Source: Prevotella sp. (lineage in GTDB: Bacteria > Bacteroidota > Bacteroidia > Bacteroidales > Dysgonomonadaceae). Taken from it: 64,000 bases of DNA. Within the stretch, counting starts at the first letter, position 1; each line of letters starts with the position of its first letter. The position numbers and the translations under genes were made by a program. Location of the stretch: contig JAITVV010000011.1 of assembly GCA_031285625.1 (NCBI GenBank), positions 1 through 64,000 of the forward strand, read 5' to 3'. The notes under the pieces were generated by a model that was not told the origin of the DNA, did not search any database, and saw only the letters and a list, made by a program, of their open reading frames with translations. This document shows positions 1 through 64,000 of this stretch, piece after piece.

Positions 1-381
1 CTATATTGTTTCAAGTTAATAAGTAAGTAATCTCCATTACCAAAATTAACTAAAACTTATAGCTTATATTTTTGCTATCTATCCATCGCTTCCGATTTTA
101 AACATAGGAACTTTTTATATTTAGGCTATTTAATAAAATTATTTACAAATATAGGAATCTCATTTGAATATCGGCTACATATATCGATTATACATTATAG
201 AAATAACTATTTTTAGTACAATAAAAAATAGCTATCATATTTTCTTTAACATAATACATTGATTTAAAATATATTATTATATTTGCAAAAATCAAATGAC
301 ACAGAATACCTAAGCCTTCAATAATTTCTTTTATAATTTATACCTGAATAACTTTATATACATTATATAATATACATAACC
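1..381. other. AT-rich upstream region
   Basis: No credible coding region is seen. The stretch is very AT-rich. A TAnnTTTG box (TATATTTG, 278-285) lies about 97 nt before the first gene and is a candidate -7 element; no TTTG -33 box is visible at the usual distance. An imperfect AT-only inverted repeat lies near 203-235 and may belong to whatever precedes the window. Confidence 0.4.
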
Positions 382-1566
382 ATGAAAAAGAAAGGTGTTA
401 ACAGAAGGGATTTTCTACGGCTTTCAGCTACAGTTGGTGCTGGAGCATTATTTATACCCGGAACTACGGCTTCCACACTAGACAAAAGTAATTTTACAAA
501 AAGTAAATATCCGTTACGCACACTAGGAAAAACAGGTATACAACTACCGATCCTCAGTATGGGAGTGATGCGTGCTGATAATCCGAACCTATTAAGGGCT
601 GCATATAATTCCGGTATATTTCATTTTGATACGGCACATGGCTATCAGAATGGAAGAAATGAAGAGATGGTTGGTACATTCTTTGAAGGAAAACCTCGTG
701 ATTCCTTTTTTATTGCAACAAAAGTAAAGATTGATCACCCATTCAAAGACAATTTTGAACAAGAATTGAATGAGAAATTAGATTTAAGTCTGAAGCGTCT
801 TAAAATGGAGTATGTAGATATCTTTTATGCGCATGCATATCAAACTACTGATGAAGTAAAAGATGAAAGAATGATTGCTGAATTGAAAAAAATCAAGGAG
901 AGTGGTAAAGCCCGCTTCATAGGATTTTCGACCCATGCCCATAAACCCGAACAGATCGATGCAGCTATAGAAGCCGGGATATACGATGTAATACTTCTAA
1001 GTTATAACTTCAAGTTACAAAATCTGAAAGAAACGCAGGAAGCTGTTGAAAGAGCAGCTAAAGCCGGAATTGGAATTGTAGCAATGAAAACAATGACAGG
1101 AGGCACAGAAGATGCCGAAGGAAAAAAGAAGATCAATGCACAAGCTTGCCTCAAATGGGCTTGGGAGAATGAATATATCACCACGGCAATCCCAGGATTT
1201 ACAAATTACGATGAATTGGATGAGTGTCTGGCTGCTGCTGAGCATCCCGATATGACAAAGGAAGACAAAGAATATATAGCGATGTTGACTGAGAAAGAGT
1301 TGATGTTCTGTCAGCAATGTGAGCAATGTAAATCGCAGTGTACTGAAAACTTACCTATTCCTGATATAATGCGCGCTTATATGTATACTTATGGATATAA
1401 ATATTCTCAACTATCTAAGGAAACACTTTTAGAGTTAAACTTATCACAGAATGCTTGCTCTTCCTGTGATAGTTGCAGAGTTATCTGCCCTTCAGGGTTT
1501 AACATTGCCGAAAAAATTGCCGCCATAACTCCTGTTATGCAAATACCAAATGAGTTCTTAACATAA
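382..1566 (+). CDS. Tat-signal aldo/keto reductase with two C-terminal Fe-S cysteine clusters
   Basis: A 394-aa aldo/keto reductase family protein. The N-terminus has a twin-arginine motif (NRRDFLRL, residues 7-14) followed by a hydrophobic stretch, so export in folded form is likely. The expected AKR catalytic tetrad is visible as D83, Y88, K114 and H151. The C-terminal part carries two CxxCxxCxxxC clusters (C310/313/316/320 and C359/362/365/369), typical of two [4Fe-4S] centres. This AKR plus di-cluster architecture is common in Bacteroidota and some anaerobes; the substrate is unknown. The next gene starts 11 nt downstream and is probably co-transcribed. Assignment to the superfamily is firm, physiological role is not. 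Confidence 0.9.
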   Translation: MKKKGVNRRDFLRLSATVGAGALFIPGTTASTLDKSNFTKSKYPLRTLGKTGIQLPILSMGVMRADNPNLLRAAYNSGIFHFDTAHGYQNGRNEEMVGTFFEGKPRDSFFIATKVKIDHPFKDNFEQELNEKLDLSLKRLKMEYVDIFYAHAYQTTDEVKDERMIAELKKIKESGKARFIGFSTHAHKPEQIDAAIEAGIYDVILLSYNFKLQNLKETQEAVERAAKAGIGIVAMKTMTGGTEDAEGKKKINAQACLKWAWENEYITTAIPGFTNYDELDECLAAAEHPDMTKEDKEYIAMLTEKELMFCQQCEQCKSQCTENLPIPDIMRAYMYTYGYKYSQLSKETLLELNLSQNACSSCDSCRVICPSGFNIAEKIAAITPVMQIPNEFLT

Positions 1567-1577
1567 TATAGAATCAT

Positions 1578-2435
1578 ATGAAATTTATAATAAAAGGATT
1601 TATTCTTCTTTGTTTTTCTGTACAATGTGCACTTGCGCAAACGCCTCAGGAATTAAAATCATACTTACCGGCTATTCCTGATTGGACTATTTCGGAAAAG
1701 GTTGAAATATTTTCCCCTGACAATCTCTTTGACAGGATAAATGGTGCTGCGCCTCTATTTATCGAAAATAATTTCAGGGAGATGACTTCAATGGAGTATG
1801 CAAATGCTGACAACTATATTACAATACAAGCATATCGTCATGCAACACCCGAAGATGCATTTGGTATGTATGCATCCGAACGCTCTCCCGATCTTACATT
1901 CTTCCCTTTTGCAGGAGAGGCGCAAGGTGATGACAGCAGTGTGTTCTTTTTTGCCGGAAATATATATGTAAAGATGTGGTGTAGTTCATCTGAAAATATT
2001 AGTGATATATTGCAGTCTATAGCTAAAGGCCTTTCCGAAAAGATTGATCCGAAAGCAGGCTATCCTGATATTTTGAAGAAATTCCCTACAGAGGATAAGA
2101 TAGTACATAGTGAAACATATATAACATCCAGTTACATAGGCCATGAATTCCTTAAATGTGTATATACTGCTAAATATAAAAAGGACGGTAAATCTTTTCA
2201 GGTTTTTATAGTAGATGGAAAAACAAAAGAAGGTGCAAAAGAAATTTTAGATAAATACTTCACTTTTACCAAGCAACCACTGGATTATAAGGAAGGAAAA
2301 CTATTAATAACAGACAGGTATAATGGGGATATTCCTGTAATATGGAAAAACCAATATATAATAGGTATATTCTCTGAAGATGGCAATGTAATTACAGGTG
2401 ATGATTTCCTAACAGGAATCTCCAGTAAATTATAA
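1578..2435 (+). CDS. Secreted protein of unknown function (DUF6599-like)
   Basis: A 285-aa protein with a clear signal peptide (residues 1-21, ending ALAQ). The mature part resembles the DUF6599 type by its 'lFDRINGAAPLF' region and alternating beta-rich pattern, but this family call is from memory and tentative. It follows the Tat aldo/keto reductase by 11 nt and ends at a terminator, so the two form a short operon and may act together in the periplasm. No catalytic motif is recognised. The ATG at 1578 directly precedes the signal peptide and is the natural start. Confidence 0.75.
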   Translation: MKFIIKGFILLCFSVQCALAQTPQELKSYLPAIPDWTISEKVEIFSPDNLFDRINGAAPLFIENNFREMTSMEYANADNYITIQAYRHATPEDAFGMYASERSPDLTFFPFAGEAQGDDSSVFFFAGNIYVKMWCSSSENISDILQSIAKGLSEKIDPKAGYPDILKKFPTEDKIVHSETYITSSYIGHEFLKCVYTAKYKKDGKSFQVFIVDGKTKEGAKEILDKYFTFTKQPLDYKEGKLLITDRYNGDIPVIWKNQYIIGIFSEDGNVITGDDFLTGISSKL

Positions 2436-2455
2436 TGAGTCCTTACACAGTATAG

Positions 2456-2494
2456 AAAGCTCAATGTCACTTATACATTGAGCTTTTGTCTTTA
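2456..2494 (+). terminator. Rho-independent terminator
   Basis: AAAGCTCAATGT (2456-2467) pairs with ACATTGAGCTTT (2475-2486) in a 12-bp stem, followed by a T-rich tail. It closes the aldo/keto reductase operon. Confidence 0.8.
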
Positions 2495-2627
2495 TAATAT
2501 TTCATCAAACACCATCTTAACTGTGAATAAACATTAAAAATTCAATAGCAGATTAAACCTTTATATTTATTTTATATCTGACATTTGGGTGTCATATATT
2601 TCCACCTCAATATAGATTAATTTCACC

Positions 2628-3731
2628 ATGAACAAAAAGACAAAAATAGCTCTGATTATCATCATTGTGCTGCTTATTGCCGGAATGGCCTTTTATCCAA
2701 AAATTAAAGCTATCATTACAGCTAGTGACGACCCTGCTCCGGTAACGGATAGTAAAGGAAGTGGAGGCAGGACAATATTAAACGTAAATGCACAGGTACT
2801 GAAACACGAAAATCTGAATGATGTAATCAGAGTAAAAGGGCTTCTTATACCAGATGAAGAAGTGGACCTCTCTTTCGAAACTTCCGGTAAAATAACAGAA
2901 ATACATTTTAAAGAAGGTTCTAATGTAAGAAAAGGCCAATTGTTGGCAAAAGTAAACGATAAACCATTACAAGCTGAATTACTCAAATTAGAAGCACAGA
3001 TTCCCCTTGCTGAAGACCGGGTTTTCCGGCAAAAATCTTTATTAGCAAAGGATGCTGTCAGTCAGGAAGCATACGAATCTGTAAATACCGAACTTGAAAA
3101 ACTGAAAGCCGATATAGAACTGGTTAAATCGAGAATATTGCAAACAGAACTACGGGCACCCTTTGATGGTGTTATAGGATTAAGGCAGGTTAGTGAAGGC
3201 ACATACGCATCGCCTTCGATAATAATATCCCGGTTAACGCGAATCACTCCGTTAAAAATAGAATTTTCCGTAAACGAGTCGCAGGTAAATAATGTTAAGC
3301 CAGGTACTCCCCTGACCTTTACATTTGATAACGATTTGAACAAATATCAAGCTAGCGTATACGCGGTTGAGTCTAATCTGGACAGACAAACCCTCACATT
3401 AAAAGCCCGTGCACTATATCCAAATCCGGGAGGCAAACTTAAACCGGGTCTTTCTACAAACATTGAAATTAAATTACAGGAAATAAAAAATACAATAGTC
3501 ATACCAAGTCTGTCAACTATTGCAGAAATGGGACGAGATATAGCCTATGTTTACAAAGAAGGCAAAGCACATCAGGTAGTTCTAAAAAAAGGTATGCGTA
3601 CAGCATCTTCAGTACAAATATTGAACGGACTAAATATAGGAGATACACTACTTGTTACAGGAGTTATGCAATTGCGTGACGGACTACCTGTTACTATAGA
3701 TAACTTTGTAGTAAATGAACCAGTAAACTAA
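2628..3731 (+). CDS. RND efflux periplasmic adaptor subunit (AcrA/MdtA type)
   Basis: A 367-aa membrane-fusion protein. Residues 6-22 form an N-terminal membrane anchor. A lipoyl/barrel-sandwich half ('GKITEIHFKEGSNVRKGQLLAKV') is followed by an alpha-helical hairpin (about 105-165), the second lipoyl half ('LRAPFDGVIGLRQV') and the beta-barrel and membrane-proximal domains. It bridges the inner-membrane pump and outer-membrane channel. The pump gene starts 22 nt downstream. The family is certain; the drug or metabolite exported cannot be told from sequence. Confidence 0.93.
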   Translation: MNKKTKIALIIIIVLLIAGMAFYPKIKAIITASDDPAPVTDSKGSGGRTILNVNAQVLKHENLNDVIRVKGLLIPDEEVDLSFETSGKITEIHFKEGSNVRKGQLLAKVNDKPLQAELLKLEAQIPLAEDRVFRQKSLLAKDAVSQEAYESVNTELEKLKADIELVKSRILQTELRAPFDGVIGLRQVSEGTYASPSIIISRLTRITPLKIEFSVNESQVNNVKPGTPLTFTFDNDLNKYQASVYAVESNLDRQTLTLKARALYPNPGGKLKPGLSTNIEIKLQEIKNTIVIPSLSTIAEMGRDIAYVYKEGKAHQVVLKKGMRTASSVQILNGLNIGDTLLVTGVMQLRDGLPVTIDNFVVNEPVN

Positions 3732-3753
3732 ATAGAGAAATCAGAACTAACAA

Positions 3754-6700
3754 ATGACAATATCTGAATTAAGTATTAAGCGTCCGGTATTAGCTACAGT
3801 TTTTGTACTGATTATATTCTTATTGGGAATGATTGGTTACACCTATCTGGGCGTACGGGAGTATCCCAACATTGATAATCCTATTATTTCGGTAAATGTA
3901 ACTTACCCTGGGGCAAATGCCGAGATCATTGAAAATCAGATAACAGAGCCTCTGGAACAAAACATAAACGGCATCCCCGGTATCAGATCTTTAACCAGTA
4001 GCAGTAGTCAGGGTTCTTGTAGAATTACTGTAGAATTTGAATTATCGGTGGATCTGGAAACTGCTGCAAATGACGTCAGGGATAAGGTATCACGTGCTCA
4101 GCGTTATCTACCCCGCGACTGTGACCCTCCTACTGTATCAAAGGCCGATGCCGATGCAAATCCAATTATACAGATCAGTATTCAGAGCGAAAAACGTTCT
4201 TTACTGGAACTCAGTGAAATTGCTGAGTTAACTGTAAAAGAGAGACTACAAACCATTCCAAATGTAAGTGCTGTTGAAATATGGGGACAAAACCGATACT
4301 CGATGCGCTTATGGCTTGACCCTGTAAAAATGGCATCGTATGGTATAACTCCTATGGATGTAAAAAATGCTGTAGACAGGGAAAATGTGGAACTTCCTTC
4401 GGGTAGTATCGAAGGTGATAATCTGGAACTCTCTATCCGTACCTTGGGATTGATGCAAACTCCTGAAGAATTTAACAACATGATTATCAAAGAAGATAAT
4501 TACAATGTTGTAAGATTTATGGACGTAGGTACGGCTGAACTAGGTACAGAAAATCATAGAAGCATAATGCGGCGTAACGGAGTACCAGCAGTCAGCACAG
4601 TTATTATCCCACAGCCCGGAGCAAACCAGATAGAGATATCAGATGAAGCAATGATTCGTCTGGAGCAATTAAAAAAAGACTTACCGGAAGATGTTGAAAT
4701 CGGTGTTGCGTTTGATAATACAAAATTTATTAGAGCATCTATAGCCGAAGTTGAAGAAACAGTCTATATAGCATTCATACTTGTTGTTATAATTATTTTC
4801 CTGTTTCTCCGTGATTGGCGTGTAACACTTGTCCCATGCGTCGTGATCCCGGTGTCTCTGGTTGGTGCATTCTTTGTTATGTATGTCGCCGGGTTTTCTA
4901 TCAATGTATTGTCTATGCTTGCCGTAGTACTTGCTGTAGGCTTGGTGGTAGATGATGCTATTGTTGTCACGGAAAATATCTACCTGAAAATAGAAAGCGG
5001 TATGACCCCGAAAGAAGCGGGAATAGAGGGCTCTAAGGAAATCTTTTTTGCTGTAATTTCTACAACAATCACCTTAGTGGCCGTGTTCTTTCCTATCGTC
5101 TTTCTGGAAGGAATGACTGGACGGTTGTTCCGGGAATTCAGTATTGTGGTGGCCGGAGCTGTATTAATATCAGCTTTTGTAGCTCTGACTTTTACACCAA
5201 TGTTATCAACAAAATTGCTAAAAAAGGTCGATCAGCCGAATTGGTTTTATCGCAAAACTGAACCATTTTTCCAATGGTTAACAAATGGCTATCATAACGG
5301 GTTACAACATTTCCTCAAATATAAAGTGATTATATGGCCCATAATAGCACTAACCTTAGCAGGTATTGGCTATTTAGTAAGTATAATTCCCTCTGAGATG
5401 GCTCCTTTGGAAGACCGTTCACAAATAACTATCAGAACGAGTGGTCCTGAGGGCTCTACATATGAATATAACAGAAATTACACTGAAAAAATTGCCGTAA
5501 TTGCAGACTCTGTATCTCCCGAAAGACTTATAAATACAATGCGAGTATGGACTGGTGGAGGTATGGTTAGTTTAAATCTACCGGATATAAAAGATCGTAA
5601 ACGAAGCCAGATGGAGATTGCGGGCGAATTAACCAAAGCTGTGAGAAAAGAAACTGCAGCCAGAACATTCGTACAACAACAATCCACATTTGGGGGAAGG
5701 CGTTCCAGTATGCCTATACAATATGTATTACAAGCTAATAATATTGCAAAACTGGAAGAATTCATCCCCGAATTTATGAAGAAAGTACAGGAAAGCCCGA
5801 TGTTTCAGATGGCAGATGTGAACCTTAAGTTTACAAAGCCTGAAACACGAATCATAATAGACAGGGATAAAGCTGCACTGCTAGGTGTCAGTACACGTGA
5901 CATAGGGCAAACGCTGCAATATGCACTTAGCGGGCAACGTATGGGATACTTCTATATGAATGGAAAGCAATACCAGATATTGGGTGAGATTAATCGTCAG
6001 CAACGAAATACCCCTCTGGATCTAAAGTCTATATATCTGAAAAATCTGACAGGAGGTATGATTCAGATGGATAATCTGGTCAGATTGGAAGAAAGTGTTG
6101 CACCTCCGCAATTATATCGCTACAATAGGTTTAACTCTGCAACAATTTCCGCAGGATTGTCACCAGGTGTTACTATCGGTGCAGGATTGGACGAAATGGA
6201 TCGTATTGCAAAAGAAACTCTTGACGATACTTTCCGTACAGCACTTGCCGGAGATTCTAAAGATTTCAGGGAAAGCTCCTCCAGCCTTATGTTTGCATTT
6301 ATATTGGCTATATTACTTATCTTCCTTATTCTGGCAGCACAGTTCGAGAGTTTTAAAGATCCGTTTGTTATCATGCTTACAGTACCTTTAGCTATCGCCG
6401 GAGCTCTATTATTTATGTACGTCAAAGATATAACAATGAATATATTCAGTCAGATTGGTATAATCATGCTAATAGGACTGGTTGCAAAAAACGGTATTCT
6501 GATTGTTGAATTTGCAAATCAGAGACAAGATGCGGGAATGAGTAAACTGGAAGCTATCCAGGGAGCAGCTGTTCAGCGTTTACGTCCTATCCTAATGACC
6601 AGTTTCTCTACAGTTTTGGGACTATTACCATTGGTATTTGCCAGTGCAGAAGGTGCCAACGGACGTATGGCTATGGGGGTTGCTGTAATCGGGGGTATGA

Positions 6701-6786
6701 TGGTATCTACATTGTTAACGATCTTTATAGTACCTGCCATGTATTTATATATATCTACAAATAGAGAGAAGAAAATAGTTAAGTAA
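3754..6786 (+). CDS. RND (HAE1/AcrB-type) efflux pump, inner-membrane subunit
   Basis: A 1010-aa proton-driven RND transporter of full family length, with the two-fold repeat of 1+5 membrane helices and large periplasmic loops. Proton-relay residues are present: the paired aspartates D400/D401 in 'VVDDAIVV' (TM4) and K912 in 'GLVAKNGILIVEF' (TM10). The N-terminal 'SIKRPVLATVF' is typical. It lies between the adaptor and TolC-like genes of one efflux locus. Two aspartates with one lysine suit a multidrug or amphiphile pump rather than a heavy-metal pump; the substrate is unassigned. Confidence 0.95.
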   Translation: MTISELSIKRPVLATVFVLIIFLLGMIGYTYLGVREYPNIDNPIISVNVTYPGANAEIIENQITEPLEQNINGIPGIRSLTSSSSQGSCRITVEFELSVDLETAANDVRDKVSRAQRYLPRDCDPPTVSKADADANPIIQISIQSEKRSLLELSEIAELTVKERLQTIPNVSAVEIWGQNRYSMRLWLDPVKMASYGITPMDVKNAVDRENVELPSGSIEGDNLELSIRTLGLMQTPEEFNNMIIKEDNYNVVRFMDVGTAELGTENHRSIMRRNGVPAVSTVIIPQPGANQIEISDEAMIRLEQLKKDLPEDVEIGVAFDNTKFIRASIAEVEETVYIAFILVVIIIFLFLRDWRVTLVPCVVIPVSLVGAFFVMYVAGFSINVLSMLAVVLAVGLVVDDAIVVTENIYLKIESGMTPKEAGIEGSKEIFFAVISTTITLVAVFFPIVFLEGMTGRLFREFSIVVAGAVLISAFVALTFTPMLSTKLLKKVDQPNWFYRKTEPFFQWLTNGYHNGLQHFLKYKVIIWPIIALTLAGIGYLVSIIPSEMAPLEDRSQITIRTSGPEGSTYEYNRNYTEKIAVIADSVSPERLINTMRVWTGGGMVSLNLPDIKDRKRSQMEIAGELTKAVRKETAARTFVQQQSTFGGRRSSMPIQYVLQANNIAKLEEFIPEFMKKVQESPMFQMADVNLKFTKPETRIIIDRDKAALLGVSTRDIGQTLQYALSGQRMGYFYMNGKQYQILGEINRQQRNTPLDLKSIYLKNLTGGMIQMDNLVRLEESVAPPQLYRYNRFNSATISAGLSPGVTIGAGLDEMDRIAKETLDDTFRTALAGDSKDFRESSSSLMFAFILAILLIFLILAAQFESFKDPFVIMLTVPLAIAGALLFMYVKDITMNIFSQIGIIMLIGLVAKNGILIVEFANQRQDAGMSKLEAIQGAAVQRLRPILMTSFSTVLGLLPLVFASAEGANGRMAMGVAVIGGMMVSTLLTIFIVPAMYLYISTNREKKIVK

Positions 6787-6815
6787 TTTATCTATAATAA
6801 ACAGATTTAGAATAA

Positions 6816-6871
6816 AGGTTACAAAAGGTAACATAAAATAACCATTAAAAGCTGTTACTTTTGTCACTTTT
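6816..6871 (+). promoter_or_regulatory. GTAAC/GTTACTTTTGTCAC promoter-like element, copy 1
   Basis: GTAAC (6828-6832), a 21-nt gap, then GTTACTTTTGTCAC (6854-6867), which contains the -7-like box TACTTTTG (TAnnTTTG, 6856-6863). It sits 26 nt before the TolC-like gene and faces it. It is one of five related copies in the window. It suggests that the outer-membrane channel has its own promoter apart from the pump genes. Confidence 0.6.
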
Positions 6872-6893
6872 TAGAGAAAGTATAATTAAAATT

Positions 6894-8216
6894 ATGAAAA
6901 AATATTTTTCAATCGTAGTACTGCTCATAGCTTTCCCATGCATATCTGATGCACAAGTTGTGTATAACTTGAAAAGATGTATCGAGACCGGATTAAGGCA
7001 AAACTATGATATCCGTATAATACGTAATAACCAAGAGATTTCAGATAATAATCTCACTATTGGAAATGCCGGGTATTTACCGACGATTGATCTAAATGGA
7101 GGATATTCGGGAACTCTGAATAATACTACCCAGAATTTATCCAATGGAGATAAAAACAAGGATAACGGTGTGCTCAACCAAACACTAAATGCAGGGGTAA
7201 ATCTCAATTGGACTGTTTTTGATGGATTCAACATTCAGACAAACTACAAACGACTGAAAGAATTGCAGAAAATGGGCGAACTCAATACTCGATTGACAAT
7301 CGAAAATTTTATTTCCAATCTGACTTCAGAATATTATAACTATATACAGCAAACTATACGTTTAAAGAATCTCAAATCAGCTGTAAAGCTATCAAAAGAA
7401 CGTTTACGCATAGTTGAGGCGCGTTACGAAATCGGAGCAGGATCACGTTTGGATATGCAACAGGCGAAAGTAGACTTCAATAGCGATAGTTCAAGGTTGA
7501 TTAAGCAATATGAAGTATTGCACACATCACGCACATTATTGAATCAATTGATGGCTGCTGATAATATCGACCAGATAATTATTACGTCCGATTCCGTTAT
7601 AAAATTCAATGAATATCTGAATAAAGAGAATATCTGGCAAAACACACTGTCGTCAAATTCATTTCTATTATTAGCGGGAAAAAATAAAAACCTAAGCCTG
7701 CTTGACCTGAAGGCCGCTCAAAGCGAGAATTACCCATATCTCAGACTAAATGCAGGGTATGGTTATACAAAGAATATATATAATACAGGAACAATAGATA
7801 ATCAGAATAATCTTGGATTGAGTTATGGACTAACAGTAGGATTTAATCTATTTAACGGCTTTAATAATAAAAGAAAACAAAAAAATGCCCGGATAGAGAT
7901 TGAAAATAAAGAACTGGAATATCAGCAAACTATACTATCGTTGAAAGCCGATCTATCTAACATATGGATGGCTTACAAAAATAATATAGAACTAACGAAT
8001 CTGGAGAAAGAAAATGTAGAGACTGCCCGGGAAAATCATGAGATTGCAATAGAACGTTACAAGCTGGGAGACCTATCGGGAATAGAATTACGTGAGGCTC
8101 AAAATAGTTTACTCGAAGCTGAAGAACGATTAGTGCAGGCAGAATATAATACTAAACTATGTGAGATATCATTGATGCAAATAAGTGGGCAAGTTCTTTC
8201 ATATTCTGAGCAATAA
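6894..8216 (+). CDS. TolC-family outer-membrane efflux channel
   Basis: A 440-aa outer-membrane factor. I choose ATG 6894 rather than an upstream TTG because it begins a proper signal peptide (MKKYFSIVVLLIAFPCISDAQ). The mature protein shows the duplicated OEP pattern of long helical hairpins ('RIVEARYEIGAGSRLDMQQA' and 'IAIERYKLGDLSGIELREAQ'). It completes the tripartite RND system as the outer-membrane exit duct. The 107-nt gap before it carries a promoter-like element, so its expression may be set independently. Confidence 0.92.
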   Translation: MKKYFSIVVLLIAFPCISDAQVVYNLKRCIETGLRQNYDIRIIRNNQEISDNNLTIGNAGYLPTIDLNGGYSGTLNNTTQNLSNGDKNKDNGVLNQTLNAGVNLNWTVFDGFNIQTNYKRLKELQKMGELNTRLTIENFISNLTSEYYNYIQQTIRLKNLKSAVKLSKERLRIVEARYEIGAGSRLDMQQAKVDFNSDSSRLIKQYEVLHTSRTLLNQLMAADNIDQIIITSDSVIKFNEYLNKENIWQNTLSSNSFLLLAGKNKNLSLLDLKAAQSENYPYLRLNAGYGYTKNIYNTGTIDNQNNLGLSYGLTVGFNLFNGFNNKRKQKNARIEIENKELEYQQTILSLKADLSNIWMAYKNNIELTNLEKENVETARENHEIAIERYKLGDLSGIELREAQNSLLEAEERLVQAEYNTKLCEISLMQISGQVLSYSEQ

Positions 8217-8394
8217 AACAACGAACACATAATATTATTAAACAAAAATCATATATTCGCAACAAAATATACAGATCAGATACAGAAATCAATATATACT
8301 AATAAACAATTAATATGCAACACTATAAACAACGAGAATATCTGATAAAACGAATAAAATTACACCTATTCGCAACCAATAAAAATGAAGCGCA

Positions 8395-9018
8395 TCATTT
8401 CCGTCCAAAGTCAGCAGGAATTTCTCCCCATTCGCTTGTTTTCCATTTGATAATGGGAGTACTATAAGTGTTTTCTCTCAACCATTTTTCGGCACGCTCT
8501 ATCATATAAAACAAAGATTCATTTTCAGGAACTCTTTCCAATTTAGTCTTGCATTTCTTCTCTCTTACCCATTTTATAGCATTCACACTATCTGAATAAA
8601 TAGGTATGGAAAGGTTCTTCTGCTTCAGTAATGCTAATCCATGTACTAAAGCCAAGAACTCACCAATATTATTTGTACCTTGTTCGAAAGGGCCTTGCTT
8701 GAATACTTCTTCTCCAGTCTTAATATAGACCCCTCTATATTCGAGTAAACCGGGATTACCACTACATGCAGCATCTACAGAAAGACTGTCTTTTATTATT
8801 TCGGGTATATTATTTATAGATACTTTCTTCTTTTCAGCCTGCTTTCCAACATAAAGCCAGGGACTATCATTATAAGCTTTTTCAGCAGCCTCCTTATTTG
8901 GAAACGATTTATAAATAGCCCCATCATAACCATCTACTTGTGCCTTACATTCAGGCCAAGATGAATATACTCCAGGCTTAATACCATTCCAAACTACATA
9001 AAAATTCTTTTTTGCCAC
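8395..9018 (-). CDS. Viroplasmin-domain ribonuclease H (RNase HI type)
   Basis: A 207-aa two-domain protein. Residues 1-52 form the viroplasmin/caulimovirus-VI domain ('FYVVWNGIKPGVYSSWPECK'), which binds RNA/DNA hybrids. From about residue 76 there is an RNase HI fold with the four acidic catalytic residues D82 ('SVDAACSGNPG'), E120 ('NNIGEFLAL'), D143 ('YSDSVNAI') and D204 ('PADFGRK'). It degrades RNA in RNA-DNA hybrids. This architecture is frequent in Bacteroidota. The next gene upstream is separated by a terminator hairpin, so it is probably monocistronic. Confidence 0.93.
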   Translation of the reverse strand: MAKKNFYVVWNGIKPGVYSSWPECKAQVDGYDGAIYKSFPNKEAAEKAYNDSPWLYVGKQAEKKKVSINNIPEIIKDSLSVDAACSGNPGLLEYRGVYIKTGEEVFKQGPFEQGTNNIGEFLALVHGLALLKQKNLSIPIYSDSVNAIKWVREKKCKTKLERVPENESLFYMIERAEKWLRENTYSTPIIKWKTSEWGEIPADFGRK

Positions 9019-9042
9019 AATATTATGTCATAAAACAAAAAA

Positions 9043-9066
9043 TATCTGTAAGGATTCTTACAGATA
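9043..9066 (-). terminator. Terminator hairpin, probably bidirectional
   Basis: TATCTGTAAG (9043-9052) and CTTACAGATA (9057-9066) form a perfect 10-bp stem with a 4-nt loop. On the minus strand it is followed by a run of T residues, ending transcription of the small gene at 9090-9374 before the RNase H gene. T-rich sequence also follows on the plus strand. Confidence 0.8.
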
Positions 9067-9089
9067 CCTTTTTTAATCTATAGTGCTAT

Positions 9090-9374
9090 TTATTTTTCAT
9101 CGAAAAAATCAGAGGCTTTCTTACGAGCCTTATCTGCAATATCATCAACTTTATCTACAAATTTATCTGTATAGCTTTGGGTTTGTTTCGATACATCTGA
9201 AAATAAATTTCTTGCTTTAGAGAGGAAATCTTCCGTTTTTCCTTTAAAGAATTTATCCCAATCGATATCAAGACCTTCCTTATCCATATAGTCTTTAACT
9301 ATAGATACAGCTTTTACAGCTTGTTCTGTTGTCAGTCCGGCTTCGTCCTGTAGTTTCTTTATTAAATTTTCCAT
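9090..9374 (-). CDS. Small hypothetical protein, amphipathic helices
   Basis: A 94-aa protein with no signal peptide or membrane helix. It is highly charged and lysine/aspartate-rich. The first 35 residues resemble a short helical domain ('LTTEQAVKAVSIVKDYM'), and the rest is an amphipathic, apolipoprotein- or phasin-like helix with regular hydrophobic spacing ('FVDKVDDIADKARKKASDFF'). I do not recognise a named family. It has its own terminator downstream and an 84-nt gap upstream, so it is likely a single-gene unit. Confidence 0.7.
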   Translation of the reverse strand: MENLIKKLQDEAGLTTEQAVKAVSIVKDYMDKEGLDIDWDKFFKGKTEDFLSKARNLFSDVSKQTQSYTDKFVDKVDDIADKARKKASDFFDEK

Positions 9375-9458
9375 TGTAAAACCTTTTAATGCCTATTAGT
9401 AATCTATTTAGTTAGAAAACAATCAGACGATATATAAAGTTTGAAAATTCATATAAAA

Positions 9459-10196
9459 TCAGAAACGGAAACCGATAGAGGCTGAAAAGTTGCGATTCTT
9501 TAACTCCGGATTGCTGCGTGAAATATTATAAAGCCCATACTCATATGATATAATGAAAGTATATATATCATATATCACTCCCACATGAGCATTTAAACCA
9601 TAATCTAACCGCCTCCACATATCAGGGGTAAATGTGTCATATTCACCATCACTCTTATCAGTAACAGGATCAACTCCTTCCGGACCATTTCGATAAGTTA
9701 CTTCTGTGGCAAAATCTCCTTTTCCTTTATAGCCATAGGCTAAATATGCTCCAGCATTAATATTAAAGGCCCATAGTTTGGTAACATATAATTCATAACC
9801 CAAATTGAATGGCACCTGTAAATAGTTACCTGTAGTAGTTCTACGCTCACTGTAATTCAGAACATATATATTGGGATCAGAAGCCCCAAAACCATCCGGA
9901 GCCTTTTTTATATGTTGTTTCAAACCTTTTTTAGTAACAAAGAATCCGGTTTGAAACTGAAAATTATCTATAAGTTTATAATTTACATTAATCCCCAGAT
10001 TTAAACCAATTTTGGGTTGCTTAAATTTATTAACCCCTACTTCATTTACGGCATCCCACATATCCATTTCAGAAATGTTCACTCCTGCACGAATATCAAC
10101 TGTAAGCCTTTTTTTAGGTATATATTGAGCATTAACAGCCGTAATGCTACAAAGAAAGAAACTAATAAGTAGTGATATTTTTATAACTATTTTCAT
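9459..10196 (-). CDS. Outer-membrane beta-barrel protein (PorT-like)
   Basis: A 245-aa protein with a signal peptide (residues 1-23, ending VNAQ). The mature part is built of alternating aromatic/polar strands ('INVNYKLIDNFQFQTGFFVT', 'LGYELYVTKLWAFNINAGAY') and ends in aromatic 'SIGFRF', a typical outer-membrane barrel end. It matches the 'outer membrane beta-barrel / PorT family' type abundant in Bacteroidota. The function is unknown. It is the last gene of the run below the M16 peptidase, with a 32-nt gap. Confidence 0.82.
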   Translation of the reverse strand: MKIVIKISLLISFFLCSITAVNAQYIPKKRLTVDIRAGVNISEMDMWDAVNEVGVNKFKQPKIGLNLGINVNYKLIDNFQFQTGFFVTKKGLKQHIKKAPDGFGASDPNIYVLNYSERRTTTGNYLQVPFNLGYELYVTKLWAFNINAGAYLAYGYKGKGDFATEVTYRNGPEGVDPVTDKSDGEYDTFTPDMWRRLDYGLNAHVGVIYDIYTFIISYEYGLYNISRSNPELKNRNFSASIGFRF

Positions 10197-10228
10197 AAAG
10201 TCAGCATATTACTGCAAAGTTAGAATAA

Positions 10229-11452
10229 TTAATTATATATTAAAGAAAACAAGTTCTTTTCATCAAAAATTTCGTTAGCCACAGCCAGAATCTGATCACT
10301 TGTTATTGATTCTATTTTACTGAAAGTTTCCTCAAAAGAATCATAGTGATTAAAATGTAAGAAACTTTTACCTAAAGATAATGCCATATTTTCATGGTTA
10401 TCGCTCATCACTCCTATTTGCCCAATCAATTGCTTCTTTGCCGCATACAATTGAGCTGTAGTTAACTTATTGTCTTTTAACTTATTCAACTCTTTATGAA
10501 CAAGGCTGATACACTTATCCACATTTTGCTTATCACTACCAAAATAGATCGATGTGATTCCTGTATCCGAGTATGAGGTAACAGATGAATCGACACTATA
10601 TACATAGCCCTTTTTTTCCCGCAGTGATATATTTAAACGGCTATTCATACCCGGTCCGCCTAATATATTGTTAAGTAAGTTTAGTATCCTTCTATTGGGA
10701 TTATCTAAAGAATATGAACGTCCTCCTATCAAAACATGTGATTGTGAAGTTTCTTTCTGCTCTTTTTGGGTAGCAGATGATATTTGCATTGGAGATGACC
10801 TCTGCCCCACTCGCTTGCATACAGGCAAATCAGATAAATATTTTTCTGAAAAGTATATTATTTTCTTAAATTCGGTATTTCCCAATGAGAAAAAAACTGC
10901 ATTGGAAGGTATATAATATCTGTTTACAAATACTTTTGCCTTTTCAGTATTGAAAGTTGATAGTGAGTCCGGATCGCCTAATATGTTATGTCCTATTTCC
11001 GATTCATAAAAAACGAGGTTTTCAAATTCATCAAATATGAGTTCCGACGGATTATCTTCATATGAATGTATCTCATCTACAATAACATCTATTTCTTTCT
11101 CTATTTCTGCTTGAGGAAAGACAGAATGAAAGGTAATATCTGATAATAATTCTATAGCACGGCTAAAGTGTTGTTCCAGAAAAATCGAATATATAACAGT
11201 TTCTTCTTTATTGGTATATGCATTCAGTTCACCACCTACATTTTCCATACGGTTTATGATGTGATGTGAACGTCGTTTGCTTGTCCCCTTAAACAACATA
11301 TGTTCAACAAAATGAGCCATACCGTACTCATCTTGCTTTTCGTCCCGGGTACCTGCATTTACAATAAACCCACAATAAGAAACATTTCCCTCGATAGGTT
11401 TATGTACGATACGGAGACCGTTTTTTAATGTATATGTCTGATAATTTATCAT
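10229..11452 (-). CDS. M16 family zinc metallopeptidase (processing-peptidase type)
   Basis: A 407-aa pitrilysin/insulinase-family peptidase. The inverted zinc motif HxxEH is present as H47-E50-H51 in 'MAHFVEHMLFKG', and the third ligand is probably E127 in 'VIVDEIHSYEDNP'. The length fits a single M16 unit of the mitochondrial-processing-peptidase-like type. No signal peptide is seen, so cytoplasmic action is likely. The gene overlaps the upstream AlkD-like gene by 4 nt (ATGA), indicating translational coupling. Confidence 0.92.
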   Translation of the reverse strand: MINYQTYTLKNGLRIVHKPIEGNVSYCGFIVNAGTRDEKQDEYGMAHFVEHMLFKGTSKRRSHHIINRMENVGGELNAYTNKEETVIYSIFLEQHFSRAIELLSDITFHSVFPQAEIEKEIDVIVDEIHSYEDNPSELIFDEFENLVFYESEIGHNILGDPDSLSTFNTEKAKVFVNRYYIPSNAVFFSLGNTEFKKIIYFSEKYLSDLPVCKRVGQRSSPMQISSATQKEQKETSQSHVLIGGRSYSLDNPNRRILNLLNNILGGPGMNSRLNISLREKKGYVYSVDSSVTSYSDTGITSIYFGSDKQNVDKCISLVHKELNKLKDNKLTTAQLYAAKKQLIGQIGVMSDNHENMALSLGKSFLHFNHYDSFEETFSKIESITSDQILAVANEIFDEKNLFSLIYN

Positions 11453-12150
11453 TTCTCCATGTATAATGTACGTTCTTCAGGCGTAAGTTTTTCTATCGAA
11501 TAACGTAACATTGTACGGGGCATTTCTTTAGAATGAAGATTCAGAAAGTTTATTAAAGCATTTTTATCTCTTTTGCCAACTTCACGCAGCATCCAACCAA
11601 TGGCCTTATGCATCAGATCATGTTTATGAGGCAATAATTTCTCTGATAACAAGAGAATATCTTTATGGTCGTTTCGCCTGATAAAAGCAAATGTAGCAAT
11701 AATTGCTATCCGCTGATCCCAAAGTAAAGAACTATCAGCCAATTTATACAGGTCAGAACGATCTTTATCAACCAAGTATTCACCTACTATATCTTTTGCA
11801 CTGATATCCACCAAGTCCCAGTTGTTTATTTGTCTGGTTTGCGAGAGATAGAGATCATAAATCTGCTTCCGTCCCTCCATATTCTTAGTTTTCTTAAAAC
11901 GTTCTACTAAGATCAATAAAGCGCATAAACGACACTCATGATATTCATTCCCTAGCAAGCTAATAACTGCATCAAATGGAATATCTCTATATTTTTTAGC
12001 TATCTTACGGATATCAGGAACGACTACTCCTAAGAATTTGTCACCTTCCCCGTACTGTCCTTTACCTGCTTTGAAAAAGGAAGGAAAGAATTCTTTCTTT
12101 TCAGGAATTGAATATGATTCTAATTCTAACTGGATATCTTTTACAATCAT
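11449..12150 (-). CDS. DNA alkylation repair enzyme (AlkD-like HEAT repeat)
   Basis: A 233-aa protein of the AlkC/AlkD superfamily, all helical HEAT-like repeats. It contains the family's 'GVVVPDIRKIAKKYR' start and the aromatic/acidic region 'INNWDLVDISAKDIVGEYL', where AlkD enzymes hold the residues that contact the damaged base, and 'HKAIGWMLREVGKRD'. The family removes N3- and N7-alkylpurines without base flipping. The gene is preceded by a promoter-like element 21 nt before its start and overlaps the M16 peptidase gene by 4 nt. Confidence 0.9.
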   Translation of the reverse strand: MIVKDIQLELESYSIPEKKEFFPSFFKAGKGQYGEGDKFLGVVVPDIRKIAKKYRDIPFDAVISLLGNEYHECRLCALLILVERFKKTKNMEGRKQIYDLYLSQTRQINNWDLVDISAKDIVGEYLVDKDRSDLYKLADSSLLWDQRIAIIATFAFIRRNDHKDILLLSEKLLPHKHDLMHKAIGWMLREVGKRDKNALINFLNLHSKEMPRTMLRYSIEKLTPEERTLYMEK

Positions 12151-12171
12151 GCTTTTACAAAAAGTAACAAA

Positions 12172-12213
12172 GGTGACAAAAGTAACAAGTATAAGACTAT
12201 ATTTTATTGTTAC
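12172..12213 (-). promoter_or_regulatory. GTAAC/GTTACTTTTGTCAC promoter-like element, copy 2
   Basis: Read on the minus strand: GTAAC (12213-12209), a 22-nt gap, then GTTACTTTTGTCACC (12186-12172), with the TAnnTTTG box at 12184-12177. It faces the AlkD-like gene, whose ATG is at 12150. Similarity to copy 3 extends further upstream through 'CTCTTTATAAGATAA'-like sequence to about 12245. Confidence 0.6.
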
Positions 12214-12279
12214 TTTTCAACTAAAGATATAGTCTCTTTATAAGATAAATATTCTGATTATTGTTTATAGAGCTGCTTA

Positions 12280-13755
12280 TTACTTAAGCTTCCATTCAGC
12301 ACCATCTTTACCATCCTTGATTTCGAACCCGGCATTGCTAAGTTCATTTCTTATTTGGTCTGATGTTGCCCAATCCTTATTTTCTTTTGCCTTCTGGCGT
12401 ATATCCAACAGAATATCTACGGCTTTGGCAAAGGCATCATTATTTCCACTGTTTACACCCATCGAATCATTACGAATACCTAGTATACCAAAGAAAAACA
12501 CGTCAAACAGATCTTTCAACTCAGATATATCTTCTTTAGTCAGGGTAATATTACCTGCACAAGCGGAATTTATGATGGTACTTCCTTCGCATAAATGGGC
12601 GATGGCCATAGCTGAATTTAAGTCATCATTCAATGCTTCATAACATTTACCCCGCAGCCCTTTTATATCTACAGAAGATGTATCGGATTCCGGAATTCTG
12701 GATATTCTGTCATATGAATCCAATAAACGCTCTAATCCTTTCTCGGATGCTTGCAAAGCTTCGTTGCTGAAATCAACCGTACTACGATAATGGGCTTGTA
12801 AGATAAAGAAACGTATCGTCATAGGTGAATATGCCTGAGTAAGCATTTTATGAGAACCTGTAAAAAACTCATCTAATGTAATAAAATTACCTAATGATTT
12901 TCCCATTTTTTGTCCACCAACAGTAATCATGTTGTTGTGCATCCAATATCTCACAACCTGATGTTTTTCCATTGCCGTATTCTGGGCAATCTCACATTCA
13001 TGATGCGGAAACATCAAATCCAATCCCCCACCATGTATATCAAATTCCTTTCCAAGGTATTTGATACTCATTGTTGAACACTCGATATGCCATCCCGGGA
13101 AACCTTCGCTCCAAGGAGAAGGCCAACGCATTATATGTTCGGGAGCTGCTTTTTTCCACAAAGCGAAATCCACTTTACTTCGTTTCTCATCCTGACCATC
13201 AAGTTCACGTGTGGTATTTAGCATCTCTTCAATATTACGATGAGAGAGGATACCATAGTCGTAATCTTTATTATATTTTTCTACGTCAAAGTAGACAGAA
13301 CCATTGCTCTCATATGCATAACCACTATCCAGAATTTCTTTGATCGCTTCAATTTGCTCTATTATATGTCCGGATGCATGAGGTTCGATAGAAGGAGACA
13401 ATACATTCAAAGCATCCATAGCTTTATGATAACGGTTCATGTAATATTGTACCACTTCCATTGGCTCGAGTTGCTCTAACCGGGCTTTTTTAGCTATTTT
13501 ATCTTCTCCTGTATCAGCATCATTCTCCAAATGTCCTACATCAGTTATATTACGCACATAACGTACCTTATAACCTATATGTGTAAGATACCGAAATAGT
13601 AAATCGAACGTAATAGCAGGACGTGCATGCCCGAGATGACCATCACCATATACTGTAGGGCCACAAACATACATTCCCACATGGGGTGCATGAAGTGGTT
13701 CGAATAGTTCTTTCTTTCGTGTAAGTGTATTATAAATAGATAGTTCTTGTTCCAT
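12280..13755 (-). CDS. cysS: Cysteinyl-tRNA synthetase
   Basis: A 491-aa class I aminoacyl-tRNA synthetase. The HIGH signature appears as 'GDGHLGHAR' after 'YVCGPTVY', whose cysteine is a zinc/substrate ligand. The '[10 protein letters not shown]' and '[15 protein letters not shown]' blocks are diagnostic for CysRS. The second signature is 'KMGKSLGNF', with G in place of the first S of KMSKS. It charges tRNA-Cys in the cytoplasm. The length is normal and no coupling to neighbours is apparent. Confidence 0.98.
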
Positions 13756-13865
13756 AAAACAGGTTGTAATTTTTAGAAATACAAAAATAAGAAAAAAAGT
13801 AATAAGTGATAAGTTATTAGCAAGTGAGTTGTAAGTTATAAAAGCTTTGCTACTTTATTGAAATC

Positions 13866-14207
13866 TTAAGATAAAAAAGAGATTAGATACCAAACAAAAA
13901 TTAAAAATATAAAGCTTGCATAGAATGTAGGCCCTACACCAAATATCATTCCCAATACATAAAGCTTTTCATTTTTCTTATATGCTCTGACAGCACAAAT
14001 AACAGCCAGGGTTATAAACAGTGGAATACTAAAGAATAGTACTGTAAAAAATACCTGATATATCACATCCCATTGTTTAAACATTATATCTGTTGTAAAA
14101 TAAAATATACCGAAAGATACAACGGAAATAAAGCCTGCGGTAATACCAAAAACGGATGCTAAAGCTGTATATGAAATAAGATCTGCCAGTTTGTTCAACA
14201 TAATCAA
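13866..14207 (-). CDS. Small integral membrane protein
   Basis: A 113-aa protein with three predicted membrane helices (about 12-37, 47-72 and 82-111) and short charged loops ('RAYKKNEK'). No family is recognised. Its start overlaps the end of dusB by 4 nt, so it is the second gene of a dusB operon. An alternative start is Met3. There is no evidence for a specific function. Confidence 0.75.
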   Translation of the reverse strand: MIMLNKLADLISYTALASVFGITAGFISVVSFGIFYFTTDIMFKQWDVIYQVFFTVLFFSIPLFITLAVICAVRAYKKNEKLYVLGMIFGVGPTFYASFIFLIFVWYLISFLS

Positions 14208-15190
14208 TCTAATTGGAACTGATTAGGTATATTATCTATTATAGAAAAAAGTTCTTCAACAGATTCTGTGCGTAACATTGCAACCCTTATTTTTTTAAAA
14301 TCGGGAATACCCTTAAATACAGAACTGGCAGCCAGATGACGGCGACTATGTATAATACCGCCCCGTTCACCCGAATAAGCAACATTTTTATTTATTAGGT
14401 CTTTGAGTACCTCCAGGTACCATGTAAATTCTTTTTTAGGTAATCTATTCCCTGTATTCAAAAAATGTTTAATCTCTTCAAATATCCAAGGACTACCAAT
14501 ACTTCCCCTTCCAACCATTACCGCATCAACTCCTGTTTCTTCAAACCGCTGTTTACATATTTCAGGAGAAGTTACATCACCATTCCCAATAATAGGAATA
14601 TGCATACGTGGATTGTTCTTTACATCACCAATAAGCGACCAGTCCGCCTCTCCTGTATACATTTGGGAACGGGTACGCCCATGTATAGTCAAAGCTTGTA
14701 TTCCAGTATCCTGTAAACGTTCTGCTAATTCAATTATTATTTTAGAGTCATTATCCCATCCCAAGCGTGTTTTGACTGTTACCGGTATTTTCACTGCTTT
14801 TACTACCGCCTGAGTTATCTCAACCATCAGATCAGGAGTTCTCATCATTCCGGAACCGGCACCTTTACCTGCTACTTTTTTCACAGGACAGCCAAAATTT
14901 ATATCAAGTATATCGGGATTGGCTTCTTCACATATCCTTGCGGCTTCTACCATTGCATCCACTTCCCGCCCGTATATCTGAATTGCTACCGGACGTTCTT
15001 CTTCACTGATAGCAAGCTTTTCCTTTGTCTTATTCACATGACGAATGAGAGCATCACTCGATACAAATTCAGTATATACCATATCGGCGCCAAAGCGCTT
15101 ACATTCAAGGCGGAATCCCATATCTGTCACATCCTCCATCGGCGCAAGAAAGACAGGGTTTTCCGGAAAGATTATATTACCAATCTTCAT
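14204..15190 (-). CDS. dusB: tRNA-dihydrouridine synthase
   Basis: A 328-aa FMN enzyme reducing uridines in the tRNA D-loop. The TIM-barrel start 'FLAPMEDVTDMGFR' is typical of Dus proteins. The catalytic cysteine is C101 in 'DINFGCPVKKVAGKGAGSGM', and 'TVKTRLGW' and 'IHGRTRSQMYTG' are further family blocks. The length and the 'VAGKGAGSGM' form suit the DusB subgroup. It leads a two-gene operon with the small membrane protein. The substrate position (U17 in E. coli DusB) is inferred from the family. Confidence 0.94.
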   Translation of the reverse strand: MKIGNIIFPENPVFLAPMEDVTDMGFRLECKRFGADMVYTEFVSSDALIRHVNKTKEKLAISEEERPVAIQIYGREVDAMVEAARICEEANPDILDINFGCPVKKVAGKGAGSGMMRTPDLMVEITQAVVKAVKIPVTVKTRLGWDNDSKIIIELAERLQDTGIQALTIHGRTRSQMYTGEADWSLIGDVKNNPRMHIPIIGNGDVTSPEICKQRFEETGVDAVMVGRGSIGSPWIFEEIKHFLNTGNRLPKKEFTWYLEVLKDLINKNVAYSGERGGIIHSRRHLAASSVFKGIPDFKKIRVAMLRTESVEELFSIIDNIPNQFQLD

Positions 15191-15372
15191 AGATAATCCA
15201 TTATTAAGGTCTCAGACCCAGTTTACCACTTTAATAAGCAAACTAACAATTGCTTGTTGATTCGAAAATATTATTTAATACTTATTGTTGCTTATAAAGT
15301 GAGTACAAATATAGATAAGTTTTATCAGATAGAGAAAAATCAGATGAAGCCTTAACTTTTTCAAAGTAACTA

Positions 15373-16074
15373 TCAGACAAGTTTTGTAGCTCTTAACATC
15401 TCACGTTTACCCGGAGGCCCCGGCAGGCGTTCTACTTTATAACCGGCCTGCTGCATCATCCGGCGAACAGCACCTTTAGCACAGTAAGTTACAAGAATTC
15501 CCTGATGATTAGTGATAGAATACAATCGATTAAAAATATCCTGAGTCCACATTTCTGATTGTTTATCAGGGGCGAAGGCATCAAAATAAATCAGATCAAT
15601 TTGTTCTTTGATAAACGAAAAGTTAAACTGAGTAAGGTCAGCCTCTATTTTTGTTAAGTAGAAATTAGGCAATATCTCCACTTCTTTCTCCCACTCTGCA
15701 CCATGTAGCTTATGATATAAATATTGCTCTTCGGTGGAATGCCCTTCGGTATAATTCAAGTTTTTAATTATTGAGGCTGGTAAAGGATAGGCTTCTATTC
15801 CTGTATAATGTACCTTCTTTTGTGTATCCTTTATATTCAACAAGGTTAGAAAAGCGTTTAACCCTGTACCAAATCCAATTTCGAAAATATTGATTTCATC
15901 ACGACCGCAGGCATGTAGACCAGTGTTGATAAATACATGTGTAGATTCCTGTATTGCTCCGTTTACCGAATGATAGTGTTCGTTCAGTTCGGATACGAAA
16001 AGAGTGTGAGACCCATCGGCTGTAAGCTCAATTTTTGGTTTCACACTCATTTCTTCTTTGTGTCTAATTATCAC
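15373..16074 (-). CDS. mnmD: MnmD-like tRNA (5-methylaminomethyl-2-thiouridine) methyltransferase
   Basis: A 233-aa SAM-dependent methyltransferase equal to the N-terminal half of E. coli MnmC (DUF752), with the SAM-binding block 'EIGFGTGLNAFL' and the family motif 'IYFDAFAPDKQSEMW'. It has no MnmC FAD domain, as in many Bacteroidota, so it should carry out only the final methylation at tRNA U34. An ATG at 16050 (MSVKPK) is an equally good start; the upstream ATG overlaps the ispF stop by 4 nt, which favours coupling with ispF. Confidence 0.9.
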   Translation of the reverse strand: MIIRHKEEMSVKPKIELTADGSHTLFVSELNEHYHSVNGAIQESTHVFINTGLHACGRDEINIFEIGFGTGLNAFLTLLNIKDTQKKVHYTGIEAYPLPASIIKNLNYTEGHSTEEQYLYHKLHGAEWEKEVEILPNFYLTKIEADLTQFNFSFIKEQIDLIYFDAFAPDKQSEMWTQDIFNRLYSITNHQGILVTYCAKGAVRRMMQQAGYKVERLPGPPGKREMLRATKLV

Positions 16075-16550
16075 TCCTTTTCAATTAAAGCAACAGCGTA
16101 TGCGGCAAAACCTTCCTCACGCCCAACAAACCCCATTTTCTCAGAGGTTGTTGCTTTAATTGATATATCTTCAACAGAAATTTGAAGTATTTCTGCCATT
16201 ACTTTTTGCATTTGGGGTATGTGCGGATTTATTTTAGGACGTTCGGCACAAATAGTTGCATCTATATTACCTATCCGATAGCCTTTTTCAGTAATTACTT
16301 CCAATGTTTTTTTGAGTAATATCTTACTGTCTACATCCTTATATTCATTGGCTGTATCCGGAAAATGAAAACCTATATCCCGCAAGTTAGCTGCGCCTAG
16401 TATAGCATCGCAAACAGCATGTATAAGTACATCAGCATCAGAATGTCCTAAAAGTCCCTGACTATGCTCTATTTTTATACCCCCCAGCCATAAATCTCTA
16501 TTATCTGCAAGACGGTGTACATCATAGCCAAAACCTACCCTAACCTTCAT
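16071..16550 (-). CDS. ispF: 2-C-methyl-D-erythritol 2,4-cyclodiphosphate synthase
   Basis: A 159-aa MEP-pathway enzyme that cyclises CDP-ME 2-phosphate. The zinc ligands D10 and H12 are in 'GFGYDVHRL', and 'GHSDADVLIHAVCDAILGAA' is the diagnostic block. The C-terminal 'TTSEKMGFVGREEG' binds the CMP moiety. The length is standard. It indicates isoprenoid synthesis by the non-mevalonate route. The gene is 15 nt from porV upstream and overlaps the methyltransferase downstream, suggesting an operon porV-ispF-mnmD. Confidence 0.97.
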   Translation of the reverse strand: MKVRVGFGYDVHRLADNRDLWLGGIKIEHSQGLLGHSDADVLIHAVCDAILGAANLRDIGFHFPDTANEYKDVDSKILLKKTLEVITEKGYRIGNIDATICAERPKINPHIPQMQKVMAEILQISVEDISIKATTSEKMGFVGREEGFAAYAVALIEKE

Positions 16551-16565
16551 TATATTATAACGTTC

Positions 16566-17729
16566 TTATTTAAATAAATTCTTCATTGCGTCAATGTCAA
16601 ATCCAAGGGAGAAACGTAATGTTTGATCCAGTGGATTTTGTTGTGCTGTAGCCATCATGTACGCTACATCAAGCTGGAATGCACTTAATTTAAATCCGGC
16701 TCCGAATGACATATATTGACGGTTACCTTTCATTTTATTCTCATGGAAATAACCCGTACGCAAGCGGAACTTATTATCATAATCATATTCAGCACCTAAA
16801 GACCACATTATTTCTTTTAGTTCTTCTGAAAATCCACCAGGTGCATCTCCAAACGATTTGAAAATACCGGAAATCGGATTCATTTCACGATAATCAAGCA
16901 TGCGGTCAGCAAATTCCGATGCGGTTTCTCCTTCTTTCTGAACCGGAGGAGTCGGTACAAGATACTTATTTATATCTAAACTAACAGATAATGTACTTAC
17001 ATCATTCATTGGATACATTAACGATGCACCCAGACGTAAATTTGTAGGTAGGAAGTCATGTCTTTCTCCTCCAGTTGTAGCTATCTTGGTACCAATATTT
17101 GATATATTGAAACCAAAGCTCAATAAACTTTCAGATTGTCCCAATGTAATATATGATTCATTATAACCTGCAATATCCGCAGCAAATGCACTACCTGCAG
17201 ATGTACCTTCCGAAGCACCTGTATAGTCTGTACGAATATAACGAACTGTAACGGCTCCAGAGAACGTTTCTGTTAATTTACGGGAATAGCCTATATCGAA
17301 TGCCATCTCATACGGGGATACACTATTAAGGAAGCCTCCATATCCGTCAGTAATACTAACATCTCCGATAGAGAAATAACGGATAGAAGCACTGATAGCC
17401 TGGTTATTTTCATTACCAAGTTTGTAATAACCAACACCATATACTAGAGCTACGTCGTTTATAATCTTTCTTAACCAAGGAGTATATGACAATCCAAATC
17501 CTGCCTTACTCGGATTAAACGCATATTTAGCCGGATTCCAATGTTGGGAATACACATCCGGAGCCGTTGCTACACCGGCATCTCCCATACCGCCACCTCG
17601 GGCGTCCGGAGCTATAACTAACGATGGTACACCCGTAGTTATCGGATTCACATCATCTTGCGCATATGCACCAAGTGCAATTAATGTAAAAATATTTACA
17701 AGCAAGACTACTTTCAAAAAACTCTTCAT
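16566..17729 (-). CDS. porV: Type IX secretion outer-membrane protein PorV (LptO)
   Basis: A 387-aa FadL-like outer-membrane barrel with a signal peptide (1-23). The mature start 'PSLVIAPDARGGGMGDAGVA' followed by 'SQHWNPAKYAF' is characteristic of PorV, which shuttles T9SS cargo from the translocon to the attachment complex. The protein ends in 'RFSLGFDID' strands. Its presence implies that the organism has, or derives from one with, a type IX secretion system; no other T9SS gene lies in the window. It is 15 nt upstream of ispF. Confidence 0.9.
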   Translation of the reverse strand: MKSFLKVVLLVNIFTLIALGAYAQDDVNPITTGVPSLVIAPDARGGGMGDAGVATAPDVYSQHWNPAKYAFNPSKAGFGLSYTPWLRKIINDVALVYGVGYYKLGNENNQAISASIRYFSIGDVSITDGYGGFLNSVSPYEMAFDIGYSRKLTETFSGAVTVRYIRTDYTGASEGTSAGSAFAADIAGYNESYITLGQSESLLSFGFNISNIGTKIATTGGERHDFLPTNLRLGASLMYPMNDVSTLSVSLDINKYLVPTPPVQKEGETASEFADRMLDYREMNPISGIFKSFGDAPGGFSEELKEIMWSLGAEYDYDNKFRLRTGYFHENKMKGNRQYMSFGAGFKLSAFQLDVAYMMATAQQNPLDQTLRFSLGFDIDAMKNLFK

Positions 17730-17871
17730 TTATTCTACTATTTTTTAAGTAATTAATTTAATTTGCTAAGGTTTAATTATAGTTTGTTAGTATCTTTCTT
17801 AAATCTTAATATATAGATAACACTTTTTTATACTATTTATTGTTTCCTCTTGTTTTTTTAACATTTTTCTC

Positions 17872-18498
17872 TCAATAAATATTTATATCCAATAATTCTT
17901 CGCCTTCAAGTTCCCCTATTAGCTTATTTCCAATTGATACTTTACCCACTCCGGCAGGAGTTCCTGTAAATATAAGATCACCTGTCTTTAATGTAAAGAA
18001 ACGACTGGCATATGCTATTATTTTATCTACAGGGTGAATCATTTCTGATGTATTTGCCGACTGTACAATTATATCATCTATTTTCAGCGAAAAGTTTAGA
18101 TTATCAATAGCCTTCCCAAATTTTTCTTTTGGTATAAATCTGCCTACAGCAGCAGAATTATCAAAAGCTTTGGCAATCTCCCAGGGAAGACTCTTTTTTT
18201 TCAATTCTGACTGAATATCTCTGGCTGTAAAATCTATTCCCAAACTTATTTCTTCATAATAGCGATGAGCAAAACGTTCAGCAATATTCTTCCCCATCTT
18301 ATTTATCTTTACTACAACTTCGGTTTCATAATGTATCTCAGACGAAAAACCGGGAATATAAAAATCCTTTTTGTCTCCTGTTAAAAGCGAAGTCTCAGGC
18401 TTCATAAAAAGAACAGGATCATCATCTTTACTGGATAATGCCCTGTTCATTTCTTTATTATGCGATTGGTAGTTTTGACCTACACAAATTATTTTCAT
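17872..18498 (-). CDS. Fumarylacetoacetate hydrolase-family protein
   Basis: A 208-aa FAH-family enzyme. I place the start at ATG 18498 (MKIICVGQNYQ) because the longer frame would run into the upstream glycosyltransferase gene and adds a non-homologous leader. Metal-binding residues of the family are visible in 'HYETEVVVKIN' and 'LGIDFTARDIQSELK', with a C-terminal 'GDLIFTGTPAGVGKV' block. Family members act on 2-keto acids, for example acylpyruvate hydrolases or oxaloacetate tautomerases and decarboxylases. The specific reaction cannot be told. Confidence 0.88.
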   Translation of the reverse strand: MKIICVGQNYQSHNKEMNRALSSKDDDPVLFMKPETSLLTGDKKDFYIPGFSSEIHYETEVVVKINKMGKNIAERFAHRYYEEISLGIDFTARDIQSELKKKSLPWEIAKAFDNSAAVGRFIPKEKFGKAIDNLNFSLKIDDIIVQSANTSEMIHPVDKIIAYASRFFTLKTGDLIFTGTPAGVGKVSIGNKLIGELEGEELLDINIY

Positions 18499-18538
18499 TC
18501 TCAAGCCGTTAAAAAACACAGCAAAGATACATAAGATT

Positions 18539-19276
18539 TTAATTCTTTTTATGTATTCCTCCAAACATTTGTCTCAAACGCATGGTAATAACCCCAAAAA
18601 CACCTTCTGCAAATATTCCGGAATTCATCTTAGAAGTCCCCAGCATCCTGTTTACAAACACGATTGACACCTCTTTAATTTTAAATTTCAGACAATAGGC
18701 TGTATACTTCATTTCTACCTGAAAAGCGTAGCCTTTGAAACGGATATTATCAAGATCAATAGTTTCGAGCACAATACGCCTGTAACAAACAAACCCTGCA
18801 GTTGCATCATGCACCTTCATTCCGGTAATAATGCGAACATACCTAGAAGCAAAATAAGACATCAATACACGCCCCATAGGCCAGTTTACAACATTAACAC
18901 CGCTATAGTAACGGGAACCTACTGCCAGATCGGCCCCATCATTGGTACAAGCATCATATAGACGTAGTAGATCATTGGGATTGTGAGAGAAATCAGCATC
19001 CATCTCGAATATATATCCATAGTCACGCTCCAGTGTCCATTTAAAACCGGCTATATAAGCTGTTCCCAATCCAAGTTTTCCTGCACGTTCTATAATATGT
19101 AATCTGTTTGAGAATTCATGCTGCAAATCTTTTACTATAGCAGCTGTGCCATCCGGCGAACCGTCATCAATAACCAGAATATCAAATTCCTTTGGTAAAT
19201 CGAATACAGTTCTGATGATAGCCTCAATATTTTCCTTTTCGTTGTAAGTGGGTATGATGACTATTGAATCTGACAT
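18539..19276 (-). CDS. Polyprenol monophosphomannose synthase-like GT2
   Basis: A 245-aa GT-A glycosyltransferase of the DPM1 type. It has the nucleotide-binding start 'IIPTYNEKENIEAII', 'VIDDGSPDGTAAIV', and the DxD in 'FEMDADFSHNPNDL'. There is no membrane domain, as in soluble dolichol-phosphate mannose synthases. It likely transfers a hexose from a GDP- or UDP-sugar to polyprenyl phosphate for protein O-glycosylation or envelope glycans. It lies 40 nt upstream of the FAH gene. Confidence 0.9.
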   Translation of the reverse strand: MSDSIVIIPTYNEKENIEAIIRTVFDLPKEFDILVIDDGSPDGTAAIVKDLQHEFSNRLHIIERAGKLGLGTAYIAGFKWTLERDYGYIFEMDADFSHNPNDLLRLYDACTNDGADLAVGSRYYSGVNVVNWPMGRVLMSYFASRYVRIITGMKVHDATAGFVCYRRIVLETIDLDNIRFKGYAFQVEMKYTAYCLKFKIKEVSIVFVNRMLGTSKMNSGIFAEGVFGVITMRLRQMFGGIHKKN

Positions 19277-19493
19277 TTCCTAAATAAATATTAAGTTACA
19301 AATGTAATATATTAAGTATTGATAAATAAGTTTTTCGTTAACAAAAAAAGAAAAAATATCGACGTAAATATTTATAAAAGAGCTTTTATCTATCATATTA
19401 AAAAAAATTAATACCTATTTATGGAATTTTAAAGTCTTTCATATCTATTAAGTACAAAGAGAACAATTGTATAACATTTTAAAACTTACAGAT

Positions 19494-20339
19494 ATGAAAA
19501 ACTCAGTAAACTTAAACTCGTCAGAATGGTGTGATATAATTTTTGAAGGAAAGAACAAATCATATGGAGCTTTTGAATTACGCCAGTCTTCATGGAAAAG
19601 ATATATCATCGCTTTTGGAATAATGTTGTTAATAGTTTCATTCGTAGCCGCACTACCTGCTATCATCAGTACTGTGAAAGCGGCAACAGGCACACGAGCA
19701 GAAAATGTAAAAGATATATATACAGTAATGGATATAGATAATACACCATTAAACAAAGTAGAAGAAGTTGTTAAACCAACTGTTCCGGAACCTCCTAAGT
19801 ATATGGCCATGACTAAGTTTGTGCCACCGACAATTACTAAAGATACAGAAGTACCAGATGATAATCCGGATATGGCAATCATGGATGACGTAGCAAAAGG
19901 AAATGATGCTATTGGAGCCTTCACTGTAGAAAATGGTTCAAAAGATGCTGATGCAATCCGTAAAGAAATAGAACGCGGTTTAGCCAGTGGAAACGGGACT
20001 AAAGAACCAGAAGATGCGCCTAAGACATTTGTAAGAGCCGAAGTTATGCCACAATTCCCCGGTGGAGACTCTGAAATGTATAAATTTATAGCAGATAATC
20101 TTAAATATCCTGTAGTAGACCAGGAAATGGGAGTACAAGGACGCGTTACAGTACGATTTGTAGTAAGCAAGACAGGAGAGATAACCAACATAGAATTGAT
20201 AAAAGGAATTAGCCCTACTTGTGACAAAGAAGCTTTAAGAGTAATAAAGAGCATGCCTAAATGGGTTCCGGGTAAACAAAGCGGAAATCCGGTACAAGTA
20301 TACTTCACTATGCCTATTGTTTTCAGATTGAAATCATAA
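19494..20339 (+). CDS. tonB: TonB energy transducer
   Basis: A 281-aa TonB of the Bacteroidota type. The start at ATG 19494 gives the usual cytosolic leader with 'YGAFELRQSSWKRY', followed by a membrane helix (about 38-58), a periplasmic proline/acid-rich linker, and the TonB C-terminal domain (about 185-281, 'GVQGRVTVRFVVSKTGEI', 'ALRVIKSMPKWVPGKQSG'). It couples the proton-motive force to SusC-type receptors; two such receptors are encoded in this window. No exbB/exbD is adjacent. Confidence 0.92.
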   Translation: MKNSVNLNSSEWCDIIFEGKNKSYGAFELRQSSWKRYIIAFGIMLLIVSFVAALPAIISTVKAATGTRAENVKDIYTVMDIDNTPLNKVEEVVKPTVPEPPKYMAMTKFVPPTITKDTEVPDDNPDMAIMDDVAKGNDAIGAFTVENGSKDADAIRKEIERGLASGNGTKEPEDAPKTFVRAEVMPQFPGGDSEMYKFIADNLKYPVVDQEMGVQGRVTVRFVVSKTGEITNIELIKGISPTCDKEALRVIKSMPKWVPGKQSGNPVQVYFTMPIVFRLKS

Positions 20340-20366
20340 CAAGTACTATCAGATTAATAAATAAGG

Positions 20367-20407
20367 GAAGAGGCTGTTTCGATTGAATTCAGCCTCTTCT
20401 CTTATTT
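20367..20407 (+). terminator. Rho-independent terminator after tonB
   Basis: GAAGAGGCTG (20367-20376) pairs with CAGCCTCTTC (20390-20399), a 10-bp stem followed by TCTTATTTG. Its AGAGGCTGT(T) end resembles the outer end of the REP/MITE-like repeat found at 49745-49929. Confidence 0.8.
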
Positions 20408-20517
20408 GATTATTTTTTGAAAAATTGTATTGACTAAGATAGTTATAGAAAGGGTGGACATTTTTTTTCTTATCTTTAGCGAGAAAAGTAAATTCTAACA
20501 CAACTAACACAACCATT

Positions 20518-20943
20518 ATGAATCAATATGTATTTCCATTTTTTGGAGCAGGAGTATTTAAAGAATTCCCATATAAAACTATTCAATATTTTATTTGTTT
20601 CGAACAAAAACCAACAAAGAAGCAGTCTGAACAGATAGCAGACCTTGTTCCAGCCATAATGTTTATTCATGAGATTCTTCGAGATCAGTTGAGACTTAAA
20701 GGAATAGAGGGCTCAATCTTAGTATTACTTAGACCTCAGGCTGATGAAGTCATAGAGGAATTTAGCCAAACAGAAAATAATCCCTATGAGTTTTTTAACA
20801 ATGGAATGGAGCAAATTTTTCTAAAAATTCATGAAATATGCCCAATTATAGCAATAGTAAGAGAAAATGTTGAACTAAAAAATGGAATTTCACTTCCTCA
20901 AAGACAAAATAAGCTTTCGGATTGGCATAAATGGAGTTTATAG
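20518..20943 (+). CDS. Hypothetical protein, N-terminal part of a gene split by TAG
   Basis: A 141-aa product with no recognised family, signal peptide or membrane segment ('MNQYVFPFFGAGVFKEFP...'). The stop is TAG at 20941-20943. The reading frame continues open, without another stop, straight into the 187-aa frame at 21013-21576, so this looks like the front part of one ~350-aa protein. It may still make a short product. A TATCTTTA box at 20471-20478 could be its promoter -7 region. No neighbour suggests a role. Confidence 0.65.
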   Translation: MNQYVFPFFGAGVFKEFPYKTIQYFICFEQKPTKKQSEQIADLVPAIMFIHEILRDQLRLKGIEGSILVLLRPQADEVIEEFSQTENNPYEFFNNGMEQIFLKIHEICPIIAIVRENVELKNGISLPQRQNKLSDWHKWSL

Positions 20944-21012
20944 TTTGCAGATAATTTAATAAGAAGATGGAAAGAAAAACCAGATAAGGACATAAAGAAA
21001 ATTCTTCCTTCA

Positions 21013-21576
21013 TTGATTAAAAATATATATTTATACCTTGAAGATGAAAACATAAAGCCTACACATTGTCAAGAGAGATCTTTTAGTGAGTATGAAGAAG
21101 ACAATGGAGGAGGAGAAGAAGATGATGATGAGAATAAATATGAAGAATTAAGTGAAGAATATTTCTCAACTGCGAATGGCGTCCTTGTACCTTTAATCAC
21201 TGAAGGCATAAAGAAAGCAATAAAGAAGTTTCGAAGTATCAAAGAAAAAGAAGGATTGGGCTTCTGCTGTATCTATGTGGATATGAATTATAAAAAGAAT
21301 ACTATGGAATTCTCATATGAAGATGAAGATTGCAATAAGTCTGGACATTTATATAGCTTTTTGATTGGTAGTGTTTTGTCAGAATGTTATGAAATGTTGG
21401 AACAAATGGAAGAATTAGGAGGAGGATATTCATACGAGCAAGCATTAAGCAACTGGTTTGAAGATGCTACTGCTGGTATATCTGTAAAAAGCTTCAAAGG
21501 ACTAAGTTTCTCTCTTAATGTTCCTGATGTTGGAGGTGATCCATATATTGAATGTTTCAATGAAGATAAAGCATAG
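21013..21576 (+). CDS. Hypothetical protein, C-terminal part of the TAG-split gene
   Basis: A 187-aa open frame in the same phase as the preceding gene, with 23 sense codons between the TAG and the TTG at 21013. There is no ATG near its beginning; the first in-frame ATG is about 90 codons in. Independent translation is therefore doubtful and it is better read as the distal part of an interrupted gene. A strongly acidic stretch ('EEDNGGGEEDDDENKYEELS') precedes a folded-looking region with several cysteines and aromatics. Family unknown. It ends with TAG before a long terminator. Confidence 0.5.
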   Translation: MIKNIYLYLEDENIKPTHCQERSFSEYEEDNGGGEEDDDENKYEELSEEYFSTANGVLVPLITEGIKKAIKKFRSIKEKEGLGFCCIYVDMNYKKNTMEFSYEDEDCNKSGHLYSFLIGSVLSECYEMLEQMEELGGGYSYEQALSNWFEDATAGISVKSFKGLSFSLNVPDVGGDPYIECFNEDKA

Positions 21577-21593
21577 ATAAAAGGATAATTATC

Positions 21594-21631
21594 GTTTCAC
21601 TTTTGTAGAACATATTCTGCAAAAGTGAAAC
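21594..21631. terminator. Long bidirectional terminator hairpin
   Basis: GTTTCACTTTTGTAGAA (21594-21610) pairs with TTCTGCAAAAGTGAAAC (21615-21631): a 17-bp stem with one wobble pair and a 4-nt CATA loop between convergent genes. Confidence 0.8.
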
Positions 21632-21635
21632 TAAA

Positions 21636-22397
21636 TTATTGTTTCTCAGTCAAATACTTCCAAAACCGTCTTGGCATATGCTGCCTTTGTAGTTTTAAAT
21701 TTATACGTTCCTTGATAGTCATTGATTTAAAATAGCCTTTCCATAATTCCTGAAATAACTTTTCATCATCGGCCATTAGCTTTTCATCCAGCTTCCCACT
21801 CAACAAATGTTCATCATTATCAAGGGTCATTTCGACCATTGTATCCAGATCATAATAATACCCATACTTTCGTTTAATATCATAGATAACCCATTTCTGG
21901 TCAGAAAACCGGTCTTTAAAATGCTCGACAGCAAGAGGTAAGGCATTATATTGCGGAGATATAGGTGCAAAGAAAATATCATCAGCAGCTTTCTGGAAAC
22001 GGACAAACTGTATTATGTAATGTTTTTCGTGAGACACTTTTTTTGCCAACTGATGAACTTCAAGAACATCTATATCTGCAAAGTTGGTTTCTATCGACAC
22101 CTTACTGTCAAATGTCTTCTTTATATAGCGAAACAATAACTCATCACTACCTTCTGCTTCCGACAACCATGTATATGTGAGCATATTACGTGCAAGCTTA
22201 CTCATCTTATTCTCTAACGACTTCCATACACGTGCAGATTTATCTTCTGCTGTAGTTACAGTATACTCTTCAGTCATAAACATAGGTGCAATTTCTCCAA
22301 TACCCAAAAGCCTGTCAGGAAATGTTTTCCGGCTATAGGCATCAAAAACTGCAGTCAGCAAGCCTTCAAAGGTTTTATCATAAAAGAATACCAACAT
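21636..22397 (-). CDS. TIGR03915-type putative DNA repair protein
   Basis: A 253-aa protein of the family that partners the TIGR03916 radical SAM enzyme (DUF4130-like fold). Recognisable parts are 'FFYDKTFEGLLTAVFDAY' at the start, 'FVRFQKAADDIFFAPISPQYN' in the middle, and the C-terminal 'RQHMPRRFWKYLTEKQ'. The pair is tightly linked in many bacteria and predicted to act in DNA repair or modification, but no reaction has been firmly shown to my knowledge. The gene starts 2 nt after the radical SAM gene ends. Confidence 0.88.
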   Translation of the reverse strand: MLVFFYDKTFEGLLTAVFDAYSRKTFPDRLLGIGEIAPMFMTEEYTVTTAEDKSARVWKSLENKMSKLARNMLTYTWLSEAEGSDELLFRYIKKTFDSKVSIETNFADIDVLEVHQLAKKVSHEKHYIIQFVRFQKAADDIFFAPISPQYNALPLAVEHFKDRFSDQKWVIYDIKRKYGYYYDLDTMVEMTLDNDEHLLSGKLDEKLMADDEKLFQELWKGYFKSMTIKERINLKLQRQHMPRRFWKYLTEKQ

Positions 22398-22399
22398 AT

Positions 22400-23665
22400 T
22401 TAACTATCAGGAAAAATTATTGACAATTGGCTGTCATCTTTCTTCTTTTTCTTAGGTTCAGTCAGTATTTTACGTACATATTCGGGTGTAGCCTCATTTA
22501 CTGTATACATAGGCAGTTCATTGCATGTCATAAAATACTGCGCTTTTTTCATCACTACACCTATTTTCTTCAGATGAGTAGCATTCAGTCGCCCATGCCT
22601 GCGAGACATTACAATAAATTTTGCTGACTTCACCCCAATACCGGGTATACGCAATATCATAGAATAATCCGCCTTATTTATATCCACCGGAAACATTTCA
22701 GGATGACGAAGTGCCCATGCAAGTTTCGGATCAATTTCAAGGTCGAGGTCAGGATACGAATCATCTACAATTTCATCCGCTCTGTATTCATAAAACCTCA
22801 TGAGCCAATCTGCCTGATACAGACGATTTTCCCGTACCAACGGAGCCTGCTTCAAAGCCGGCAAACGACTATCGTAACTATTAACGGGAATAAAACCGGA
22901 ATAATACACCCGCCGCATCTGAGTCTGCTGATAAAGTATGGAAGAAACCCGTAAAATATCTTTATCTTTTTCATTCGTAGCCCCTACTATCATTTGTGTA
23001 CTTTGTCCGGCAGGAACAAAACGGGGTGCCTTCCTGAATTTTTTACGGTCTTCGATACTTTGTTGCATTCCCTGTTGAATATAGCGCATTGGTTTATACA
23101 CGCTACGATGATCTTTTTCGGGAGCTAATAACTTCAAGTTCGCTTCGGTTGGTATTTCCAGATTTACGCTCATACGATCGGCATACAGTCCGGCTTCGTT
23201 TACCAGTTCCGGACTCGATCCGGGAATACTTTTCATATGAATATACCCGTTAAAACGATGAGTCTCACGAAGATTCTTTACCACACGTACCATCCGCTCC
23301 ATAGTATAATCAGGATTATTGATCACTCCTGAACTAAGGAAAAGCCCCTCGATATAATTCCTCCTATAAAATTCAATTGTCAGATCGACCAGTTCGTTCA
23401 CCGTGAAAGTAGCTCTTCTTATATCATTACTTCTGCGATTGATACAGTAAGCACAATCATAGATGCAGAAATTAGTAAGCATTATTTTCAGTAATGAGAC
23501 ACATCGCCCATCCTCTGTAAAGCTGTGGCATATACCCATTCCACCTACCGTATTGCCCAGTCCGCCCGCTTTATTATTGCGGACAGTGCCACTGGAAGAA
23601 CAGGAAACATCATATTTTGCTGATTCTGCCAATACTTTCAGTTTTTCGAGTACATTATCGTTCAT
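22400..23665 (-). CDS. TIGR03916-type radical SAM putative DNA modification/repair protein
   Basis: A 421-aa radical SAM protein. The Fe-S cysteines C67, C71 and C74 lie in 'NFCIYDCAYCINRR' (CxxxCxxC). A helix-hairpin-helix DNA-binding motif follows near residues 340-365 ('ILRIPGIGVKSAKFIVMSRR'), supporting nucleic-acid action. It forms a two-gene operon with the TIGR03915 partner. A promoter-like element of the five-copy family lies 239 nt upstream and faces it. The substrate lesion or base is unknown. Confidence 0.92.
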   Translation of the reverse strand: MNDNVLEKLKVLAESAKYDVSCSSSGTVRNNKAGGLGNTVGGMGICHSFTEDGRCVSLLKIMLTNFCIYDCAYCINRRSNDIRRATFTVNELVDLTIEFYRRNYIEGLFLSSGVINNPDYTMERMVRVVKNLRETHRFNGYIHMKSIPGSSPELVNEAGLYADRMSVNLEIPTEANLKLLAPEKDHRSVYKPMRYIQQGMQQSIEDRKKFRKAPRFVPAGQSTQMIVGATNEKDKDILRVSSILYQQTQMRRVYYSGFIPVNSYDSRLPALKQAPLVRENRLYQADWLMRFYEYRADEIVDDSYPDLDLEIDPKLAWALRHPEMFPVDINKADYSMILRIPGIGVKSAKFIVMSRRHGRLNATHLKKIGVVMKKAQYFMTCNELPMYTVNEATPEYVRKILTEPKKKKKDDSQLSIIFPDS

Positions 23666-23904
23666 AAAATCGAAGACACTTTTTGATAAATGAGTAATAA
23701 TAAGTGATTATGATTCAAAAATATATGATCAAGTACTTATTGCATTTTCTTCTTACAAAGAAAGAAATTTTGATCGAGAGGCAGCAACAAAAAACATTAA
23801 AAGATTACAGCCTGTTGAAAAGTTTATTTTCCATAAAAAGCAACAAATAAAATGATACTTCAATAAATATAACTTACTATAAATCAACTATAAAATATAA
23901 AAAA

Positions 23905-23945
23905 GTGACAAAAGTAACAGTTTTTAGTCCGTTTTCAATTGTTAC
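23905..23945 (-). promoter_or_regulatory. GTAAC/GTTACTTTTGTCAC promoter-like element, copy 3
   Basis: On the minus strand: GTAAC (23945-23941), 22 nt, then GTTACTTTTGTCAC (23918-23905). It faces the radical SAM gene, leaving a 239-nt leader. Confidence 0.55.
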
Positions 23946-24013
23946 ATTATCATCTAAACAAAGAGCTCTTTATATAAGATAATAATTGGATTATAAGTTA
24001 AAAATCATATAAT

Positions 24014-24144
24014 GAGGTTGTCTCGAAAGTATCTTCATTCTTTGTCATGTTGAACGGAGTGAATTGAAAATCGGCAGAGCGAAGCGGAGCCAAACTCTCG
24101 TGTCTGGAGGATCGAGATTCTTCACTACATTCAGAATGACAAAG
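24014..24144 (+). repeat. REP/MITE-like repeat, copy A
   Basis: The core 24041-24144 begins TTTGTCATGTTGAACG and ends ATTCAGAATGACAAAG, giving imperfect terminal inverted repeats. The interior (AATCGGCAGAGCGAAGCG, CCAAACTCTCGTG, GGATCGAGATTC) matches copies at 41152 and 49791. A degenerate outer end, GAGGTTGTCTCGAAAGTA (24014-24031), resembles the outer repeat of the 49745 copy. Confidence 0.85.
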
Positions 24145-24331
24145 ATCGTATCACAGAATCTTAATATTTCATGCGAATCAGTATTTGAATAAAAGCAAAG
24201 TGTGCAGTATATTTTAAAGAATATATAAATTCATTATAGGATATTTTTAATTAGATACATATTTTCAATTATTTTAACCTAAAGTGAAAAAAAATAAGAT
24301 TGAAAATATAGTTAAAAACACTAGTTTTACT

Positions 24332-24339
24332 TATATTTG
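24332..24339 (+). promoter_or_regulatory. Candidate -7 box for the NlpC/P60 operon
   Basis: TATATTTG matches TAnnTTTG, 39 nt before ATG 24379. No clear TTTG -33 box. Confidence 0.45.
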
Positions 24340-24378
24340 TATTATCACATCGATAATATTTACAGCAAATCAACAATT

Positions 24379-25578
24379 ATGAATAAACTATATATATTCT
24401 TCATTATAATATTGTGTTCTAACATATTATATGCACAAGACAAACCTGTATATAAACATTCCGAATTAGACATTATTGTCAACAATGTCAAAGAGCAATA
24501 TATTCCCGATAAAAGAATAAAAGTTTTTGATGTAAAAGTCGATGATAGCAACAGAAGACCAACTCTACAAGGAGTAACTTCCGATGTAACTGCATATAAT
24601 GAAGTGATCAGACAAGCCAAAGAAGCTTACGGATCGGACTTTGTAGATAAAATAAAATTATTACCTGAGAGTGACTTGGGAGATAAAACATATGGTGTAA
24701 TCACTCTATCGGTTGCAGATATACGCGTCGAAGGCAAATTTTCGGCAGAGATGGCCACTCAGGCTACACTAGGAACCCCAATCAGAATACTGCAAAAAGA
24801 CAGATGGAGCCGGATACAGACTCCCGACGGATATATAGCATGGACACAGGAGATAAACTACCAACCAATGACAAAACCGGAATATGAAAGCTGGAAAAAA
24901 TCTGAAAAGGTAATATTCACAGACTATTTTGGTTTCTCATATAAAGAACCGGATACAAAAAGCCAAACTGTATCTGATCTGGTTAGTAATAATATCATGA
25001 AACTTGAAGGAGATAGTGGAGACTTTTACAAAGTTTCATATCCCGACGGCCGTATTGGTTATATCTTAAAAAATCAGAGCAAACCTTACAATGAATGGCT
25101 AGCTTCTGTTAACATTACAGGAGATAGTTTTGTACAAAAAGCTTATACACTGATGGGAATCCCATATGTATGGGGAGGAACATCTGTTAAAGGAATGGAC
25201 TGTAGCGGGTTTACTAAAACAATAATGCTCATGCATGGCATCATACTCATGCGCGACGCCTCACAACAAGCATATACGGGGATTCCTGTAGATATAAGCA
25301 AAGGATATAAAAACCTACAAGTAGGAGATCTTATGTTCTTTGGTAAAAAAGCAGAAAAAGATAAAAAGGAACGTGTACGTCATGTTGCCTTTTATATAGG
25401 CAATAATAAATTTATTCATGCTTCGGGATATATCAGAATAAGCAGCCTAAACCCTGCAGACCCTGATTATGATGAAACAAACACTAAAGAATTTATCAGG
25501 GCATCACGTATTATCGGAGCTGTAGATAAGGAAGGATCAGGCATCTGGTCTATTTCAGGTAATTCTTTTTACAAATAA
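24379..25578 (+). CDS. NlpC/P60 peptidoglycan endopeptidase with SH3b-like domains
   Basis: A 399-aa secreted protein. ATG 24379 starts a signal peptide (MNKLYIFFIIILCSNILYAQ); an earlier in-frame TTG lies inside the promoter box. Two SH3b-like segments (about 110-250) precede the catalytic domain, where C275 ('GMDCSGFT'), H335 ('VRHVAFYIG') and H347 ('FIHASG') form the triad. Bacterial relatives (YkfC type) cleave gamma-D-Glu|meso-DAP bonds in wall peptides that have a free N-terminal L-Ala. The dipeptide epimerase follows after 17 nt, the same pairing as B. subtilis ykfB-ykfC. Confidence 0.93.
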   Translation: MNKLYIFFIIILCSNILYAQDKPVYKHSELDIIVNNVKEQYIPDKRIKVFDVKVDDSNRRPTLQGVTSDVTAYNEVIRQAKEAYGSDFVDKIKLLPESDLGDKTYGVITLSVADIRVEGKFSAEMATQATLGTPIRILQKDRWSRIQTPDGYIAWTQEINYQPMTKPEYESWKKSEKVIFTDYFGFSYKEPDTKSQTVSDLVSNNIMKLEGDSGDFYKVSYPDGRIGYILKNQSKPYNEWLASVNITGDSFVQKAYTLMGIPYVWGGTSVKGMDCSGFTKTIMLMHGIILMRDASQQAYTGIPVDISKGYKNLQVGDLMFFGKKAEKDKKERVRHVAFYIGNNKFIHASGYIRISSLNPADPDYDETNTKEFIRASRIIGAVDKEGSGIWSISGNSFYK

Positions 25579-25595
25579 ACCTAATACTATAAATC

Positions 25596-26741
25596 ATGCC
25601 TCAATCAAGACGGAAATTTCTAAAAGCGGCTGCATTTACAGCCATTGGAACAGGAATTTTAGCAGGAAATCCTTTAGAAGCATTTTCCTTGAATAACAAG
25701 AAAACAGTTTCTCTGAATAAGAAAATGAAGCTAAGCTTCAAATCTTATGATTTACAGTTGCGTCATGTATTCACAATAGCCAATTCATCACGCACCACAA
25801 CCCCTGTTGTGCTGACAGAAATCACATATGATGGCATAACCGGCTATGGGGAAGCATCCCTCCCACCCTATTTGGGAGAAACACAGGCCTCCGTAATCGA
25901 ATTTCTAAAAAAAGTAAATCTGGAACAATTCTCGAGTCCATTCGAACTGGAAGATATACTTAACTATATAGACAAAATAACAGAAAACAATACTGCTGCA
26001 AAAGCATCAATCGACATTGCTTTGCACGATCTGGCAGGTAAAATAATGGGACAACCCTGGTATAAAATATGGGGACTTGATAAAGAAAAAACACCGTCTA
26101 CAACCTTCACAATAGGAATTGATACAGATGAAGTTGTAAAACAAAAAACAAGAGAAGCTGCCCCATTGTATAATATACTGAAAGTAAAGCTGGGACGTGA
26201 TAATGATAAGCAGATGATCGAGGCCATACGCAGTGTAACCGATAAACCGATTGCTGTAGATGCCAATCAGGGCTGGAAAGATAAACATTATGCTCTGGAT
26301 ATGATAAACTGGCTGAAAGAACGTGGTATAGTCATGGTAGAGCAACCGATGCCCAAGTATAACCTGGAAGATGCAGCCTGGGTTACAGAGCGGAGTCCAT
26401 TACCTATATTTGCCGACGAATCATTCCAGCGCTTACACGATGTACTGCGGCTAAAAGGGGCATTTACAGGTGTAAATATAAAACTGATGAAATGTACCGG
26501 AATGCGCGAAGCCTGGAAAATCCTTACTGTTGCACGTGCCGCCAATATGCAGGTAATGGTAGGTTGTATGACCGAAACTTCGTGTGCTATATCAGCAGCA
26601 ACACAGATTTCGCCAGCTGTAGACTGGGCAGACCTGGATGGTAATTTACTTATAAGTAACGACTGTTTCAAAGGTGCGACTGTGATAAAAGGCAAACTCC
26701 ATCTGGATGATACTCCGGGTATTGGTGTTGAGAAGCTTTGA
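25596..26741 (+). CDS. Dipeptide (L-Ala-D/L-Glu type) epimerase with twin-arginine signal
   Basis: A 381-aa enolase-superfamily enzyme. Catalytic and metal residues are visible: K196/K198 ('LKVKLG'), D222 ('VDANQGW'), E249 ('VEQPMP'), D274 ('FADESF'), K296 ('NIKLMK') and the D346-L-D348 motif that binds the dipeptide ammonium group. It should epimerise L-Ala-D-Glu released by the upstream NlpC/P60 enzyme, allowing catabolism. Unusually, the N-terminus is a Tat-like signal (SRRKFLKAAAF, residues 4-14), suggesting periplasmic location. Specificity within dipeptide epimerases varies, so the exact substrate is inferred from context. Confidence 0.9.
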   Translation: MPQSRRKFLKAAAFTAIGTGILAGNPLEAFSLNNKKTVSLNKKMKLSFKSYDLQLRHVFTIANSSRTTTPVVLTEITYDGITGYGEASLPPYLGETQASVIEFLKKVNLEQFSSPFELEDILNYIDKITENNTAAKASIDIALHDLAGKIMGQPWYKIWGLDKEKTPSTTFTIGIDTDEVVKQKTREAAPLYNILKVKLGRDNDKQMIEAIRSVTDKPIAVDANQGWKDKHYALDMINWLKERGIVMVEQPMPKYNLEDAAWVTERSPLPIFADESFQRLHDVLRLKGAFTGVNIKLMKCTGMREAWKILTVARAANMQVMVGCMTETSCAISAATQISPAVDWADLDGNLLISNDCFKGATVIKGKLHLDDTPGIGVEKL

Positions 26742-26788
26742 TAATTTTATTTAGATATAAAGATAGATTCCTGTATTTTATTTTGTTC

Positions 26789-26796
26789 TATCTTTG
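26789..26796 (+). promoter_or_regulatory. Candidate -7 box before the BadF-type kinase
   Basis: TATCTTTG matches TAnnTTTG, 32 nt before the GTG start at 26828. It would give the kinase its own transcript besides read-through from the epimerase. Confidence 0.45.
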
Positions 26797-26827
26797 CGCA
26801 TATTTACCATAACTAATATAAAAATAC

Positions 26828-27676
26828 GTGATATTATTAGCTGAAAGTGGCTCTACAAAAACCGAATGGTGCATGGTTGACAGAAGTGGAATTGCAGAAC
26901 ATTTCTTGTCGGACGGTGTTAATCCTTTTTTCCAAACAAGAAAAGAGATCAGCCGTTTGATCCGTTTGCAATTGCCACCTATATTCTTTAAGACAAAATT
27001 CAGTAACATTTATTTTTATGGTGCAGGTTGCTCCTCCATTGAAAAGAAAGGTCTTGTAAAGGCATCATTAGAGGCACAATTCAAAACACCATCTATTATC
27101 GAAAGTGATTTACTAGGCTCCGCCCGTTCATTGTTTCAGGATGAAGCAGGCATAGCATGCATTTTAGGCACAGGCTCAAATTCCTGTTTTTATGATGGAA
27201 ATGAAATCGTTAAGAATGTCAAATCATTAGGATATATACTTGGTGATGAAGGAAGTGGAGCATCATTAGGCAAAGCCTTTTTATCCGATTGTTTAAAGGG
27301 ATTGGCACCCAAGGAATTAATAGACCCATTCTATAAGAAATACAAGATCGAGCCAGATGAAATAATGGATTACATCTACTCTAAACCATTCCCCAACAAG
27401 CTTTTATCAGTCCTTTCTTTTTTCTTATACGAATATCTCGAACACCCTTATGTGAACAATCTCGTTCGCAAGAACTTAAGATCTTTTTTTGAAAGAAATA
27501 TTCTACAATATGAATATACTGAATATCCGATACGCTTTGTTGGCTCGGTTGCCAAAATGTATTCATTCATACTGAGGGAAATAGCACAGGACATTGGCAT
27601 CTATATAGATGTGATAATTGAGAACCCTATAAAGGGGCTGATTGAATACCACCGCGAAAACGGGCAATTATTATAA
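26828..27676 (+). CDS. BadF/BadG-type amino-sugar kinase (GlcNAc/MurNAc kinase-like)
   Basis: A 282-aa ASKHA-fold kinase starting at GTG 26828, as judged by alignment with its paralogue at 45886-46746. Phosphate-binding motifs are 'LLAESGSTKTEW' (start), 'IACILGTGSNSCFYDG' and 'GDEGSGASLGK', with a late 'FVGSVAKMY' block. Relatives include NAGK and MurK, which phosphorylate GlcNAc and/or MurNAc at C6. Next to the NlpC/epimerase genes it probably phosphorylates a wall sugar in the cytoplasm; whether it uses GlcNAc while the paralogue uses MurNAc is open. A terminator follows. Confidence 0.85.
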   Translation: MILLAESGSTKTEWCMVDRSGIAEHFLSDGVNPFFQTRKEISRLIRLQLPPIFFKTKFSNIYFYGAGCSSIEKKGLVKASLEAQFKTPSIIESDLLGSARSLFQDEAGIACILGTGSNSCFYDGNEIVKNVKSLGYILGDEGSGASLGKAFLSDCLKGLAPKELIDPFYKKYKIEPDEIMDYIYSKPFPNKLLSVLSFFLYEYLEHPYVNNLVRKNLRSFFERNILQYEYTEYPIRFVGSVAKMYSFILREIAQDIGIYIDVIIENPIKGLIEYHRENGQLL

Positions 27677-27682
27677 GATAAA

Positions 27683-27708
27683 AAAGGACACATTTACATG
27701 TGTCCTTT
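27683..27708. terminator. Bidirectional terminator
   Basis: AAAGGACACAT (27683-27693), loop TTAC, ATGTGTCCTTT (27698-27708): an 11-bp perfect stem with flanking A/T runs between convergent operons. Confidence 0.88.
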
Positions 27709-27728
27709 TCAGTTTAGATATCAACCAT

Positions 27729-30700
27729 TTATTTAAATATGAATGAAAGAATATTTGACATAAGATCATATCGTTCTTTCTCATCTTTAATTACCTCAAA
27801 AGGGAATCCCAATACACATGTCTTATAACTTCCATTATAAGCAACACCCGCACTCAGATTATTTTCCGAGTACCTGAATATTGTATAGCTATTCTCGCCC
27901 ACAGGCTCTATGGCATCAGGAGATTCTACAGCATAGCAATCGGCATTCAGCTTCGAATGGAACTCGTAGTTTCCTGATAATACAGGAAGTGGAGAGGCAA
28001 TACATTTCACTTTACCTTCTACAGCAGCCCTGTCAACACGCCATTTATATTTCAATATATCAGCAGCAAACTGCTGATCTTCTTTCAATGGGTTTTCAGT
28101 ATCCCACAAATCAGAGGCTACATAGGCCCCACTAATAAATATATTACCTCCCTGCTTACAATATTCAGTGATCTTATTTTGTAATTCTACAGGGAAAGTT
28201 TTAAACTCAGCAGGATAAACACCTCTTCCTATTTTTGTTTGTTTTTGCTTTCCTAATATAAGGTCAACCAGTTTATATGATTTCATATCCACTTTATCAG
28301 AAACAATGGCATCGCGGCTCGCTGATACAAAAGAATACCCGGCATAGGCAATAGCAGCACCATGAATAGAAGGAAAATCGAATGTATTTCCTGCAACTAC
28401 CTTTGACTCAAAATTAGCATTACTGGCACCAAATCCGGGAGCATCATCATCCATCCAGGGAATAATCCTTCTGAATTCGTACTGGTTACCAATATAATTA
28501 TACTCTACCTTATCAGGCACACCATGATCTATAAAGTCTAAGAATCCTGCAATACTATCTGTAGATGCGAAACTATATGGTGCTGATATACGATCAAAAC
28601 CATTCACAATCAACACTTGTCCTTTTTCGTTTGATTTACGGCAAACCGAGAGTATCTCTGAAGGGAAACTCTCACCTCCGTCATTTACAGCAGCTATTTT
28701 ATAACTATAAATCTTATCTTTTTCTATCGGCAAAATAGCATTGGATTTACTTACAATCTGTCCATTGTCAAAGTCACCATCACCAATACGGGTATAAATA
28801 ATATATCTATCCGGCGTTGCTGTCGGTTCCGACACATCATTCACAGGAACCCAGTTTAGCTTTACTTGTGTATCACCTGAAAATTCTGCACTGAAAGATG
28901 TAACAGGTAATGGTTGTACGACAAAATCATTTCCATATTGATAAGCCACAAACTTAAGCATCCCCTTATAAATAGATCTGCTAACAGTAAACCTGAAACG
29001 TGGATCAAGACCATATTTCATATCAGCAAAATTCTGATGCGATAATAGCTCAAGAAGCATAGTAGGCACATTGGGTACACGGGCCTCACTGTATGACCTG
29101 TTCCACATATGCCTGCGTGTCCATTCCGGTTCGTATTTTAACCGTATATCTTTCACAATCTCATCCATAATAATATTAGTGAGATCGCGGGATGCCCAGC
29201 GAGACTTACCATTATCAAATATCTCTTCATTATGATGTGTCATATATATACCCAATGTCCCAATAATAGAATCATTAAATGTTGTTCCCGCATCGGTATG
29301 AAAGGCCATTGCCAGATCGACCGGAATATTCAACCCATCGCTCTTAGGTAAAACAGAAGAACCTCCTGCTATATAGTTCACCCAGAAGCCCCGGCTTTGA
29401 TAGTCATCGGTATAATCATTCTTACTTTCACTCTTATTATAAACACTATCCGGTGCCCCAGCCCACTGTAGCCAATATCTGGCTCCTTCGGTATACCGCG
29501 GATAACCACTTATTTCCGGTTTATAGTCTATAACAGGAAGCTTCTTTATATTGTCAGCATCAATAGATTCAGAACTTTTTGCATTATCAGTAACTACACC
29601 ACTTGAATGAGGTAAGCGGGCAATATTACCCATTCCCCCTCCTATCTTTACAGCATCTGCCGTAATTACGCGTCCGGCTTTATTACTTTTATTGCTAAGA
29701 ACAATCTTTAGATTTTCATTTACTCCTTTGTCAAAAGAGAAAAAGCCCAGGAATATCCATGTTCCACCACCCATTTTCTGGTTAATACTAAATTCGGTTT
29801 TTCCCCCTAAGTGATAAACTGTATATTTGGCATCATCTGCACTGTTTTTTAAAGTTTTATATGAAATATACACCCCATATTGGCCTTTTTCCGGTATATC
29901 GGGAATCCACTCACAAAAGCTTTCATCACCTTTGCTTATTGTTTTCACCTGACGATAAGAGCCCGATCTGAATGGATTTTCTCCATCCAGATATGACTCT
30001 TTCAAATTTGCAAACCCTTCTAGTAAGCCAGCTGTCCAGCTGTCTTTTCCATTTTCTTCTCTATAAATGGAATTACTTTTAACCTTATCGTTGTCTACTA
30101 TTATTTCATGTTTTTGAATATCTCTTTCGCGTGGCAATAATACATTTGCCCCTGCATTTTCCAGCATAGGTACTAAATATGGCAATACATAACTTTGCGT
30201 ATACAAGTCTTCCACCGTTTGCAGTACACGAGCGCGTTGCCATTCCCATCGTGCCAGTTTTTGCTCATAATACCATCCATGACTCTGCCACAATGCCAAG
30301 TGATGGTTTTCTAATCCTTTCCCGGCTGTATATGGTTTTGATAAATTCCTAATCAGAGGTTTGTCTAATTTATTCGCGAATAAATCTTTTTTGTTTCGGG
30401 CAAATAAAACAAGATCTTCAATCTTTTGAGTATCAGTTATGAGTTCTAATTTATATTTTTTATATTCAGATGGGAGGATATCCCTTATTCGGGAATAGAC
30501 ATCCTCTACATCCTTTTGATTAACAGGTATATATGACAAATTAACTCCGGCAAATAAACTGATTGTTTTCTTTTTTATGTCAACCGAATCTATTTTCACC
30601 TTACCGACAGTTACATCTTTATTAGCAAACCCTGTAAGGTAGTTTCCTATCTCGGAACGAATATGTTCTGAAATATCCTGTGCTTTTATTTCATGGATTG

Positions 30701-30752
30701 AAAAACATGAGATAAATAAAATAGAAGTAAGTAAAGCTAAACTTTTTTTCAT
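27729..30752 (-). CDS. Amidase_3-like peptidoglycan hydrolase with golvesin-like insert, FN3 and C-terminal Rossmann-like domain
   Basis: A 1007-aa secreted protein (signal peptide 1-24, ending IKAQ). A split N-acetylmuramoyl-L-alanine amidase_3 fold can be traced: H158 region ('LWQSHGW'), E182, 'LENAGANVLLPRERD' (198-211), then after an insert 'VDLAMAFHTDAG' (H485) and 'PTMLLELLSHQNF' (E568). The insert at about 238-375 looks like the golvesin/xanthan-lyase beta domain. An FN3 domain (about 635-730) and a Rossmann-like C-terminus follow. These proteins are often labelled 'xanthan lyase'; the amidase motifs argue for wall cleavage. It is the last gene of the susC-susD operon, 68 nt below susD. 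Confidence 0.8.
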   Translation of the reverse strand: MKKSLALLTSILFISCFSIHEIKAQDISEHIRSEIGNYLTGFANKDVTVGKVKIDSVDIKKKTISLFAGVNLSYIPVNQKDVEDVYSRIRDILPSEYKKYKLELITDTQKIEDLVLFARNKKDLFANKLDKPLIRNLSKPYTAGKGLENHHLALWQSHGWYYEQKLARWEWQRARVLQTVEDLYTQSYVLPYLVPMLENAGANVLLPRERDIQKHEIIVDNDKVKSNSIYREENGKDSWTAGLLEGFANLKESYLDGENPFRSGSYRQVKTISKGDESFCEWIPDIPEKGQYGVYISYKTLKNSADDAKYTVYHLGGKTEFSINQKMGGGTWIFLGFFSFDKGVNENLKIVLSNKSNKAGRVITADAVKIGGGMGNIARLPHSSGVVTDNAKSSESIDADNIKKLPVIDYKPEISGYPRYTEGARYWLQWAGAPDSVYNKSESKNDYTDDYQSRGFWVNYIAGGSSVLPKSDGLNIPVDLAMAFHTDAGTTFNDSIIGTLGIYMTHHNEEIFDNGKSRWASRDLTNIIMDEIVKDIRLKYEPEWTRRHMWNRSYSEARVPNVPTMLLELLSHQNFADMKYGLDPRFRFTVSRSIYKGMLKFVAYQYGNDFVVQPLPVTSFSAEFSGDTQVKLNWVPVNDVSEPTATPDRYIIYTRIGDGDFDNGQIVSKSNAILPIEKDKIYSYKIAAVNDGGESFPSEILSVCRKSNEKGQVLIVNGFDRISAPYSFASTDSIAGFLDFIDHGVPDKVEYNYIGNQYEFRRIIPWMDDDAPGFGASNANFESKVVAGNTFDFPSIHGAAIAYAGYSFVSASRDAIVSDKVDMKSYKLVDLILGKQKQTKIGRGVYPAEFKTFPVELQNKITEYCKQGGNIFISGAYVASDLWDTENPLKEDQQFAADILKYKWRVDRAAVEGKVKCIASPLPVLSGNYEFHSKLNADCYAVESPDAIEPVGENSYTIFRYSENNLSAGVAYNGSYKTCVLGFPFEVIKDEKERYDLMSNILSFIFK

Positions 30753-30820
30753 TGTATATTATTAAAAGAACAGAGGGACGAATCCCTCTGTAAATATTCT
30801 AAAATGAAAAATAACAAAAT

Positions 30821-32302
30821 TTATCTTGGGTTTTGAGTAATGATACCATTATTTTTATCAATTTCATCTTGAGGTATAGGCAATATTTCATCTCGATTGG
30901 CTACAAATCCTTTAAATAATTGAGGGCCTTTACCAAAACGAACCACATCCCAGAAACGGAATCCTTCCATTGCAAGTTCCAGACGTCTTTCTTTCAGAAT
31001 ATCTTCAACTAACTGATCTCCTGATGATGTAATAGCCGGTAATCCAACCCTGTCGCGCAACAGTTTCAAATACTTCTTCGCCTCCCCTTCGTTCTTTGTT
31101 GCACCTCTGGTACAAGCCTCTGCATAATTTAAATATACCTCAGCCAAACGGATAAGCTGGATATTCAGTGGATTATTTCTAATTTCTTTAGAGCGTTCAC
31201 TTGGAGGCAAATAATATTTTTGATTAAAATAACCAGTTCTGTTACGTTCCAGTTTCGCAAAATCTTCTGCAGACTCCCATGCTTTCAGGTCATCTTCGGT
31301 CAACAAAGTTGCATCTTTTCTCTCTGTATCACCAATTGCATCAAATGCATCTGCCAGAGCCTGATATGGCTGATTGATTCCGTAACCGTAAGTTACTCCG
31401 AACGGCATCATCATCAACACATGGAAATTACCGTTATTACTTGTTGCAGCCGATTGTGAAGGCGAATCGTAATGATTTATCTCCAGAATAGATTCAGTAC
31501 TATGCTCTCCAGCCAAAGTAAACTGATAACCATAATCATCTACAAGTTTGTAATCACCGGATTCTATTACTTTCAATGCAGCCGTTTTAGCTTCATCAAA
31601 CTTTTCTTCATACAGATATACTCTGGAAAGCATTGCATAAGCAGCACCTTGTGTAATACGACCTGCATAATCTGCATAGTTAACTTCAGAGCGACGTGGC
31701 AATGCTGCTGCAGCTGCATTCAGGTCAATTTCAATCTGAGCATATACTTCAGCTTTAGGTGTCCGGGGTTTCCCTTTATCCGCAACAGTAGGAGTTGCAG
31801 TCAATAAAGGTACATCACCAAAACATTTTACTAATTCGTGATAGAAATATCCTCTGAGAAAAAGAGCCTCGCCTAGTAATGCATTTTTCTTGTAAACAGA
31901 GAATAATGCATCATCCATCTTGTTAATGCCATCTATGGTTTGATTAGCCTTATTTATAGCCCTGTAGCATAACATATATCTATTTAATATACGTCCATTA
32001 TCAGCAGGATAATCGTAAGCTTCCATACGTGCATACCCGGAAACGTCGGCATCGGAACCACTATAAGTAGCGTCATCGGATAATATATCACCAAATGCCC
32101 ACAATGTCCATGTATACCGGTAGTCTTTCATATCTGAATAAGCTGCGGTCAAAGATTGGAAAGCTTCTTCTTCTGTTTTGAAAAAATTATCGGTAGTAAG
32201 GCTTCCTAACTTACTTTTATCTAGGGCATCATCACAGCTATTCATCAGGAACATACTGAGTCCGATAAATAAACATAATATTTTATTTGTTTTCATTGTC
32301 AT
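30821..32302 (-). CDS. SusD/RagB-family outer-membrane lipoprotein (first pair)
   Basis: A 493-aa surface lipoprotein that forms the lid of the SusC channel. The lipobox cysteine lies in 'LMNSCDDALDKS' after a short signal peptide. TPR-like helices ('EALFLRGYFYHELVKCFGDV') and the C-terminal 'ERRLELAMEGFRFWDVVRFG' are typical of SusD. It starts 12 nt after susC and is followed by an amidase-like gene rather than a glycosidase, which points to cell-wall fragments as ligand. The start may be Met1 or Met3. Confidence 0.93.
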   Translation of the reverse strand: MTMKTNKILCLFIGLSMFLMNSCDDALDKSKLGSLTTDNFFKTEEEAFQSLTAAYSDMKDYRYTWTLWAFGDILSDDATYSGSDADVSGYARMEAYDYPADNGRILNRYMLCYRAINKANQTIDGINKMDDALFSVYKKNALLGEALFLRGYFYHELVKCFGDVPLLTATPTVADKGKPRTPKAEVYAQIEIDLNAAAAALPRRSEVNYADYAGRITQGAAYAMLSRVYLYEEKFDEAKTAALKVIESGDYKLVDDYGYQFTLAGEHSTESILEINHYDSPSQSAATSNNGNFHVLMMMPFGVTYGYGINQPYQALADAFDAIGDTERKDATLLTEDDLKAWESAEDFAKLERNRTGYFNQKYYLPPSERSKEIRNNPLNIQLIRLAEVYLNYAEACTRGATKNEGEAKKYLKLLRDRVGLPAITSSGDQLVEDILKERRLELAMEGFRFWDVVRFGKGPQLFKGFVANRDEILPIPQDEIDKNNGIITQNPR

Positions 32303-32314
32303 ATTCCTTTTTAA

Positions 32315-35300
32315 TTAAAATGTTATACTCACGCCACCTGTTATAGTCATAGCCTGTGGATATGTACCGATATCAACACCTCTACTTAAATAGTTAGTTG
32401 AAGTAATCTGTCCAACTTCAGGGTCTGCTCCGCTATAGTCCGTAAATGTAAACAGGTTTTGTCCTGTTACATATATTCTCAACTTCTGCATATAAGCTTT
32501 CTTTGAAAAAGACACAGGGAATGTATAGCCTAATTGGATATTACGCAAACGCAAATATGATCCATCCTCTACATAGCGGTCAGAAATACGCATATTATCA
32601 TTCACATCACTACCAGCCAGACGAGGTATATTTGTATTTGTATTGTCCGGTCTCCAATAGTTTAATACAGCCACATCTTTATTTGTCACAGAAGAAAGAT
32701 CATATGTATAATAACGCATAGCATTAAATATATCATTACCATATGTACCTCCCCATTGCATATTCAGGTCAAATCCTTTATAACCGAATCCTAGATTGAT
32801 ACCATAAATAAAATCAGGAATAGGATTTCCTATTACAACCTTATCTTGGTCATTTAATGATTCATCTCCATTTGTATTTACAAAAACGACATCTCCTAGT
32901 TGTGCATTTGGTTGTAGTTTCCTTACTTCAGTAAGTTGTGCTTCAGTTTGTACCAGTCCATTTGTCTTATAACCGTAGAATGCTCCTATAGGATCTCCCA
33001 CACGGGTTAATGTTGCATTACCATTTCTTAAAGCGCCCCCTGTTATTGGAGAACCACTACCAATACTTAACATTTTGTTTTTAATTGTAGAGATATTAAA
33101 TCCGACATTGTAACTGAAATCTCCGATCTGATCGCGCCAATCTATATTGAATTCAAATCCTTTATTTTCAGCACTACCAATATTCGTCATCGGACCAGTT
33201 TCAAATCCTAAGTAATTAGGGATAGGTTCGGTAATTAACATGTCCTTTGTTTTCTTATAATAATATTCACCACTAAATGTCAAGCGACCACTTAAGAAGT
33301 TTGCATCAAGTCCGATATTGGTTGACTCTGTCGTTTCCCATTTTACATTTGCATTACCCATTTTTACGGCAACCAAGCCCTGATATAATTGTTGAGCCGA
33401 ACCATTACCAAATAAATATGAATATTGAATATTAGAAGATAATAAGTTCTGATACATATAGTTATCTATATTCTGATTACCTATACGTCCCCAACCGGCT
33501 CTCAATTTTAAAGAAGACACCCATCCTGCATTCAGGTTTTTAAAGAAATCTTCATTCGAAACTTTCCATCCTAAAGCAAATGAAGGGAAGTTACCATATT
33601 GATGATCACTACCAAATCTGGAAGAACCATCGCGACGAATAGAAGCCGTAAACAGATAACGATCATCGAAATCATAGTTGATACGTCCCAGATAAGAAAT
33701 CAAAGCAGACTCATATGCAGTACCTACAGCTGTTGCTGAAGATCCATCTTGTGCTGCATCCAGATATTGTAAATCAAAATCATTATTTGGTGTATTCTTT
33801 TTCGAGCCTTCTAGTGTTTCTGTGCGTCCCCATTCTCTGGTGTAACCGACAAGAGCGTTCACACTGTGTTTTTCAGCAAATGTCCTTGTATAATTTAATG
33901 TGTTTTCCCAAACAAAATAATCAGATTTAAGATAACCGCGAGTAACCATATTCACAGGATTTTTCTGATAACTGGAAACTTCGTAGGTAGGATTAAATAT
34001 ATAATCATCGGTTTTTCTCATATCCACACCGAAACTTGATTTGAACTTAAAGTATTTCAAAAAATTCAGGTCAGCATATATATTTCCAACGATACTGGTT
34101 GTTTTACTTTTATTATTTGTAAAGTCAATATCAGCTACAGGGTTATTATAGTCTACATATGGAGAAAATCCATAATTTCCATCCTCATCACGTACAGGAA
34201 TTACAGGTTCTAGCTTGATTGCAGAGTTTACAATACCGACAGTATTACTTCCTTCCAGAATTTTATTCGTTCTGGATTGAGATATATTCAGATTTGTCCC
34301 TAATACCAGAGTCTTTTTAATAATCGTTTTCTCTATATTTTGTCTAAAAGAAAGACGTTGATAGTCTGTTTTTTTAATCGTACCTTCCTGATCAATATAT
34401 CCTACCCCCAAATTGTATGTATATTCATCAACCATACCACCTGATATTCCCAGATTATAACTTTGAATAGCAGCAGTACGTGTAATTTCTTTCATCCAGT
34501 CTGTAGAAGTGTTGCGATCTACCTTAGAAAGATCGATAGGAGCACTTCCTCTTACTTTATTTATCTCTGTCTGTAGATCATACCATTGAGGTCCATCCAG
34601 TAAGTCGAGTTTATTAACAACCTTACTTGCCCCATAATATGCATCCAATGTTACAGTTGTTTTACCCGCTTTCCCTTGTTTAGTCGTGATCAACACCACA
34701 CCATTTGCACCTCTGGCTCCATAAATAGCTGTAGCCGAGGCATCTTTTAAGATTTCCATCGACTGTATGTCTGACGTACTAAGGTAATCGATGTTACTTA
34801 CAGGCATTCCATCGACTACATATAATGGGTCTGAATTATTAACAGTACCAATACCTCTGATACGTACATTTATAGAACCACCTGGAGCTCCTGAATTTGA
34901 TGTAACGATAACACCCGGAACTTGTCCCTGCAAGGCCTGTGCTACATTGGCTACAGGTTGTCTTGATATCGCATCGGATTTTACTGAAGATATAGCTCCT
35001 GTAACATCACTCTTTTTCATCACTCCATATCCTACAACAATTACCTCATCCATCATCTGGGCATCTTCTTCCATTGTTATACTGATATTTGTCTGATTAC
35101 CTACAGCAATCGATTGAGCTTTGTATCCTATATAAGTAAACACTAATGTAGCATCAGAAGTCGTTGCAATACTATATGCCCCATCTATATCAGTCATAGT
35201 TCCATTAGTAGTTCCCTTTATCGTTACACTAACTCCCACTAAGGGTTCTCCCTGTGAATCTATAACTTTCCCTTGAACTGTAACTCTTGCTTGTTGTTGT

Positions 35301-35413
35301 TCCACAACACCATCTGATTTCAGACTGTAAGCATATATATTTCCTACAGACGAGCAAATTAGCCCGATGGCCAACAAACAAAGAATTTTCATGTGTGTTT
35401 TTGAGTTATTCAT
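32315..35413 (-). CDS. SusC/RagA TonB-dependent receptor (first pair)
   Basis: A 1032-aa outer-membrane importer. After a signal peptide there is a carboxypeptidase-D-like regulatory domain (about 45-115, 'VTVQGKVIDSQGEPLVGVSV'), the SusC hallmark 'MMDEVIVVGYGVMKKSDVTG', the plug ('IRGIGTVNNSDPLYVVDGMP') and a 22-strand barrel ending in 'AMTITGGVSITF'. It imports oligomers with SusD using TonB energy. It is co-transcribed with susD and an amidase-like gene and divergent from the NamZ-MurQ operon. The substrate, probably muropeptides or glycan chains, is inferred from context only. Confidence 0.94.
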   Translation of the reverse strand: MNNSKTHMKILCLLAIGLICSSVGNIYAYSLKSDGVVEQQQARVTVQGKVIDSQGEPLVGVSVTIKGTTNGTMTDIDGAYSIATTSDATLVFTYIGYKAQSIAVGNQTNISITMEEDAQMMDEVIVVGYGVMKKSDVTGAISSVKSDAISRQPVANVAQALQGQVPGVIVTSNSGAPGGSINVRIRGIGTVNNSDPLYVVDGMPVSNIDYLSTSDIQSMEILKDASATAIYGARGANGVVLITTKQGKAGKTTVTLDAYYGASKVVNKLDLLDGPQWYDLQTEINKVRGSAPIDLSKVDRNTSTDWMKEITRTAAIQSYNLGISGGMVDEYTYNLGVGYIDQEGTIKKTDYQRLSFRQNIEKTIIKKTLVLGTNLNISQSRTNKILEGSNTVGIVNSAIKLEPVIPVRDEDGNYGFSPYVDYNNPVADIDFTNNKSKTTSIVGNIYADLNFLKYFKFKSSFGVDMRKTDDYIFNPTYEVSSYQKNPVNMVTRGYLKSDYFVWENTLNYTRTFAEKHSVNALVGYTREWGRTETLEGSKKNTPNNDFDLQYLDAAQDGSSATAVGTAYESALISYLGRINYDFDDRYLFTASIRRDGSSRFGSDHQYGNFPSFALGWKVSNEDFFKNLNAGWVSSLKLRAGWGRIGNQNIDNYMYQNLLSSNIQYSYLFGNGSAQQLYQGLVAVKMGNANVKWETTESTNIGLDANFLSGRLTFSGEYYYKKTKDMLITEPIPNYLGFETGPMTNIGSAENKGFEFNIDWRDQIGDFSYNVGFNISTIKNKMLSIGSGSPITGGALRNGNATLTRVGDPIGAFYGYKTNGLVQTEAQLTEVRKLQPNAQLGDVVFVNTNGDESLNDQDKVVIGNPIPDFIYGINLGFGYKGFDLNMQWGGTYGNDIFNAMRYYTYDLSSVTNKDVAVLNYWRPDNTNTNIPRLAGSDVNDNMRISDRYVEDGSYLRLRNIQLGYTFPVSFSKKAYMQKLRIYVTGQNLFTFTDYSGADPEVGQITSTNYLSRGVDIGTYPQAMTITGGVSITF

Positions 35414-36150
35414 AATACTTTGTTTATTAATTATTTTGATACTTTCCCTATTTACTGTGAATTAATAGCACTGAGCTATCATACATTTTATGAGCAGATT
35501 CCCGATTCAACAATAAGTACTAAAACATGAGAAGATTTAAAGACTAGACTAGACCAGATTCAAAGCTTTTTTTTCATAAGTTCGTTTTATAGAGGTTATA
35601 CATATTTTGAGAAATGAGTCTTAAACTATTGGAATAATTAAGATCGCTATTCGATTTAGAGCTTTACAAATATAAAATGTTTTTATATATCTTTTTAGAG
35701 TCATTTAATTATTTTAATATTTATTATATTTAGTTTGTATATTTTTACATTAATAAAACTATGAATTATATATAAATATCTAATTAAAAGTATTTTAATA
35801 TACAAATAATAAATACAATAAGAATTATATTTTTATATCATACATATATTTTCACATTTATTAAATACAATATGCATTAAAATTAGAACATAGAAGAACA
35901 CAGAAGCCTGAAAAGAAATCTATATATAGAAATATTTAGCAATAATCAGATTCAATAAATATAAATAATTAAATATTTGTATATAAATACAAATTATTGT
36001 TAATTTAATGATTTTAACAAAGTAGAAATTATTCAATTTAAATATATCATCTTATATTTGCTCAATAATCCAACAAAATAAGAACCACATATCATTATAA
36101 TCTCTAATCTTTTATCTTTGGCAATTAAAAACAAATTAAAGGATTAAACT
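35414..36150. other. Divergent promoter region of the peptidoglycan locus
   Basis: About 740 bp of extreme AT content between susC (minus) and namZ (plus), without coding potential. On the minus strand TATATTTG (35674-35667) is a candidate -7 box leaving a ~250-nt susC leader. On the plus strand TATATTTG (36053-36060) and TATCTTTG (36113-36120) are candidates for namZ. No regulator gene adjoins the region. Confidence 0.5.
36113..36120 (+). promoter_or_regulatory. Candidate -7 box for the NamZ operon
   Basis: TATCTTTG fits TAnnTTTG, 30 nt before ATG 36151. An AAAGGA stretch lies close before the start codon. Confidence 0.5.
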
Positions 36151-37317
36151 ATGAAAAGATTAATTAATATAACACTGCTATTCTTATGCACATTGGTTAT
36201 TAATGCGCAAAATGGTCAAGTCATAACAGGAGCAGAATCTATAAATGAGTACTTCCCCTTAATAAAAGGGAAAAGAGTTGCTCTGGTTTCTAATCACACC
36301 GGTATGATAAAGGATCAGCATGTAGTAGATATATTAGTAAAAGAGAATATAAATGTAACAGCTATATTTTCTCCGGAACACGGATTCAGAGGAAATGCCG
36401 ATGCAGGAGAACATGTTGCCAGTTCTGTTGACAAAAAAACAGGAATTCCAATTCGTTCACTGTATGATGGAAAAAGTAGAAAACCCAGCAAACAATCAAT
36501 GGAACTTTTCGATGTTCTTTTATTTGATATTCAAGATGTAGGCCTAAGATTTTACACCTATTATATAACAATGTTCAGATTGATGGACGTGTGCGCAGAA
36601 TATAACAAAGCGATGATCATACTTGACAGACCAAATCCAAACGGGCATTATGTAGATGGTCCCATAATGAATATGAAATACAAATCAGGTGTAGGATACC
36701 TGCCAATCCCCGTAGTACATGGTATGACTCTGGGAGAACTGGCTCTAATGATCAATGGAGAAGGTTGGCTGCCCGAGTCGAAAAAATGTGATATAACAAT
36801 AGTGAAATGCAAAAACTATACGCATAAGACAATGTACCAACTACCGATAGCACCTTCGCCTAATCTGCCAAATATGAAATCAATATATCTGTATCCATCC
36901 ACATGCTTATTTGAAGGCACACCTGTGAGCCTGGGTAGAGGGACATCTTATCCGTTCCAGGTATATGGACACCCTCAAATGAAAGGATATACATTTAGTT
37001 TTACACCCAAAAGCATCCCCGGAGCAAAGAATCCTCCTCTGCTAAATCAAAAATGTTTTGGAGTAGATTTAAGAAATATACCTGACGAAAATATATATAC
37101 AAAAGGTATCGATCTTTCCTACATAATAGACGCTTATAAGAATCTGAAAATGGGAAATAAATTTTTCACCTCATTCTTTGAGAATCTGATTGGCGTTGAT
37201 TATGTAAGGAAAATGATTGTACAAGGTAAATCAGCAGATGAAATTAAGGAAATGTGGAAAGATGATGTTGAAAAGTTCAAACAACAGCGTAAACCATATT
37301 TATTATATGAAGAATAA
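36151..37317 (+). CDS. namZ: NamZ-type exo-beta-N-acetylmuramidase (DUF1343), copy 1
   Basis: A 388-aa protein with a signal peptide (1-20, ending VINAQ). DUF1343 hallmarks are 'VALVSNHTG', 'IFSPEHGFRGNADAGEH', 'DVLLFDIQDVGLRFYTY' and 'LDRPNPNGHYVDGP'. Characterised members (GH171) release MurNAc from the non-reducing end of glycan chains that lack peptides. It leads a plus-strand run that ends with MurK and MurQ. A diverged paralogue lies at 43284-44519. The two may differ in substrate, for example free disaccharides against longer chains; the sequence does not decide this. Confidence 0.9.
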   Translation: MKRLINITLLFLCTLVINAQNGQVITGAESINEYFPLIKGKRVALVSNHTGMIKDQHVVDILVKENINVTAIFSPEHGFRGNADAGEHVASSVDKKTGIPIRSLYDGKSRKPSKQSMELFDVLLFDIQDVGLRFYTYYITMFRLMDVCAEYNKAMIILDRPNPNGHYVDGPIMNMKYKSGVGYLPIPVVHGMTLGELALMINGEGWLPESKKCDITIVKCKNYTHKTMYQLPIAPSPNLPNMKSIYLYPSTCLFEGTPVSLGRGTSYPFQVYGHPQMKGYTFSFTPKSIPGAKNPPLLNQKCFGVDLRNIPDENIYTKGIDLSYIIDAYKNLKMGNKFFTSFFENLIGVDYVRKMIVQGKSADEIKEMWKDDVEKFKQQRKPYLLYEE

Positions 37318-37342
37318 TCACAATCTAAATAAATAACCAAAA

Positions 37343-38800
37343 ATGAAAATCAATTGTTTTATACCTTTTCAAAGCACGGACCAAGTTAGAGCAACTATAG
37401 CTTCTTTAAAATCATCCAGTCTTGTTGGTAAAGTATTTTTACTAACAGATAACAACTGTAAAGATATGGTAGATGACTGTGAGATAATCAATATAGATTC
37501 ATTACGGTCGACCGAAACAATAAAGAAAATAGCATCTAAAGCAAATACTGAATATACATTAATCTATACCAAACCGGCAGATCTTCGATTAGGCATGTTT
37601 GCTCTCGATCGCATGCTGCAAATAGCCAAAGACTCGGGTGCAGGATTAGTATATGCAGACCATTATCAGTCGGCAAACGACGAAAAGAAAAACAGCCCTG
37701 TTATTGCTTATCAGAAGGGTAGTCTGCGCGATGATTTCAATTTTGGTTCTGTACTGATATATAAATCAGAAAGCCTGAAAAAGGCTGTTTCTGAAATGGA
37801 TACAGCGTATAAGTTTGCAGGATTATATGACCTGCGCTTAAAAGTATCACAAGGAGCTGAACTTGTACATATCAACGAATATTTGTATACAGAGGTGGAG
37901 AACGACACCCGTAAAAGTGGGGAGAAAATATTCGACTATGTAGACCCGAAAAACAGGGATATGCAAATAGAAATGGAGAAAGTCTGTACCGATCATCTGA
38001 AGAAAATAGGTGCATACCTTGTTCCTGAATTCAAGAAAGTAGAGTTCAACCAATCTGAATTTGAATATGAAGCTTCCGTTATTATCCCAGTAAGAGATCG
38101 TATACGAACAGTTGCTGATGCGATAAAATCAGTGTTAAATCAAAAGACCAATTTTAAGTTCAACCTTATTGTGGTAGACAATTATTCTACTGACGGAACA
38201 ACAGAAGCGATAGATAAATTCGCTTCCGACGAGCGCTTAATCCACGTTATCCCTGAGAATAAAGAATTAGGAATCGGCGGGTGTTGGAATGCGGGTGTTC
38301 ACCATCCTAAATGCGGTAAATTTGCTATACAATTAGATAGTGATGATGTATATTCCGATGAAAATACTTTACAAAAAATAGTGGATGCATTTTACGCACA
38401 AAATTGTGCTATGGTAGTTGGGACATATATGCTTACCGACTTCGATATGAATATGATACCTCCGGGAATTATCGACCATAAAGAATGGACACCCGAAAAT
38501 GGAAGAAACAATGCTTTAAGAATCAACGGACTTGGAGCTCCCCGCGCTTTCTATACTCCGGTACTGAGAGATATAAAAGTACCAAATACCAGCTATGGTG
38601 AAGATTATGCATTGGGATTGTATTTCTCCAGAGAGTATCAGATAGGACGCATATATGATGTATTATATCTATGCCGCCGTTGGGATGATAACTCAGATGC
38701 CTCGCTGGATATCGTAAAAATGAATGCACACAATACATATAAAGACAGAATCCGTACATGGGAAGTAGAAGCTCGTATTGCTTTAAATAAGAGCAAGTGA
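37343..38800 (+). CDS. Two-domain GT2-like glycosyltransferase
   Basis: A 485-aa cytoplasmic protein without a signal or membrane helix. Residues 1-235 look like a diverged GT-A domain ('INCFIPFQSTDQVRATIASL'; no good DxD). Residues 240-485 form a canonical GT2 domain: 'ASVIIPVRDRIRTVADAIKS', 'VVDNYSTDGTTEAI', 'GGCWNAGV', and the DxD in 'QLDSDDVYS'. It starts 25 nt after namZ and ends before a hairpin. Why a glycosyltransferase sits among degradative genes is unclear; possibilities include a wall-fragment-derived glycan or disposal of the sugar product. No sugar specificity can be read. Confidence 0.85.
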   Translation: MKINCFIPFQSTDQVRATIASLKSSSLVGKVFLLTDNNCKDMVDDCEIINIDSLRSTETIKKIASKANTEYTLIYTKPADLRLGMFALDRMLQIAKDSGAGLVYADHYQSANDEKKNSPVIAYQKGSLRDDFNFGSVLIYKSESLKKAVSEMDTAYKFAGLYDLRLKVSQGAELVHINEYLYTEVENDTRKSGEKIFDYVDPKNRDMQIEMEKVCTDHLKKIGAYLVPEFKKVEFNQSEFEYEASVIIPVRDRIRTVADAIKSVLNQKTNFKFNLIVVDNYSTDGTTEAIDKFASDERLIHVIPENKELGIGGCWNAGVHHPKCGKFAIQLDSDDVYSDENTLQKIVDAFYAQNCAMVVGTYMLTDFDMNMIPPGIIDHKEWTPENGRNNALRINGLGAPRAFYTPVLRDIKVPNTSYGEDYALGLYFSREYQIGRIYDVLYLCRRWDDNSDASLDIVKMNAHNTYKDRIRTWEVEARIALNKSK

Positions 38801-38824
38801 CAAATTGTAGTTAAACAAGTTTTG

Positions 38825-38872
38825 AAAAAGTGAGAGTCAGAAAAACTACTCATGATAAGGCTCTCACTTTTT
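38825..38872 (+). terminator. Terminator-like hairpin inside the salvage operon
   Basis: AAAAAGTGAGAG (38825-38836) pairs with CTCTCACTTTTT (38861-38872): a 12-bp stem with a 24-nt loop, ending in T residues 20 nt before the DUF4922 gene. It could end most transcripts or act as an attenuator between upstream and downstream parts of the run. Confidence 0.7.
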
Positions 38873-38891
38873 GATCTAAACAAAAAAAAGT

Positions 38892-39824
38892 ATGAACTTA
38901 ACTTCAAAAATAGCGAAAGATTTACTCCGGGATCAACTTGATGAATGGCCTCTGGCTAAAACCAATTTTGATGCACTGAAAGGTGTAAAATCCAAAGAAT
39001 TCCAATTCGATGATTTTATTATCAAAGTACAGTTTAATCCTGCCCGTATTCAATCATCAGCAGCTAAAGTGGATGCAAAGTCTATTCAGGAGAGAAAATG
39101 CTTTTTGTGTCCGGCTAACTTACCTAAGGAGCAAAAAGGAATTCCATTTGGTGATTATCAGCTACTCGTTAATCCGTTTCCTATATTTCCGGAGCATTTT
39201 ACTATACCTGCTTATGAGCATACTGACCAATTGATCTTAAACAGATATGGCGATATGCTTGATCTGGCTAAAAGCCTGGATAAATATACTGTATTTTATA
39301 ACGGACCAAAATGTGGAGCTTCGGCACCGGATCATGTGCATTTTCAAGCCGGAAGCAGAGGTTTTCTACCCTTAGAAATTGAAATAGAGAACATACCCAG
39401 AGAAATAATATACAGAACGAATGAACTCAATGTATTTATCATCCACAACTATCTGAGAAATAGTTTCTTTATAGAGACTAAAAATAGAGAGCAAGCCATA
39501 CAGTTCTTTAAACAGCTATACTCTTTACTTGAAATAAAAGAAGGTGATAACGAGCCGATGATGAATATTCTGACATGGTACGAAAATGGAATATGGTACA
39601 GTTACATTATACCTCGCGAAAAACACCGTCCTGCCTGCTTCTTCGCAGAAGGAGATGATAATATACTGATCAGTCCTGCTGCTGTAGATCTGGGAGGTGT
39701 GTTCATTACTCCTTTAGAAAAGGATTTTAATAAAATCACCTCGGATGATATAAAAGGAATTCTAAAAGAAATATGCATCAGCAATCAAAAGATGCGCTCA
39801 ATCATTGAAAAATTAAAACGATAA
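38892..39824 (+). CDS. DUF4922 protein, HIT/GalT-like nucleotidyltransferase or phosphorylase fold
   Basis: A 310-aa cytoplasmic protein. Features match the GalT/Ap4A-phosphorylase branch of the HIT superfamily: a 'CFLCPANLPKEQKG' zinc-type pair (C70, C73), 'FPEHFTIPAYEHTDQ' (99-113), 'GPKCGASAPDHVHFQA' with the histidine motif H148-V-H150-F-Q152, where H150 is the likely nucleotidylated residue. The family name is a DUF; a nucleotide-sugar phosphorylase or NMP transferase activity is inferred. It lies 5 nt before the SpoIID-like gene in the peptidoglycan salvage operon. Its substrate, possibly an amino-sugar-1-P or a nucleotide sugar, is unknown. Confidence 0.8.
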   Translation: MNLTSKIAKDLLRDQLDEWPLAKTNFDALKGVKSKEFQFDDFIIKVQFNPARIQSSAAKVDAKSIQERKCFLCPANLPKEQKGIPFGDYQLLVNPFPIFPEHFTIPAYEHTDQLILNRYGDMLDLAKSLDKYTVFYNGPKCGASAPDHVHFQAGSRGFLPLEIEIENIPREIIYRTNELNVFIIHNYLRNSFFIETKNREQAIQFFKQLYSLLEIKEGDNEPMMNILTWYENGIWYSYIIPREKHRPACFFAEGDDNILISPAAVDLGGVFITPLEKDFNKITSDDIKGILKEICISNQKMRSIIEKLKR

Positions 39825-39829
39825 TAAAC

Positions 39830-41125
39830 ATGGAACCAAAAGTAAGTGTCGGCATCTTATGGAATAACAGAATATCATTTATTCTGAGTTCTGGTTACTT
39901 ATATCAGGGAAAACAAGTCTCTGACGTAAATACTGTTTCATACATAGATGGAAAAATATTATGGAATGGGAAAACGTATGATGAATTATATTTTGAACCA
40001 ACAGCTAATAATGCCTCATTTATCATTAAGGATGTTGTTATTGGTATTAATTTTCATTGGGAACGCAAAGAAGACCAGGAATTTCAGGGAGCACTGAAAT
40101 TGATAGTTGAAAACAATATGATAACAGCTATCAACATCATCAAAGTAGAAGACTACCTTACCAGTGTTATATCATCAGAAATGAGTGCGACGGCTTCGCT
40201 GGAGCTACTTAAAGCACATGCTGTAATATCGCGTAGCTGGCTTTTGGCACAGATAGAAAAGAATAAAGAAATTGTTGCAAGCAAAGAACAATACACAACA
40301 TTTACCGAAACCGAAAATGAACGTATCCGCTGGTATGACAGGGAAGACCATACAAACTTTGATGTATGTGCCGATGACCATTGTCAGCGATACCAAGGAA
40401 TAACACGTACTTTTGCCAATATAGAAGTGGTAAAGAAAGCCATAAACGAAACAAGAGGACAGGTATTAAAATCGGAAAATAAAATATGCGATGCCCGTTT
40501 TTCCAAATGCTGCGGAGGAATTGCAGAAGAGTTTCAAAACTGTTGGGAAGATATCAAATTCCCCTATCTGGTAAAACTCAGGGATGACGATAAAATTCAG
40601 GATATACCCGATCTTACACAGGAAAGCGAATCTGTAAAATGGATTCAAACCCGCCCTTCGGCTTTCTGTAATACCAAAGACAAAAAAATACTAGAACAGG
40701 TCTTAAATAATTACGATCAGGAAACGACTGATTTTTATCGTTGGCAAGTTGTTTATAGCCAAAAAGAATTATCTGAACTGGCTTATAAACGCTCAGGAAT
40801 AGATTTTGGAACCATAGAAGAGTTGATTCCTGTTGAGAGGGGTACATCAGGACGCCTTATAAAGCTAAAGATAGTAGGTTCAAAAAAAACTATGACCATT
40901 GGTAAAGAACTGGAAATACGCCGTACATTATCTACCTCGCACTTATATAGCTCTGCATTTATTGTTGACAAAAAAGATGATAAATTCATCCTTACTGGTG
41001 GAGGTTGGGGGCATGGTGTAGGACTATGTCAGATAGGTGCAGCAGTTATGGGCGAAAAAGGATATTCATACGATAAGATTTTATTGCATTACTATATTGA
41101 TGCAACCATTGAGAATTTATATTAA
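39830..41125 (+). CDS. SpoIID/LytB-domain protein lacking a signal peptide
   Basis: A 431-aa SpoIID-type protein. The family region includes 'VEDYLTSVISSEMSATASLE', with E117 in the position of the catalytic glutamate of SpoIID, 'AHAVISRSWLLAQ', 'RFSKCCGGIAEEFQNCW' and the C-terminal 'TGGGWGHGVGLCQIGAAVMG'. SpoIID cleaves peptide-free glycan strands as a lytic transglycosylase. The first 30 residues are polar and show no signal peptide or membrane helix, so a cytoplasmic location is predicted, which is odd for this fold. It follows DUF4922 by 5 nt. Confidence 0.88.
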   Translation: MEPKVSVGILWNNRISFILSSGYLYQGKQVSDVNTVSYIDGKILWNGKTYDELYFEPTANNASFIIKDVVIGINFHWERKEDQEFQGALKLIVENNMITAINIIKVEDYLTSVISSEMSATASLELLKAHAVISRSWLLAQIEKNKEIVASKEQYTTFTETENERIRWYDREDHTNFDVCADDHCQRYQGITRTFANIEVVKKAINETRGQVLKSENKICDARFSKCCGGIAEEFQNCWEDIKFPYLVKLRDDDKIQDIPDLTQESESVKWIQTRPSAFCNTKDKKILEQVLNNYDQETTDFYRWQVVYSQKELSELAYKRSGIDFGTIEELIPVERGTSGRLIKLKIVGSKKTMTIGKELEIRRTLSTSHLYSSAFIVDKKDDKFILTGGGWGHGVGLCQIGAAVMGEKGYSYDKILLHYYIDATIENLY

Positions 41126-41151
41126 GAGTTGTTTAAAATATTTCCGTTTCT

Positions 41152-41256
41152 TTTGTCATGTTGAACGCAGTGAATTGAAAATCGGCAGAGCGAAGGGGAG
41201 CCAAACTCTCGTGTTAATTAGGATCGAGATTCTATGTTACACTCAGAATGACAAAG
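41152..41256 (+). repeat. REP/MITE-like repeat, copy B
   Basis: A 105-bp copy beginning TTTGTCATGTTGAACG and ending ACTCAGAATGACAAAG, same orientation as copy A and very similar in its interior. It separates the SpoIID-like and AmpG-like genes inside the salvage operon. Confidence 0.88.
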
Positions 41257-41321
41257 AAGATAAACTTTAAATAATGTGATATCACTTTTAAGAAAGCCAA
41301 AATACAACTAAACATAAAATC

Positions 41322-43193
41322 ATGAAAGAAAATAAGAAATCGCCGTGGGCATGGATACCGTCACTTTATCTGGCAGAAGGGTTACCATATGTTGCAGTAA
41401 TGACCATTTCGGTGATCATGTACAAGCGCATGGGTATATCCAATACCGATATAGCACTATATACCAGCTGGTTGTACCTACCTTGGGTTATTAAACCATT
41501 CTGGAGTCCCTTCGTTGATTTACTGAAAACAAAGCGCTGGTGGATTGTAACCATGCAAATACTCATTGGCGCAGGGTTTGCCGGTATAGCATTTACAATA
41601 CCCCTACCCTTCTTCTTTCAGGCTACTTTAGCATTCTTTTGGCTATTAGCTTTTAGCTCGGCAACACACGATATTGCTGCCGACGGATTCTATATGTTGG
41701 GATTAAATACGAATCAGCAAGCCAAATATGTAGGTATAAGAAGTACATTTTACCGTGTTGCTACCATTATGGGACAAGGTGTACTTATTATTCTGGCTGG
41801 TTTTTTAGAAAGTACCTCAGGGTGTGAACCTGTAAAAATAAATATAGATGCCTCGCCACAATATACACAGTCGACACTAATCTTACCACAAACACCAGAT
41901 ATTGCAGCTCAGGATGTAGAAATTCATTTTATAGTAGACAAAGATATTGTGCAGATAGGTACACATGGTGTTGATAAAGACAGTCTGCAGTCTTTTTTAG
42001 ATAAGGTAATAGCCTTAAACCAGGATAACGGATTTGTGGCAAAAGAACATACTTCCGATGCAAATATAACTGAAAAGAAAGAAAGCGTATGGACAAGGAA
42101 TGTATCTAAACCCTTCGGTGACTGGATAAAAAGTAACTTTGGAGAGAAACGCTATGTTACAGAATCGGAACATACAGGGAATGTTGCTGTTGCTGCAGTA
42201 AGACTATCCAAACAGCCAGAAGATAATAAAGAAATGATACTAAACACAACCATGAACAGAGGTGATAATAGTATAGCCCTGTTACATGGTGAACGTCTGG
42301 CTTTCAACAATACAAACTGGAACAAACCAGCTTATCTTATTTTCCAGATCGATCCGAAACTAACTACTACCAGTACAGCCGAATATAAAGGACTGTCGGG
42401 AAATATACCATTTGCATGGTCTATCACATTCTTTGTATTGGCCGGATTGTTTATATTCTTTAGTTTCTATCACAGGGTAGTACTCCCTAAACCAGATTCA
42501 GACAAGGCTCATGCACATATAACAGCGAAATCTATTTTTACTGAGTTTGGTCAAACATTCAAAAGTTTCTTTAAGAAACCACAGGCTGCCGCCGCTATAT
42601 TCTTTATGCTTACCTTCCGCTTTTCAGAAGCGCAATTGCTTAAACTCATCAATCCGTTCCTACTAGATTCGAGGGACATCGGAGGGTTAGGTTTAACGAC
42701 AGGTGAAGTAGGACTTGTATATGGAACAATTGGTATTATAGGGCTTACATTAGGCGGTATTATCGGAGGTTTTGTTGCTGCCAAAGGCGGACTAAAAAGA
42801 TGGGTATGGCCTATGACACTAAGCATGTTGCTGACTATCGCCACTTTCCTCTATTTGAGCTTCACACAAACAGATAGCCTGATCATCATCAATATTTGCG
42901 TATTTATTGAACAATTCGGGTATGGATTCGGATTTACAGCATATATGCTATACCTTATCTATTTCTCGGAAGGAACACATAAAACAGCTCATTATGCCTT
43001 CTGTACCGGATTTATGGCGTTGGGTATGATGGTTCCGGGTATGTTTGCCGGATGGCTGCAAGAACAATTAGGATATAACCACTTCTTTATTTGGGTAATG
43101 ATATGCTCTATTGTTCCTATCATCGCTGTTTCGCTGTTGAAGATCGATCCTAATTATGGAAAGGCGAAAGAAGAAACTGGAAATGAACAATAA
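41322..43193 (+). CDS. ampG: AmpG-like MFS muropeptide/MurNAc transporter with large periplasmic insert
   Basis: A 623-aa MFS permease. Helices 1-5 occupy residues 10-165, with the AmpG-like 'YLAEGLPYVAV', 'LPWVIKPFWSPFVD' and 'SSATHDIAADGFY'. Then comes an unusual soluble segment of about 195 residues (165-360), followed by the remaining helices (365-610). By helix counting the insert lies in the periplasmic loop between TM5 and TM6. AmpG proteins bring anhydro-muropeptides or, in MurT-type relatives, MurNAc across the inner membrane. Ordinary AmpG proteins are about 430-490 aa. Its place between SpoIID-like and NamZ genes supports wall-fragment import. Confidence 0.87.
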   Translation: MKENKKSPWAWIPSLYLAEGLPYVAVMTISVIMYKRMGISNTDIALYTSWLYLPWVIKPFWSPFVDLLKTKRWWIVTMQILIGAGFAGIAFTIPLPFFFQATLAFFWLLAFSSATHDIAADGFYMLGLNTNQQAKYVGIRSTFYRVATIMGQGVLIILAGFLESTSGCEPVKINIDASPQYTQSTLILPQTPDIAAQDVEIHFIVDKDIVQIGTHGVDKDSLQSFLDKVIALNQDNGFVAKEHTSDANITEKKESVWTRNVSKPFGDWIKSNFGEKRYVTESEHTGNVAVAAVRLSKQPEDNKEMILNTTMNRGDNSIALLHGERLAFNNTNWNKPAYLIFQIDPKLTTTSTAEYKGLSGNIPFAWSITFFVLAGLFIFFSFYHRVVLPKPDSDKAHAHITAKSIFTEFGQTFKSFFKKPQAAAAIFFMLTFRFSEAQLLKLINPFLLDSRDIGGLGLTTGEVGLVYGTIGIIGLTLGGIIGGFVAAKGGLKRWVWPMTLSMLLTIATFLYLSFTQTDSLIIINICVFIEQFGYGFGFTAYMLYLIYFSEGTHKTAHYAFCTGFMALGMMVPGMFAGWLQEQLGYNHFFIWVMICSIVPIIAVSLLKIDPNYGKAKEETGNEQ

Positions 43194-43197
43194 ATAT

Positions 43198-43270
43198 TTT
43201 GTCATGCTGAGGTAACGAAGCATCTCGTCTCCTTTCAGGCAAGAAATTTCACTCCGTTCAAAATGACAAA
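43198..43270 (+). repeat. Short derivative of the REP/MITE-like repeat
   Basis: 73 bp starting TTTGTCATGCTGAGG and ending CCGTTCAAAATGACAAA. The ends match the family but the interior is different and shorter. An ATG at 43263 belongs to this repeat, not to the following gene's signal peptide. Confidence 0.7.
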
Positions 43271-43283
43271 AAATAAAAAAGTT

Positions 43284-44519
43284 ATGAAAAAAACATCAAT
43301 TATATTATCTGTATTCTGCTTACTCTCATTCACCTGTTTTGCACAAAAGATAAAAATCAAAACAGGGATTGAGGTACTGAAAGAACAGAACTTTAAAGTA
43401 CTGGAAGGCAAGCGTGTAGGACTTATCACCAATCCTACCGGGGTAGATAATAATATGAAATCTACAATTGACATCTTACACGAAGCCAGAAATGTGCAAT
43501 TAGTAGCCCTTTTCGCTCCCGAACATGGAGTGAGAGGTGATGCCCATGCCGGAGACCATGTGGATAATGTAAAAGATCCAAACACCGGACTCCCGGTATA
43601 CTCATTACATGGAAAAACTAAAATTCCCACTGCAGATATGCTCAAGGGAATTGATGCTTTGGTGTATGATATTCAGGATATAGGTTGCCGCTCATTTACC
43701 TATGTAAGCACAATGGGGCTTGGGATGCAGGCCGCTGCTGAAAACAATATCGAATTTATTGTCCTCGACAGGCCAAACCCTCTTGGAGGATTAAAGGTAG
43801 AAGGTGGCTTGGTTGACGAAAAATTTATTTCCTTTGTAAGCCAATTCAAAATACCTTATGTATACGGATTGACTTGTGGCGAACTGGCTCAGTTGCTTAA
43901 CGGAGAAAATATGCTCAGTAAACAATGTAAGCTACAAGTAGTAAAAATGAAAAGTTGGAAACGCAAAATGACATATGAACAAACAGGACTGCAATGGATC
44001 CCATCGTCTCCGCATATCCCCCAGCCCATTTCTGCAGTGATGTATCCTGTATCGGGCATTTTGGGTGAACTAGGTTATATGTCTATTGGTGTTGGATATA
44101 CAATCCCGTTTCAGATGTTTGCTACCGAATGGATAAAAGCGGACGAACTGGCAAACAGTCTCAACAGACTACGTTTACCCGGAATTCATTTCCGGCCTCT
44201 CTACATCAAACCATTCTACTCTGTGGGGCAAGGTAAACAACTGGAAGGGGTACAGGTACATATAATGGATTATGAAAAAGCCCGCTTATCTGAAATACAA
44301 TTCTATGTTATGCAGGAAGTAGCACGGTTATACCCTGATAAAGCAGTATTTGATAATGCAAATGATAAACGCTACAGAATGTTTGATCAGGTGTGCGGCA
44401 GTGATTATGTCAGGCTTACTTTTGCAAAGAATAATAAATTCGAAGATATTAAAGATTTTTGGTACAAAGAAACCGAACCATTTAAAAAGATATCAAAGAA
44501 ATACTATCTGTATAAATAA
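43284..44519 (+). CDS. namZ: NamZ-type exo-beta-N-acetylmuramidase (DUF1343), copy 2
   Basis: A 411-aa protein. I take ATG 43284 because it begins the signal peptide (MKKTSIILSVFCLLSFTCFAQ); the ATG 21 nt upstream lies in a repeat end. Hallmarks are 'VGLITNPTGVDNN', 'LFAPEHGVRGDAHAGDHV', 'DALVYDIQDIGCRSFTYVST' and 'LDRPNPLGG'. It shares the DUF1343 fold with copy 1 but differs in many loop regions, including 'SSPHIPQP' against 'PSPNLPNM'. It is expected to free terminal MurNAc in the periplasm for the AmpG-like transporter next to it. Confidence 0.91.
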   Translation: MKKTSIILSVFCLLSFTCFAQKIKIKTGIEVLKEQNFKVLEGKRVGLITNPTGVDNNMKSTIDILHEARNVQLVALFAPEHGVRGDAHAGDHVDNVKDPNTGLPVYSLHGKTKIPTADMLKGIDALVYDIQDIGCRSFTYVSTMGLGMQAAAENNIEFIVLDRPNPLGGLKVEGGLVDEKFISFVSQFKIPYVYGLTCGELAQLLNGENMLSKQCKLQVVKMKSWKRKMTYEQTGLQWIPSSPHIPQPISAVMYPVSGILGELGYMSIGVGYTIPFQMFATEWIKADELANSLNRLRLPGIHFRPLYIKPFYSVGQGKQLEGVQVHIMDYEKARLSEIQFYVMQEVARLYPDKAVFDNANDKRYRMFDQVCGSDYVRLTFAKNNKFEDIKDFWYKETEPFKKISKKYYLYK

Positions 44520-44576
44520 CTGAACACAATTTTATCTATATAATGCAGATAACAAGTAGATTATCCGATAAAAAAG

Positions 44577-44621
44577 GTTACAATAAAAAGTAACTGAAAT
44601 GTGTTACTTTTGTCACCTTTT
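44577..44621 (+). promoter_or_regulatory. GTAAC/GTTACTTTTGTCAC promoter-like element, copy 4
   Basis: GTTAC (44577-44581) and GTAAC (44590-44594) precede GTTACTTTTGTCACC (44603-44617). Here the half-site 21 nt upstream is inverted (GTTAC) and a GTAAC lies only 8 nt away. It faces the acyltransferase-murK-murQ genes, 99 nt before the ATG. Confidence 0.55.
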
Positions 44622-44716
44622 AATATATAATAATATGATTATAAGCAATATAACAATTTAATAATTGTGTTACCTTTTATTAAAATACAGATCCTAACGA
44701 ATAAAGAAATAGTATT

Positions 44717-45889
44717 ATGACCCAGAAACCCAATAATAATAGATTATTATCTCTTGATATACTAAGGGGAATCACCATTGCCGGCATGATAATGGTAAAC
44801 AATCCTGGATCATGGAATTATGTATATGAGCCGTTAAGGCATGCTGCATGGAACGGGCTTACCCCTACCGACTTGGTTTTTCCATTCTTCATGTTCATTA
44901 TGGGGATATCTACCTTTATTTCTTTACGGAAATTCAATTTCGAGTTTAGTAAGCCTACCTTATTCAAAATAATAAAAAGAACGATTATTATATTCCTTAT
45001 TGGTCTTGGTTTAGGTTGGCTATCTCTTTCATTCAGAACATTCGGTAACCTATCCGGTGAAGAATTAGGGTTCTTCGAAAGATTCTTCAAAGCCATTACC
45101 GATTTTGAACATATACGCATACTGGGTGTAATGCAACGCCTAGCCATTACATACGGAGCTACAGCCTTGATAGCTATTCTGGTTAAGCATAAATATATAC
45201 CTTATATTATTGTGGTTACACTATTCGGCTATTTCTTGCTCCTGCTATTTGGAAACGGATTCGAATTTAGTGAAGATAATATTATTTCTGTTCTCGACAG
45301 AGCTATACTTGGAACGAATCATATGTACAAGGATAGTGGTCTGGCAATTGATCCGGAAGGATTATTAAGTACAATTCCGGCCATCTGTCATGTATTGATA
45401 GGATTCTGTTGCGGAGAACTGCTATTGTCAACAAAGGATAATCACGAACGGATACAACGACTATTTATAATTGGTGCTATAATGACATTTCTTGGTTTTC
45501 TACTTAGTTATGGTTGCCCGATCAATAAAAAGATATGGTCACCGACATTTGTTATAGCTACATGCGGACTGGCAGCTACACTATTAGCTTTATTAATATG
45601 GATAATAGACATCAAGGGATATAAAAAATGGAGTGTATTCTTTGAATCATTCGGTGTGAACCCTCTGTTTATATATGTAGCAGCAGGCGTATTCTCGGTA
45701 TTATTAGCCAATATTCAATTCACATATTATGGAAACTTAATAAGTATTAAAGATTTCGCATATCAAAAATGTATACATCCACTTTTCGGAAATTATTTAG
45801 GATCATTGGTGTATGCATTATTATTTGTCGGATTCAACTGGGTGATAGGTAATATATTGTATAAAAAGAAAATCTATATAAAGATATGA
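44717..45889 (+). CDS. NagX/HGSNAT-like membrane acyltransferase (DUF5009 type)
   Basis: A 390-aa integral membrane protein with about ten helices. The N-terminal 'RLLSLDILRGITIAGMIMVN' and 'HAAWNGLTPTDLVFPFFMFI' match the YeiB/heparan-alpha-glucosaminide N-acetyltransferase family. Bacterial NagX proteins of this kind sit in GlcNAc-utilisation loci and have been proposed as inner-membrane transport or acetylation proteins. Its end overlaps the kinase start by 4 nt (ATGA), so it is coupled to the MurK-like and MurQ genes. Possible roles are re-N-acetylation of de-acetylated wall sugars or sugar uptake; neither is proven. Confidence 0.85.
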   Translation: MTQKPNNNRLLSLDILRGITIAGMIMVNNPGSWNYVYEPLRHAAWNGLTPTDLVFPFFMFIMGISTFISLRKFNFEFSKPTLFKIIKRTIIIFLIGLGLGWLSLSFRTFGNLSGEELGFFERFFKAITDFEHIRILGVMQRLAITYGATALIAILVKHKYIPYIIVVTLFGYFLLLLFGNGFEFSEDNIISVLDRAILGTNHMYKDSGLAIDPEGLLSTIPAICHVLIGFCCGELLLSTKDNHERIQRLFIIGAIMTFLGFLLSYGCPINKKIWSPTFVIATCGLAATLLALLIWIIDIKGYKKWSVFFESFGVNPLFIYVAAGVFSVLLANIQFTYYGNLISIKDFAYQKCIHPLFGNYLGSLVYALLFVGFNWVIGNILYKKKIYIKI

Positions 45890-46746
45890 TATTACTAGCG
45901 GACGGAGGATCTACCAAAGTCGATTGGCGTTTGGTAGATGGTAGCAAAGAGATAAAACAGATTTCCACAAAAGGGTCTAATCCGTTTTTTCGTACGAGAG
46001 AAGATATTAGTGACGAAATAAAGGCTGTTATAAAACCGGCTGTGGAAAACTATGTAATCGATGCTGTATTCTTTTTTGGAGCAGGGTGTGCCACTCCTGA
46101 AAAAAGTATGGTAATAAAGAATGCAATAGCCGATAATATAAAAACTCCCTATATAGAAGTTGACAGTGATCTGCTTGCTGCGGCAAAAGGCCTCTGTGGT
46201 ACAAATGAAGGCATAGCCTGTATCCTGGGTACAGGATCAAACTCGTGCTTCTATGACGGAATAGCCATAAAAGAAAATATCTCACCTTTGGGTTATATAC
46301 TTGGGGATGAGGGAAGCGGTGCTGTCCTGGGCAGACTGTTTATAGGAGCATGTTTGAAAAACCAACTAACAAAAGGACTTAAAGAGAAGTTCCTCAAGGA
46401 GTTTGATCTTACACCGGCTACTATTCTGGATACTGTATATAAACAACCAATGGCTAACCGCTTTCTGGCAAGTCTCTCTCCTTTCCTGATAGAGAACATA
46501 CAGGACGAAAGCGTCTATAATCTTGTCTATAATGCATTTAAAGATTTCTTTGTAAAGAACGTAATGCAATATGACTATAAAAATAATGATGTACATTTTA
46601 CAGGATCTGTGGCATACCACTACAAAGACATATTACATAAAGTAGGTTCTGACATCGGCATCAAAATAGGTACTATTGCACAATCGCCAATGGAAGGCCT
46701 TATCAGATACTATGCAGGAGAATGTCAAACAATATATAACAGATAA
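45886..46746 (+). CDS. murK: MurK-like N-acetylmuramate/N-acetylglucosamine kinase
   Basis: A 286-aa BadF-type ASKHA kinase. Motifs are 'LLADGGSTKVDW', 'IACILGTGSNSCFYDG', 'ILGDEGSGAVLGR' and 'FTGSVAYHY'. It is a paralogue of the kinase at 26828-27676, but has the classic D-G-G start where that one has E-S-G. It lies 4 nt before murQ, so MurNAc is its most probable substrate, producing MurNAc-6-P for the etherase. Overlap with the acyltransferase implies translational coupling. Confidence 0.88.
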   Translation: MILLADGGSTKVDWRLVDGSKEIKQISTKGSNPFFRTREDISDEIKAVIKPAVENYVIDAVFFFGAGCATPEKSMVIKNAIADNIKTPYIEVDSDLLAAAKGLCGTNEGIACILGTGSNSCFYDGIAIKENISPLGYILGDEGSGAVLGRLFIGACLKNQLTKGLKEKFLKEFDLTPATILDTVYKQPMANRFLASLSPFLIENIQDESVYNLVYNAFKDFFVKNVMQYDYKNNDVHFTGSVAYHYKDILHKVGSDIGIKIGTIAQSPMEGLIRYYAGECQTIYNR

Positions 46747-46750
46747 TAAA

Positions 46751-47575
46751 ATGACTTTTGTAAAAATCACAGAACAACCTTCACTATATGATAATCTGGA
46801 AGATAAATCCGTTTTGGAGTTACTGACAGATATAAACAACGAAGATAAGAAAGTCGCACTTGCAGTAGAAAAAGCAATACCACAGATAGAAAAGTTGGTT
46901 TTACAAATAGTTCCACGGATACAGCAGGGAGGGCGTATTTTCTATATGGGAGCAGGAACCAGCGGTCGTCTCGGTGTGCTTGATGCATCAGAGATTCCAC
47001 CTACATTTGGCATGCCCAATACGCTGGTTATAGGACTAATAGCCGGAGGCGATACTGCATTACGCAATCCGGTGGAAAAAGCTGAAGATAATATGGAAAC
47101 CGGATGGAAAGAATTAGAAGCTCATAATATAAATGAGAAAGATACTGTGATAGGTATTGCGGCTTCAGGTACTACCCCGTATGTAGTAGGAGTTCTCCGT
47201 GAAGCCCGCAAACATGGGATACTCACAGCATCTATATCGAGTAATCCCGATTCCCCGATTGCACAGGAAGCAGAGATTCCTATCGAGATGATTGTCGGTC
47301 CGGAGTTTGTTACAGGTAGTTCTCGTATGAAGTCGGGTACAGGGCAGAAAATGATACTGAATATGATAACTACATCAACAATGATAAAACTCGGCCGTGT
47401 AAAGGGTAACCGCATGGTTAACATGCAATTATCCAATGCAAAATTGGTAGACAGAGGTACGCGTATGGTATCAGAAGAACTCGGTCTTGATTACGATCAG
47501 GCCAACAGGTTATTACTATTACACGGCTCAGTAAAAAAGGCTGTTGATGCATACAAAGCAGACAACAAGCAGTGA
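46751..47575 (+). CDS. murQ: N-acetylmuramic acid 6-phosphate etherase
   Basis: A 274-aa SIS-fold lyase that splits MurNAc-6-P into GlcNAc-6-P and D-lactate. ATG 46751 is chosen because an upstream TTG lies inside the kinase gene and adds no homologous sequence. The sugar-phosphate site 'FYMGAGTSGRLGVLDASEIP' is present, with E81 and E112 matching the two catalytic glutamates of MurQ. It closes the salvage operon and is followed by a terminator. It is the most diagnostic gene for MurNAc catabolism in this window. Confidence 0.96.
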   Translation: MTFVKITEQPSLYDNLEDKSVLELLTDINNEDKKVALAVEKAIPQIEKLVLQIVPRIQQGGRIFYMGAGTSGRLGVLDASEIPPTFGMPNTLVIGLIAGGDTALRNPVEKAEDNMETGWKELEAHNINEKDTVIGIAASGTTPYVVGVLREARKHGILTASISSNPDSPIAQEAEIPIEMIVGPEFVTGSSRMKSGTGQKMILNMITTSTMIKLGRVKGNRMVNMQLSNAKLVDRGTRMVSEELGLDYDQANRLLLLHGSVKKAVDAYKADNKQ

Positions 47576-47579
47576 AAGG

Positions 47580-47611
47580 AAAAGGAATAGTCAGATATGG
47601 TTATTCCTTTT
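47580..47611. terminator. Bidirectional terminator after murQ
   Basis: AAAAGGAATA (47580-47589) pairs with TATTCCTTTT (47602-47611), a 10-bp stem with A/T runs, between convergent murQ and the HAD phosphatase gene. Confidence 0.82.
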
Positions 47612-48264
47612 TAACTAAATAAAAGATCAGATAATCCTTTAATGTCCTCGACAATATAAGTAGCTCCTGCGAGATTCAATTCATCATAATCACCATATCC
47701 GTATAATACACCAACAGAGTCAATTCCTACATTTTTAGCTCCGATAATGTCATGTTTACGGTCTCCTATCATTATCGTTTGTGAGAGATCAGTTATATTA
47801 TTTATTTGCAGGACATGCTCTATTACAGCCGTTTTTGTATTACGTGAATTGTCTAAGCTACTGCCACCTATAAATGTAAAGTAATTTATCAGATTAAAGT
47901 GGTCAAGTATTCTTTCGGCAAAAACCGTCGGTTTTGAGGTAGCCAGATAGAGTTTAAACCCAGATGAGTCCAGATACTCAAGAATGTCCTTCATTCCCTC
48001 ATAAAGATAGTTCTCGTACAACCCTATTTCTGAGTATCTTTCGCGGTATTTTGCCAATGCAATTTCTATTTGGTCATCGGATAAGCTATAAAATTCCCTG
48101 AACGAATCTTTTAAGGGAGGTCCGATAAAAGGACACAGATCGGTCAGATCATTTACATCGATACCTAAATGGTTCAAAGCAAACTCTACAGATTTTGTGA
48201 TTCCAATCATAGGATCGGTAATAGTACCATCCAGATCAAAGAGAATATGTTTATAATTTCCCAT
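47611..48264 (-). CDS. HAD-family phosphatase (phosphoglycolate phosphatase-like)
   Basis: A 217-aa HAD-IA hydrolase. The start is set at 48264 (MGNYKHILFDLDGT); the longer frame adds an unrelated cysteine-rich leader. Motif I 'FDLDGTITDP' (nucleophile and acid/base aspartates), motif II 'LATSKP' and the late 'MIGDRKHDIIGA' are visible. It resembles Gph or PpaX. In some bacteria a related HAD enzyme (MupP) dephosphorylates MurNAc-6-P, but that role belongs to the alternative recycling route, and this gene is only convergent with murQ, so I do not claim it. Confidence 0.88.
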   Translation of the reverse strand: MGNYKHILFDLDGTITDPMIGITKSVEFALNHLGIDVNDLTDLCPFIGPPLKDSFREFYSLSDDQIEIALAKYRERYSEIGLYENYLYEGMKDILEYLDSSGFKLYLATSKPTVFAERILDHFNLINYFTFIGGSSLDNSRNTKTAVIEHVLQINNITDLSQTIMIGDRKHDIIGAKNVGIDSVGVLYGYGDYDELNLAGATYIVEDIKGLSDLLFS

Positions 48265-48438
48265 AAAGATTAAACTCTGCGAAATTAATATTTTACAATA
48301 ACATAATATCGAATGAATGGCAAAATTCTTATATATATTTACAGTATCAGAACAGATTATCTCATTTGATAATGTATCAGGAACACACATTTTTATTATC
48401 TTTACCCTCTGTATTTTATTTATTAAACCTAAATCAAT

Positions 48439-49728
48439 ATGATGTTTACAGTAAAAAAAATGATGATGAAAAGCCTTTTGGTATGCTCTGTAGCTGCCTT
48501 ATCTTTTACATCCTGCGATGGTGGAGGTCAGCCCAATACTCTCACCGAACAAGAAAAAGCAGACGGATGGCAACTTTTATTTGATGGAACCACGATGACC
48601 GGATGGCGGGACTATAACGGGACAAGCCTTACCGAGCCATGGCATGTAGTAGACGGATGCATACAAGCCAAGGGAGATGGAAGTGATGCCAGTGGTTATA
48701 TTGTTACAGACAAACAATATGAAAACTTTGAACTTTCATGGGACTGGAAGCTATCAAAAGGTGGAAATAGCGGTATGCTATATCATGTTGTAGAAAGGCC
48801 TCAGTATAAAGTACCTTATGTAACAGGACCTGAGTACCAGCTTATCGATACTCCTAATTTTCCTGAAAAGCTGGAAGATTGGCAAGATATGGGTGCTGAC
48901 TATGCAATGTATGTTCCGGATAAAGCCAAGATGAAAGTTAACCCTCAGGGAGAATGGAATAATTCTAAGATTGTGTTTGATAATGGCCATGTAGAACATT
49001 GGTTGAATGGAGTTAAGATAGTAGAATTTGAAGCATGGACAGAAGACTGGTTCGCCCGTAAAAATAGCGGAAAATGGAATGATGCTCCTGAATATGGTTT
49101 AGCAAGAAAAGGCGTATTGTGCTTACAAGATCATGGATATCCGGCATCTTTCCGCAATATTAAAATAAAAGAGCTTCCTCGTAAGAATAAAGAAGTAAAT
49201 CTTTTTAATGGAAAAGATTTAGATGGATGGCAAGCATACGGAACAGAGAAATGGTATGTAAAAGATGACCTGCTAATATGCGAAAGTGGCCCGGATAAAC
49301 AATATGGCTATCTTGCCACTCGTGAATACTATGATGATTTTGATCTGACAGTTGAGTTTAAGCAAGAAGCTGACGGTAACTCAGGTGTATTTATCCGTTC
49401 GTTTATTGAAGAAGGAGTTAAAGTAAACGGATGGCAGGTAGAAGTGGCTCCAAAAGGACATGGCACCGGTGGTATCTATGAATCTTATGGAAGAGGCTGG
49501 CTGATACAAATACCAAAAGAAAAAGAAGAGTTTCTTAAAGTAGGAGACTGGAACACCATGCGTATCCTTGTACAAGGCGATAAAGTAACCACTTGGCTGA
49601 ACGGACAAGAGATGGTTAACTTCCAGGATGATAAAATAGGTGCGGGTCAAGGCCGCATTGCATTACAAATCCATGATGGAGGAGGTATAAAAGTATTATG
49701 GCGTAACTTGAAACTGAAAACACTGTAA
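48439..49728 (+). CDS. Lipoprotein with two tandem DUF1080 domains
   Basis: A 429-aa lipoprotein (lipobox in 'ALSFTSCDGGG') with two copies of the DUF1080 (3-keto-disaccharide hydrolase-like, concanavalin-type) domain, about residues 35-245 and 250-429. Each copy repeats 'LFDG/LFNG..GW', 'W.V.DG/W.VKDD', 'FELSWDWKLSKGGNSGMLY' or 'FDLTVEFKQEADGNSGVFI', and 'GPEYQLID' or 'GWQVEVAP'. Characterised relatives act on 3-keto-glucosides; many are only glycan binding. The start could be any of several close Met codons. It is likely monocistronic, with a long intergenic region downstream. Confidence 0.87.
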   Translation: MMFTVKKMMMKSLLVCSVAALSFTSCDGGGQPNTLTEQEKADGWQLLFDGTTMTGWRDYNGTSLTEPWHVVDGCIQAKGDGSDASGYIVTDKQYENFELSWDWKLSKGGNSGMLYHVVERPQYKVPYVTGPEYQLIDTPNFPEKLEDWQDMGADYAMYVPDKAKMKVNPQGEWNNSKIVFDNGHVEHWLNGVKIVEFEAWTEDWFARKNSGKWNDAPEYGLARKGVLCLQDHGYPASFRNIKIKELPRKNKEVNLFNGKDLDGWQAYGTEKWYVKDDLLICESGPDKQYGYLATREYYDDFDLTVEFKQEADGNSGVFIRSFIEEGVKVNGWQVEVAPKGHGTGGIYESYGRGWLIQIPKEKEEFLKVGDWNTMRILVQGDKVTTWLNGQEMVNFQDDKIGAGQGRIALQIHDGGGIKVLWRNLKLKTL

Positions 49729-49744
49729 CTATATTCTCATAATA

Positions 49745-49929
49745 AAGAAGGTGTGTCAAAAGTAAAACAGCACAATCAAAGTGTTAGCCTCTTTGTCATC
49801 CTGAGTGTAACGAAGAATCTCGATCCTAATTAACACGAGAGTTTGGCTCCGCTTCGCTCTGCCGATTTTCAATTCACTGCGTTCAACATGACAAAAAGAA
49901 AGTGAAAATTACTTTTGACACAGCCTCTT
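49745..49929 (-). repeat. REP/MITE-like repeat, copy C, with outer inverted repeats
   Basis: The core 49791-49895 is the reverse orientation of copies A and B (ends CTTTGTCATCCTGAG and TTCAACATGACAAA). It is enclosed by longer imperfect inverted repeats, AAGAAGGTGTGTCAAAAGTA (49745-49764) and the complement ending at 49929, giving a ~185-bp MITE-like unit. No transposase is encoded. Confidence 0.85.
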
Positions 49930-50017
49930 ATTTTCAACTCTTCCCTTTCAATTCTTTCGAAGTTTATAAAGTTCAATATTAATTATCTTATTATACAACT
50001 TCACTAATTTGTGAAAA

Positions 50018-50070
50018 GAAAAGTAACAAGTTCAAAATAATAAAATACCTGTTACTTTTGTCACCTTTTG
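50018..50070 (+). promoter_or_regulatory. GTAAC/GTTACTTTTGTCAC promoter-like element, copy 5
   Basis: GTAAC (50023-50027), 23 nt, GTTACTTTTGTCACC (50051-50065), facing the S9 peptidase gene with its ATG 96 nt downstream. TTATCTTATTATA-like sequence upstream is shared with other copies. Confidence 0.58.
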
Positions 50071-50130
50071 TAATCGAGTTTAAGGTTTATTCACCGTCAA
50101 TTAAAAGTTGTATGTATTACAAAAAACTGA

Positions 50131-50138
50131 TACCTTTG
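50131..50138 (+). promoter_or_regulatory. Proximal -7 box of the S9 peptidase gene
   Basis: TACCTTTG fits TAnnTTTG, with a GTTG (50107-50110) 20 nt upstream as a weak -33 element; 23 nt before ATG 50162. Confidence 0.6.
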
Positions 50139-50161
50139 AAGCCATAAAAATAACTGAATAT

Positions 50162-52255
50162 ATGAAATACAAATCAATTATGGTATTAATTTTTGGTGCG
50201 GCATTAGTATCCTGTAACTCAACTAAAAAAGAGAATACGGAACCGGAAGCACCTATTATTGGTAAATCAAACGTCAAGGTGGAGAATAGTATAATGACAC
50301 CCGAGATCCTGTACAGTTTTGGACGAGTATCAGATCTTCAGGTATCTCCGGATAAATCTAAGATATTGTATGGAGTAACATATATTAGTATTGATCAGAA
50401 TAAGACTAATCGTGAGTTATTTACGATGAACGTAGATGGTTCTGAGAAAAAACAGATAACTCAAACACCCAAAAGTGAGAATAATGCAATATGGGTAAAG
50501 GGCGGAGCTAAAATAGCATTTCTGTCAGGAGAAAGCGGCTCGTCCCAAATATGGGAAATGAATGCCGATGGTACTGAACGTATGCAAATCAGTAATATTG
50601 AAGGAGACATTAACGGCTTCTCATATTCGCCTGACGGAAACAAGATAATGTACATCAAAAACATAAAGTTCGGAGAACGTACCAGTGATCGTTATAGTGA
50701 CTTGCCTAAAGCTTCAGGCCGTATTATAGATGACCTGATGTATAAGCACTGGTCTGAATGGGTAGAAGAAATACCTCATACCTTCATTGCAGACTTTGAT
50801 GGCACTAAAATATCTGAGGGAATAGATATCCTTGGTGATGAGCCATACGAATGCCCAATGCTTCCTTTTGGAGGGGTTGAACAATTAGCTTGGAGCCCCG
50901 ACAGTAAAACAGTTGCTTATACCTGCCGTAAGAAAAAAGGTTTAGAATACGCCCTATCTACTAACTCTGATATTTATCTATATAATATAGAGACCAAGCA
51001 AACATCTAACCTGACAGAAGGAATGATGGGCTATGATACCAATCCTGTCTTTTCACCTGATGGAAAATACATAGCATGGCAAAGTATGGAGCGTGATGGT
51101 TATGAGTCTGATAAGAACAGAATGTTTGTAATGAATCTTGCTACCAATGAAAAGATGTATGTAACTGAAAATTTTGATTACAACACTGACTACTTGGCTT
51201 GGAATGAAGATAATCAAAGTATCTACTTCGTTTCGTGCGTAGAAGCGAAAACTCATTTGTTTCAAGTATATATACATACTAAAGAAATTAAACAAATCAC
51301 CAAAGGCGATTATGATTATGAATCATTTGGCATAGCAGGTGATAAGCTGTTAGCCCTTCGTCACTCGATGTCGAAACCAAATGAAATTTATTCTGTTAAT
51401 ATAGTATCCGGAGAAGCTACAGAGCTAAGTTTTGAAAATAAGGAAATTCTAGACCAGCTTACAATGGGTAAAGTTGAAGAGCGTTGGATCCCAACTACTG
51501 ATGGTAAAAAGATGCTGACATGGGTTGTGTATCCACCAAACTTTGACCCGAATAAGAAATACCCTACCCTACTCTATTGCCAGGGTGGTCCACAAAGTAC
51601 AGTGAGCCAGTTTTGGTCGTATCGTTGGAATCTACAGATGATGGCTGCGAACGGTTACATAATTGTTGCTCCTAACCGCAGAGGCTTACCGGGTTTTGGT
51701 CAAGAGTGGCTGGAACAGATCAGCAAAGATTATGGTGGTCAAAATATGAAGGATTACTTATCGGCCATCGATACTATGTCTAAAGAACCTTTTGTCAATA
51801 CCGACAAATTAGGTTGTACAGGAGCTAGTTATGGTGGTTTTTCAGTGTATTGGCTAGCTGGTAATCATAACAAACGCTTCAAAGCATTTCTCGCCCATGC
51901 AGGTATATTCAATCTGGAAGCTCAATATCTGGAAACGGAAGAGATGTGGTTTGCAAACTGGGATTTAGGCGGATCGTTCTGGGACAGGAGTAACACTATA
52001 GCTCAACGTTCTTATGCTAACTCGCCTCACAAGTTTGTCGATAAATGGGATACTCCTATAATGATAACACATGGAGAACGGGATTACCGTATCCTCGCAT
52101 CACAAGGGATGATGGCTTTCAATGCTGCCAAATTGAGAGGTATTCCAGCCCGTATGCTCATTTATCCGAACGAAAACCACTGGATAGCGCAACCTCAGAA
52201 CGGAATACTATTCCAAAGAGAGTTCTTCCGCTGGTTTGATACATATTTAAAATAA
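50162..52255 (+). CDS. S9 family serine peptidase lipoprotein (DPP/acylaminoacyl-peptidase type)
   Basis: A 697-aa prolyl-oligopeptidase-superfamily peptidase. ATG 50162 begins a lipoprotein signal (lipobox 'ALVSCNS'); an upstream TTG frame start is rejected. The N-terminal half is a beta-propeller with WD40/TolB-like repeats ('SPDGNKIMYIK', 'SPDGKYIAWQS'), the C-terminal half an alpha/beta hydrolase with S556 ('GASYGGFSV'), D641 ('GERDYRI') and H673 ('ENHWI'). It likely releases dipeptides or acyl-amino acids from peptides in the periplasm. It has two candidate promoters and a strong terminator. Confidence 0.93.
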   Translation: MKYKSIMVLIFGAALVSCNSTKKENTEPEAPIIGKSNVKVENSIMTPEILYSFGRVSDLQVSPDKSKILYGVTYISIDQNKTNRELFTMNVDGSEKKQITQTPKSENNAIWVKGGAKIAFLSGESGSSQIWEMNADGTERMQISNIEGDINGFSYSPDGNKIMYIKNIKFGERTSDRYSDLPKASGRIIDDLMYKHWSEWVEEIPHTFIADFDGTKISEGIDILGDEPYECPMLPFGGVEQLAWSPDSKTVAYTCRKKKGLEYALSTNSDIYLYNIETKQTSNLTEGMMGYDTNPVFSPDGKYIAWQSMERDGYESDKNRMFVMNLATNEKMYVTENFDYNTDYLAWNEDNQSIYFVSCVEAKTHLFQVYIHTKEIKQITKGDYDYESFGIAGDKLLALRHSMSKPNEIYSVNIVSGEATELSFENKEILDQLTMGKVEERWIPTTDGKKMLTWVVYPPNFDPNKKYPTLLYCQGGPQSTVSQFWSYRWNLQMMAANGYIIVAPNRRGLPGFGQEWLEQISKDYGGQNMKDYLSAIDTMSKEPFVNTDKLGCTGASYGGFSVYWLAGNHNKRFKAFLAHAGIFNLEAQYLETEEMWFANWDLGGSFWDRSNTIAQRSYANSPHKFVDKWDTPIMITHGERDYRILASQGMMAFNAAKLRGIPARMLIYPNENHWIAQPQNGILFQREFFRWFDTYLK

Positions 52256-52270
52256 GAAACTATCAGATAC

Positions 52271-52301
52271 AAAAAGGATTGTCTATTGGACAATCCTTTT
52301 T
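52271..52301 (+). terminator. Terminator of the S9 peptidase gene
   Basis: AAAAAGGATTGTC (52271-52283) pairs with GACAATCCTTTTT (52289-52301): a 13-bp stem, 5-nt loop, T-rich end. Confidence 0.88.
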
Positions 52302-52319
52302 CATTTTTATATAGACAGA

Positions 52320-52346
52320 GAGGTCGCCCTGAAACAAGGCGACCTC
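52320..52346 (-). terminator. GC-rich hairpin, probable terminator of the minus-strand operon
   Basis: GAGGTCGCC (52320-52328) pairs with GGCGACCTC (52338-52346). It is far more GC-rich than its surroundings and lies 37 nt past the end of the minus-strand lipoprotein gene. The minus-strand tail (TCTGTCTATA) is only weakly T-rich. Confidence 0.6.
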
Positions 52347-52382
52347 AAAAATAATACTAATAATAACCAGAATCCCTAGCGC

Positions 52383-53219
52383 TTATTTCTTAGGTACAAA
52401 CACCCAGAAGTAACAGTCGCCCCATGCTTTTGTACCTGCCGGAGAGTAAGCTAAAATAAGTTCATCTTCTGTAAGTTTGATAATATCATATGTGCTTACC
52501 ATTTCTATAGGATCTGAGTTTAAGAAATATGGACAAAGAACTGTTGTCCCTATCGTATTCAGTTCCCCTTTAGCCCATACTGTCTTCTCATCTTCCATTA
52601 GCTTAATTTTGGTCATATCTAAAGTAAAACGTCCGGTTTCCTCTGTTCCATTATTCCTTAGTTTAGTTAAGGCAGCCTTCTTTATAGAAAACACCAAGCT
52701 AGCTCCTATCGTTTCTCCTGGAGCGTCTTGCTCCCCTCTTTCGGATCCCGGTTGCCACCACCAACCAGGTTCTACAGTACCCAGATAGCCGGCCAGTCCC
52801 CAACTTAGGTCAGATTTCCAAGTCCATTCTTTTTCACCTTCACCAAAAAGCATAGCATATTCCGGAGGAACGGAAAAAGACATTTCTTCAACATCAACAG
52901 TTAGAGTTTTAGTGATTTTAGTACCATCTGCATTAAGTCCAGTAAATTCTATTTCATTAAGTCCTTGTTTGAAAAGTAACACTGTATCGGTTTGTTTACT
53001 GCTAGATAAAACACCACACTCCCAATTAGATAAGACAGGGCTGTGATTAACAACTATCACTTTATTGGCTCTTTTTCCATCTACTGTTACTAATGTTGCA
53101 GAAACATCCAATTGGTCTACAGTTATTGCCCCACTAATAGTCTCTCTATCTACAACCGGATCACATGCCATAAATGTCATGACAGCTAACAGTATGAAAT
53201 ATATAATTGATTTATTCAT
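52383..53219 (-). CDS. Lipoprotein following SusC/SusD (possible surface glycan-binding protein)
   Basis: A 278-aa lipoprotein (MNKSIIYF start at 53219, lipobox 'TFMACDPVV'). It is the third gene of the second susC-susD operon, 33 nt after susD. The mature part has an Ig-like first half ('VVNHSPVLSNWECGVLSSSK') and a beta-rich second half with many tryptophans ('EWTWKSDLSWGLAGYLG', 'PGWWWQPGSERG'), compatible with carbohydrate binding as in SusE/SGBP proteins. No specific family is recognised; the role is inferred from position and composition. Confidence 0.78.
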   Translation of the reverse strand: MNKSIIYFILLAVMTFMACDPVVDRETISGAITVDQLDVSATLVTVDGKRANKVIVVNHSPVLSNWECGVLSSSKQTDTVLLFKQGLNEIEFTGLNADGTKITKTLTVDVEEMSFSVPPEYAMLFGEGEKEWTWKSDLSWGLAGYLGTVEPGWWWQPGSERGEQDAPGETIGASLVFSIKKAALTKLRNNGTEETGRFTLDMTKIKLMEDEKTVWAKGELNTIGTTVLCPYFLNSDPIEMVSTYDIIKLTEDELILAYSPAGTKAWGDCYFWVFVPKK

Positions 53220-53252
53220 AATCTTATAATTAAGTATTAACATTATTAAATA

Positions 53253-54971
53253 TTACCATCCCGTAAATTCAGCCTCAGGTATTCCCCATCCTTTATTCTG
53301 AAGTAACACACCCTCAGATAAAGATATTTGAGTTTCGGGAATTGGCCAGAATCCGCCAGTCGCTTCATATCGAGCTTTATAACCGCCACCAAATGCTTTA
53401 TTAACAGCATCAACATTTTTATTCTTGAATGATACACCTTCTTGTTTTGCTAGTAATGCCGGAGCATCTCCCCAACGCATAATATCAAACCAGCGCAAAC
53501 CCTCAAAAGCTAATTCAAACCGACGTTCTCTCTTTATAGCATCAAGAGAATATGCGACAGCAGGTAAACCGACACGTGCACGTACCAAGTTCAAGTTTGC
53601 AGCATCTTGTTTTAATTCTGAATGCATTAATAATACATCAGCAAAGCGGATTAGTACTAAATCCTGAGTATTTGCTAACTGATAATCTCCACCCTGATAA
53701 TTATCTTTCTGGACTGAATATGATATATCAAGTTTTCCCGTCTGCTTATTATAGGCCTTTATTGGCATATACTTTTTTTGCCAAAAGCCTGTTTCCTCCA
53801 TCTGATTATCAGCACCCCATGAATAATCTGCTAATTCAGTAGTAATATCCAGAATAGAAGCTACGCGCCTTATATCATTAGGCTCAGCACTTCTCCAGTC
53901 GTTCCATAAGGTTGTATTTACAGTTCCAGCCCCCCATCCTACACCATAAGGGAATGTGTTTACTTCTCCGTTAGGACCGCGAAGGCCAAAATGTAATGCA
54001 AGCTGATTAGACTGACCTATCGAATTTTCATTTCCCCAAGCTCCTTTGATTGAAAACTTTATAGCAAATACTGTCTCTTTATTACCGTCTCCTGCCCATA
54101 GCAAATTGTTATCTTTAGCATATTTGTAATCAGAATTAGTAAATTCATTGCCATAAGGCCATAGATTCCGAAAATCTGAGATCAAACCATGTCCACTATT
54201 AGATATACAATCCTCGAGCCAACTTATTACTTGTGTTTTTGTAACGCTTCCACCACTTTCACCGGCAACAGAGATAGCCTCTTTATTATAATAACCGGTA
54301 TAGAATAAAAATACTCGTGCCATTAATGCTTCCGCAGCCCATTTTGTGGCATGTCCAGATTCCGCAGCAGTAGAAGGCCTGTTATACATCAGGTCAATAG
54401 CTTGAATCAAATCATAAGCAATTTGGGCATAGATTTCATCAGCAGATGCCTTTGGTAAATTTACAGGTTCTGTAGTGATTACTAAAGGCACTTCTCCAAA
54501 CATCTGAGCCAATTCGAAATAGAACAATGCTCTCAAAAAATATGCTTCACCCAAAAATTGTTTTTTCTGGTCATCAGTACACTCTATACACTTATCCATT
54601 CCTGTAATGGCCAAATTCGCGCGATAGATTCCCTGATAGCGAGCAGACCAGAAATTAGCAAAACGATCCGGTTTTGTATTCATTAAACGGTCAAGCCCCT
54701 GCATATCTTTATCATTTTCACCTCCGCCTCCAAATCGTTCATCTGAAGCTAGCTCTGCCATATAGAAATGGGTCTCTACCGGAAATTCAACAGCTTTTTG
54801 TAAAGTAGAATAAATACCTGTAAGCATTTGCTCTGCATCCTTTACTGTGGTAGGAACGTTTCCACTATCTTTTTTTGTATAATTCTGAGAATCCAAAAAA
54901 CTCTCACAACCCCAAAAAGATAATGTGGTGAATATAACCAATCCTGTATATATTATTTTTTTCATAATCAT
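53253..54971 (-). CDS. SusD/RagB-family outer-membrane lipoprotein (second pair)
   Basis: A 572-aa SusD homologue (lipobox 'LSFWGCESFLDS'). Typical blocks are 'FLGEAYFLRALFYFELAQMF' and, near the end, 'RRFELAFEGLRWFDIMRWGD'. It is larger than the first SusD (493 aa), with extra loops around residues 230-400. It begins 6 nt after susC and is the substrate-capturing lid. No glycoside hydrolase is present in the operon, so the ligand cannot be inferred. Met1 or Met3 may be the start. Confidence 0.94.
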   Translation of the reverse strand: MIMKKIIYTGLVIFTTLSFWGCESFLDSQNYTKKDSGNVPTTVKDAEQMLTGIYSTLQKAVEFPVETHFYMAELASDERFGGGGENDKDMQGLDRLMNTKPDRFANFWSARYQGIYRANLAITGMDKCIECTDDQKKQFLGEAYFLRALFYFELAQMFGEVPLVITTEPVNLPKASADEIYAQIAYDLIQAIDLMYNRPSTAAESGHATKWAAEALMARVFLFYTGYYNKEAISVAGESGGSVTKTQVISWLEDCISNSGHGLISDFRNLWPYGNEFTNSDYKYAKDNNLLWAGDGNKETVFAIKFSIKGAWGNENSIGQSNQLALHFGLRGPNGEVNTFPYGVGWGAGTVNTTLWNDWRSAEPNDIRRVASILDITTELADYSWGADNQMEETGFWQKKYMPIKAYNKQTGKLDISYSVQKDNYQGGDYQLANTQDLVLIRFADVLLMHSELKQDAANLNLVRARVGLPAVAYSLDAIKRERRFELAFEGLRWFDIMRWGDAPALLAKQEGVSFKNKNVDAVNKAFGGGYKARYEATGGFWPIPETQISLSEGVLLQNKGWGIPEAEFTGW

Positions 54972-54977
54972 AATTAA

Positions 54978-57900
54978 TTAAAATTTAAGATTAACACCTA
55001 TAAGATAAGTTCTTGGAGTCGAATAAAATCCCAGATCTATACCTCTGGCCCAAGAAGCTGAATTACCATCAATCTCAGAACTATAGCCGACTTCCGGATC
55101 CTGTCCTTTATAACCGGTTATTGTAAACAGGTTTTGAGCAGTTAGGTATACCCTAGCTTGTCCCAATGGCATACGAGGAAATAGTCTTTTAAAATCATAG
55201 CCAAGAGTCAGATTCTGTAATTTTATATAGTCAGCATCTTCTACATATAAATCTGATATATATTGTGTATTAGGATGGCTACCACTGATCAAACGAGGTA
55301 TTCTATTTGATGTACCTTCACCATGCCATCTATCAAATATTTCTGTAGTATAATTATTATAAGGGCTATCTGCAAATGAACGGTAAGATCTGGCAATCTG
55401 ATGGCCAAATGCACCATTTGCTGTGATCGATAAATCAAATCCTTTATAACCAAAATTCAAATTGATACCTAATATTACATCCGGATTTGGATCACCAATC
55501 ATTGTTTTATCCTTATCTGTAATAAATCCATCACCATCGTTATCCACAAAAATAACGTCTCCAGCTTGTGCACCAGATAGCTTAGCTTTTGTAGATGCTA
55601 CTTGTTCTGCATTCTGGAATATACCAGCTGTTTTATATCCATAGAAATAGCCTATAGGAAAACCTTCTTCGAAGCGGGATATAAAATTTGTGGACTGACT
55701 CAATACATCAGTTGGGCCATTTATGTATCCAGCACCGTTATTTACAGTTGTAACCTTATTTTTATTATAACTAAAGTTAATACCTGCACCATATGTGAAG
55801 TCTCCAATATTATCATTCCAAGTTAAGCCTAACTCCACTCCCTTATTTTCAACATCACCTGCATTTCTCCAAGGTGCATCTGCACCCCATGACGCCAATA
55901 TTTGAGGAACAAATAATAAATCCTTATTTTTCTTTACATAATAATCAAAAACAACTCCGAATCTGCCATTAAGGAATCTGGAATCAAAGCCTAAGTCGAG
56001 CTGCTCAGATGTTTCCCACTTCAAATCTGGATTTGGTATTAAAGTCGGGAATAATCCGATATTAGGATTCGATTTATCGTCACCGAAGAAATACTGGCTC
56101 TTATTATTAGATGAATAAGTAGCTAAATATTGTAAATTTGGTGTATTTGATATATTTGCATTCTGTCCCCAACTGCCCCTTAGTTTGAAAAAATCTAACC
56201 AACTACGAGTACCTTCCATAAAGGATTCGTTGGTCAATACCCAACCCAAAGATACTGAAGGATAATAACCCCATCTGTTACCTCTGGCAAACTTAGAAGA
56301 ACCATCAGCACGGAAAATTACTGTTGCCAGATATGTTTCTTTAAAGTTATAGTTTATACGCCCAAAGAATGAAGCTAACATTCCATCTTCCCATGGAGCG
56401 CCATTAATAGTTGATGATGCAGAAACTGGTTGAGTATTGTCTATCCATGCATGATCCCAAGAACCTGGAAAGTTTGAATTTAAGTTACCAATGGATAAAC
56501 CTTCTCCAAGCCCCCATTTTTCAGCTGATTGCCCAACAACAACATCGAAGTTATGCTCATTAGTTTTAAATGCATATGAAATAGTATTATCTAATGTCCA
56601 GCTACGCCCTGAACTTTGATTCTGATTTACGACGTCATTTGTATTAACAGTACTGGAAGAAAGATTATATGCAGGAACATAAGAACGATAACTGTTAGCT
56701 TCCATCTTATAACCATAACTACTCCTGAATTTTAAATTCTTGATAGGTTGTATTTCCAAATAAACGTTTGCAAATAGATTATGATTCTTACTTATATTCT
56801 GTCCACGTCTGTAAACCATGTCTGCAACAGGATTTACGGCTGTATTATCAAATGTCCATTTATCACCGGTCTTACTTGGTTGGTCGTAATACCCGCCATT
56901 ACTATTATATACCGGCATTAACGGATTTGCGATTAAAGCATTATGAATATCATTCCAGTATATATCGCCAATACCGATACCTGATTTCTCAGAATATGTA
57001 TATGTAATGTTTTCTCCAATCTTTATTGCATCAAAATCTTTTATCTTTAGGACAACATGCTCTGAATTAACACGTAATGTATATCGTTCAAATTTAGGCT
57101 CAACTGGCTTACCATATATACCATCTTGTCTGGAATATGAAAAACCACCTGAGAATCTGGACATCTCATTTCCTCCGGTCAAACCAATAGCATGATTGTG
57201 AGTTATAGCATTCTTATTACGTATTTCTTCTAACCAGTTCGTACCGTTCCATGTACCATCCATTATTGATTGATATTGATTTGGAATAAGGGTAGCAAAG
57301 TCATATGGCGCTTTTCCTTCATTAAACATTCTCTCATTTTGCATTTGCATATATTCTTTAGCATTCAGCAAAGAGGGTTCTCTATATGGATTCTGCCAAC
57401 CAAAATATCCGTCATAAGTTAATTGCATTTTTCCGGCTTTCCCTTGCTTGGTAGTAATTAAGATCACACCATTAGCAGCACGGGCACCATATATTGCAGC
57501 TGAAGCAGCATCTTTTAAGACGTCAATAGATTCAATATCCGAAGGATTTATATTATTTATATTACCTCCAGCAACACCATCAATTACATAAAGGGGTTGA
57601 TATCCACCATTTGTACCAAGACCACGTATTACAACACGAAAATCTTCGCCCGGCATACCCGAGCTCTGTGTGATATTCATTCCAGGAGCCATCGTTTTCA
57701 ATGCATCTAAAGCATTAGTCGTACTCATTTTAGACAAATCATCACCTTTAACTTGCACTGTTGCACCTGTTATCAATTTTTTCTTTTGCACCCCATAACC
57801 AACCACCACCACTTCTTCGAGAAAAGCATCCTTACTTTTCATTACTATTGAGATATCAGTTTTATTATTAACTGCAATCTCCTGTGTATCAAAACCAACA

Positions 57901-58193
57901 TAAGTAAAAACAAGAACAGTGTTATTGTTAGGAATAGATAGTGAATACCGACCGTCCATGTCAGTCATTGTACCGGTAGTAGTACCTTTTATACTTACAC
58001 TTACTCCAATTAGTGGATCTCCAAGATCATCAGTAACTGTACCAGAAATAGTCCTTTCTTGCTTTACACCATTATTTTCATAATTTTCGGCAAAAGCACA
58101 AGGTACACTTATCAATAAAAATAAGATCATCAATGTTGTAAATCGACTAATCTTTTTCTTCGATTTTTCATGTAAAACTTGTATGTTCTTCAT
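54978..58193 (-). CDS. SusC/RagA TonB-dependent receptor (second pair)
   Basis: A 1071-aa SusC-family importer. The N-terminus has a basic leader before the signal helix ('TLMILFLLISVPCAFA'), then the regulatory domain ('RTISGTVTDDLGDPLIGVSV'), 'LEEVVVVGYGVQKKKLITGA', the plug ('VIRGLGTNGGYQPLYVIDG') and a barrel ending in aromatic 'YLIGVNLKF'. It works with the adjacent SusD and lipoprotein. A 33-fold CT repeat lies about 240 nt before its start, a possible source of expression variation. Confidence 0.94.
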   Translation of the reverse strand: MKNIQVLHEKSKKKISRFTTLMILFLLISVPCAFAENYENNGVKQERTISGTVTDDLGDPLIGVSVSIKGTTTGTMTDMDGRYSLSIPNNNTVLVFTYVGFDTQEIAVNNKTDISIVMKSKDAFLEEVVVVGYGVQKKKLITGATVQVKGDDLSKMSTTNALDALKTMAPGMNITQSSGMPGEDFRVVIRGLGTNGGYQPLYVIDGVAGGNINNINPSDIESIDVLKDAASAAIYGARAANGVILITTKQGKAGKMQLTYDGYFGWQNPYREPSLLNAKEYMQMQNERMFNEGKAPYDFATLIPNQYQSIMDGTWNGTNWLEEIRNKNAITHNHAIGLTGGNEMSRFSGGFSYSRQDGIYGKPVEPKFERYTLRVNSEHVVLKIKDFDAIKIGENITYTYSEKSGIGIGDIYWNDIHNALIANPLMPVYNSNGGYYDQPSKTGDKWTFDNTAVNPVADMVYRRGQNISKNHNLFANVYLEIQPIKNLKFRSSYGYKMEANSYRSYVPAYNLSSSTVNTNDVVNQNQSSGRSWTLDNTISYAFKTNEHNFDVVVGQSAEKWGLGEGLSIGNLNSNFPGSWDHAWIDNTQPVSASSTINGAPWEDGMLASFFGRINYNFKETYLATVIFRADGSSKFARGNRWGYYPSVSLGWVLTNESFMEGTRSWLDFFKLRGSWGQNANISNTPNLQYLATYSSNNKSQYFFGDDKSNPNIGLFPTLIPNPDLKWETSEQLDLGFDSRFLNGRFGVVFDYYVKKNKDLLFVPQILASWGADAPWRNAGDVENKGVELGLTWNDNIGDFTYGAGINFSYNKNKVTTVNNGAGYINGPTDVLSQSTNFISRFEEGFPIGYFYGYKTAGIFQNAEQVASTKAKLSGAQAGDVIFVDNDGDGFITDKDKTMIGDPNPDVILGINLNFGYKGFDLSITANGAFGHQIARSYRSFADSPYNNYTTEIFDRWHGEGTSNRIPRLISGSHPNTQYISDLYVEDADYIKLQNLTLGYDFKRLFPRMPLGQARVYLTAQNLFTITGYKGQDPEVGYSSEIDGNSASWARGIDLGFYSTPRTYLIGVNLKF

Positions 58194-58432
58194 ATAACTA
58201 TTATTTGTTTGTGAAACTTCGCATTTCCATTAGGTATTAGAAAATACTTTAAATAATTTACTTAGGGATCTGTGATAAAAACAATCAAGTTATCTAATTT
58301 ACAAAAGAATACACTCAATAATTAATACAAAAAGCCTATCTCCAATAACTATATATTATTAGGAATAAGCAATAGAAAATTGAGACAAAATATATTTTGA
58401 TATTTGCCTTTTATACTTGTTTGTGAATGTAT

Positions 58433-58501
<69 letters not shown>

Positions 58502-59234
58502 ATAAAATACACTTAACCACCAAATTATCAAGCGAAAAAATGGCAGACATATATGTTATATTTTGCTGTTTATTTGACATATTAATATGATCTTATCATC
58601 AATTTAATAATTTAGTTTCTGTAGTAAATGTGATTTGCGATCTTTTGTATTAGACTTACTGAATTTACGTTGTATTATTTGTACTATTCATTCATAAGCT
58701 CTCAGAATTTTGGTTAAACAATATTACTATTTGGTAGTATTAATATTAAAAATGTATCATTAAGCTAACACTTCTTTTTCCAGAATCAATGATTTTGCTT
58801 ATAACACATATAAACAAATCTATTCTTTCAAAATGACAGAAAAGAAGTAAAATAATTGCATATATATTGATCAGTCATAGCTTCAATCACAAGTTAAACA
58901 TAGTTTGATCCAAAATAGTTCACATTTTTTAATAAATCGATTAAAAAATGTTTATACAAACATACACTTTTATTTTAAATGCAAACAGTATTTTAATATA
59001 AAAAAGAGCAGATATGCTAAAAAAGCATCATTTTTAACATTAAGTTTGTATCAGTTATTAAAATAGAAATTACAGCATATGGAATAATTACCTAAAAATA
59101 AGAAAATTATCACATATAAGATAAAATTAACAAAATCCACACATATGTTAAATAACATATGATCAGTAAATTTCTTACATTAAAAAAAATAATCTTTATC
59201 TCATCCAAGATTCGTATTAACAGAATTTTAAGAG

Positions 59235-59242
59235 TAACTTTG
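59235..59242 (+). promoter_or_regulatory. Candidate -7 box of the TPR/HTH regulator gene
   Basis: TAACTTTG fits TAnnTTTG, 22 nt before ATG 59265. No clear -33 box. Confidence 0.55.
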
Positions 59243-59264
59243 CGATTATAGAAATTTGCAAACA

Positions 59265-60938
59265 ATGAAACATACCAGAACATATTGTATTACAATTATA
59301 TCTATTATATGCCTGGCCTGCAATACAAAACACAATACTGCAGATCAATATCTAAAAGAAGCGGAGCAAATAGTAGAGATAAATCCTGATAGCACTTTAT
59401 CTTTATTGGATTCTATTCTCATACCAGAAAATCTAAAAGGCAAAAGATATTATGACTTTTTGCTTCTGCAGGTGAAGGCAAAAGATAAATCAAACAAAAA
59501 CATATCTGAAGATACTACCATCTTTGATGTAAAAAACTATTATATAAAAAATAATGACTTGGATAAAGCTACAATGGCTAGCTTTTACTCCGGCCGAGTA
59601 TTAGAAGTTCAGAAAAAACATAAAGAAGCAATGGCTGCTTATATAGAGGCCGAATCATACGCAGACAAAACAACTGAGAATTACAACTTAAAAGGTTTGA
59701 TTCAATCTTATATTGGATATTTATATTATGACCAATTATTACAGGATGAAGCTCTTGTGAGATTTAAAAAAGCTGCTGATTATTTTCAACAAGCCGAAAA
59801 CTATAGAAATGAAGCCTATACATTCAGAGACATAGGGAGCAGTTTTTTACTCAAAAAGGAAACAGATAGTGCATATTATTACTACCAGAAAGGAATAGAG
59901 ATAGCTAATACAGCCAATGACTCTGTATGCCAATCTAGTATAAGACAAAATATAGGGCTAATATTCAGGAAACAAGGAAATTATAAGAAATCGAAGGAAT
60001 ATCTTGCACAAGCGATTCCTTTTGCAACTAATAATATAACCAGAGCAAAGATATATTCAAATATAGCTCAAGTTCTCTACACAGAAAATAAAACTGACTC
60101 GGCTGTATTATATTTTCAAAAATCGCTAGTATTATTAGACAATAGTGACGATTCTTTTTTAAAAGCTAAAATATACGAATTCCTATCAAATATAGAAGCT
60201 GCGAGAGGAAACCATAAAATATCATTAGATCATAATAAAAATCGCATTGAAAATTTAAAAAATATCTTTGATAAAAACGAAAGTCAAACAATTCTAAATA
60301 TACAAAAGAAGTATAATTACGAATTAGTAAAAAACACAAATAATAAACTATTAATTCAACGGCAATTTTTATTCATTGTATTATTGGCTTTGGGGCTGGC
60401 CATAGTTGTAATTATATTTTTATATCGTCAAAAAAGCCTAAAGAAAGAGCGAGATTTATTTGAAGCAGAGCAAAAAATAAGCCAACTAAGCCAAATGGCA
60501 AAGAGTTATGATAAAAAAGAAGATTCTTTCAGGAGTAAGTTACTACATCATTTTGATATATTAAAAAAATCCGCTTTACTGGAAGGATTCCTTAGAGAGG
60601 ATGAAAAAAAACATGGACAAAAATTATTAAAGAAATTCAACGAGATTGTATATAATCAGGCATCTTTAGATTGGAATCTCCTATATCAAACAATGAATGA
60701 ATTGCATAATGGATTTTTCGATTCTCTTCGGGAAACTTTTCCACAATTAGATGAATCTGAATTCAAGATATGTTGTCTCATCTATTCTGATTTTACAAAT
60801 GCAGAGATTGCTATAATTATAGGACAAAGTATTAATACAATTACAGCAAAACGATCTTCAATCAGGAAGAAAATAGGAGTAAAAGACTATGGAAATATTG
60901 TCGATTATCTCAATAATAATGTAAAAAAGAAAAAATAA
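59265..60938 (+). CDS. Membrane-tethered TPR protein with C-terminal LuxR-like HTH
   Basis: A 557-aa protein. ATG 59265 starts a hydrophobic signal with a possible lipobox ('ICLACNTK'). Periplasmic TPR repeats fill about residues 25-350 ('ALVRFKKAADYFQQAENYRN', 'KSKEYLAQAIPFA'). One membrane helix (about 366-386, 'FIVLLALGLAIVVIIFLY') is followed by a coiled coil and a C-terminal helix-turn-helix ('TNAEIAIIIGQSINTITAKR', about 510-545). This layout, common in Bacteroidota, suggests a sensor that regulates nearby genes. It is divergent from the second susC, a plausible target. The ligand is unknown. Confidence 0.87.
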   Translation: MKHTRTYCITIISIICLACNTKHNTADQYLKEAEQIVEINPDSTLSLLDSILIPENLKGKRYYDFLLLQVKAKDKSNKNISEDTTIFDVKNYYIKNNDLDKATMASFYSGRVLEVQKKHKEAMAAYIEAESYADKTTENYNLKGLIQSYIGYLYYDQLLQDEALVRFKKAADYFQQAENYRNEAYTFRDIGSSFLLKKETDSAYYYYQKGIEIANTANDSVCQSSIRQNIGLIFRKQGNYKKSKEYLAQAIPFATNNITRAKIYSNIAQVLYTENKTDSAVLYFQKSLVLLDNSDDSFLKAKIYEFLSNIEAARGNHKISLDHNKNRIENLKNIFDKNESQTILNIQKKYNYELVKNTNNKLLIQRQFLFIVLLALGLAIVVIIFLYRQKSLKKERDLFEAEQKISQLSQMAKSYDKKEDSFRSKLLHHFDILKKSALLEGFLREDEKKHGQKLLKKFNEIVYNQASLDWNLLYQTMNELHNGFFDSLRETFPQLDESEFKICCLIYSDFTNAEIAIIIGQSINTITAKRSSIRKKIGVKDYGNIVDYLNNNVKKKK

Positions 60939-61059
60939 AAGTCATATTTTGAGCTCACAACAAACATAGTAAATACTTAATAAATAAATATTTACATAAA
61001 ATTTAAAGTAAAAAAAAGTCATATCACCTCTTCTGACATCAACAACCATCATATATCCT

Positions 61060-61094
61060 GTTTAATTTTATAGTGTGGAACACTAAAATTAAAC
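61060..61094 (+). promoter_or_regulatory. Large inverted repeat just before the DUF3244-like gene
   Basis: GTTTAATTT-TA-TAGTGT, loop GGA, then ACACTA-AAATTAAAC: a 15-bp stem with a 2-nt bulge and 3-nt loop, ending 11 nt before ATG 61106. It lacks a T-run, so it is more likely an operator or a 5'-UTR structure than a terminator. Confidence 0.6.
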
Positions 61095-61105
61095 AAGGGC
61101 ATATT

Positions 61106-61483
61106 ATGAAAAAGTCAATTTATTTTTTTACAGCTATTCTTTTAATGGTTTCTTTATCAATCAGTGCTGGTATAAAGAACGACGATCACAAAATAGATAT
61201 AATGGGAGATATATCTAGTGAGGACAGAACAAAATCTTACATTGAAAATCCGATAGAAATATTTAAAACATCTTCATCGATAGATGTATATTTCTATGTT
61301 AACACGAATTTCAAAATAGATGTATACACTAACACCGGAGCATTACTTTATACCAAAACTGTAAACAGGTATGGAGGGCAAATATTAAATATAAACACGA
61401 AAGGCTGGAGTGCAGGTAAATATAAAATAGTTATAACTAATATAACTGATAATAAAACAGCCTACGGACAATTTAATATATAG
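61106..61483 (+). CDS. Small secreted DUF3244-like protein
   Basis: A 125-aa protein; ATG 61106 starts the signal peptide (MKKSIYFFTAILLMVSLSISAG), while an upstream GTG lies in the hairpin. The mature ~100 residues form an Ig-like beta domain ('SSIDVYFYVNTNFKIDVYTN', 'GWSAGKYKIVITNITDN') resembling DUF3244 proteins. It also has some likeness to a type IX sorting domain, but it is too short to carry a separate cargo domain. It follows the TPR regulator by 167 nt and has its own terminators. Confidence 0.75.
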   Translation: MKKSIYFFTAILLMVSLSISAGIKNDDHKIDIMGDISSEDRTKSYIENPIEIFKTSSSIDVYFYVNTNFKIDVYTNTGALLYTKTVNRYGGQILNINTKGWSAGKYKIVITNITDNKTAYGQFNI

Positions 61484-61511
61484 AATATAAAGTAGTTTTT
61501 CTGATTTTCAT

Positions 61512-61573
61512 ACCGTAGTGCTGGTACTTACTTTGCTTTTCAACACTTCTTATTTACAACCATGCACTACGGT
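61512..61573 (+). other. Long-loop hairpin 3' of the DUF3244-like gene
   Basis: ACCGTAGTGC (61512-61521) and GCACTACGGT (61564-61573) form a perfect 10-bp stem enclosing 42 nt, followed by TATTTTTG. It may be a terminator or a small structured RNA. Confidence 0.5.
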
Positions 61574-61608
61574 TATTTTTGAGGAAGGAAATAAAGAATA
61601 TTGTATTC

Positions 61609-61640
61609 AGTCTGGCATATCAATGCCAGACTTTTTATTT
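61609..61640 (+). terminator. Rho-independent terminator
   Basis: AGTCTGGCAT (61609-61618), loop ATCA, ATGCCAGACT (61623-61632), then TTTTATTTTA. It serves the plus-strand gene and abuts the stop of the convergent HMA gene. Confidence 0.88.
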
Positions 61641-61894
61641 TAAACTGTTTCTATTTTAAAACCTGCATTTTGTACAATTTTCATAATCTCGCCTTCTGGT
61701 ATCCCATCTGATACAACCGTTAATATTTTATCTTTATTTGCTGTATCTACTTTCCAACTGGATATTCCTTTAGCAGAATCAAGAAATGGAGTAACTTTAG
61801 CTATACATCCACCACAATTGATATTGGTCTTAAACGTAAAAATCTTGTTCTTTTCCATAATTTCATTATTTAATTTGTAATTTATTTTTTCCAT
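61640..61894 (-). CDS. Heavy-metal-associated (HMA) domain protein, CopZ-like
   Basis: A 71- to 84-aa protein with a metal-binding CxxC in '[11 protein letters not shown]' and the HMA fold ('[12 protein letters not shown]' at the end). ATG 61858 (MEKNKIF) gives a normal chaperone length; ATG 61894 overlaps the copper ATPase stop by 13 nt. It probably carries Cu(I) to or from the P-type ATPase encoded immediately upstream, with which it is co-transcribed. HMA domains usually have M/T-x-C-x-x-C; here the residue before the first Cys is Asn. Confidence 0.85.
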
Positions 61895-64000
61895 TTTAGT
61901 CTCAAACTATTACTGACAACACTTACACTACTCAAAGCCATTGCAGCCCCGGCAATCATCGGATTTAGAAGAAATCCGGTAAAAGGATAAAGGATCCCTG
62001 CTGCGACCGGAATTCCTATAAGATTATATATAAAAGCCCAAAATAGATTCTGTTTTATAGTATTTACTGTCTGTTTCGAAAGTTTTATGGCTTCGGGTAT
62101 CTTGTTTAAATCTGATGATATTATAGTCATTTTAGCTACATCCATTGCTATATCACTCCCCTTTCCCATTGCAATACTCAGATCTGCCTGAGCTAATGCC
62201 GTACTATCGTTAATTCCATCACCTACCATGGCAACCATTTTCCCCTCAGCCTGCAATTGCTTGATAAATTCAGACTTCTCATGTGGCAAAACCTCTGCTT
62301 TATAATGCTTAATTCCTGTAGCTTTAGCGATCTCCTGTGCAGTAGATTCATTATCACCGGTCAACATATACACCTCTATCTTAGAAGATTGAAGCTGTTG
62401 TATAGCTGCTTTCGATGTTGATTTCACTTTATCTGCAATAGCAATAGAAGCAAGGGCATGGTCACTATTTGCAAACCAAATAATAGTCTTTGATTGATCA
62501 CTTGATTTTTGAACTTTATCCTTTAACTGATTATCAATAGAAATGTTATTCTCAAGCAACAATTTATAATTTCCTACAAAATAAGTTTGTCCATCAATAA
62601 CACCTTTTGCTCCTTTGCCTGTAATACTTTCAAAATCTGTCATAGGGACAGGCAGTATATCATTAAAATAGAGACTAACAGCATCAGCCAATGGATGCTC
62701 CGATTGCTTTTCCAGACTAAGTAAAAATACACTCTTACTATCATCTCCATTCAACCACGAAATGTCTGTAACAACAGGTCTTCCTTCTGTTATTGTTCCG
62801 GTTTTATCTAGCACTATTGCATTTACTTTTTTTGCCAATTCCAAGCTTTCTGCATCTTTTATCAGAATTCCATTTTCTGCGCCCTTACCTACTCCAACCA
62901 TTATTGCTGTTGGCGTAGCCAATCCCAGAGCACAAGGACAAGCTATAATCAACACAGTTACTAAAGCCAATAACCCTTGAGTAAATCCATTTGTGCCTCC
63001 CAATATTAACCAGAAAACAAAGGAAAGGATAGCAATACTAATAACAACAGGAACAAATATCCCAGCTATTTTATCAACTAGTTTCTGCACTGGAGCTTTG
63101 CTTCCCTGTGCCTCCTGTACCATTTTGATAATGTGAGCCAACATTGTATCAGAACCTACTTTTTCTGCCTTAAACTGAAAACTTCCTTTCTGATTGATCG
63201 TTCCTGCAAAAACTCTGTCATTCTCTTGTTTCAAGACGGGTATTGGTTCCCCACTTAACATACTTTCATCAACATATGATGTACCCTCAGTAACAAGTCC
63301 GTCAACTGCAATCTTTTCACCGGGTTTCACAAGTAAAATATCATCAATACCTATCCTTTCTACAGGCAATTGCACATGAGTACCATCTTGAATAAGTGTC
63401 ACTGTCTTAGGCTGCAATCCCATTAATCTTTTTATTGCAGAAGATGTATTTCCCTTTGCTTTTTCTTCTAATAACCGACCTAGTAATATAAATGCAATAA
63501 TAACACTTGCTGCCTCAAAGTATACATGAGGCTGAATTCCTCTTTGTAACCAAAAAACAGGAAACAATGTATTGAATACACTAAACAGATAGGCTACACT
63601 GGTACTTAATGCGACAAGAGTATCCATATTGGCAGAACGATGTTTAGCCTGTTTCCATGCATTCACAAAGAAATCTTTACCAAGCCAGAATATAACAGGA
63701 GTAGAAAGTATCCACATTATTTCGTTCGCATATGGGATATCCATAAAGAACATACCTATAATAACAACTGGTAATGACAGTATTATAGCCCAGATAGTGC
63801 GACGTTTTAAACTATCAAACTTCTTTGTATGAATCTCATCTAAAATATCTGTTTTATCACCTTCATCATTCTCAATGAGTAAGTCATATCCCCCATCCTG
63901 TACAGCCTTACGTATTTCCTTCGGAGAAATAACATCAGGAGCATATTCTACAGCAACACTTTCTGTTGCAAAATTAACAGAAGCAGCAGTAACTCCCTCA
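61882..64000 (-). CDS. copA: Copper-exporting P-type ATPase (5' part outside window)
   Basis: A P1B-type ATPase. The frame stays open from the internal Met at 63753 to the window edge, so the gene is partial: the first visible residues ([20 protein letters not shown]) are the end of an N-terminal HMA domain, then the first helix '[20 protein letters not shown]'. The 623 residues after that Met include the TGES-like 'LSGEPIP', the CPC metal motif ('[14 protein letters not shown]'), the phosphorylation site '[12 protein letters not shown]', 'SEHPLADA' and '[17 protein letters not shown]'. It exports Cu(I) across the inner membrane. An HMA chaperone gene overlaps its end. Confidence 0.95.

Follow-up and report, generated by a model that had tools for sequence, protein, structure and literature searches.

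The window, i.e., the whole 64,000-nucleotide stretch of DNA analyzed here, carries salvage genes for both the sugar and the peptide halves of peptidoglycan (Table 1). Comparison with Pfam, NCBIfam and PDB profiles located all fifteen genes that an earlier note on this DNA had named. The gene that it called "amidase_3-like" does match Amidase_3, a domain split here by a golvesin domain. NagZ, NagA/NagB and LdcA, which the note listed as absent, were likewise not found when Pfam was run on 40 of the 61 window ORFs of 100 aa or longer. The start of the NlpC/P60 gene was placed at ATG 24379, and ATG 46751 is the more likely start of murQ than TTG 46676 or ATG 46712. The TAnnTTTG sequences between susC and namZ1 are presumably candidate Bacteroidota -7 elements.

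Table 1. Features of the peptidoglycan salvage region, with the match or motif that characterizes each.
Feature	Positions	Strand	Match or motif
NlpC/P60 peptidase with SH3 domains	24379..25578	+	Pfam NLPC_P60 5.9e-21
Dipeptide epimerase, twin-arginine-type signal	25596..26741	+	PDB 3iji E 1.3e-174
K1058-type sugar kinase (BadF-type)	26828..27676	+	PDB 8oqk E 1e-110, 8ow7 E 1.9e-110
Exported Amidase_3-type protein, golvesin-split, fn3-like stretch	27729..30752	-	Tanf_08345 "xanthan lyase" type
SusD-like lipoprotein	30821..32302	-	Pfam SusD_RagB 8.1e-32
SusC-like TonB-dependent importer, class III	32315..35413	-	TIGR04056 966.6 bits, cut-off 368.25
susC/namZ1 divergent region, 737 bp	35414..36150		TAnnTTTG elements, both strands
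NamZ1 exo-muramidase family, exported	36151..37317	+	Pfam NamZ_N 2.2e-77, NamZ_C 6.1e-33
GT2 protein, without export signal	37343..38800	+	Pfam 1.9e-22
DUF4922, Ap4A phosphorylase/GalT-like, without export signal	38892..39824	+	CxxC and HxHxQ invariant
SpoIID/LytB-domain protein, without export signal	39830..41125	+	TIGR02669 175.7 bits, cut-off 83.3
AmpG-family permease	41322..43193	+	TIGR00901 2.3e-46, 158.3 bits, below cut-off of 350
NamZ2 exo-muramidase family, exported	43263..44519	+	Pfam NamZ_N 1.2e-84
MurT/NagX-like membrane protein	44717..45889	+	NF046061 7.2e-39, below its cut-off
MurK-type MurNAc kinase	45886..46746	+	PDB 8oqw E 2.5e-99, 8ow9 E 3.8e-99
MurNAc-6-phosphate etherase MurQ	46751..47575	+	TIGR00274 316.1 bits, cut-off 302

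The sugar half is already known, since it corresponds to the operon Tanf_08345-08385 of Tannerella forsythia described in four papers (PMC5388701, PMC7670621, PMC5790795, PMC10465942), a match that the earlier note had missed. In T. forsythia ATCC 43037 (L215), the genes for the amidase, GT2, DUF4922, SpoIID, AmpG, NamZ, MurT, MurK and MurQ follow the same order as in the window, which contains the ordered core GT2-DUF4922-SpoIID-AmpG-NamZ-MurT-MurK-MurQ of the Tannerella-type operon; a K1058-type kinase and a SusC/SusD pair lie alongside in both. However, only the window has NamZ1 ahead of GT2, and it further differs in its amidase gene, which lies on the opposite strand with SusC/SusD, in the adjoining NlpC-epimerase pair, the AmpG insertion, the class of SusC, and the presence of MurA in the genome. 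Regulation by a GppX-type hybrid two-component protein is a further trait of Tannerella-type operons. According to these sources, the T. forsythia operon forms one transcript, its AmpG, MurT, MurK and MurQ have been tested (PMC5388701, PMC7670621, PMC5790795), deletion mutants and muropeptide assays exist for it (PMC7670621, PMC5790795), and the organism grows on foreign sacculi, for which it requires the AmpG of the operon (PMC7670621).

The wall operon of Bacteroides (B. fragilis, L176; B. salyersiae, L175) shares NamZ1, GT2, DUF4922, SpoIID, AmpG, NamZ2, MurT, MurK and MurQ with the window, and B. fragilis also has the golvesin amidase. Its additional genes encode a sodium symporter, a metallophosphoesterase-propeller protein and an FAD/Fe-S D-lactate-dehydrogenase-like protein, assignments that were made on relatives and carried over by homology. 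The Bacillus subtilis cluster murQ-murR-murP-amiE-nagZ-namZ has NamZ and MurQ in common with the window, and a beta-lactamase-family hydrolase in congeners of the window is a further likeness; however, B. subtilis uses PTS import in place of MurT/AmpG/MurK and has no SusC/SusD. As in polysaccharide utilization loci, a SusC/SusD tandem stands beside matching degradative genes, but no adjacent regulator (HTCS, SusR or ECF sigma) was found when the 20 ORFs from 21.6 to 52.3 kb were scanned, and the substrate of the pair is one that we infer.

The homology to T. forsythia extends to the individual sugar-side proteins. The first kinase has no Pfam match; its nearest solved structure is that of T. 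forsythia K1058 (8oqk), and it is 60% identical to the kinase adjoining the T. forsythia operon. For the second kinase, the nearest structure is 1zxo, a "conserved hypothetical protein" (1.8e-101), with T. forsythia MurK (8oqw) close behind, and the protein shares 54% identity with the frame that lies between MurT and MurQ in T. forsythia. The assignment of 8oqk and 8oqw to K1058 and MurK follows PMC10465942, in which some structure codes appear as 8QQ where 8OQ is meant. The amidase gene, whose product shares 58% identity with its T. forsythia counterpart of the Tanf_08345 type, matches Golvesin_C alone at the normal Pfam threshold; at a lax threshold, all 32 orthologues match Amidase_3 (best E 1.4e-6), the window member at 0.0014 with 19.1 bits against a cut-off of 27, and residues H158, E181, H485 and E568 are invariant across 32 aligned rows. 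Signal-like N-termini are found in 18/18 NamZ1 and 41/41 NamZ2 homologues. The AmpG of the window contains a soluble insertion of ~195 residues (about residues 165-360), and the MurT/NagX-like protein shares ~63% identity with its positional counterpart in T. forsythia, MurT.

Among the named loci of relatives, all 27 large ORFs directly after NamZ2 are homologous, and Pfam assigned one of them to an FAD/Fe-S oxidase type; this protein, which lies between NamZ2 and MurT, may be the counterpart to the D-lactate made by MurQ. The same assignment rules out NagZ as the identity of the ~950-aa Bacteroides gene at this position. GH3 genes occur at 20 places elsewhere in the genome of the window. MurA scores over its cut-off in this genome, and its presence rules out MurNAc auxotrophy. 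For GlmU, no match exceeded the cut-off.

On the peptide side, the NlpC/P60 protein resembles the solved "dipeptidyl-peptidase VI" structures 3npf (E 3.8e-99) and 3pvq (E 2e-98), which we take to be of the BtYkfC type, and 3iji, matched by the epimerase, is presumably BT1313. Homologues of both members of the YkfB/YkfC wall-peptide pathway are thus present in the window. This pathway is cytoplasmic in Bacillus and E. coli, whereas the window epimerase starts with MPQSRRKFLK, a Tat-type signal as judged from its sequence; wall peptides are therefore probably processed in the periplasm. Of 27 epimerase homologues, 21 carry an RR pair in their first 20 residues; the other six have no N-terminal extension, and one of these is fused to NlpC. 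The Tat-type signal is unremarked in the accessible portions of the literature examined. Of the 16 congener genomes with an identified epimerase, 12 have the NlpC-epimerase pair adjoining wall-salvage genes, some of them despite a split locus (G207, G219, G204), and the same arrangement is seen again in the distant Draconibacterium (L203) and in G038. Of 41 order-sample neighborhoods, one (G038) has the epimerase close to the core, as does one of 42 named loci, the flanks of the latter spanning only 10 kb and being too short to capture the congener epimerases as well.

Between NamZ1 and AmpG lie the three genes for GT2, DUF4922 and SpoIID. The GT2 domain occupies residues 245-373, preceded by ~240 residues without a family assignment, and its profile match to chondroitin synthase (2z87/2z86, E 9.4e-18) covers the GT2 part only. 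DUF4922 has invariant C70, C73, H102, H148, H150 and Q152 in 27 rows, and we take its CxxC/His and HxHxQ motifs to form a Zn-type, GalT/Ap4A phosphorylase active site. It matches PDB 4i5t (E 1.4e-5), and Ap4A_phos_N is matched by 26 of 27 members at E values of up to 5 (best 8.3e-9), the window member scoring 17.4 bits against a cut-off of 23.1. In the literature covered, DUF4922 is named in two papers, both of which, judging by title and the opening of the abstract, deal with plant GDP-L-galactose phosphorylase. In SpoIID, E117 is invariant in 67/67 sequences and is judged by motif to equal E88, the essential glutamate of B. subtilis SpoIID (PMC6635528).

Export was assessed by a crude hydropathy threshold combined with inspection of N-termini. 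By this measure, 56 of 60 unfused SpoIID orthologues fall below the threshold, and the four above it, inspected singly, have N-termini like the rest and unlike a signal peptide; among the GT2 homologues, 4/74 exceed it by hydropathy alone. The SpoIID gene begins 5 bp past DUF4922, and the two are fused in seven named loci (L198, L200, L208, L209, L212, L218, L229). The N-termini and the fusions argue against a SpoIID acting outside on amidase-stripped chains. Relative to SpoIID/LytB lytic transglycosylases, the domain and its glutamate are kept, but the extracytoplasmic location is not found. Since SpoIID, GT2 and DUF4922 are without export signals and fusions occur in some genomes, the data suggest a cytoplasmic module, a trait that is unremarked in the literature examined, as far as its text was accessible.

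The three genes might instead constitute a separate glycan-biosynthesis unit, e.g., for surface glycosylation, that happens to be encoded in the same operon. The likeness of GT2 to chondroitin synthase is compatible with such a role, as are GT2-DUF4922 pairs without nearby AmpG or SpoIID (G023, G059, L201, L214, L233), the separate contigs that hold the GT2 homologue and the DUF4922 match in G246 and G249, and the absence of SpoIID from some AmpG-keeping loci, e.g., G133, L170 and L173. The neighbors of the AmpG-less pair in L201, two-component regulators, were uninformative as to its role. Against this, of 42 well-bounded named loci, 39 carry AmpG and 36 carry SpoIID, the SpoIID glutamate is kept in all 67 sequences, and the domain itself points to peptidoglycan, so that we regard a separate unit as possible yet somewhat unlikely.

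The importer behaves differently from the rest of the locus. When the best 3-8 first-look SusC candidates per genome were scored, close orthologues of the window SusC were found at the wall locus in only two other genomes of 101 in the family (G206, G211) and elsewhere in a third (G241), ruling out the window SusC/SusD pair as a conserved part of the locus. Nevertheless, a SusC of one of several non-orthologous classes lies at most 9 kb from DUF4922 in 11 of 16 congeners (10 of the 15 fetched plus the window), which are genomes of one genus and thus not independent. Around epimerase-anchored control loci, the figure is 2 of 19, an imperfect control since G204, G207 and G219 themselves adjoin Mur genes and G204 is one of the two positives; in the order sample, it is 6 of 41, about the control rate, with some loci of both sets truncated by the end of a contig and with G125 and G030 holding weak SusC-like frames that fell below the linkage threshold. 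The proposal that the peptide, importer and sugar blocks are conserved together thus appears to hold within the genus (12/16 for NlpC-epimerase, 11/16 for SusC of mixed classes) but not across the order (1/41 and 6/41).

The sister species G203 and G220 share 22 genes that are 83-99% identical, yet their SusC and SusD proteins are only 41% and 31% identical. Since the SusC of G220 is 72% identical to that of L170, a Tannerellaceae MAG, which is inside the range of the G220/L170 core genes, and since L170 is in its core proteins roughly as distant from the genus of the window as from a neighboring one, this pair fits replacement of either SusC/SusD. The wall-locus SusCs of G216 and G217 share 62% and 60% identity with the T. 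forsythia SusC that neighbors K1058. The site thus seems to exchange importers, with different species holding different SusC/SusD classes at the same position.

A rival account is that the pair is a generic glycan or peptide importer, unrelated to peptidoglycan, that settled in a roomy divergent region, and that its turnover reflects escape from phages or bacteriocins. SusC genes are abundant (21-122 first-look candidates per listed congener genome), the classes are non-orthologous, and the order-wide frequency near the core resembles the control, all of which fit this account. However, the same classes recur elsewhere with the golvesin amidase, kinases or GH9-CE4/GHL10, and one is common to the T. 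forsythia locus. Where class I SusC lies more than 10 kb from DUF4922 or is unlinked to it, GH9-CE4, GHL10, golvesin amidase, a kinase of the set or Mur genes were found at all 12 places looked at, out of 33 such genomes, by markers drawn from the same loci and hence partly circular; golvesin amidase, K1 or Mur genes account for only 5 of the 12. Class II SusC was not found in the order sample (0/198, with the best three candidates per genome scored). Additionally, in both close pairs with different SusC/SusD (G203/G220 and G216/G212), the inner-membrane AmpG comes next to the Sus genes in divergence (83% and 70% identity), an argument weakened by G213/G202, in which the second half of AmpG is only 68% identical even though G213 has no SusC/SusD there. 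On balance, an importer unrelated to the wall appears unlikely.

Among the papers listed by literature searches, none was found by title or abstract opening to tie SusC/SusD to peptidoglycan, subscription papers being mostly missing from the literature covered, and the accessible parts of two reviews (PMC13209645, PMC11382707) make no mention of it. The peptidoglycan utilization locus proposed in the earlier note stands as regards the joint salvage genes, while import of wall fragments by SusC/SusD is still something that we infer.

Taken together, the locus is likely to be a Tannerella-type locus for peptidoglycan salvage in the form found in Dysgonomonas, the genus to which the organism probably belongs, with the SusC/SusD pair as an exchangeable cassette at one site. 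SusC/SusD would bind wall fragments and bring them over the outer membrane. Judging by family, the golvesin-split Amidase_3 protein would then remove stem peptides in the periplasm or on the cell surface, where NamZ1 and NamZ2 would free MurNAc from chain ends. The freed peptides would be cut by NlpC/P60 and the L-Ala-D-Glu epimerized, probably in the periplasm. MurNAc would enter via MurT and GlcNAc-MurNAc disaccharides via AmpG, as shown in T. forsythia and presumed here by homology, after which MurK would phosphorylate MurNAc and MurQ would yield GlcNAc-6-P and D-lactate. GT2, DUF4922 and SpoIID are predicted to act on AmpG-imported material in the cytoplasm. The locus probably takes apart the cell walls of other bacteria, the sugars being burned or reused, and it would serve nutrition rather than auxotroph rescue because MurA is present. 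That its main task is to remodel or recycle the wall of the cell itself, as AmpG and MurNAc-6-P etherase do in other bacteria and as MurA in the genome would allow, is improbable given that an outer-membrane importer, exported exo-muramidases and an amidase share the locus and that T. forsythia needs the AmpG of this operon type to grow on foreign sacculi (PMC7670621).

Two things are new here: an outer-membrane importer that is not the same in sister species, and a conserved set of three enzymes that appear to be cytoplasmic. As a speculative and rather doubtful extension, GT2, DUF4922 and cytoplasmic SpoIID might form a new intracellular route that converts AmpG-imported GlcNAc-MurNAc species into nucleotide-activated amino sugars, or builds and trims a soluble wall-like oligosaccharide, in place of simple hydrolysis, while wall loci trade SusC/SusD with AmpG changing in step. 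T. forsythia is reported to have no glmS, glmU, murA or murB (PMC5790795), and such a route, if true, could help explain its wall-precursor supply. The trio would then represent a new wall-recycling step with homologues in B. fragilis and T. forsythia. If the importer reading is true, peptidoglycan would be another glycan that Bacteroidota take up via dedicated, exchangeable SusC/SusD pairs, which would bear on wall-feeding among gut and plaque bacteria and on the immune-active muropeptides that remain.

By strand and spacing, the genes of the locus fall into what look like three transcription units (table), with 737 bp between susC and namZ1, and family searches of the window's ORFs bore out the gene families assigned in the earlier note. 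The genome (4.84 Mb in 96 contigs) holds no GlmU match above the cut-off of that family. In the amidase of the second unit, the Amidase_3 match is broken by a golvesin domain, followed by an fn3-like stretch; at a lax threshold the family is matched by 32/32 orthologues (best E 1.4e-6), the window member scoring below the Pfam cut-off. Four residues are invariant among the orthologues and, judging from the roles known in the family, could form the zinc-binding and catalytic set.

Features of the locus, its surroundings and related loci
Feature	Position	Strand	Remark
Radical SAM DNA-repair pair TIGR03915/TIGR03916	21636-23665		Borders the locus; several congeners have it next to NlpC-epimerase as well
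Block 1: NlpC/P60, epimerase, kinase	within 24379-47575	+	Apparent unit
Block 2: SusC, SusD, amidase	within 24379-47575	-	Apparent unit
Block 3: NamZ1, GT2, DUF4922, SpoIID, AmpG, NamZ2, MurT, MurK, MurQ	within 24379-47575	+	Apparent unit
AmpG	41322-43193	+	Soluble insertion of ~195 residues, about residues 165-360
HAD hydrolase, then 3-keto-disaccharide hydrolase-family protein	47611-49728	-, then +	Both lie beyond MurQ; in most of the congeners fetched, the second of them comes after MurQ or NamZ2/AmpG
Dpp5 dipeptidyl-peptidase adjoining second SusC/SusD pair	50108-58193	+ (Dpp5), - (SusC/SusD)	Perhaps a peptide-uptake unit
MurA	contig C75 of the same genome, 34674-35969		Outside the window
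Nucleotidyltransferase, 246 aa	contig C75, 60775-61374		Same contig as MurA; weak GlmU match
FAD/Fe-S D-lactate-dehydrogenase-like gene	L176 (B. fragilis):14827-17694		After NamZ2; also in 26 other named loci (Bacteroides, relatives)
Different cargo at the amidase-NamZ1 site	L113:10109-16325, L114:2549-13827 (congener G216)		GH9-CE4 fusion, creatininase-like, SIS_2, MFS, ROK kinase, GHL10, PBP4B-like hydrolase, SusD-like_2, metallophosphoesterase-propeller protein

In Tannerella forsythia, Tanf_08345-08385 are described as a single GppX-regulated transcript (PMC5388701), whose AmpG is reported to be required for growth on sacculi and GlcNAc-MurNAc species (PMC7670621); MurK is characterized there as a MurNAc 6-kinase (PMC5790795), and K1058 as a protein that binds MurNAc with slow turnover (PMC10465942). 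The corresponding locus of strain ATCC 43037 has the gene order of the window's sugar half, with SusC/SusD adjoining K1058. Its MurK lies at the expected place, is 54% identical and is overlapped by an over-long MurQ frame; the window's two kinases are likewise one of the K1058 and one of the MurK type. Since gene order and both kinase types are shared, the sugar half is an already known salvage system, found here in a new genus.

For the peptide half, structure searches match the epimerase to 3iji-type entries and the NlpC/P60 protein to 3npf/3pvq. A twin-arginine-type signal opens the epimerase, and 21/27 homologues have RR among their first 20 residues. YkfB and YkfC of Bacillus are cytoplasmic, whereas the wall-peptide step in the window is predicted to be probably periplasmic. 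The D-lactate-dehydrogenase-like gene of related loci, of which one member was typed by Pfam, would be fitting for the D-lactate made by MurQ.

DUF4922 is present in 43/198 genomes sampled from the order (one, G182, by a weak, broken match), 85/101 of the family and 17/25 of the genus. Gene order was compared across 41 order-level neighbourhoods, 22 family-level ones and 80 named loci, sets that overlap (G133 and G019 are in both of the former, and several of the named loci come from genomes already included there). Being the best 80 of 575 confirmed relatives, the named loci are weighted toward close ones; the 42 of them that have 7.5 kb or more of flank in each direction contained GT2 (42), AmpG (39), SpoIID (36), MurK (34), MurQ (31), NamZ2 (30), MurT (29), amidase (29), SusC or SusD-like (12), epimerase (1) and NlpC (1). 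In G246 and G249, the GT2 homologue and the DUF4922 match lie on different contigs, which speaks against a universal pair. Sugar and peptide halves are linked at genus level: of the 16 congeners found to have the epimerase (window counted; G214 and G215 not fetched at the epimerase site, G217 cut), 12 carry it next to genes for wall salvage, at the main locus in the window, G202, G203, G206, G208, G212, G213, G216 and G220, and at a second site with Mur genes in G204, G207 and G219. In G019 it is not beside such genes.

Relatives differ in the importer at the locus. A SusC is found no more than 9 kb from DUF4922 in 10/15 fetched congeners (without G215) plus the window, and in 6/41 order-level neighbourhoods; of 19 epimerase-anchored control loci (20 fetched, one without anchor), 2 have one. 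The closest relatives of the window's SusC are in G211 (73%), G206 (70%) and G241 (57%), the next being 45% identical; the SusCs of the remaining wall loci belong to other classes. The sister species G203 and G220 share 22 genes at 83-99% identity, versus 41% for SusC and 31% for SusD. L170, a MAG titled Tannerellaceae in which the pair directly precedes GT2, has a SusC with 72% identity to the G220 protein. As core proteins of L170 and of the family share 62-83% identity, this likeness may reflect common descent, with replacement on the G203 side. The T. forsythia SusC shares 62% identity with the SusC of G216 and 60% with that of G217.

Because the class comparison took in wall-locus SusCs only, genome-wide searches were added, with few candidates scored per genome; these placed class I in 40/101 family and 5/198 order genomes, and class II in 8/101 and 0/198, respectively. 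In 10 of the 43 genomes having class I, it is at most 10 kb away from DUF4922; among the remaining 33, all 12 places fetched carry GH9-CE4, GHL10, amidase, a kinase of the set or Mur genes, five of them (G207, G213, G246, G249, G270) amidase, the K1058-type kinase or Mur genes. The cargo at the amidase-NamZ1 site of congeners may represent a second amino-sugar route.

The AmpG insertion, absent from T. forsythia and most Bacteroides loci, varies faster than the membrane parts. In both close pairs with differing SusC/SusD, G203/G220 and G216/G212, AmpG is the most divergent protein after the Sus proteins (83% and 70% identity), with differences both in the membrane parts and in the insertion, so that outer- and inner-membrane importers may, from these comparisons, change together. 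Against this, a sample of two pairs is small, the insertion is fast-evolving in general, and half of AmpG is divergent between G213 and G202, yet G213 is without SusC/SusD there.

From its N-termini, the GT2-DUF4922-SpoIID trio looks cytoplasmic: a crude hydropathy test for an export signal, excluding fused SpoIIDs and matches beginning late in the query, was passed by 0/73 DUF4922, 4/60 SpoIID and 4/74 GT2 proteins, and by 18/18 NamZ1, 41/41 NamZ2 and 26/26 amidases. SpoIIDs of B. subtilis and Waddlia are described as having signal peptides (PMC6635528). Fusions of DUF4922 with SpoIID occur in seven of the named loci (among the best 80 of 575) as well as in G025, G008 and G111, and fusions with GT2 in G059, G139 and G135; all three are fused in G126. 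The first two genes of the trio are annotated in PMC5388701 as glycosyltransferases and the third as an amidase enhancer. DUF4922 resembles Ap4A phosphorylase (PDB 4i5t, E 1.4e-5) and has an invariant set of CxxC, H and HxHxQ. In SpoIID, E117 is kept in 67/67 sequences whose alignment exceeds 350 residues. For the GT2 domain the nearest match is the two-domain polymerase chondroitin synthase (E 9.4e-18); one guess is that the protein's N-terminal ~240 residues, themselves without a match, form another, degenerate GT domain. What makes the locus interesting is that its importer differs from one relative to the next, together with the unexplained, cytoplasmic-looking trio.
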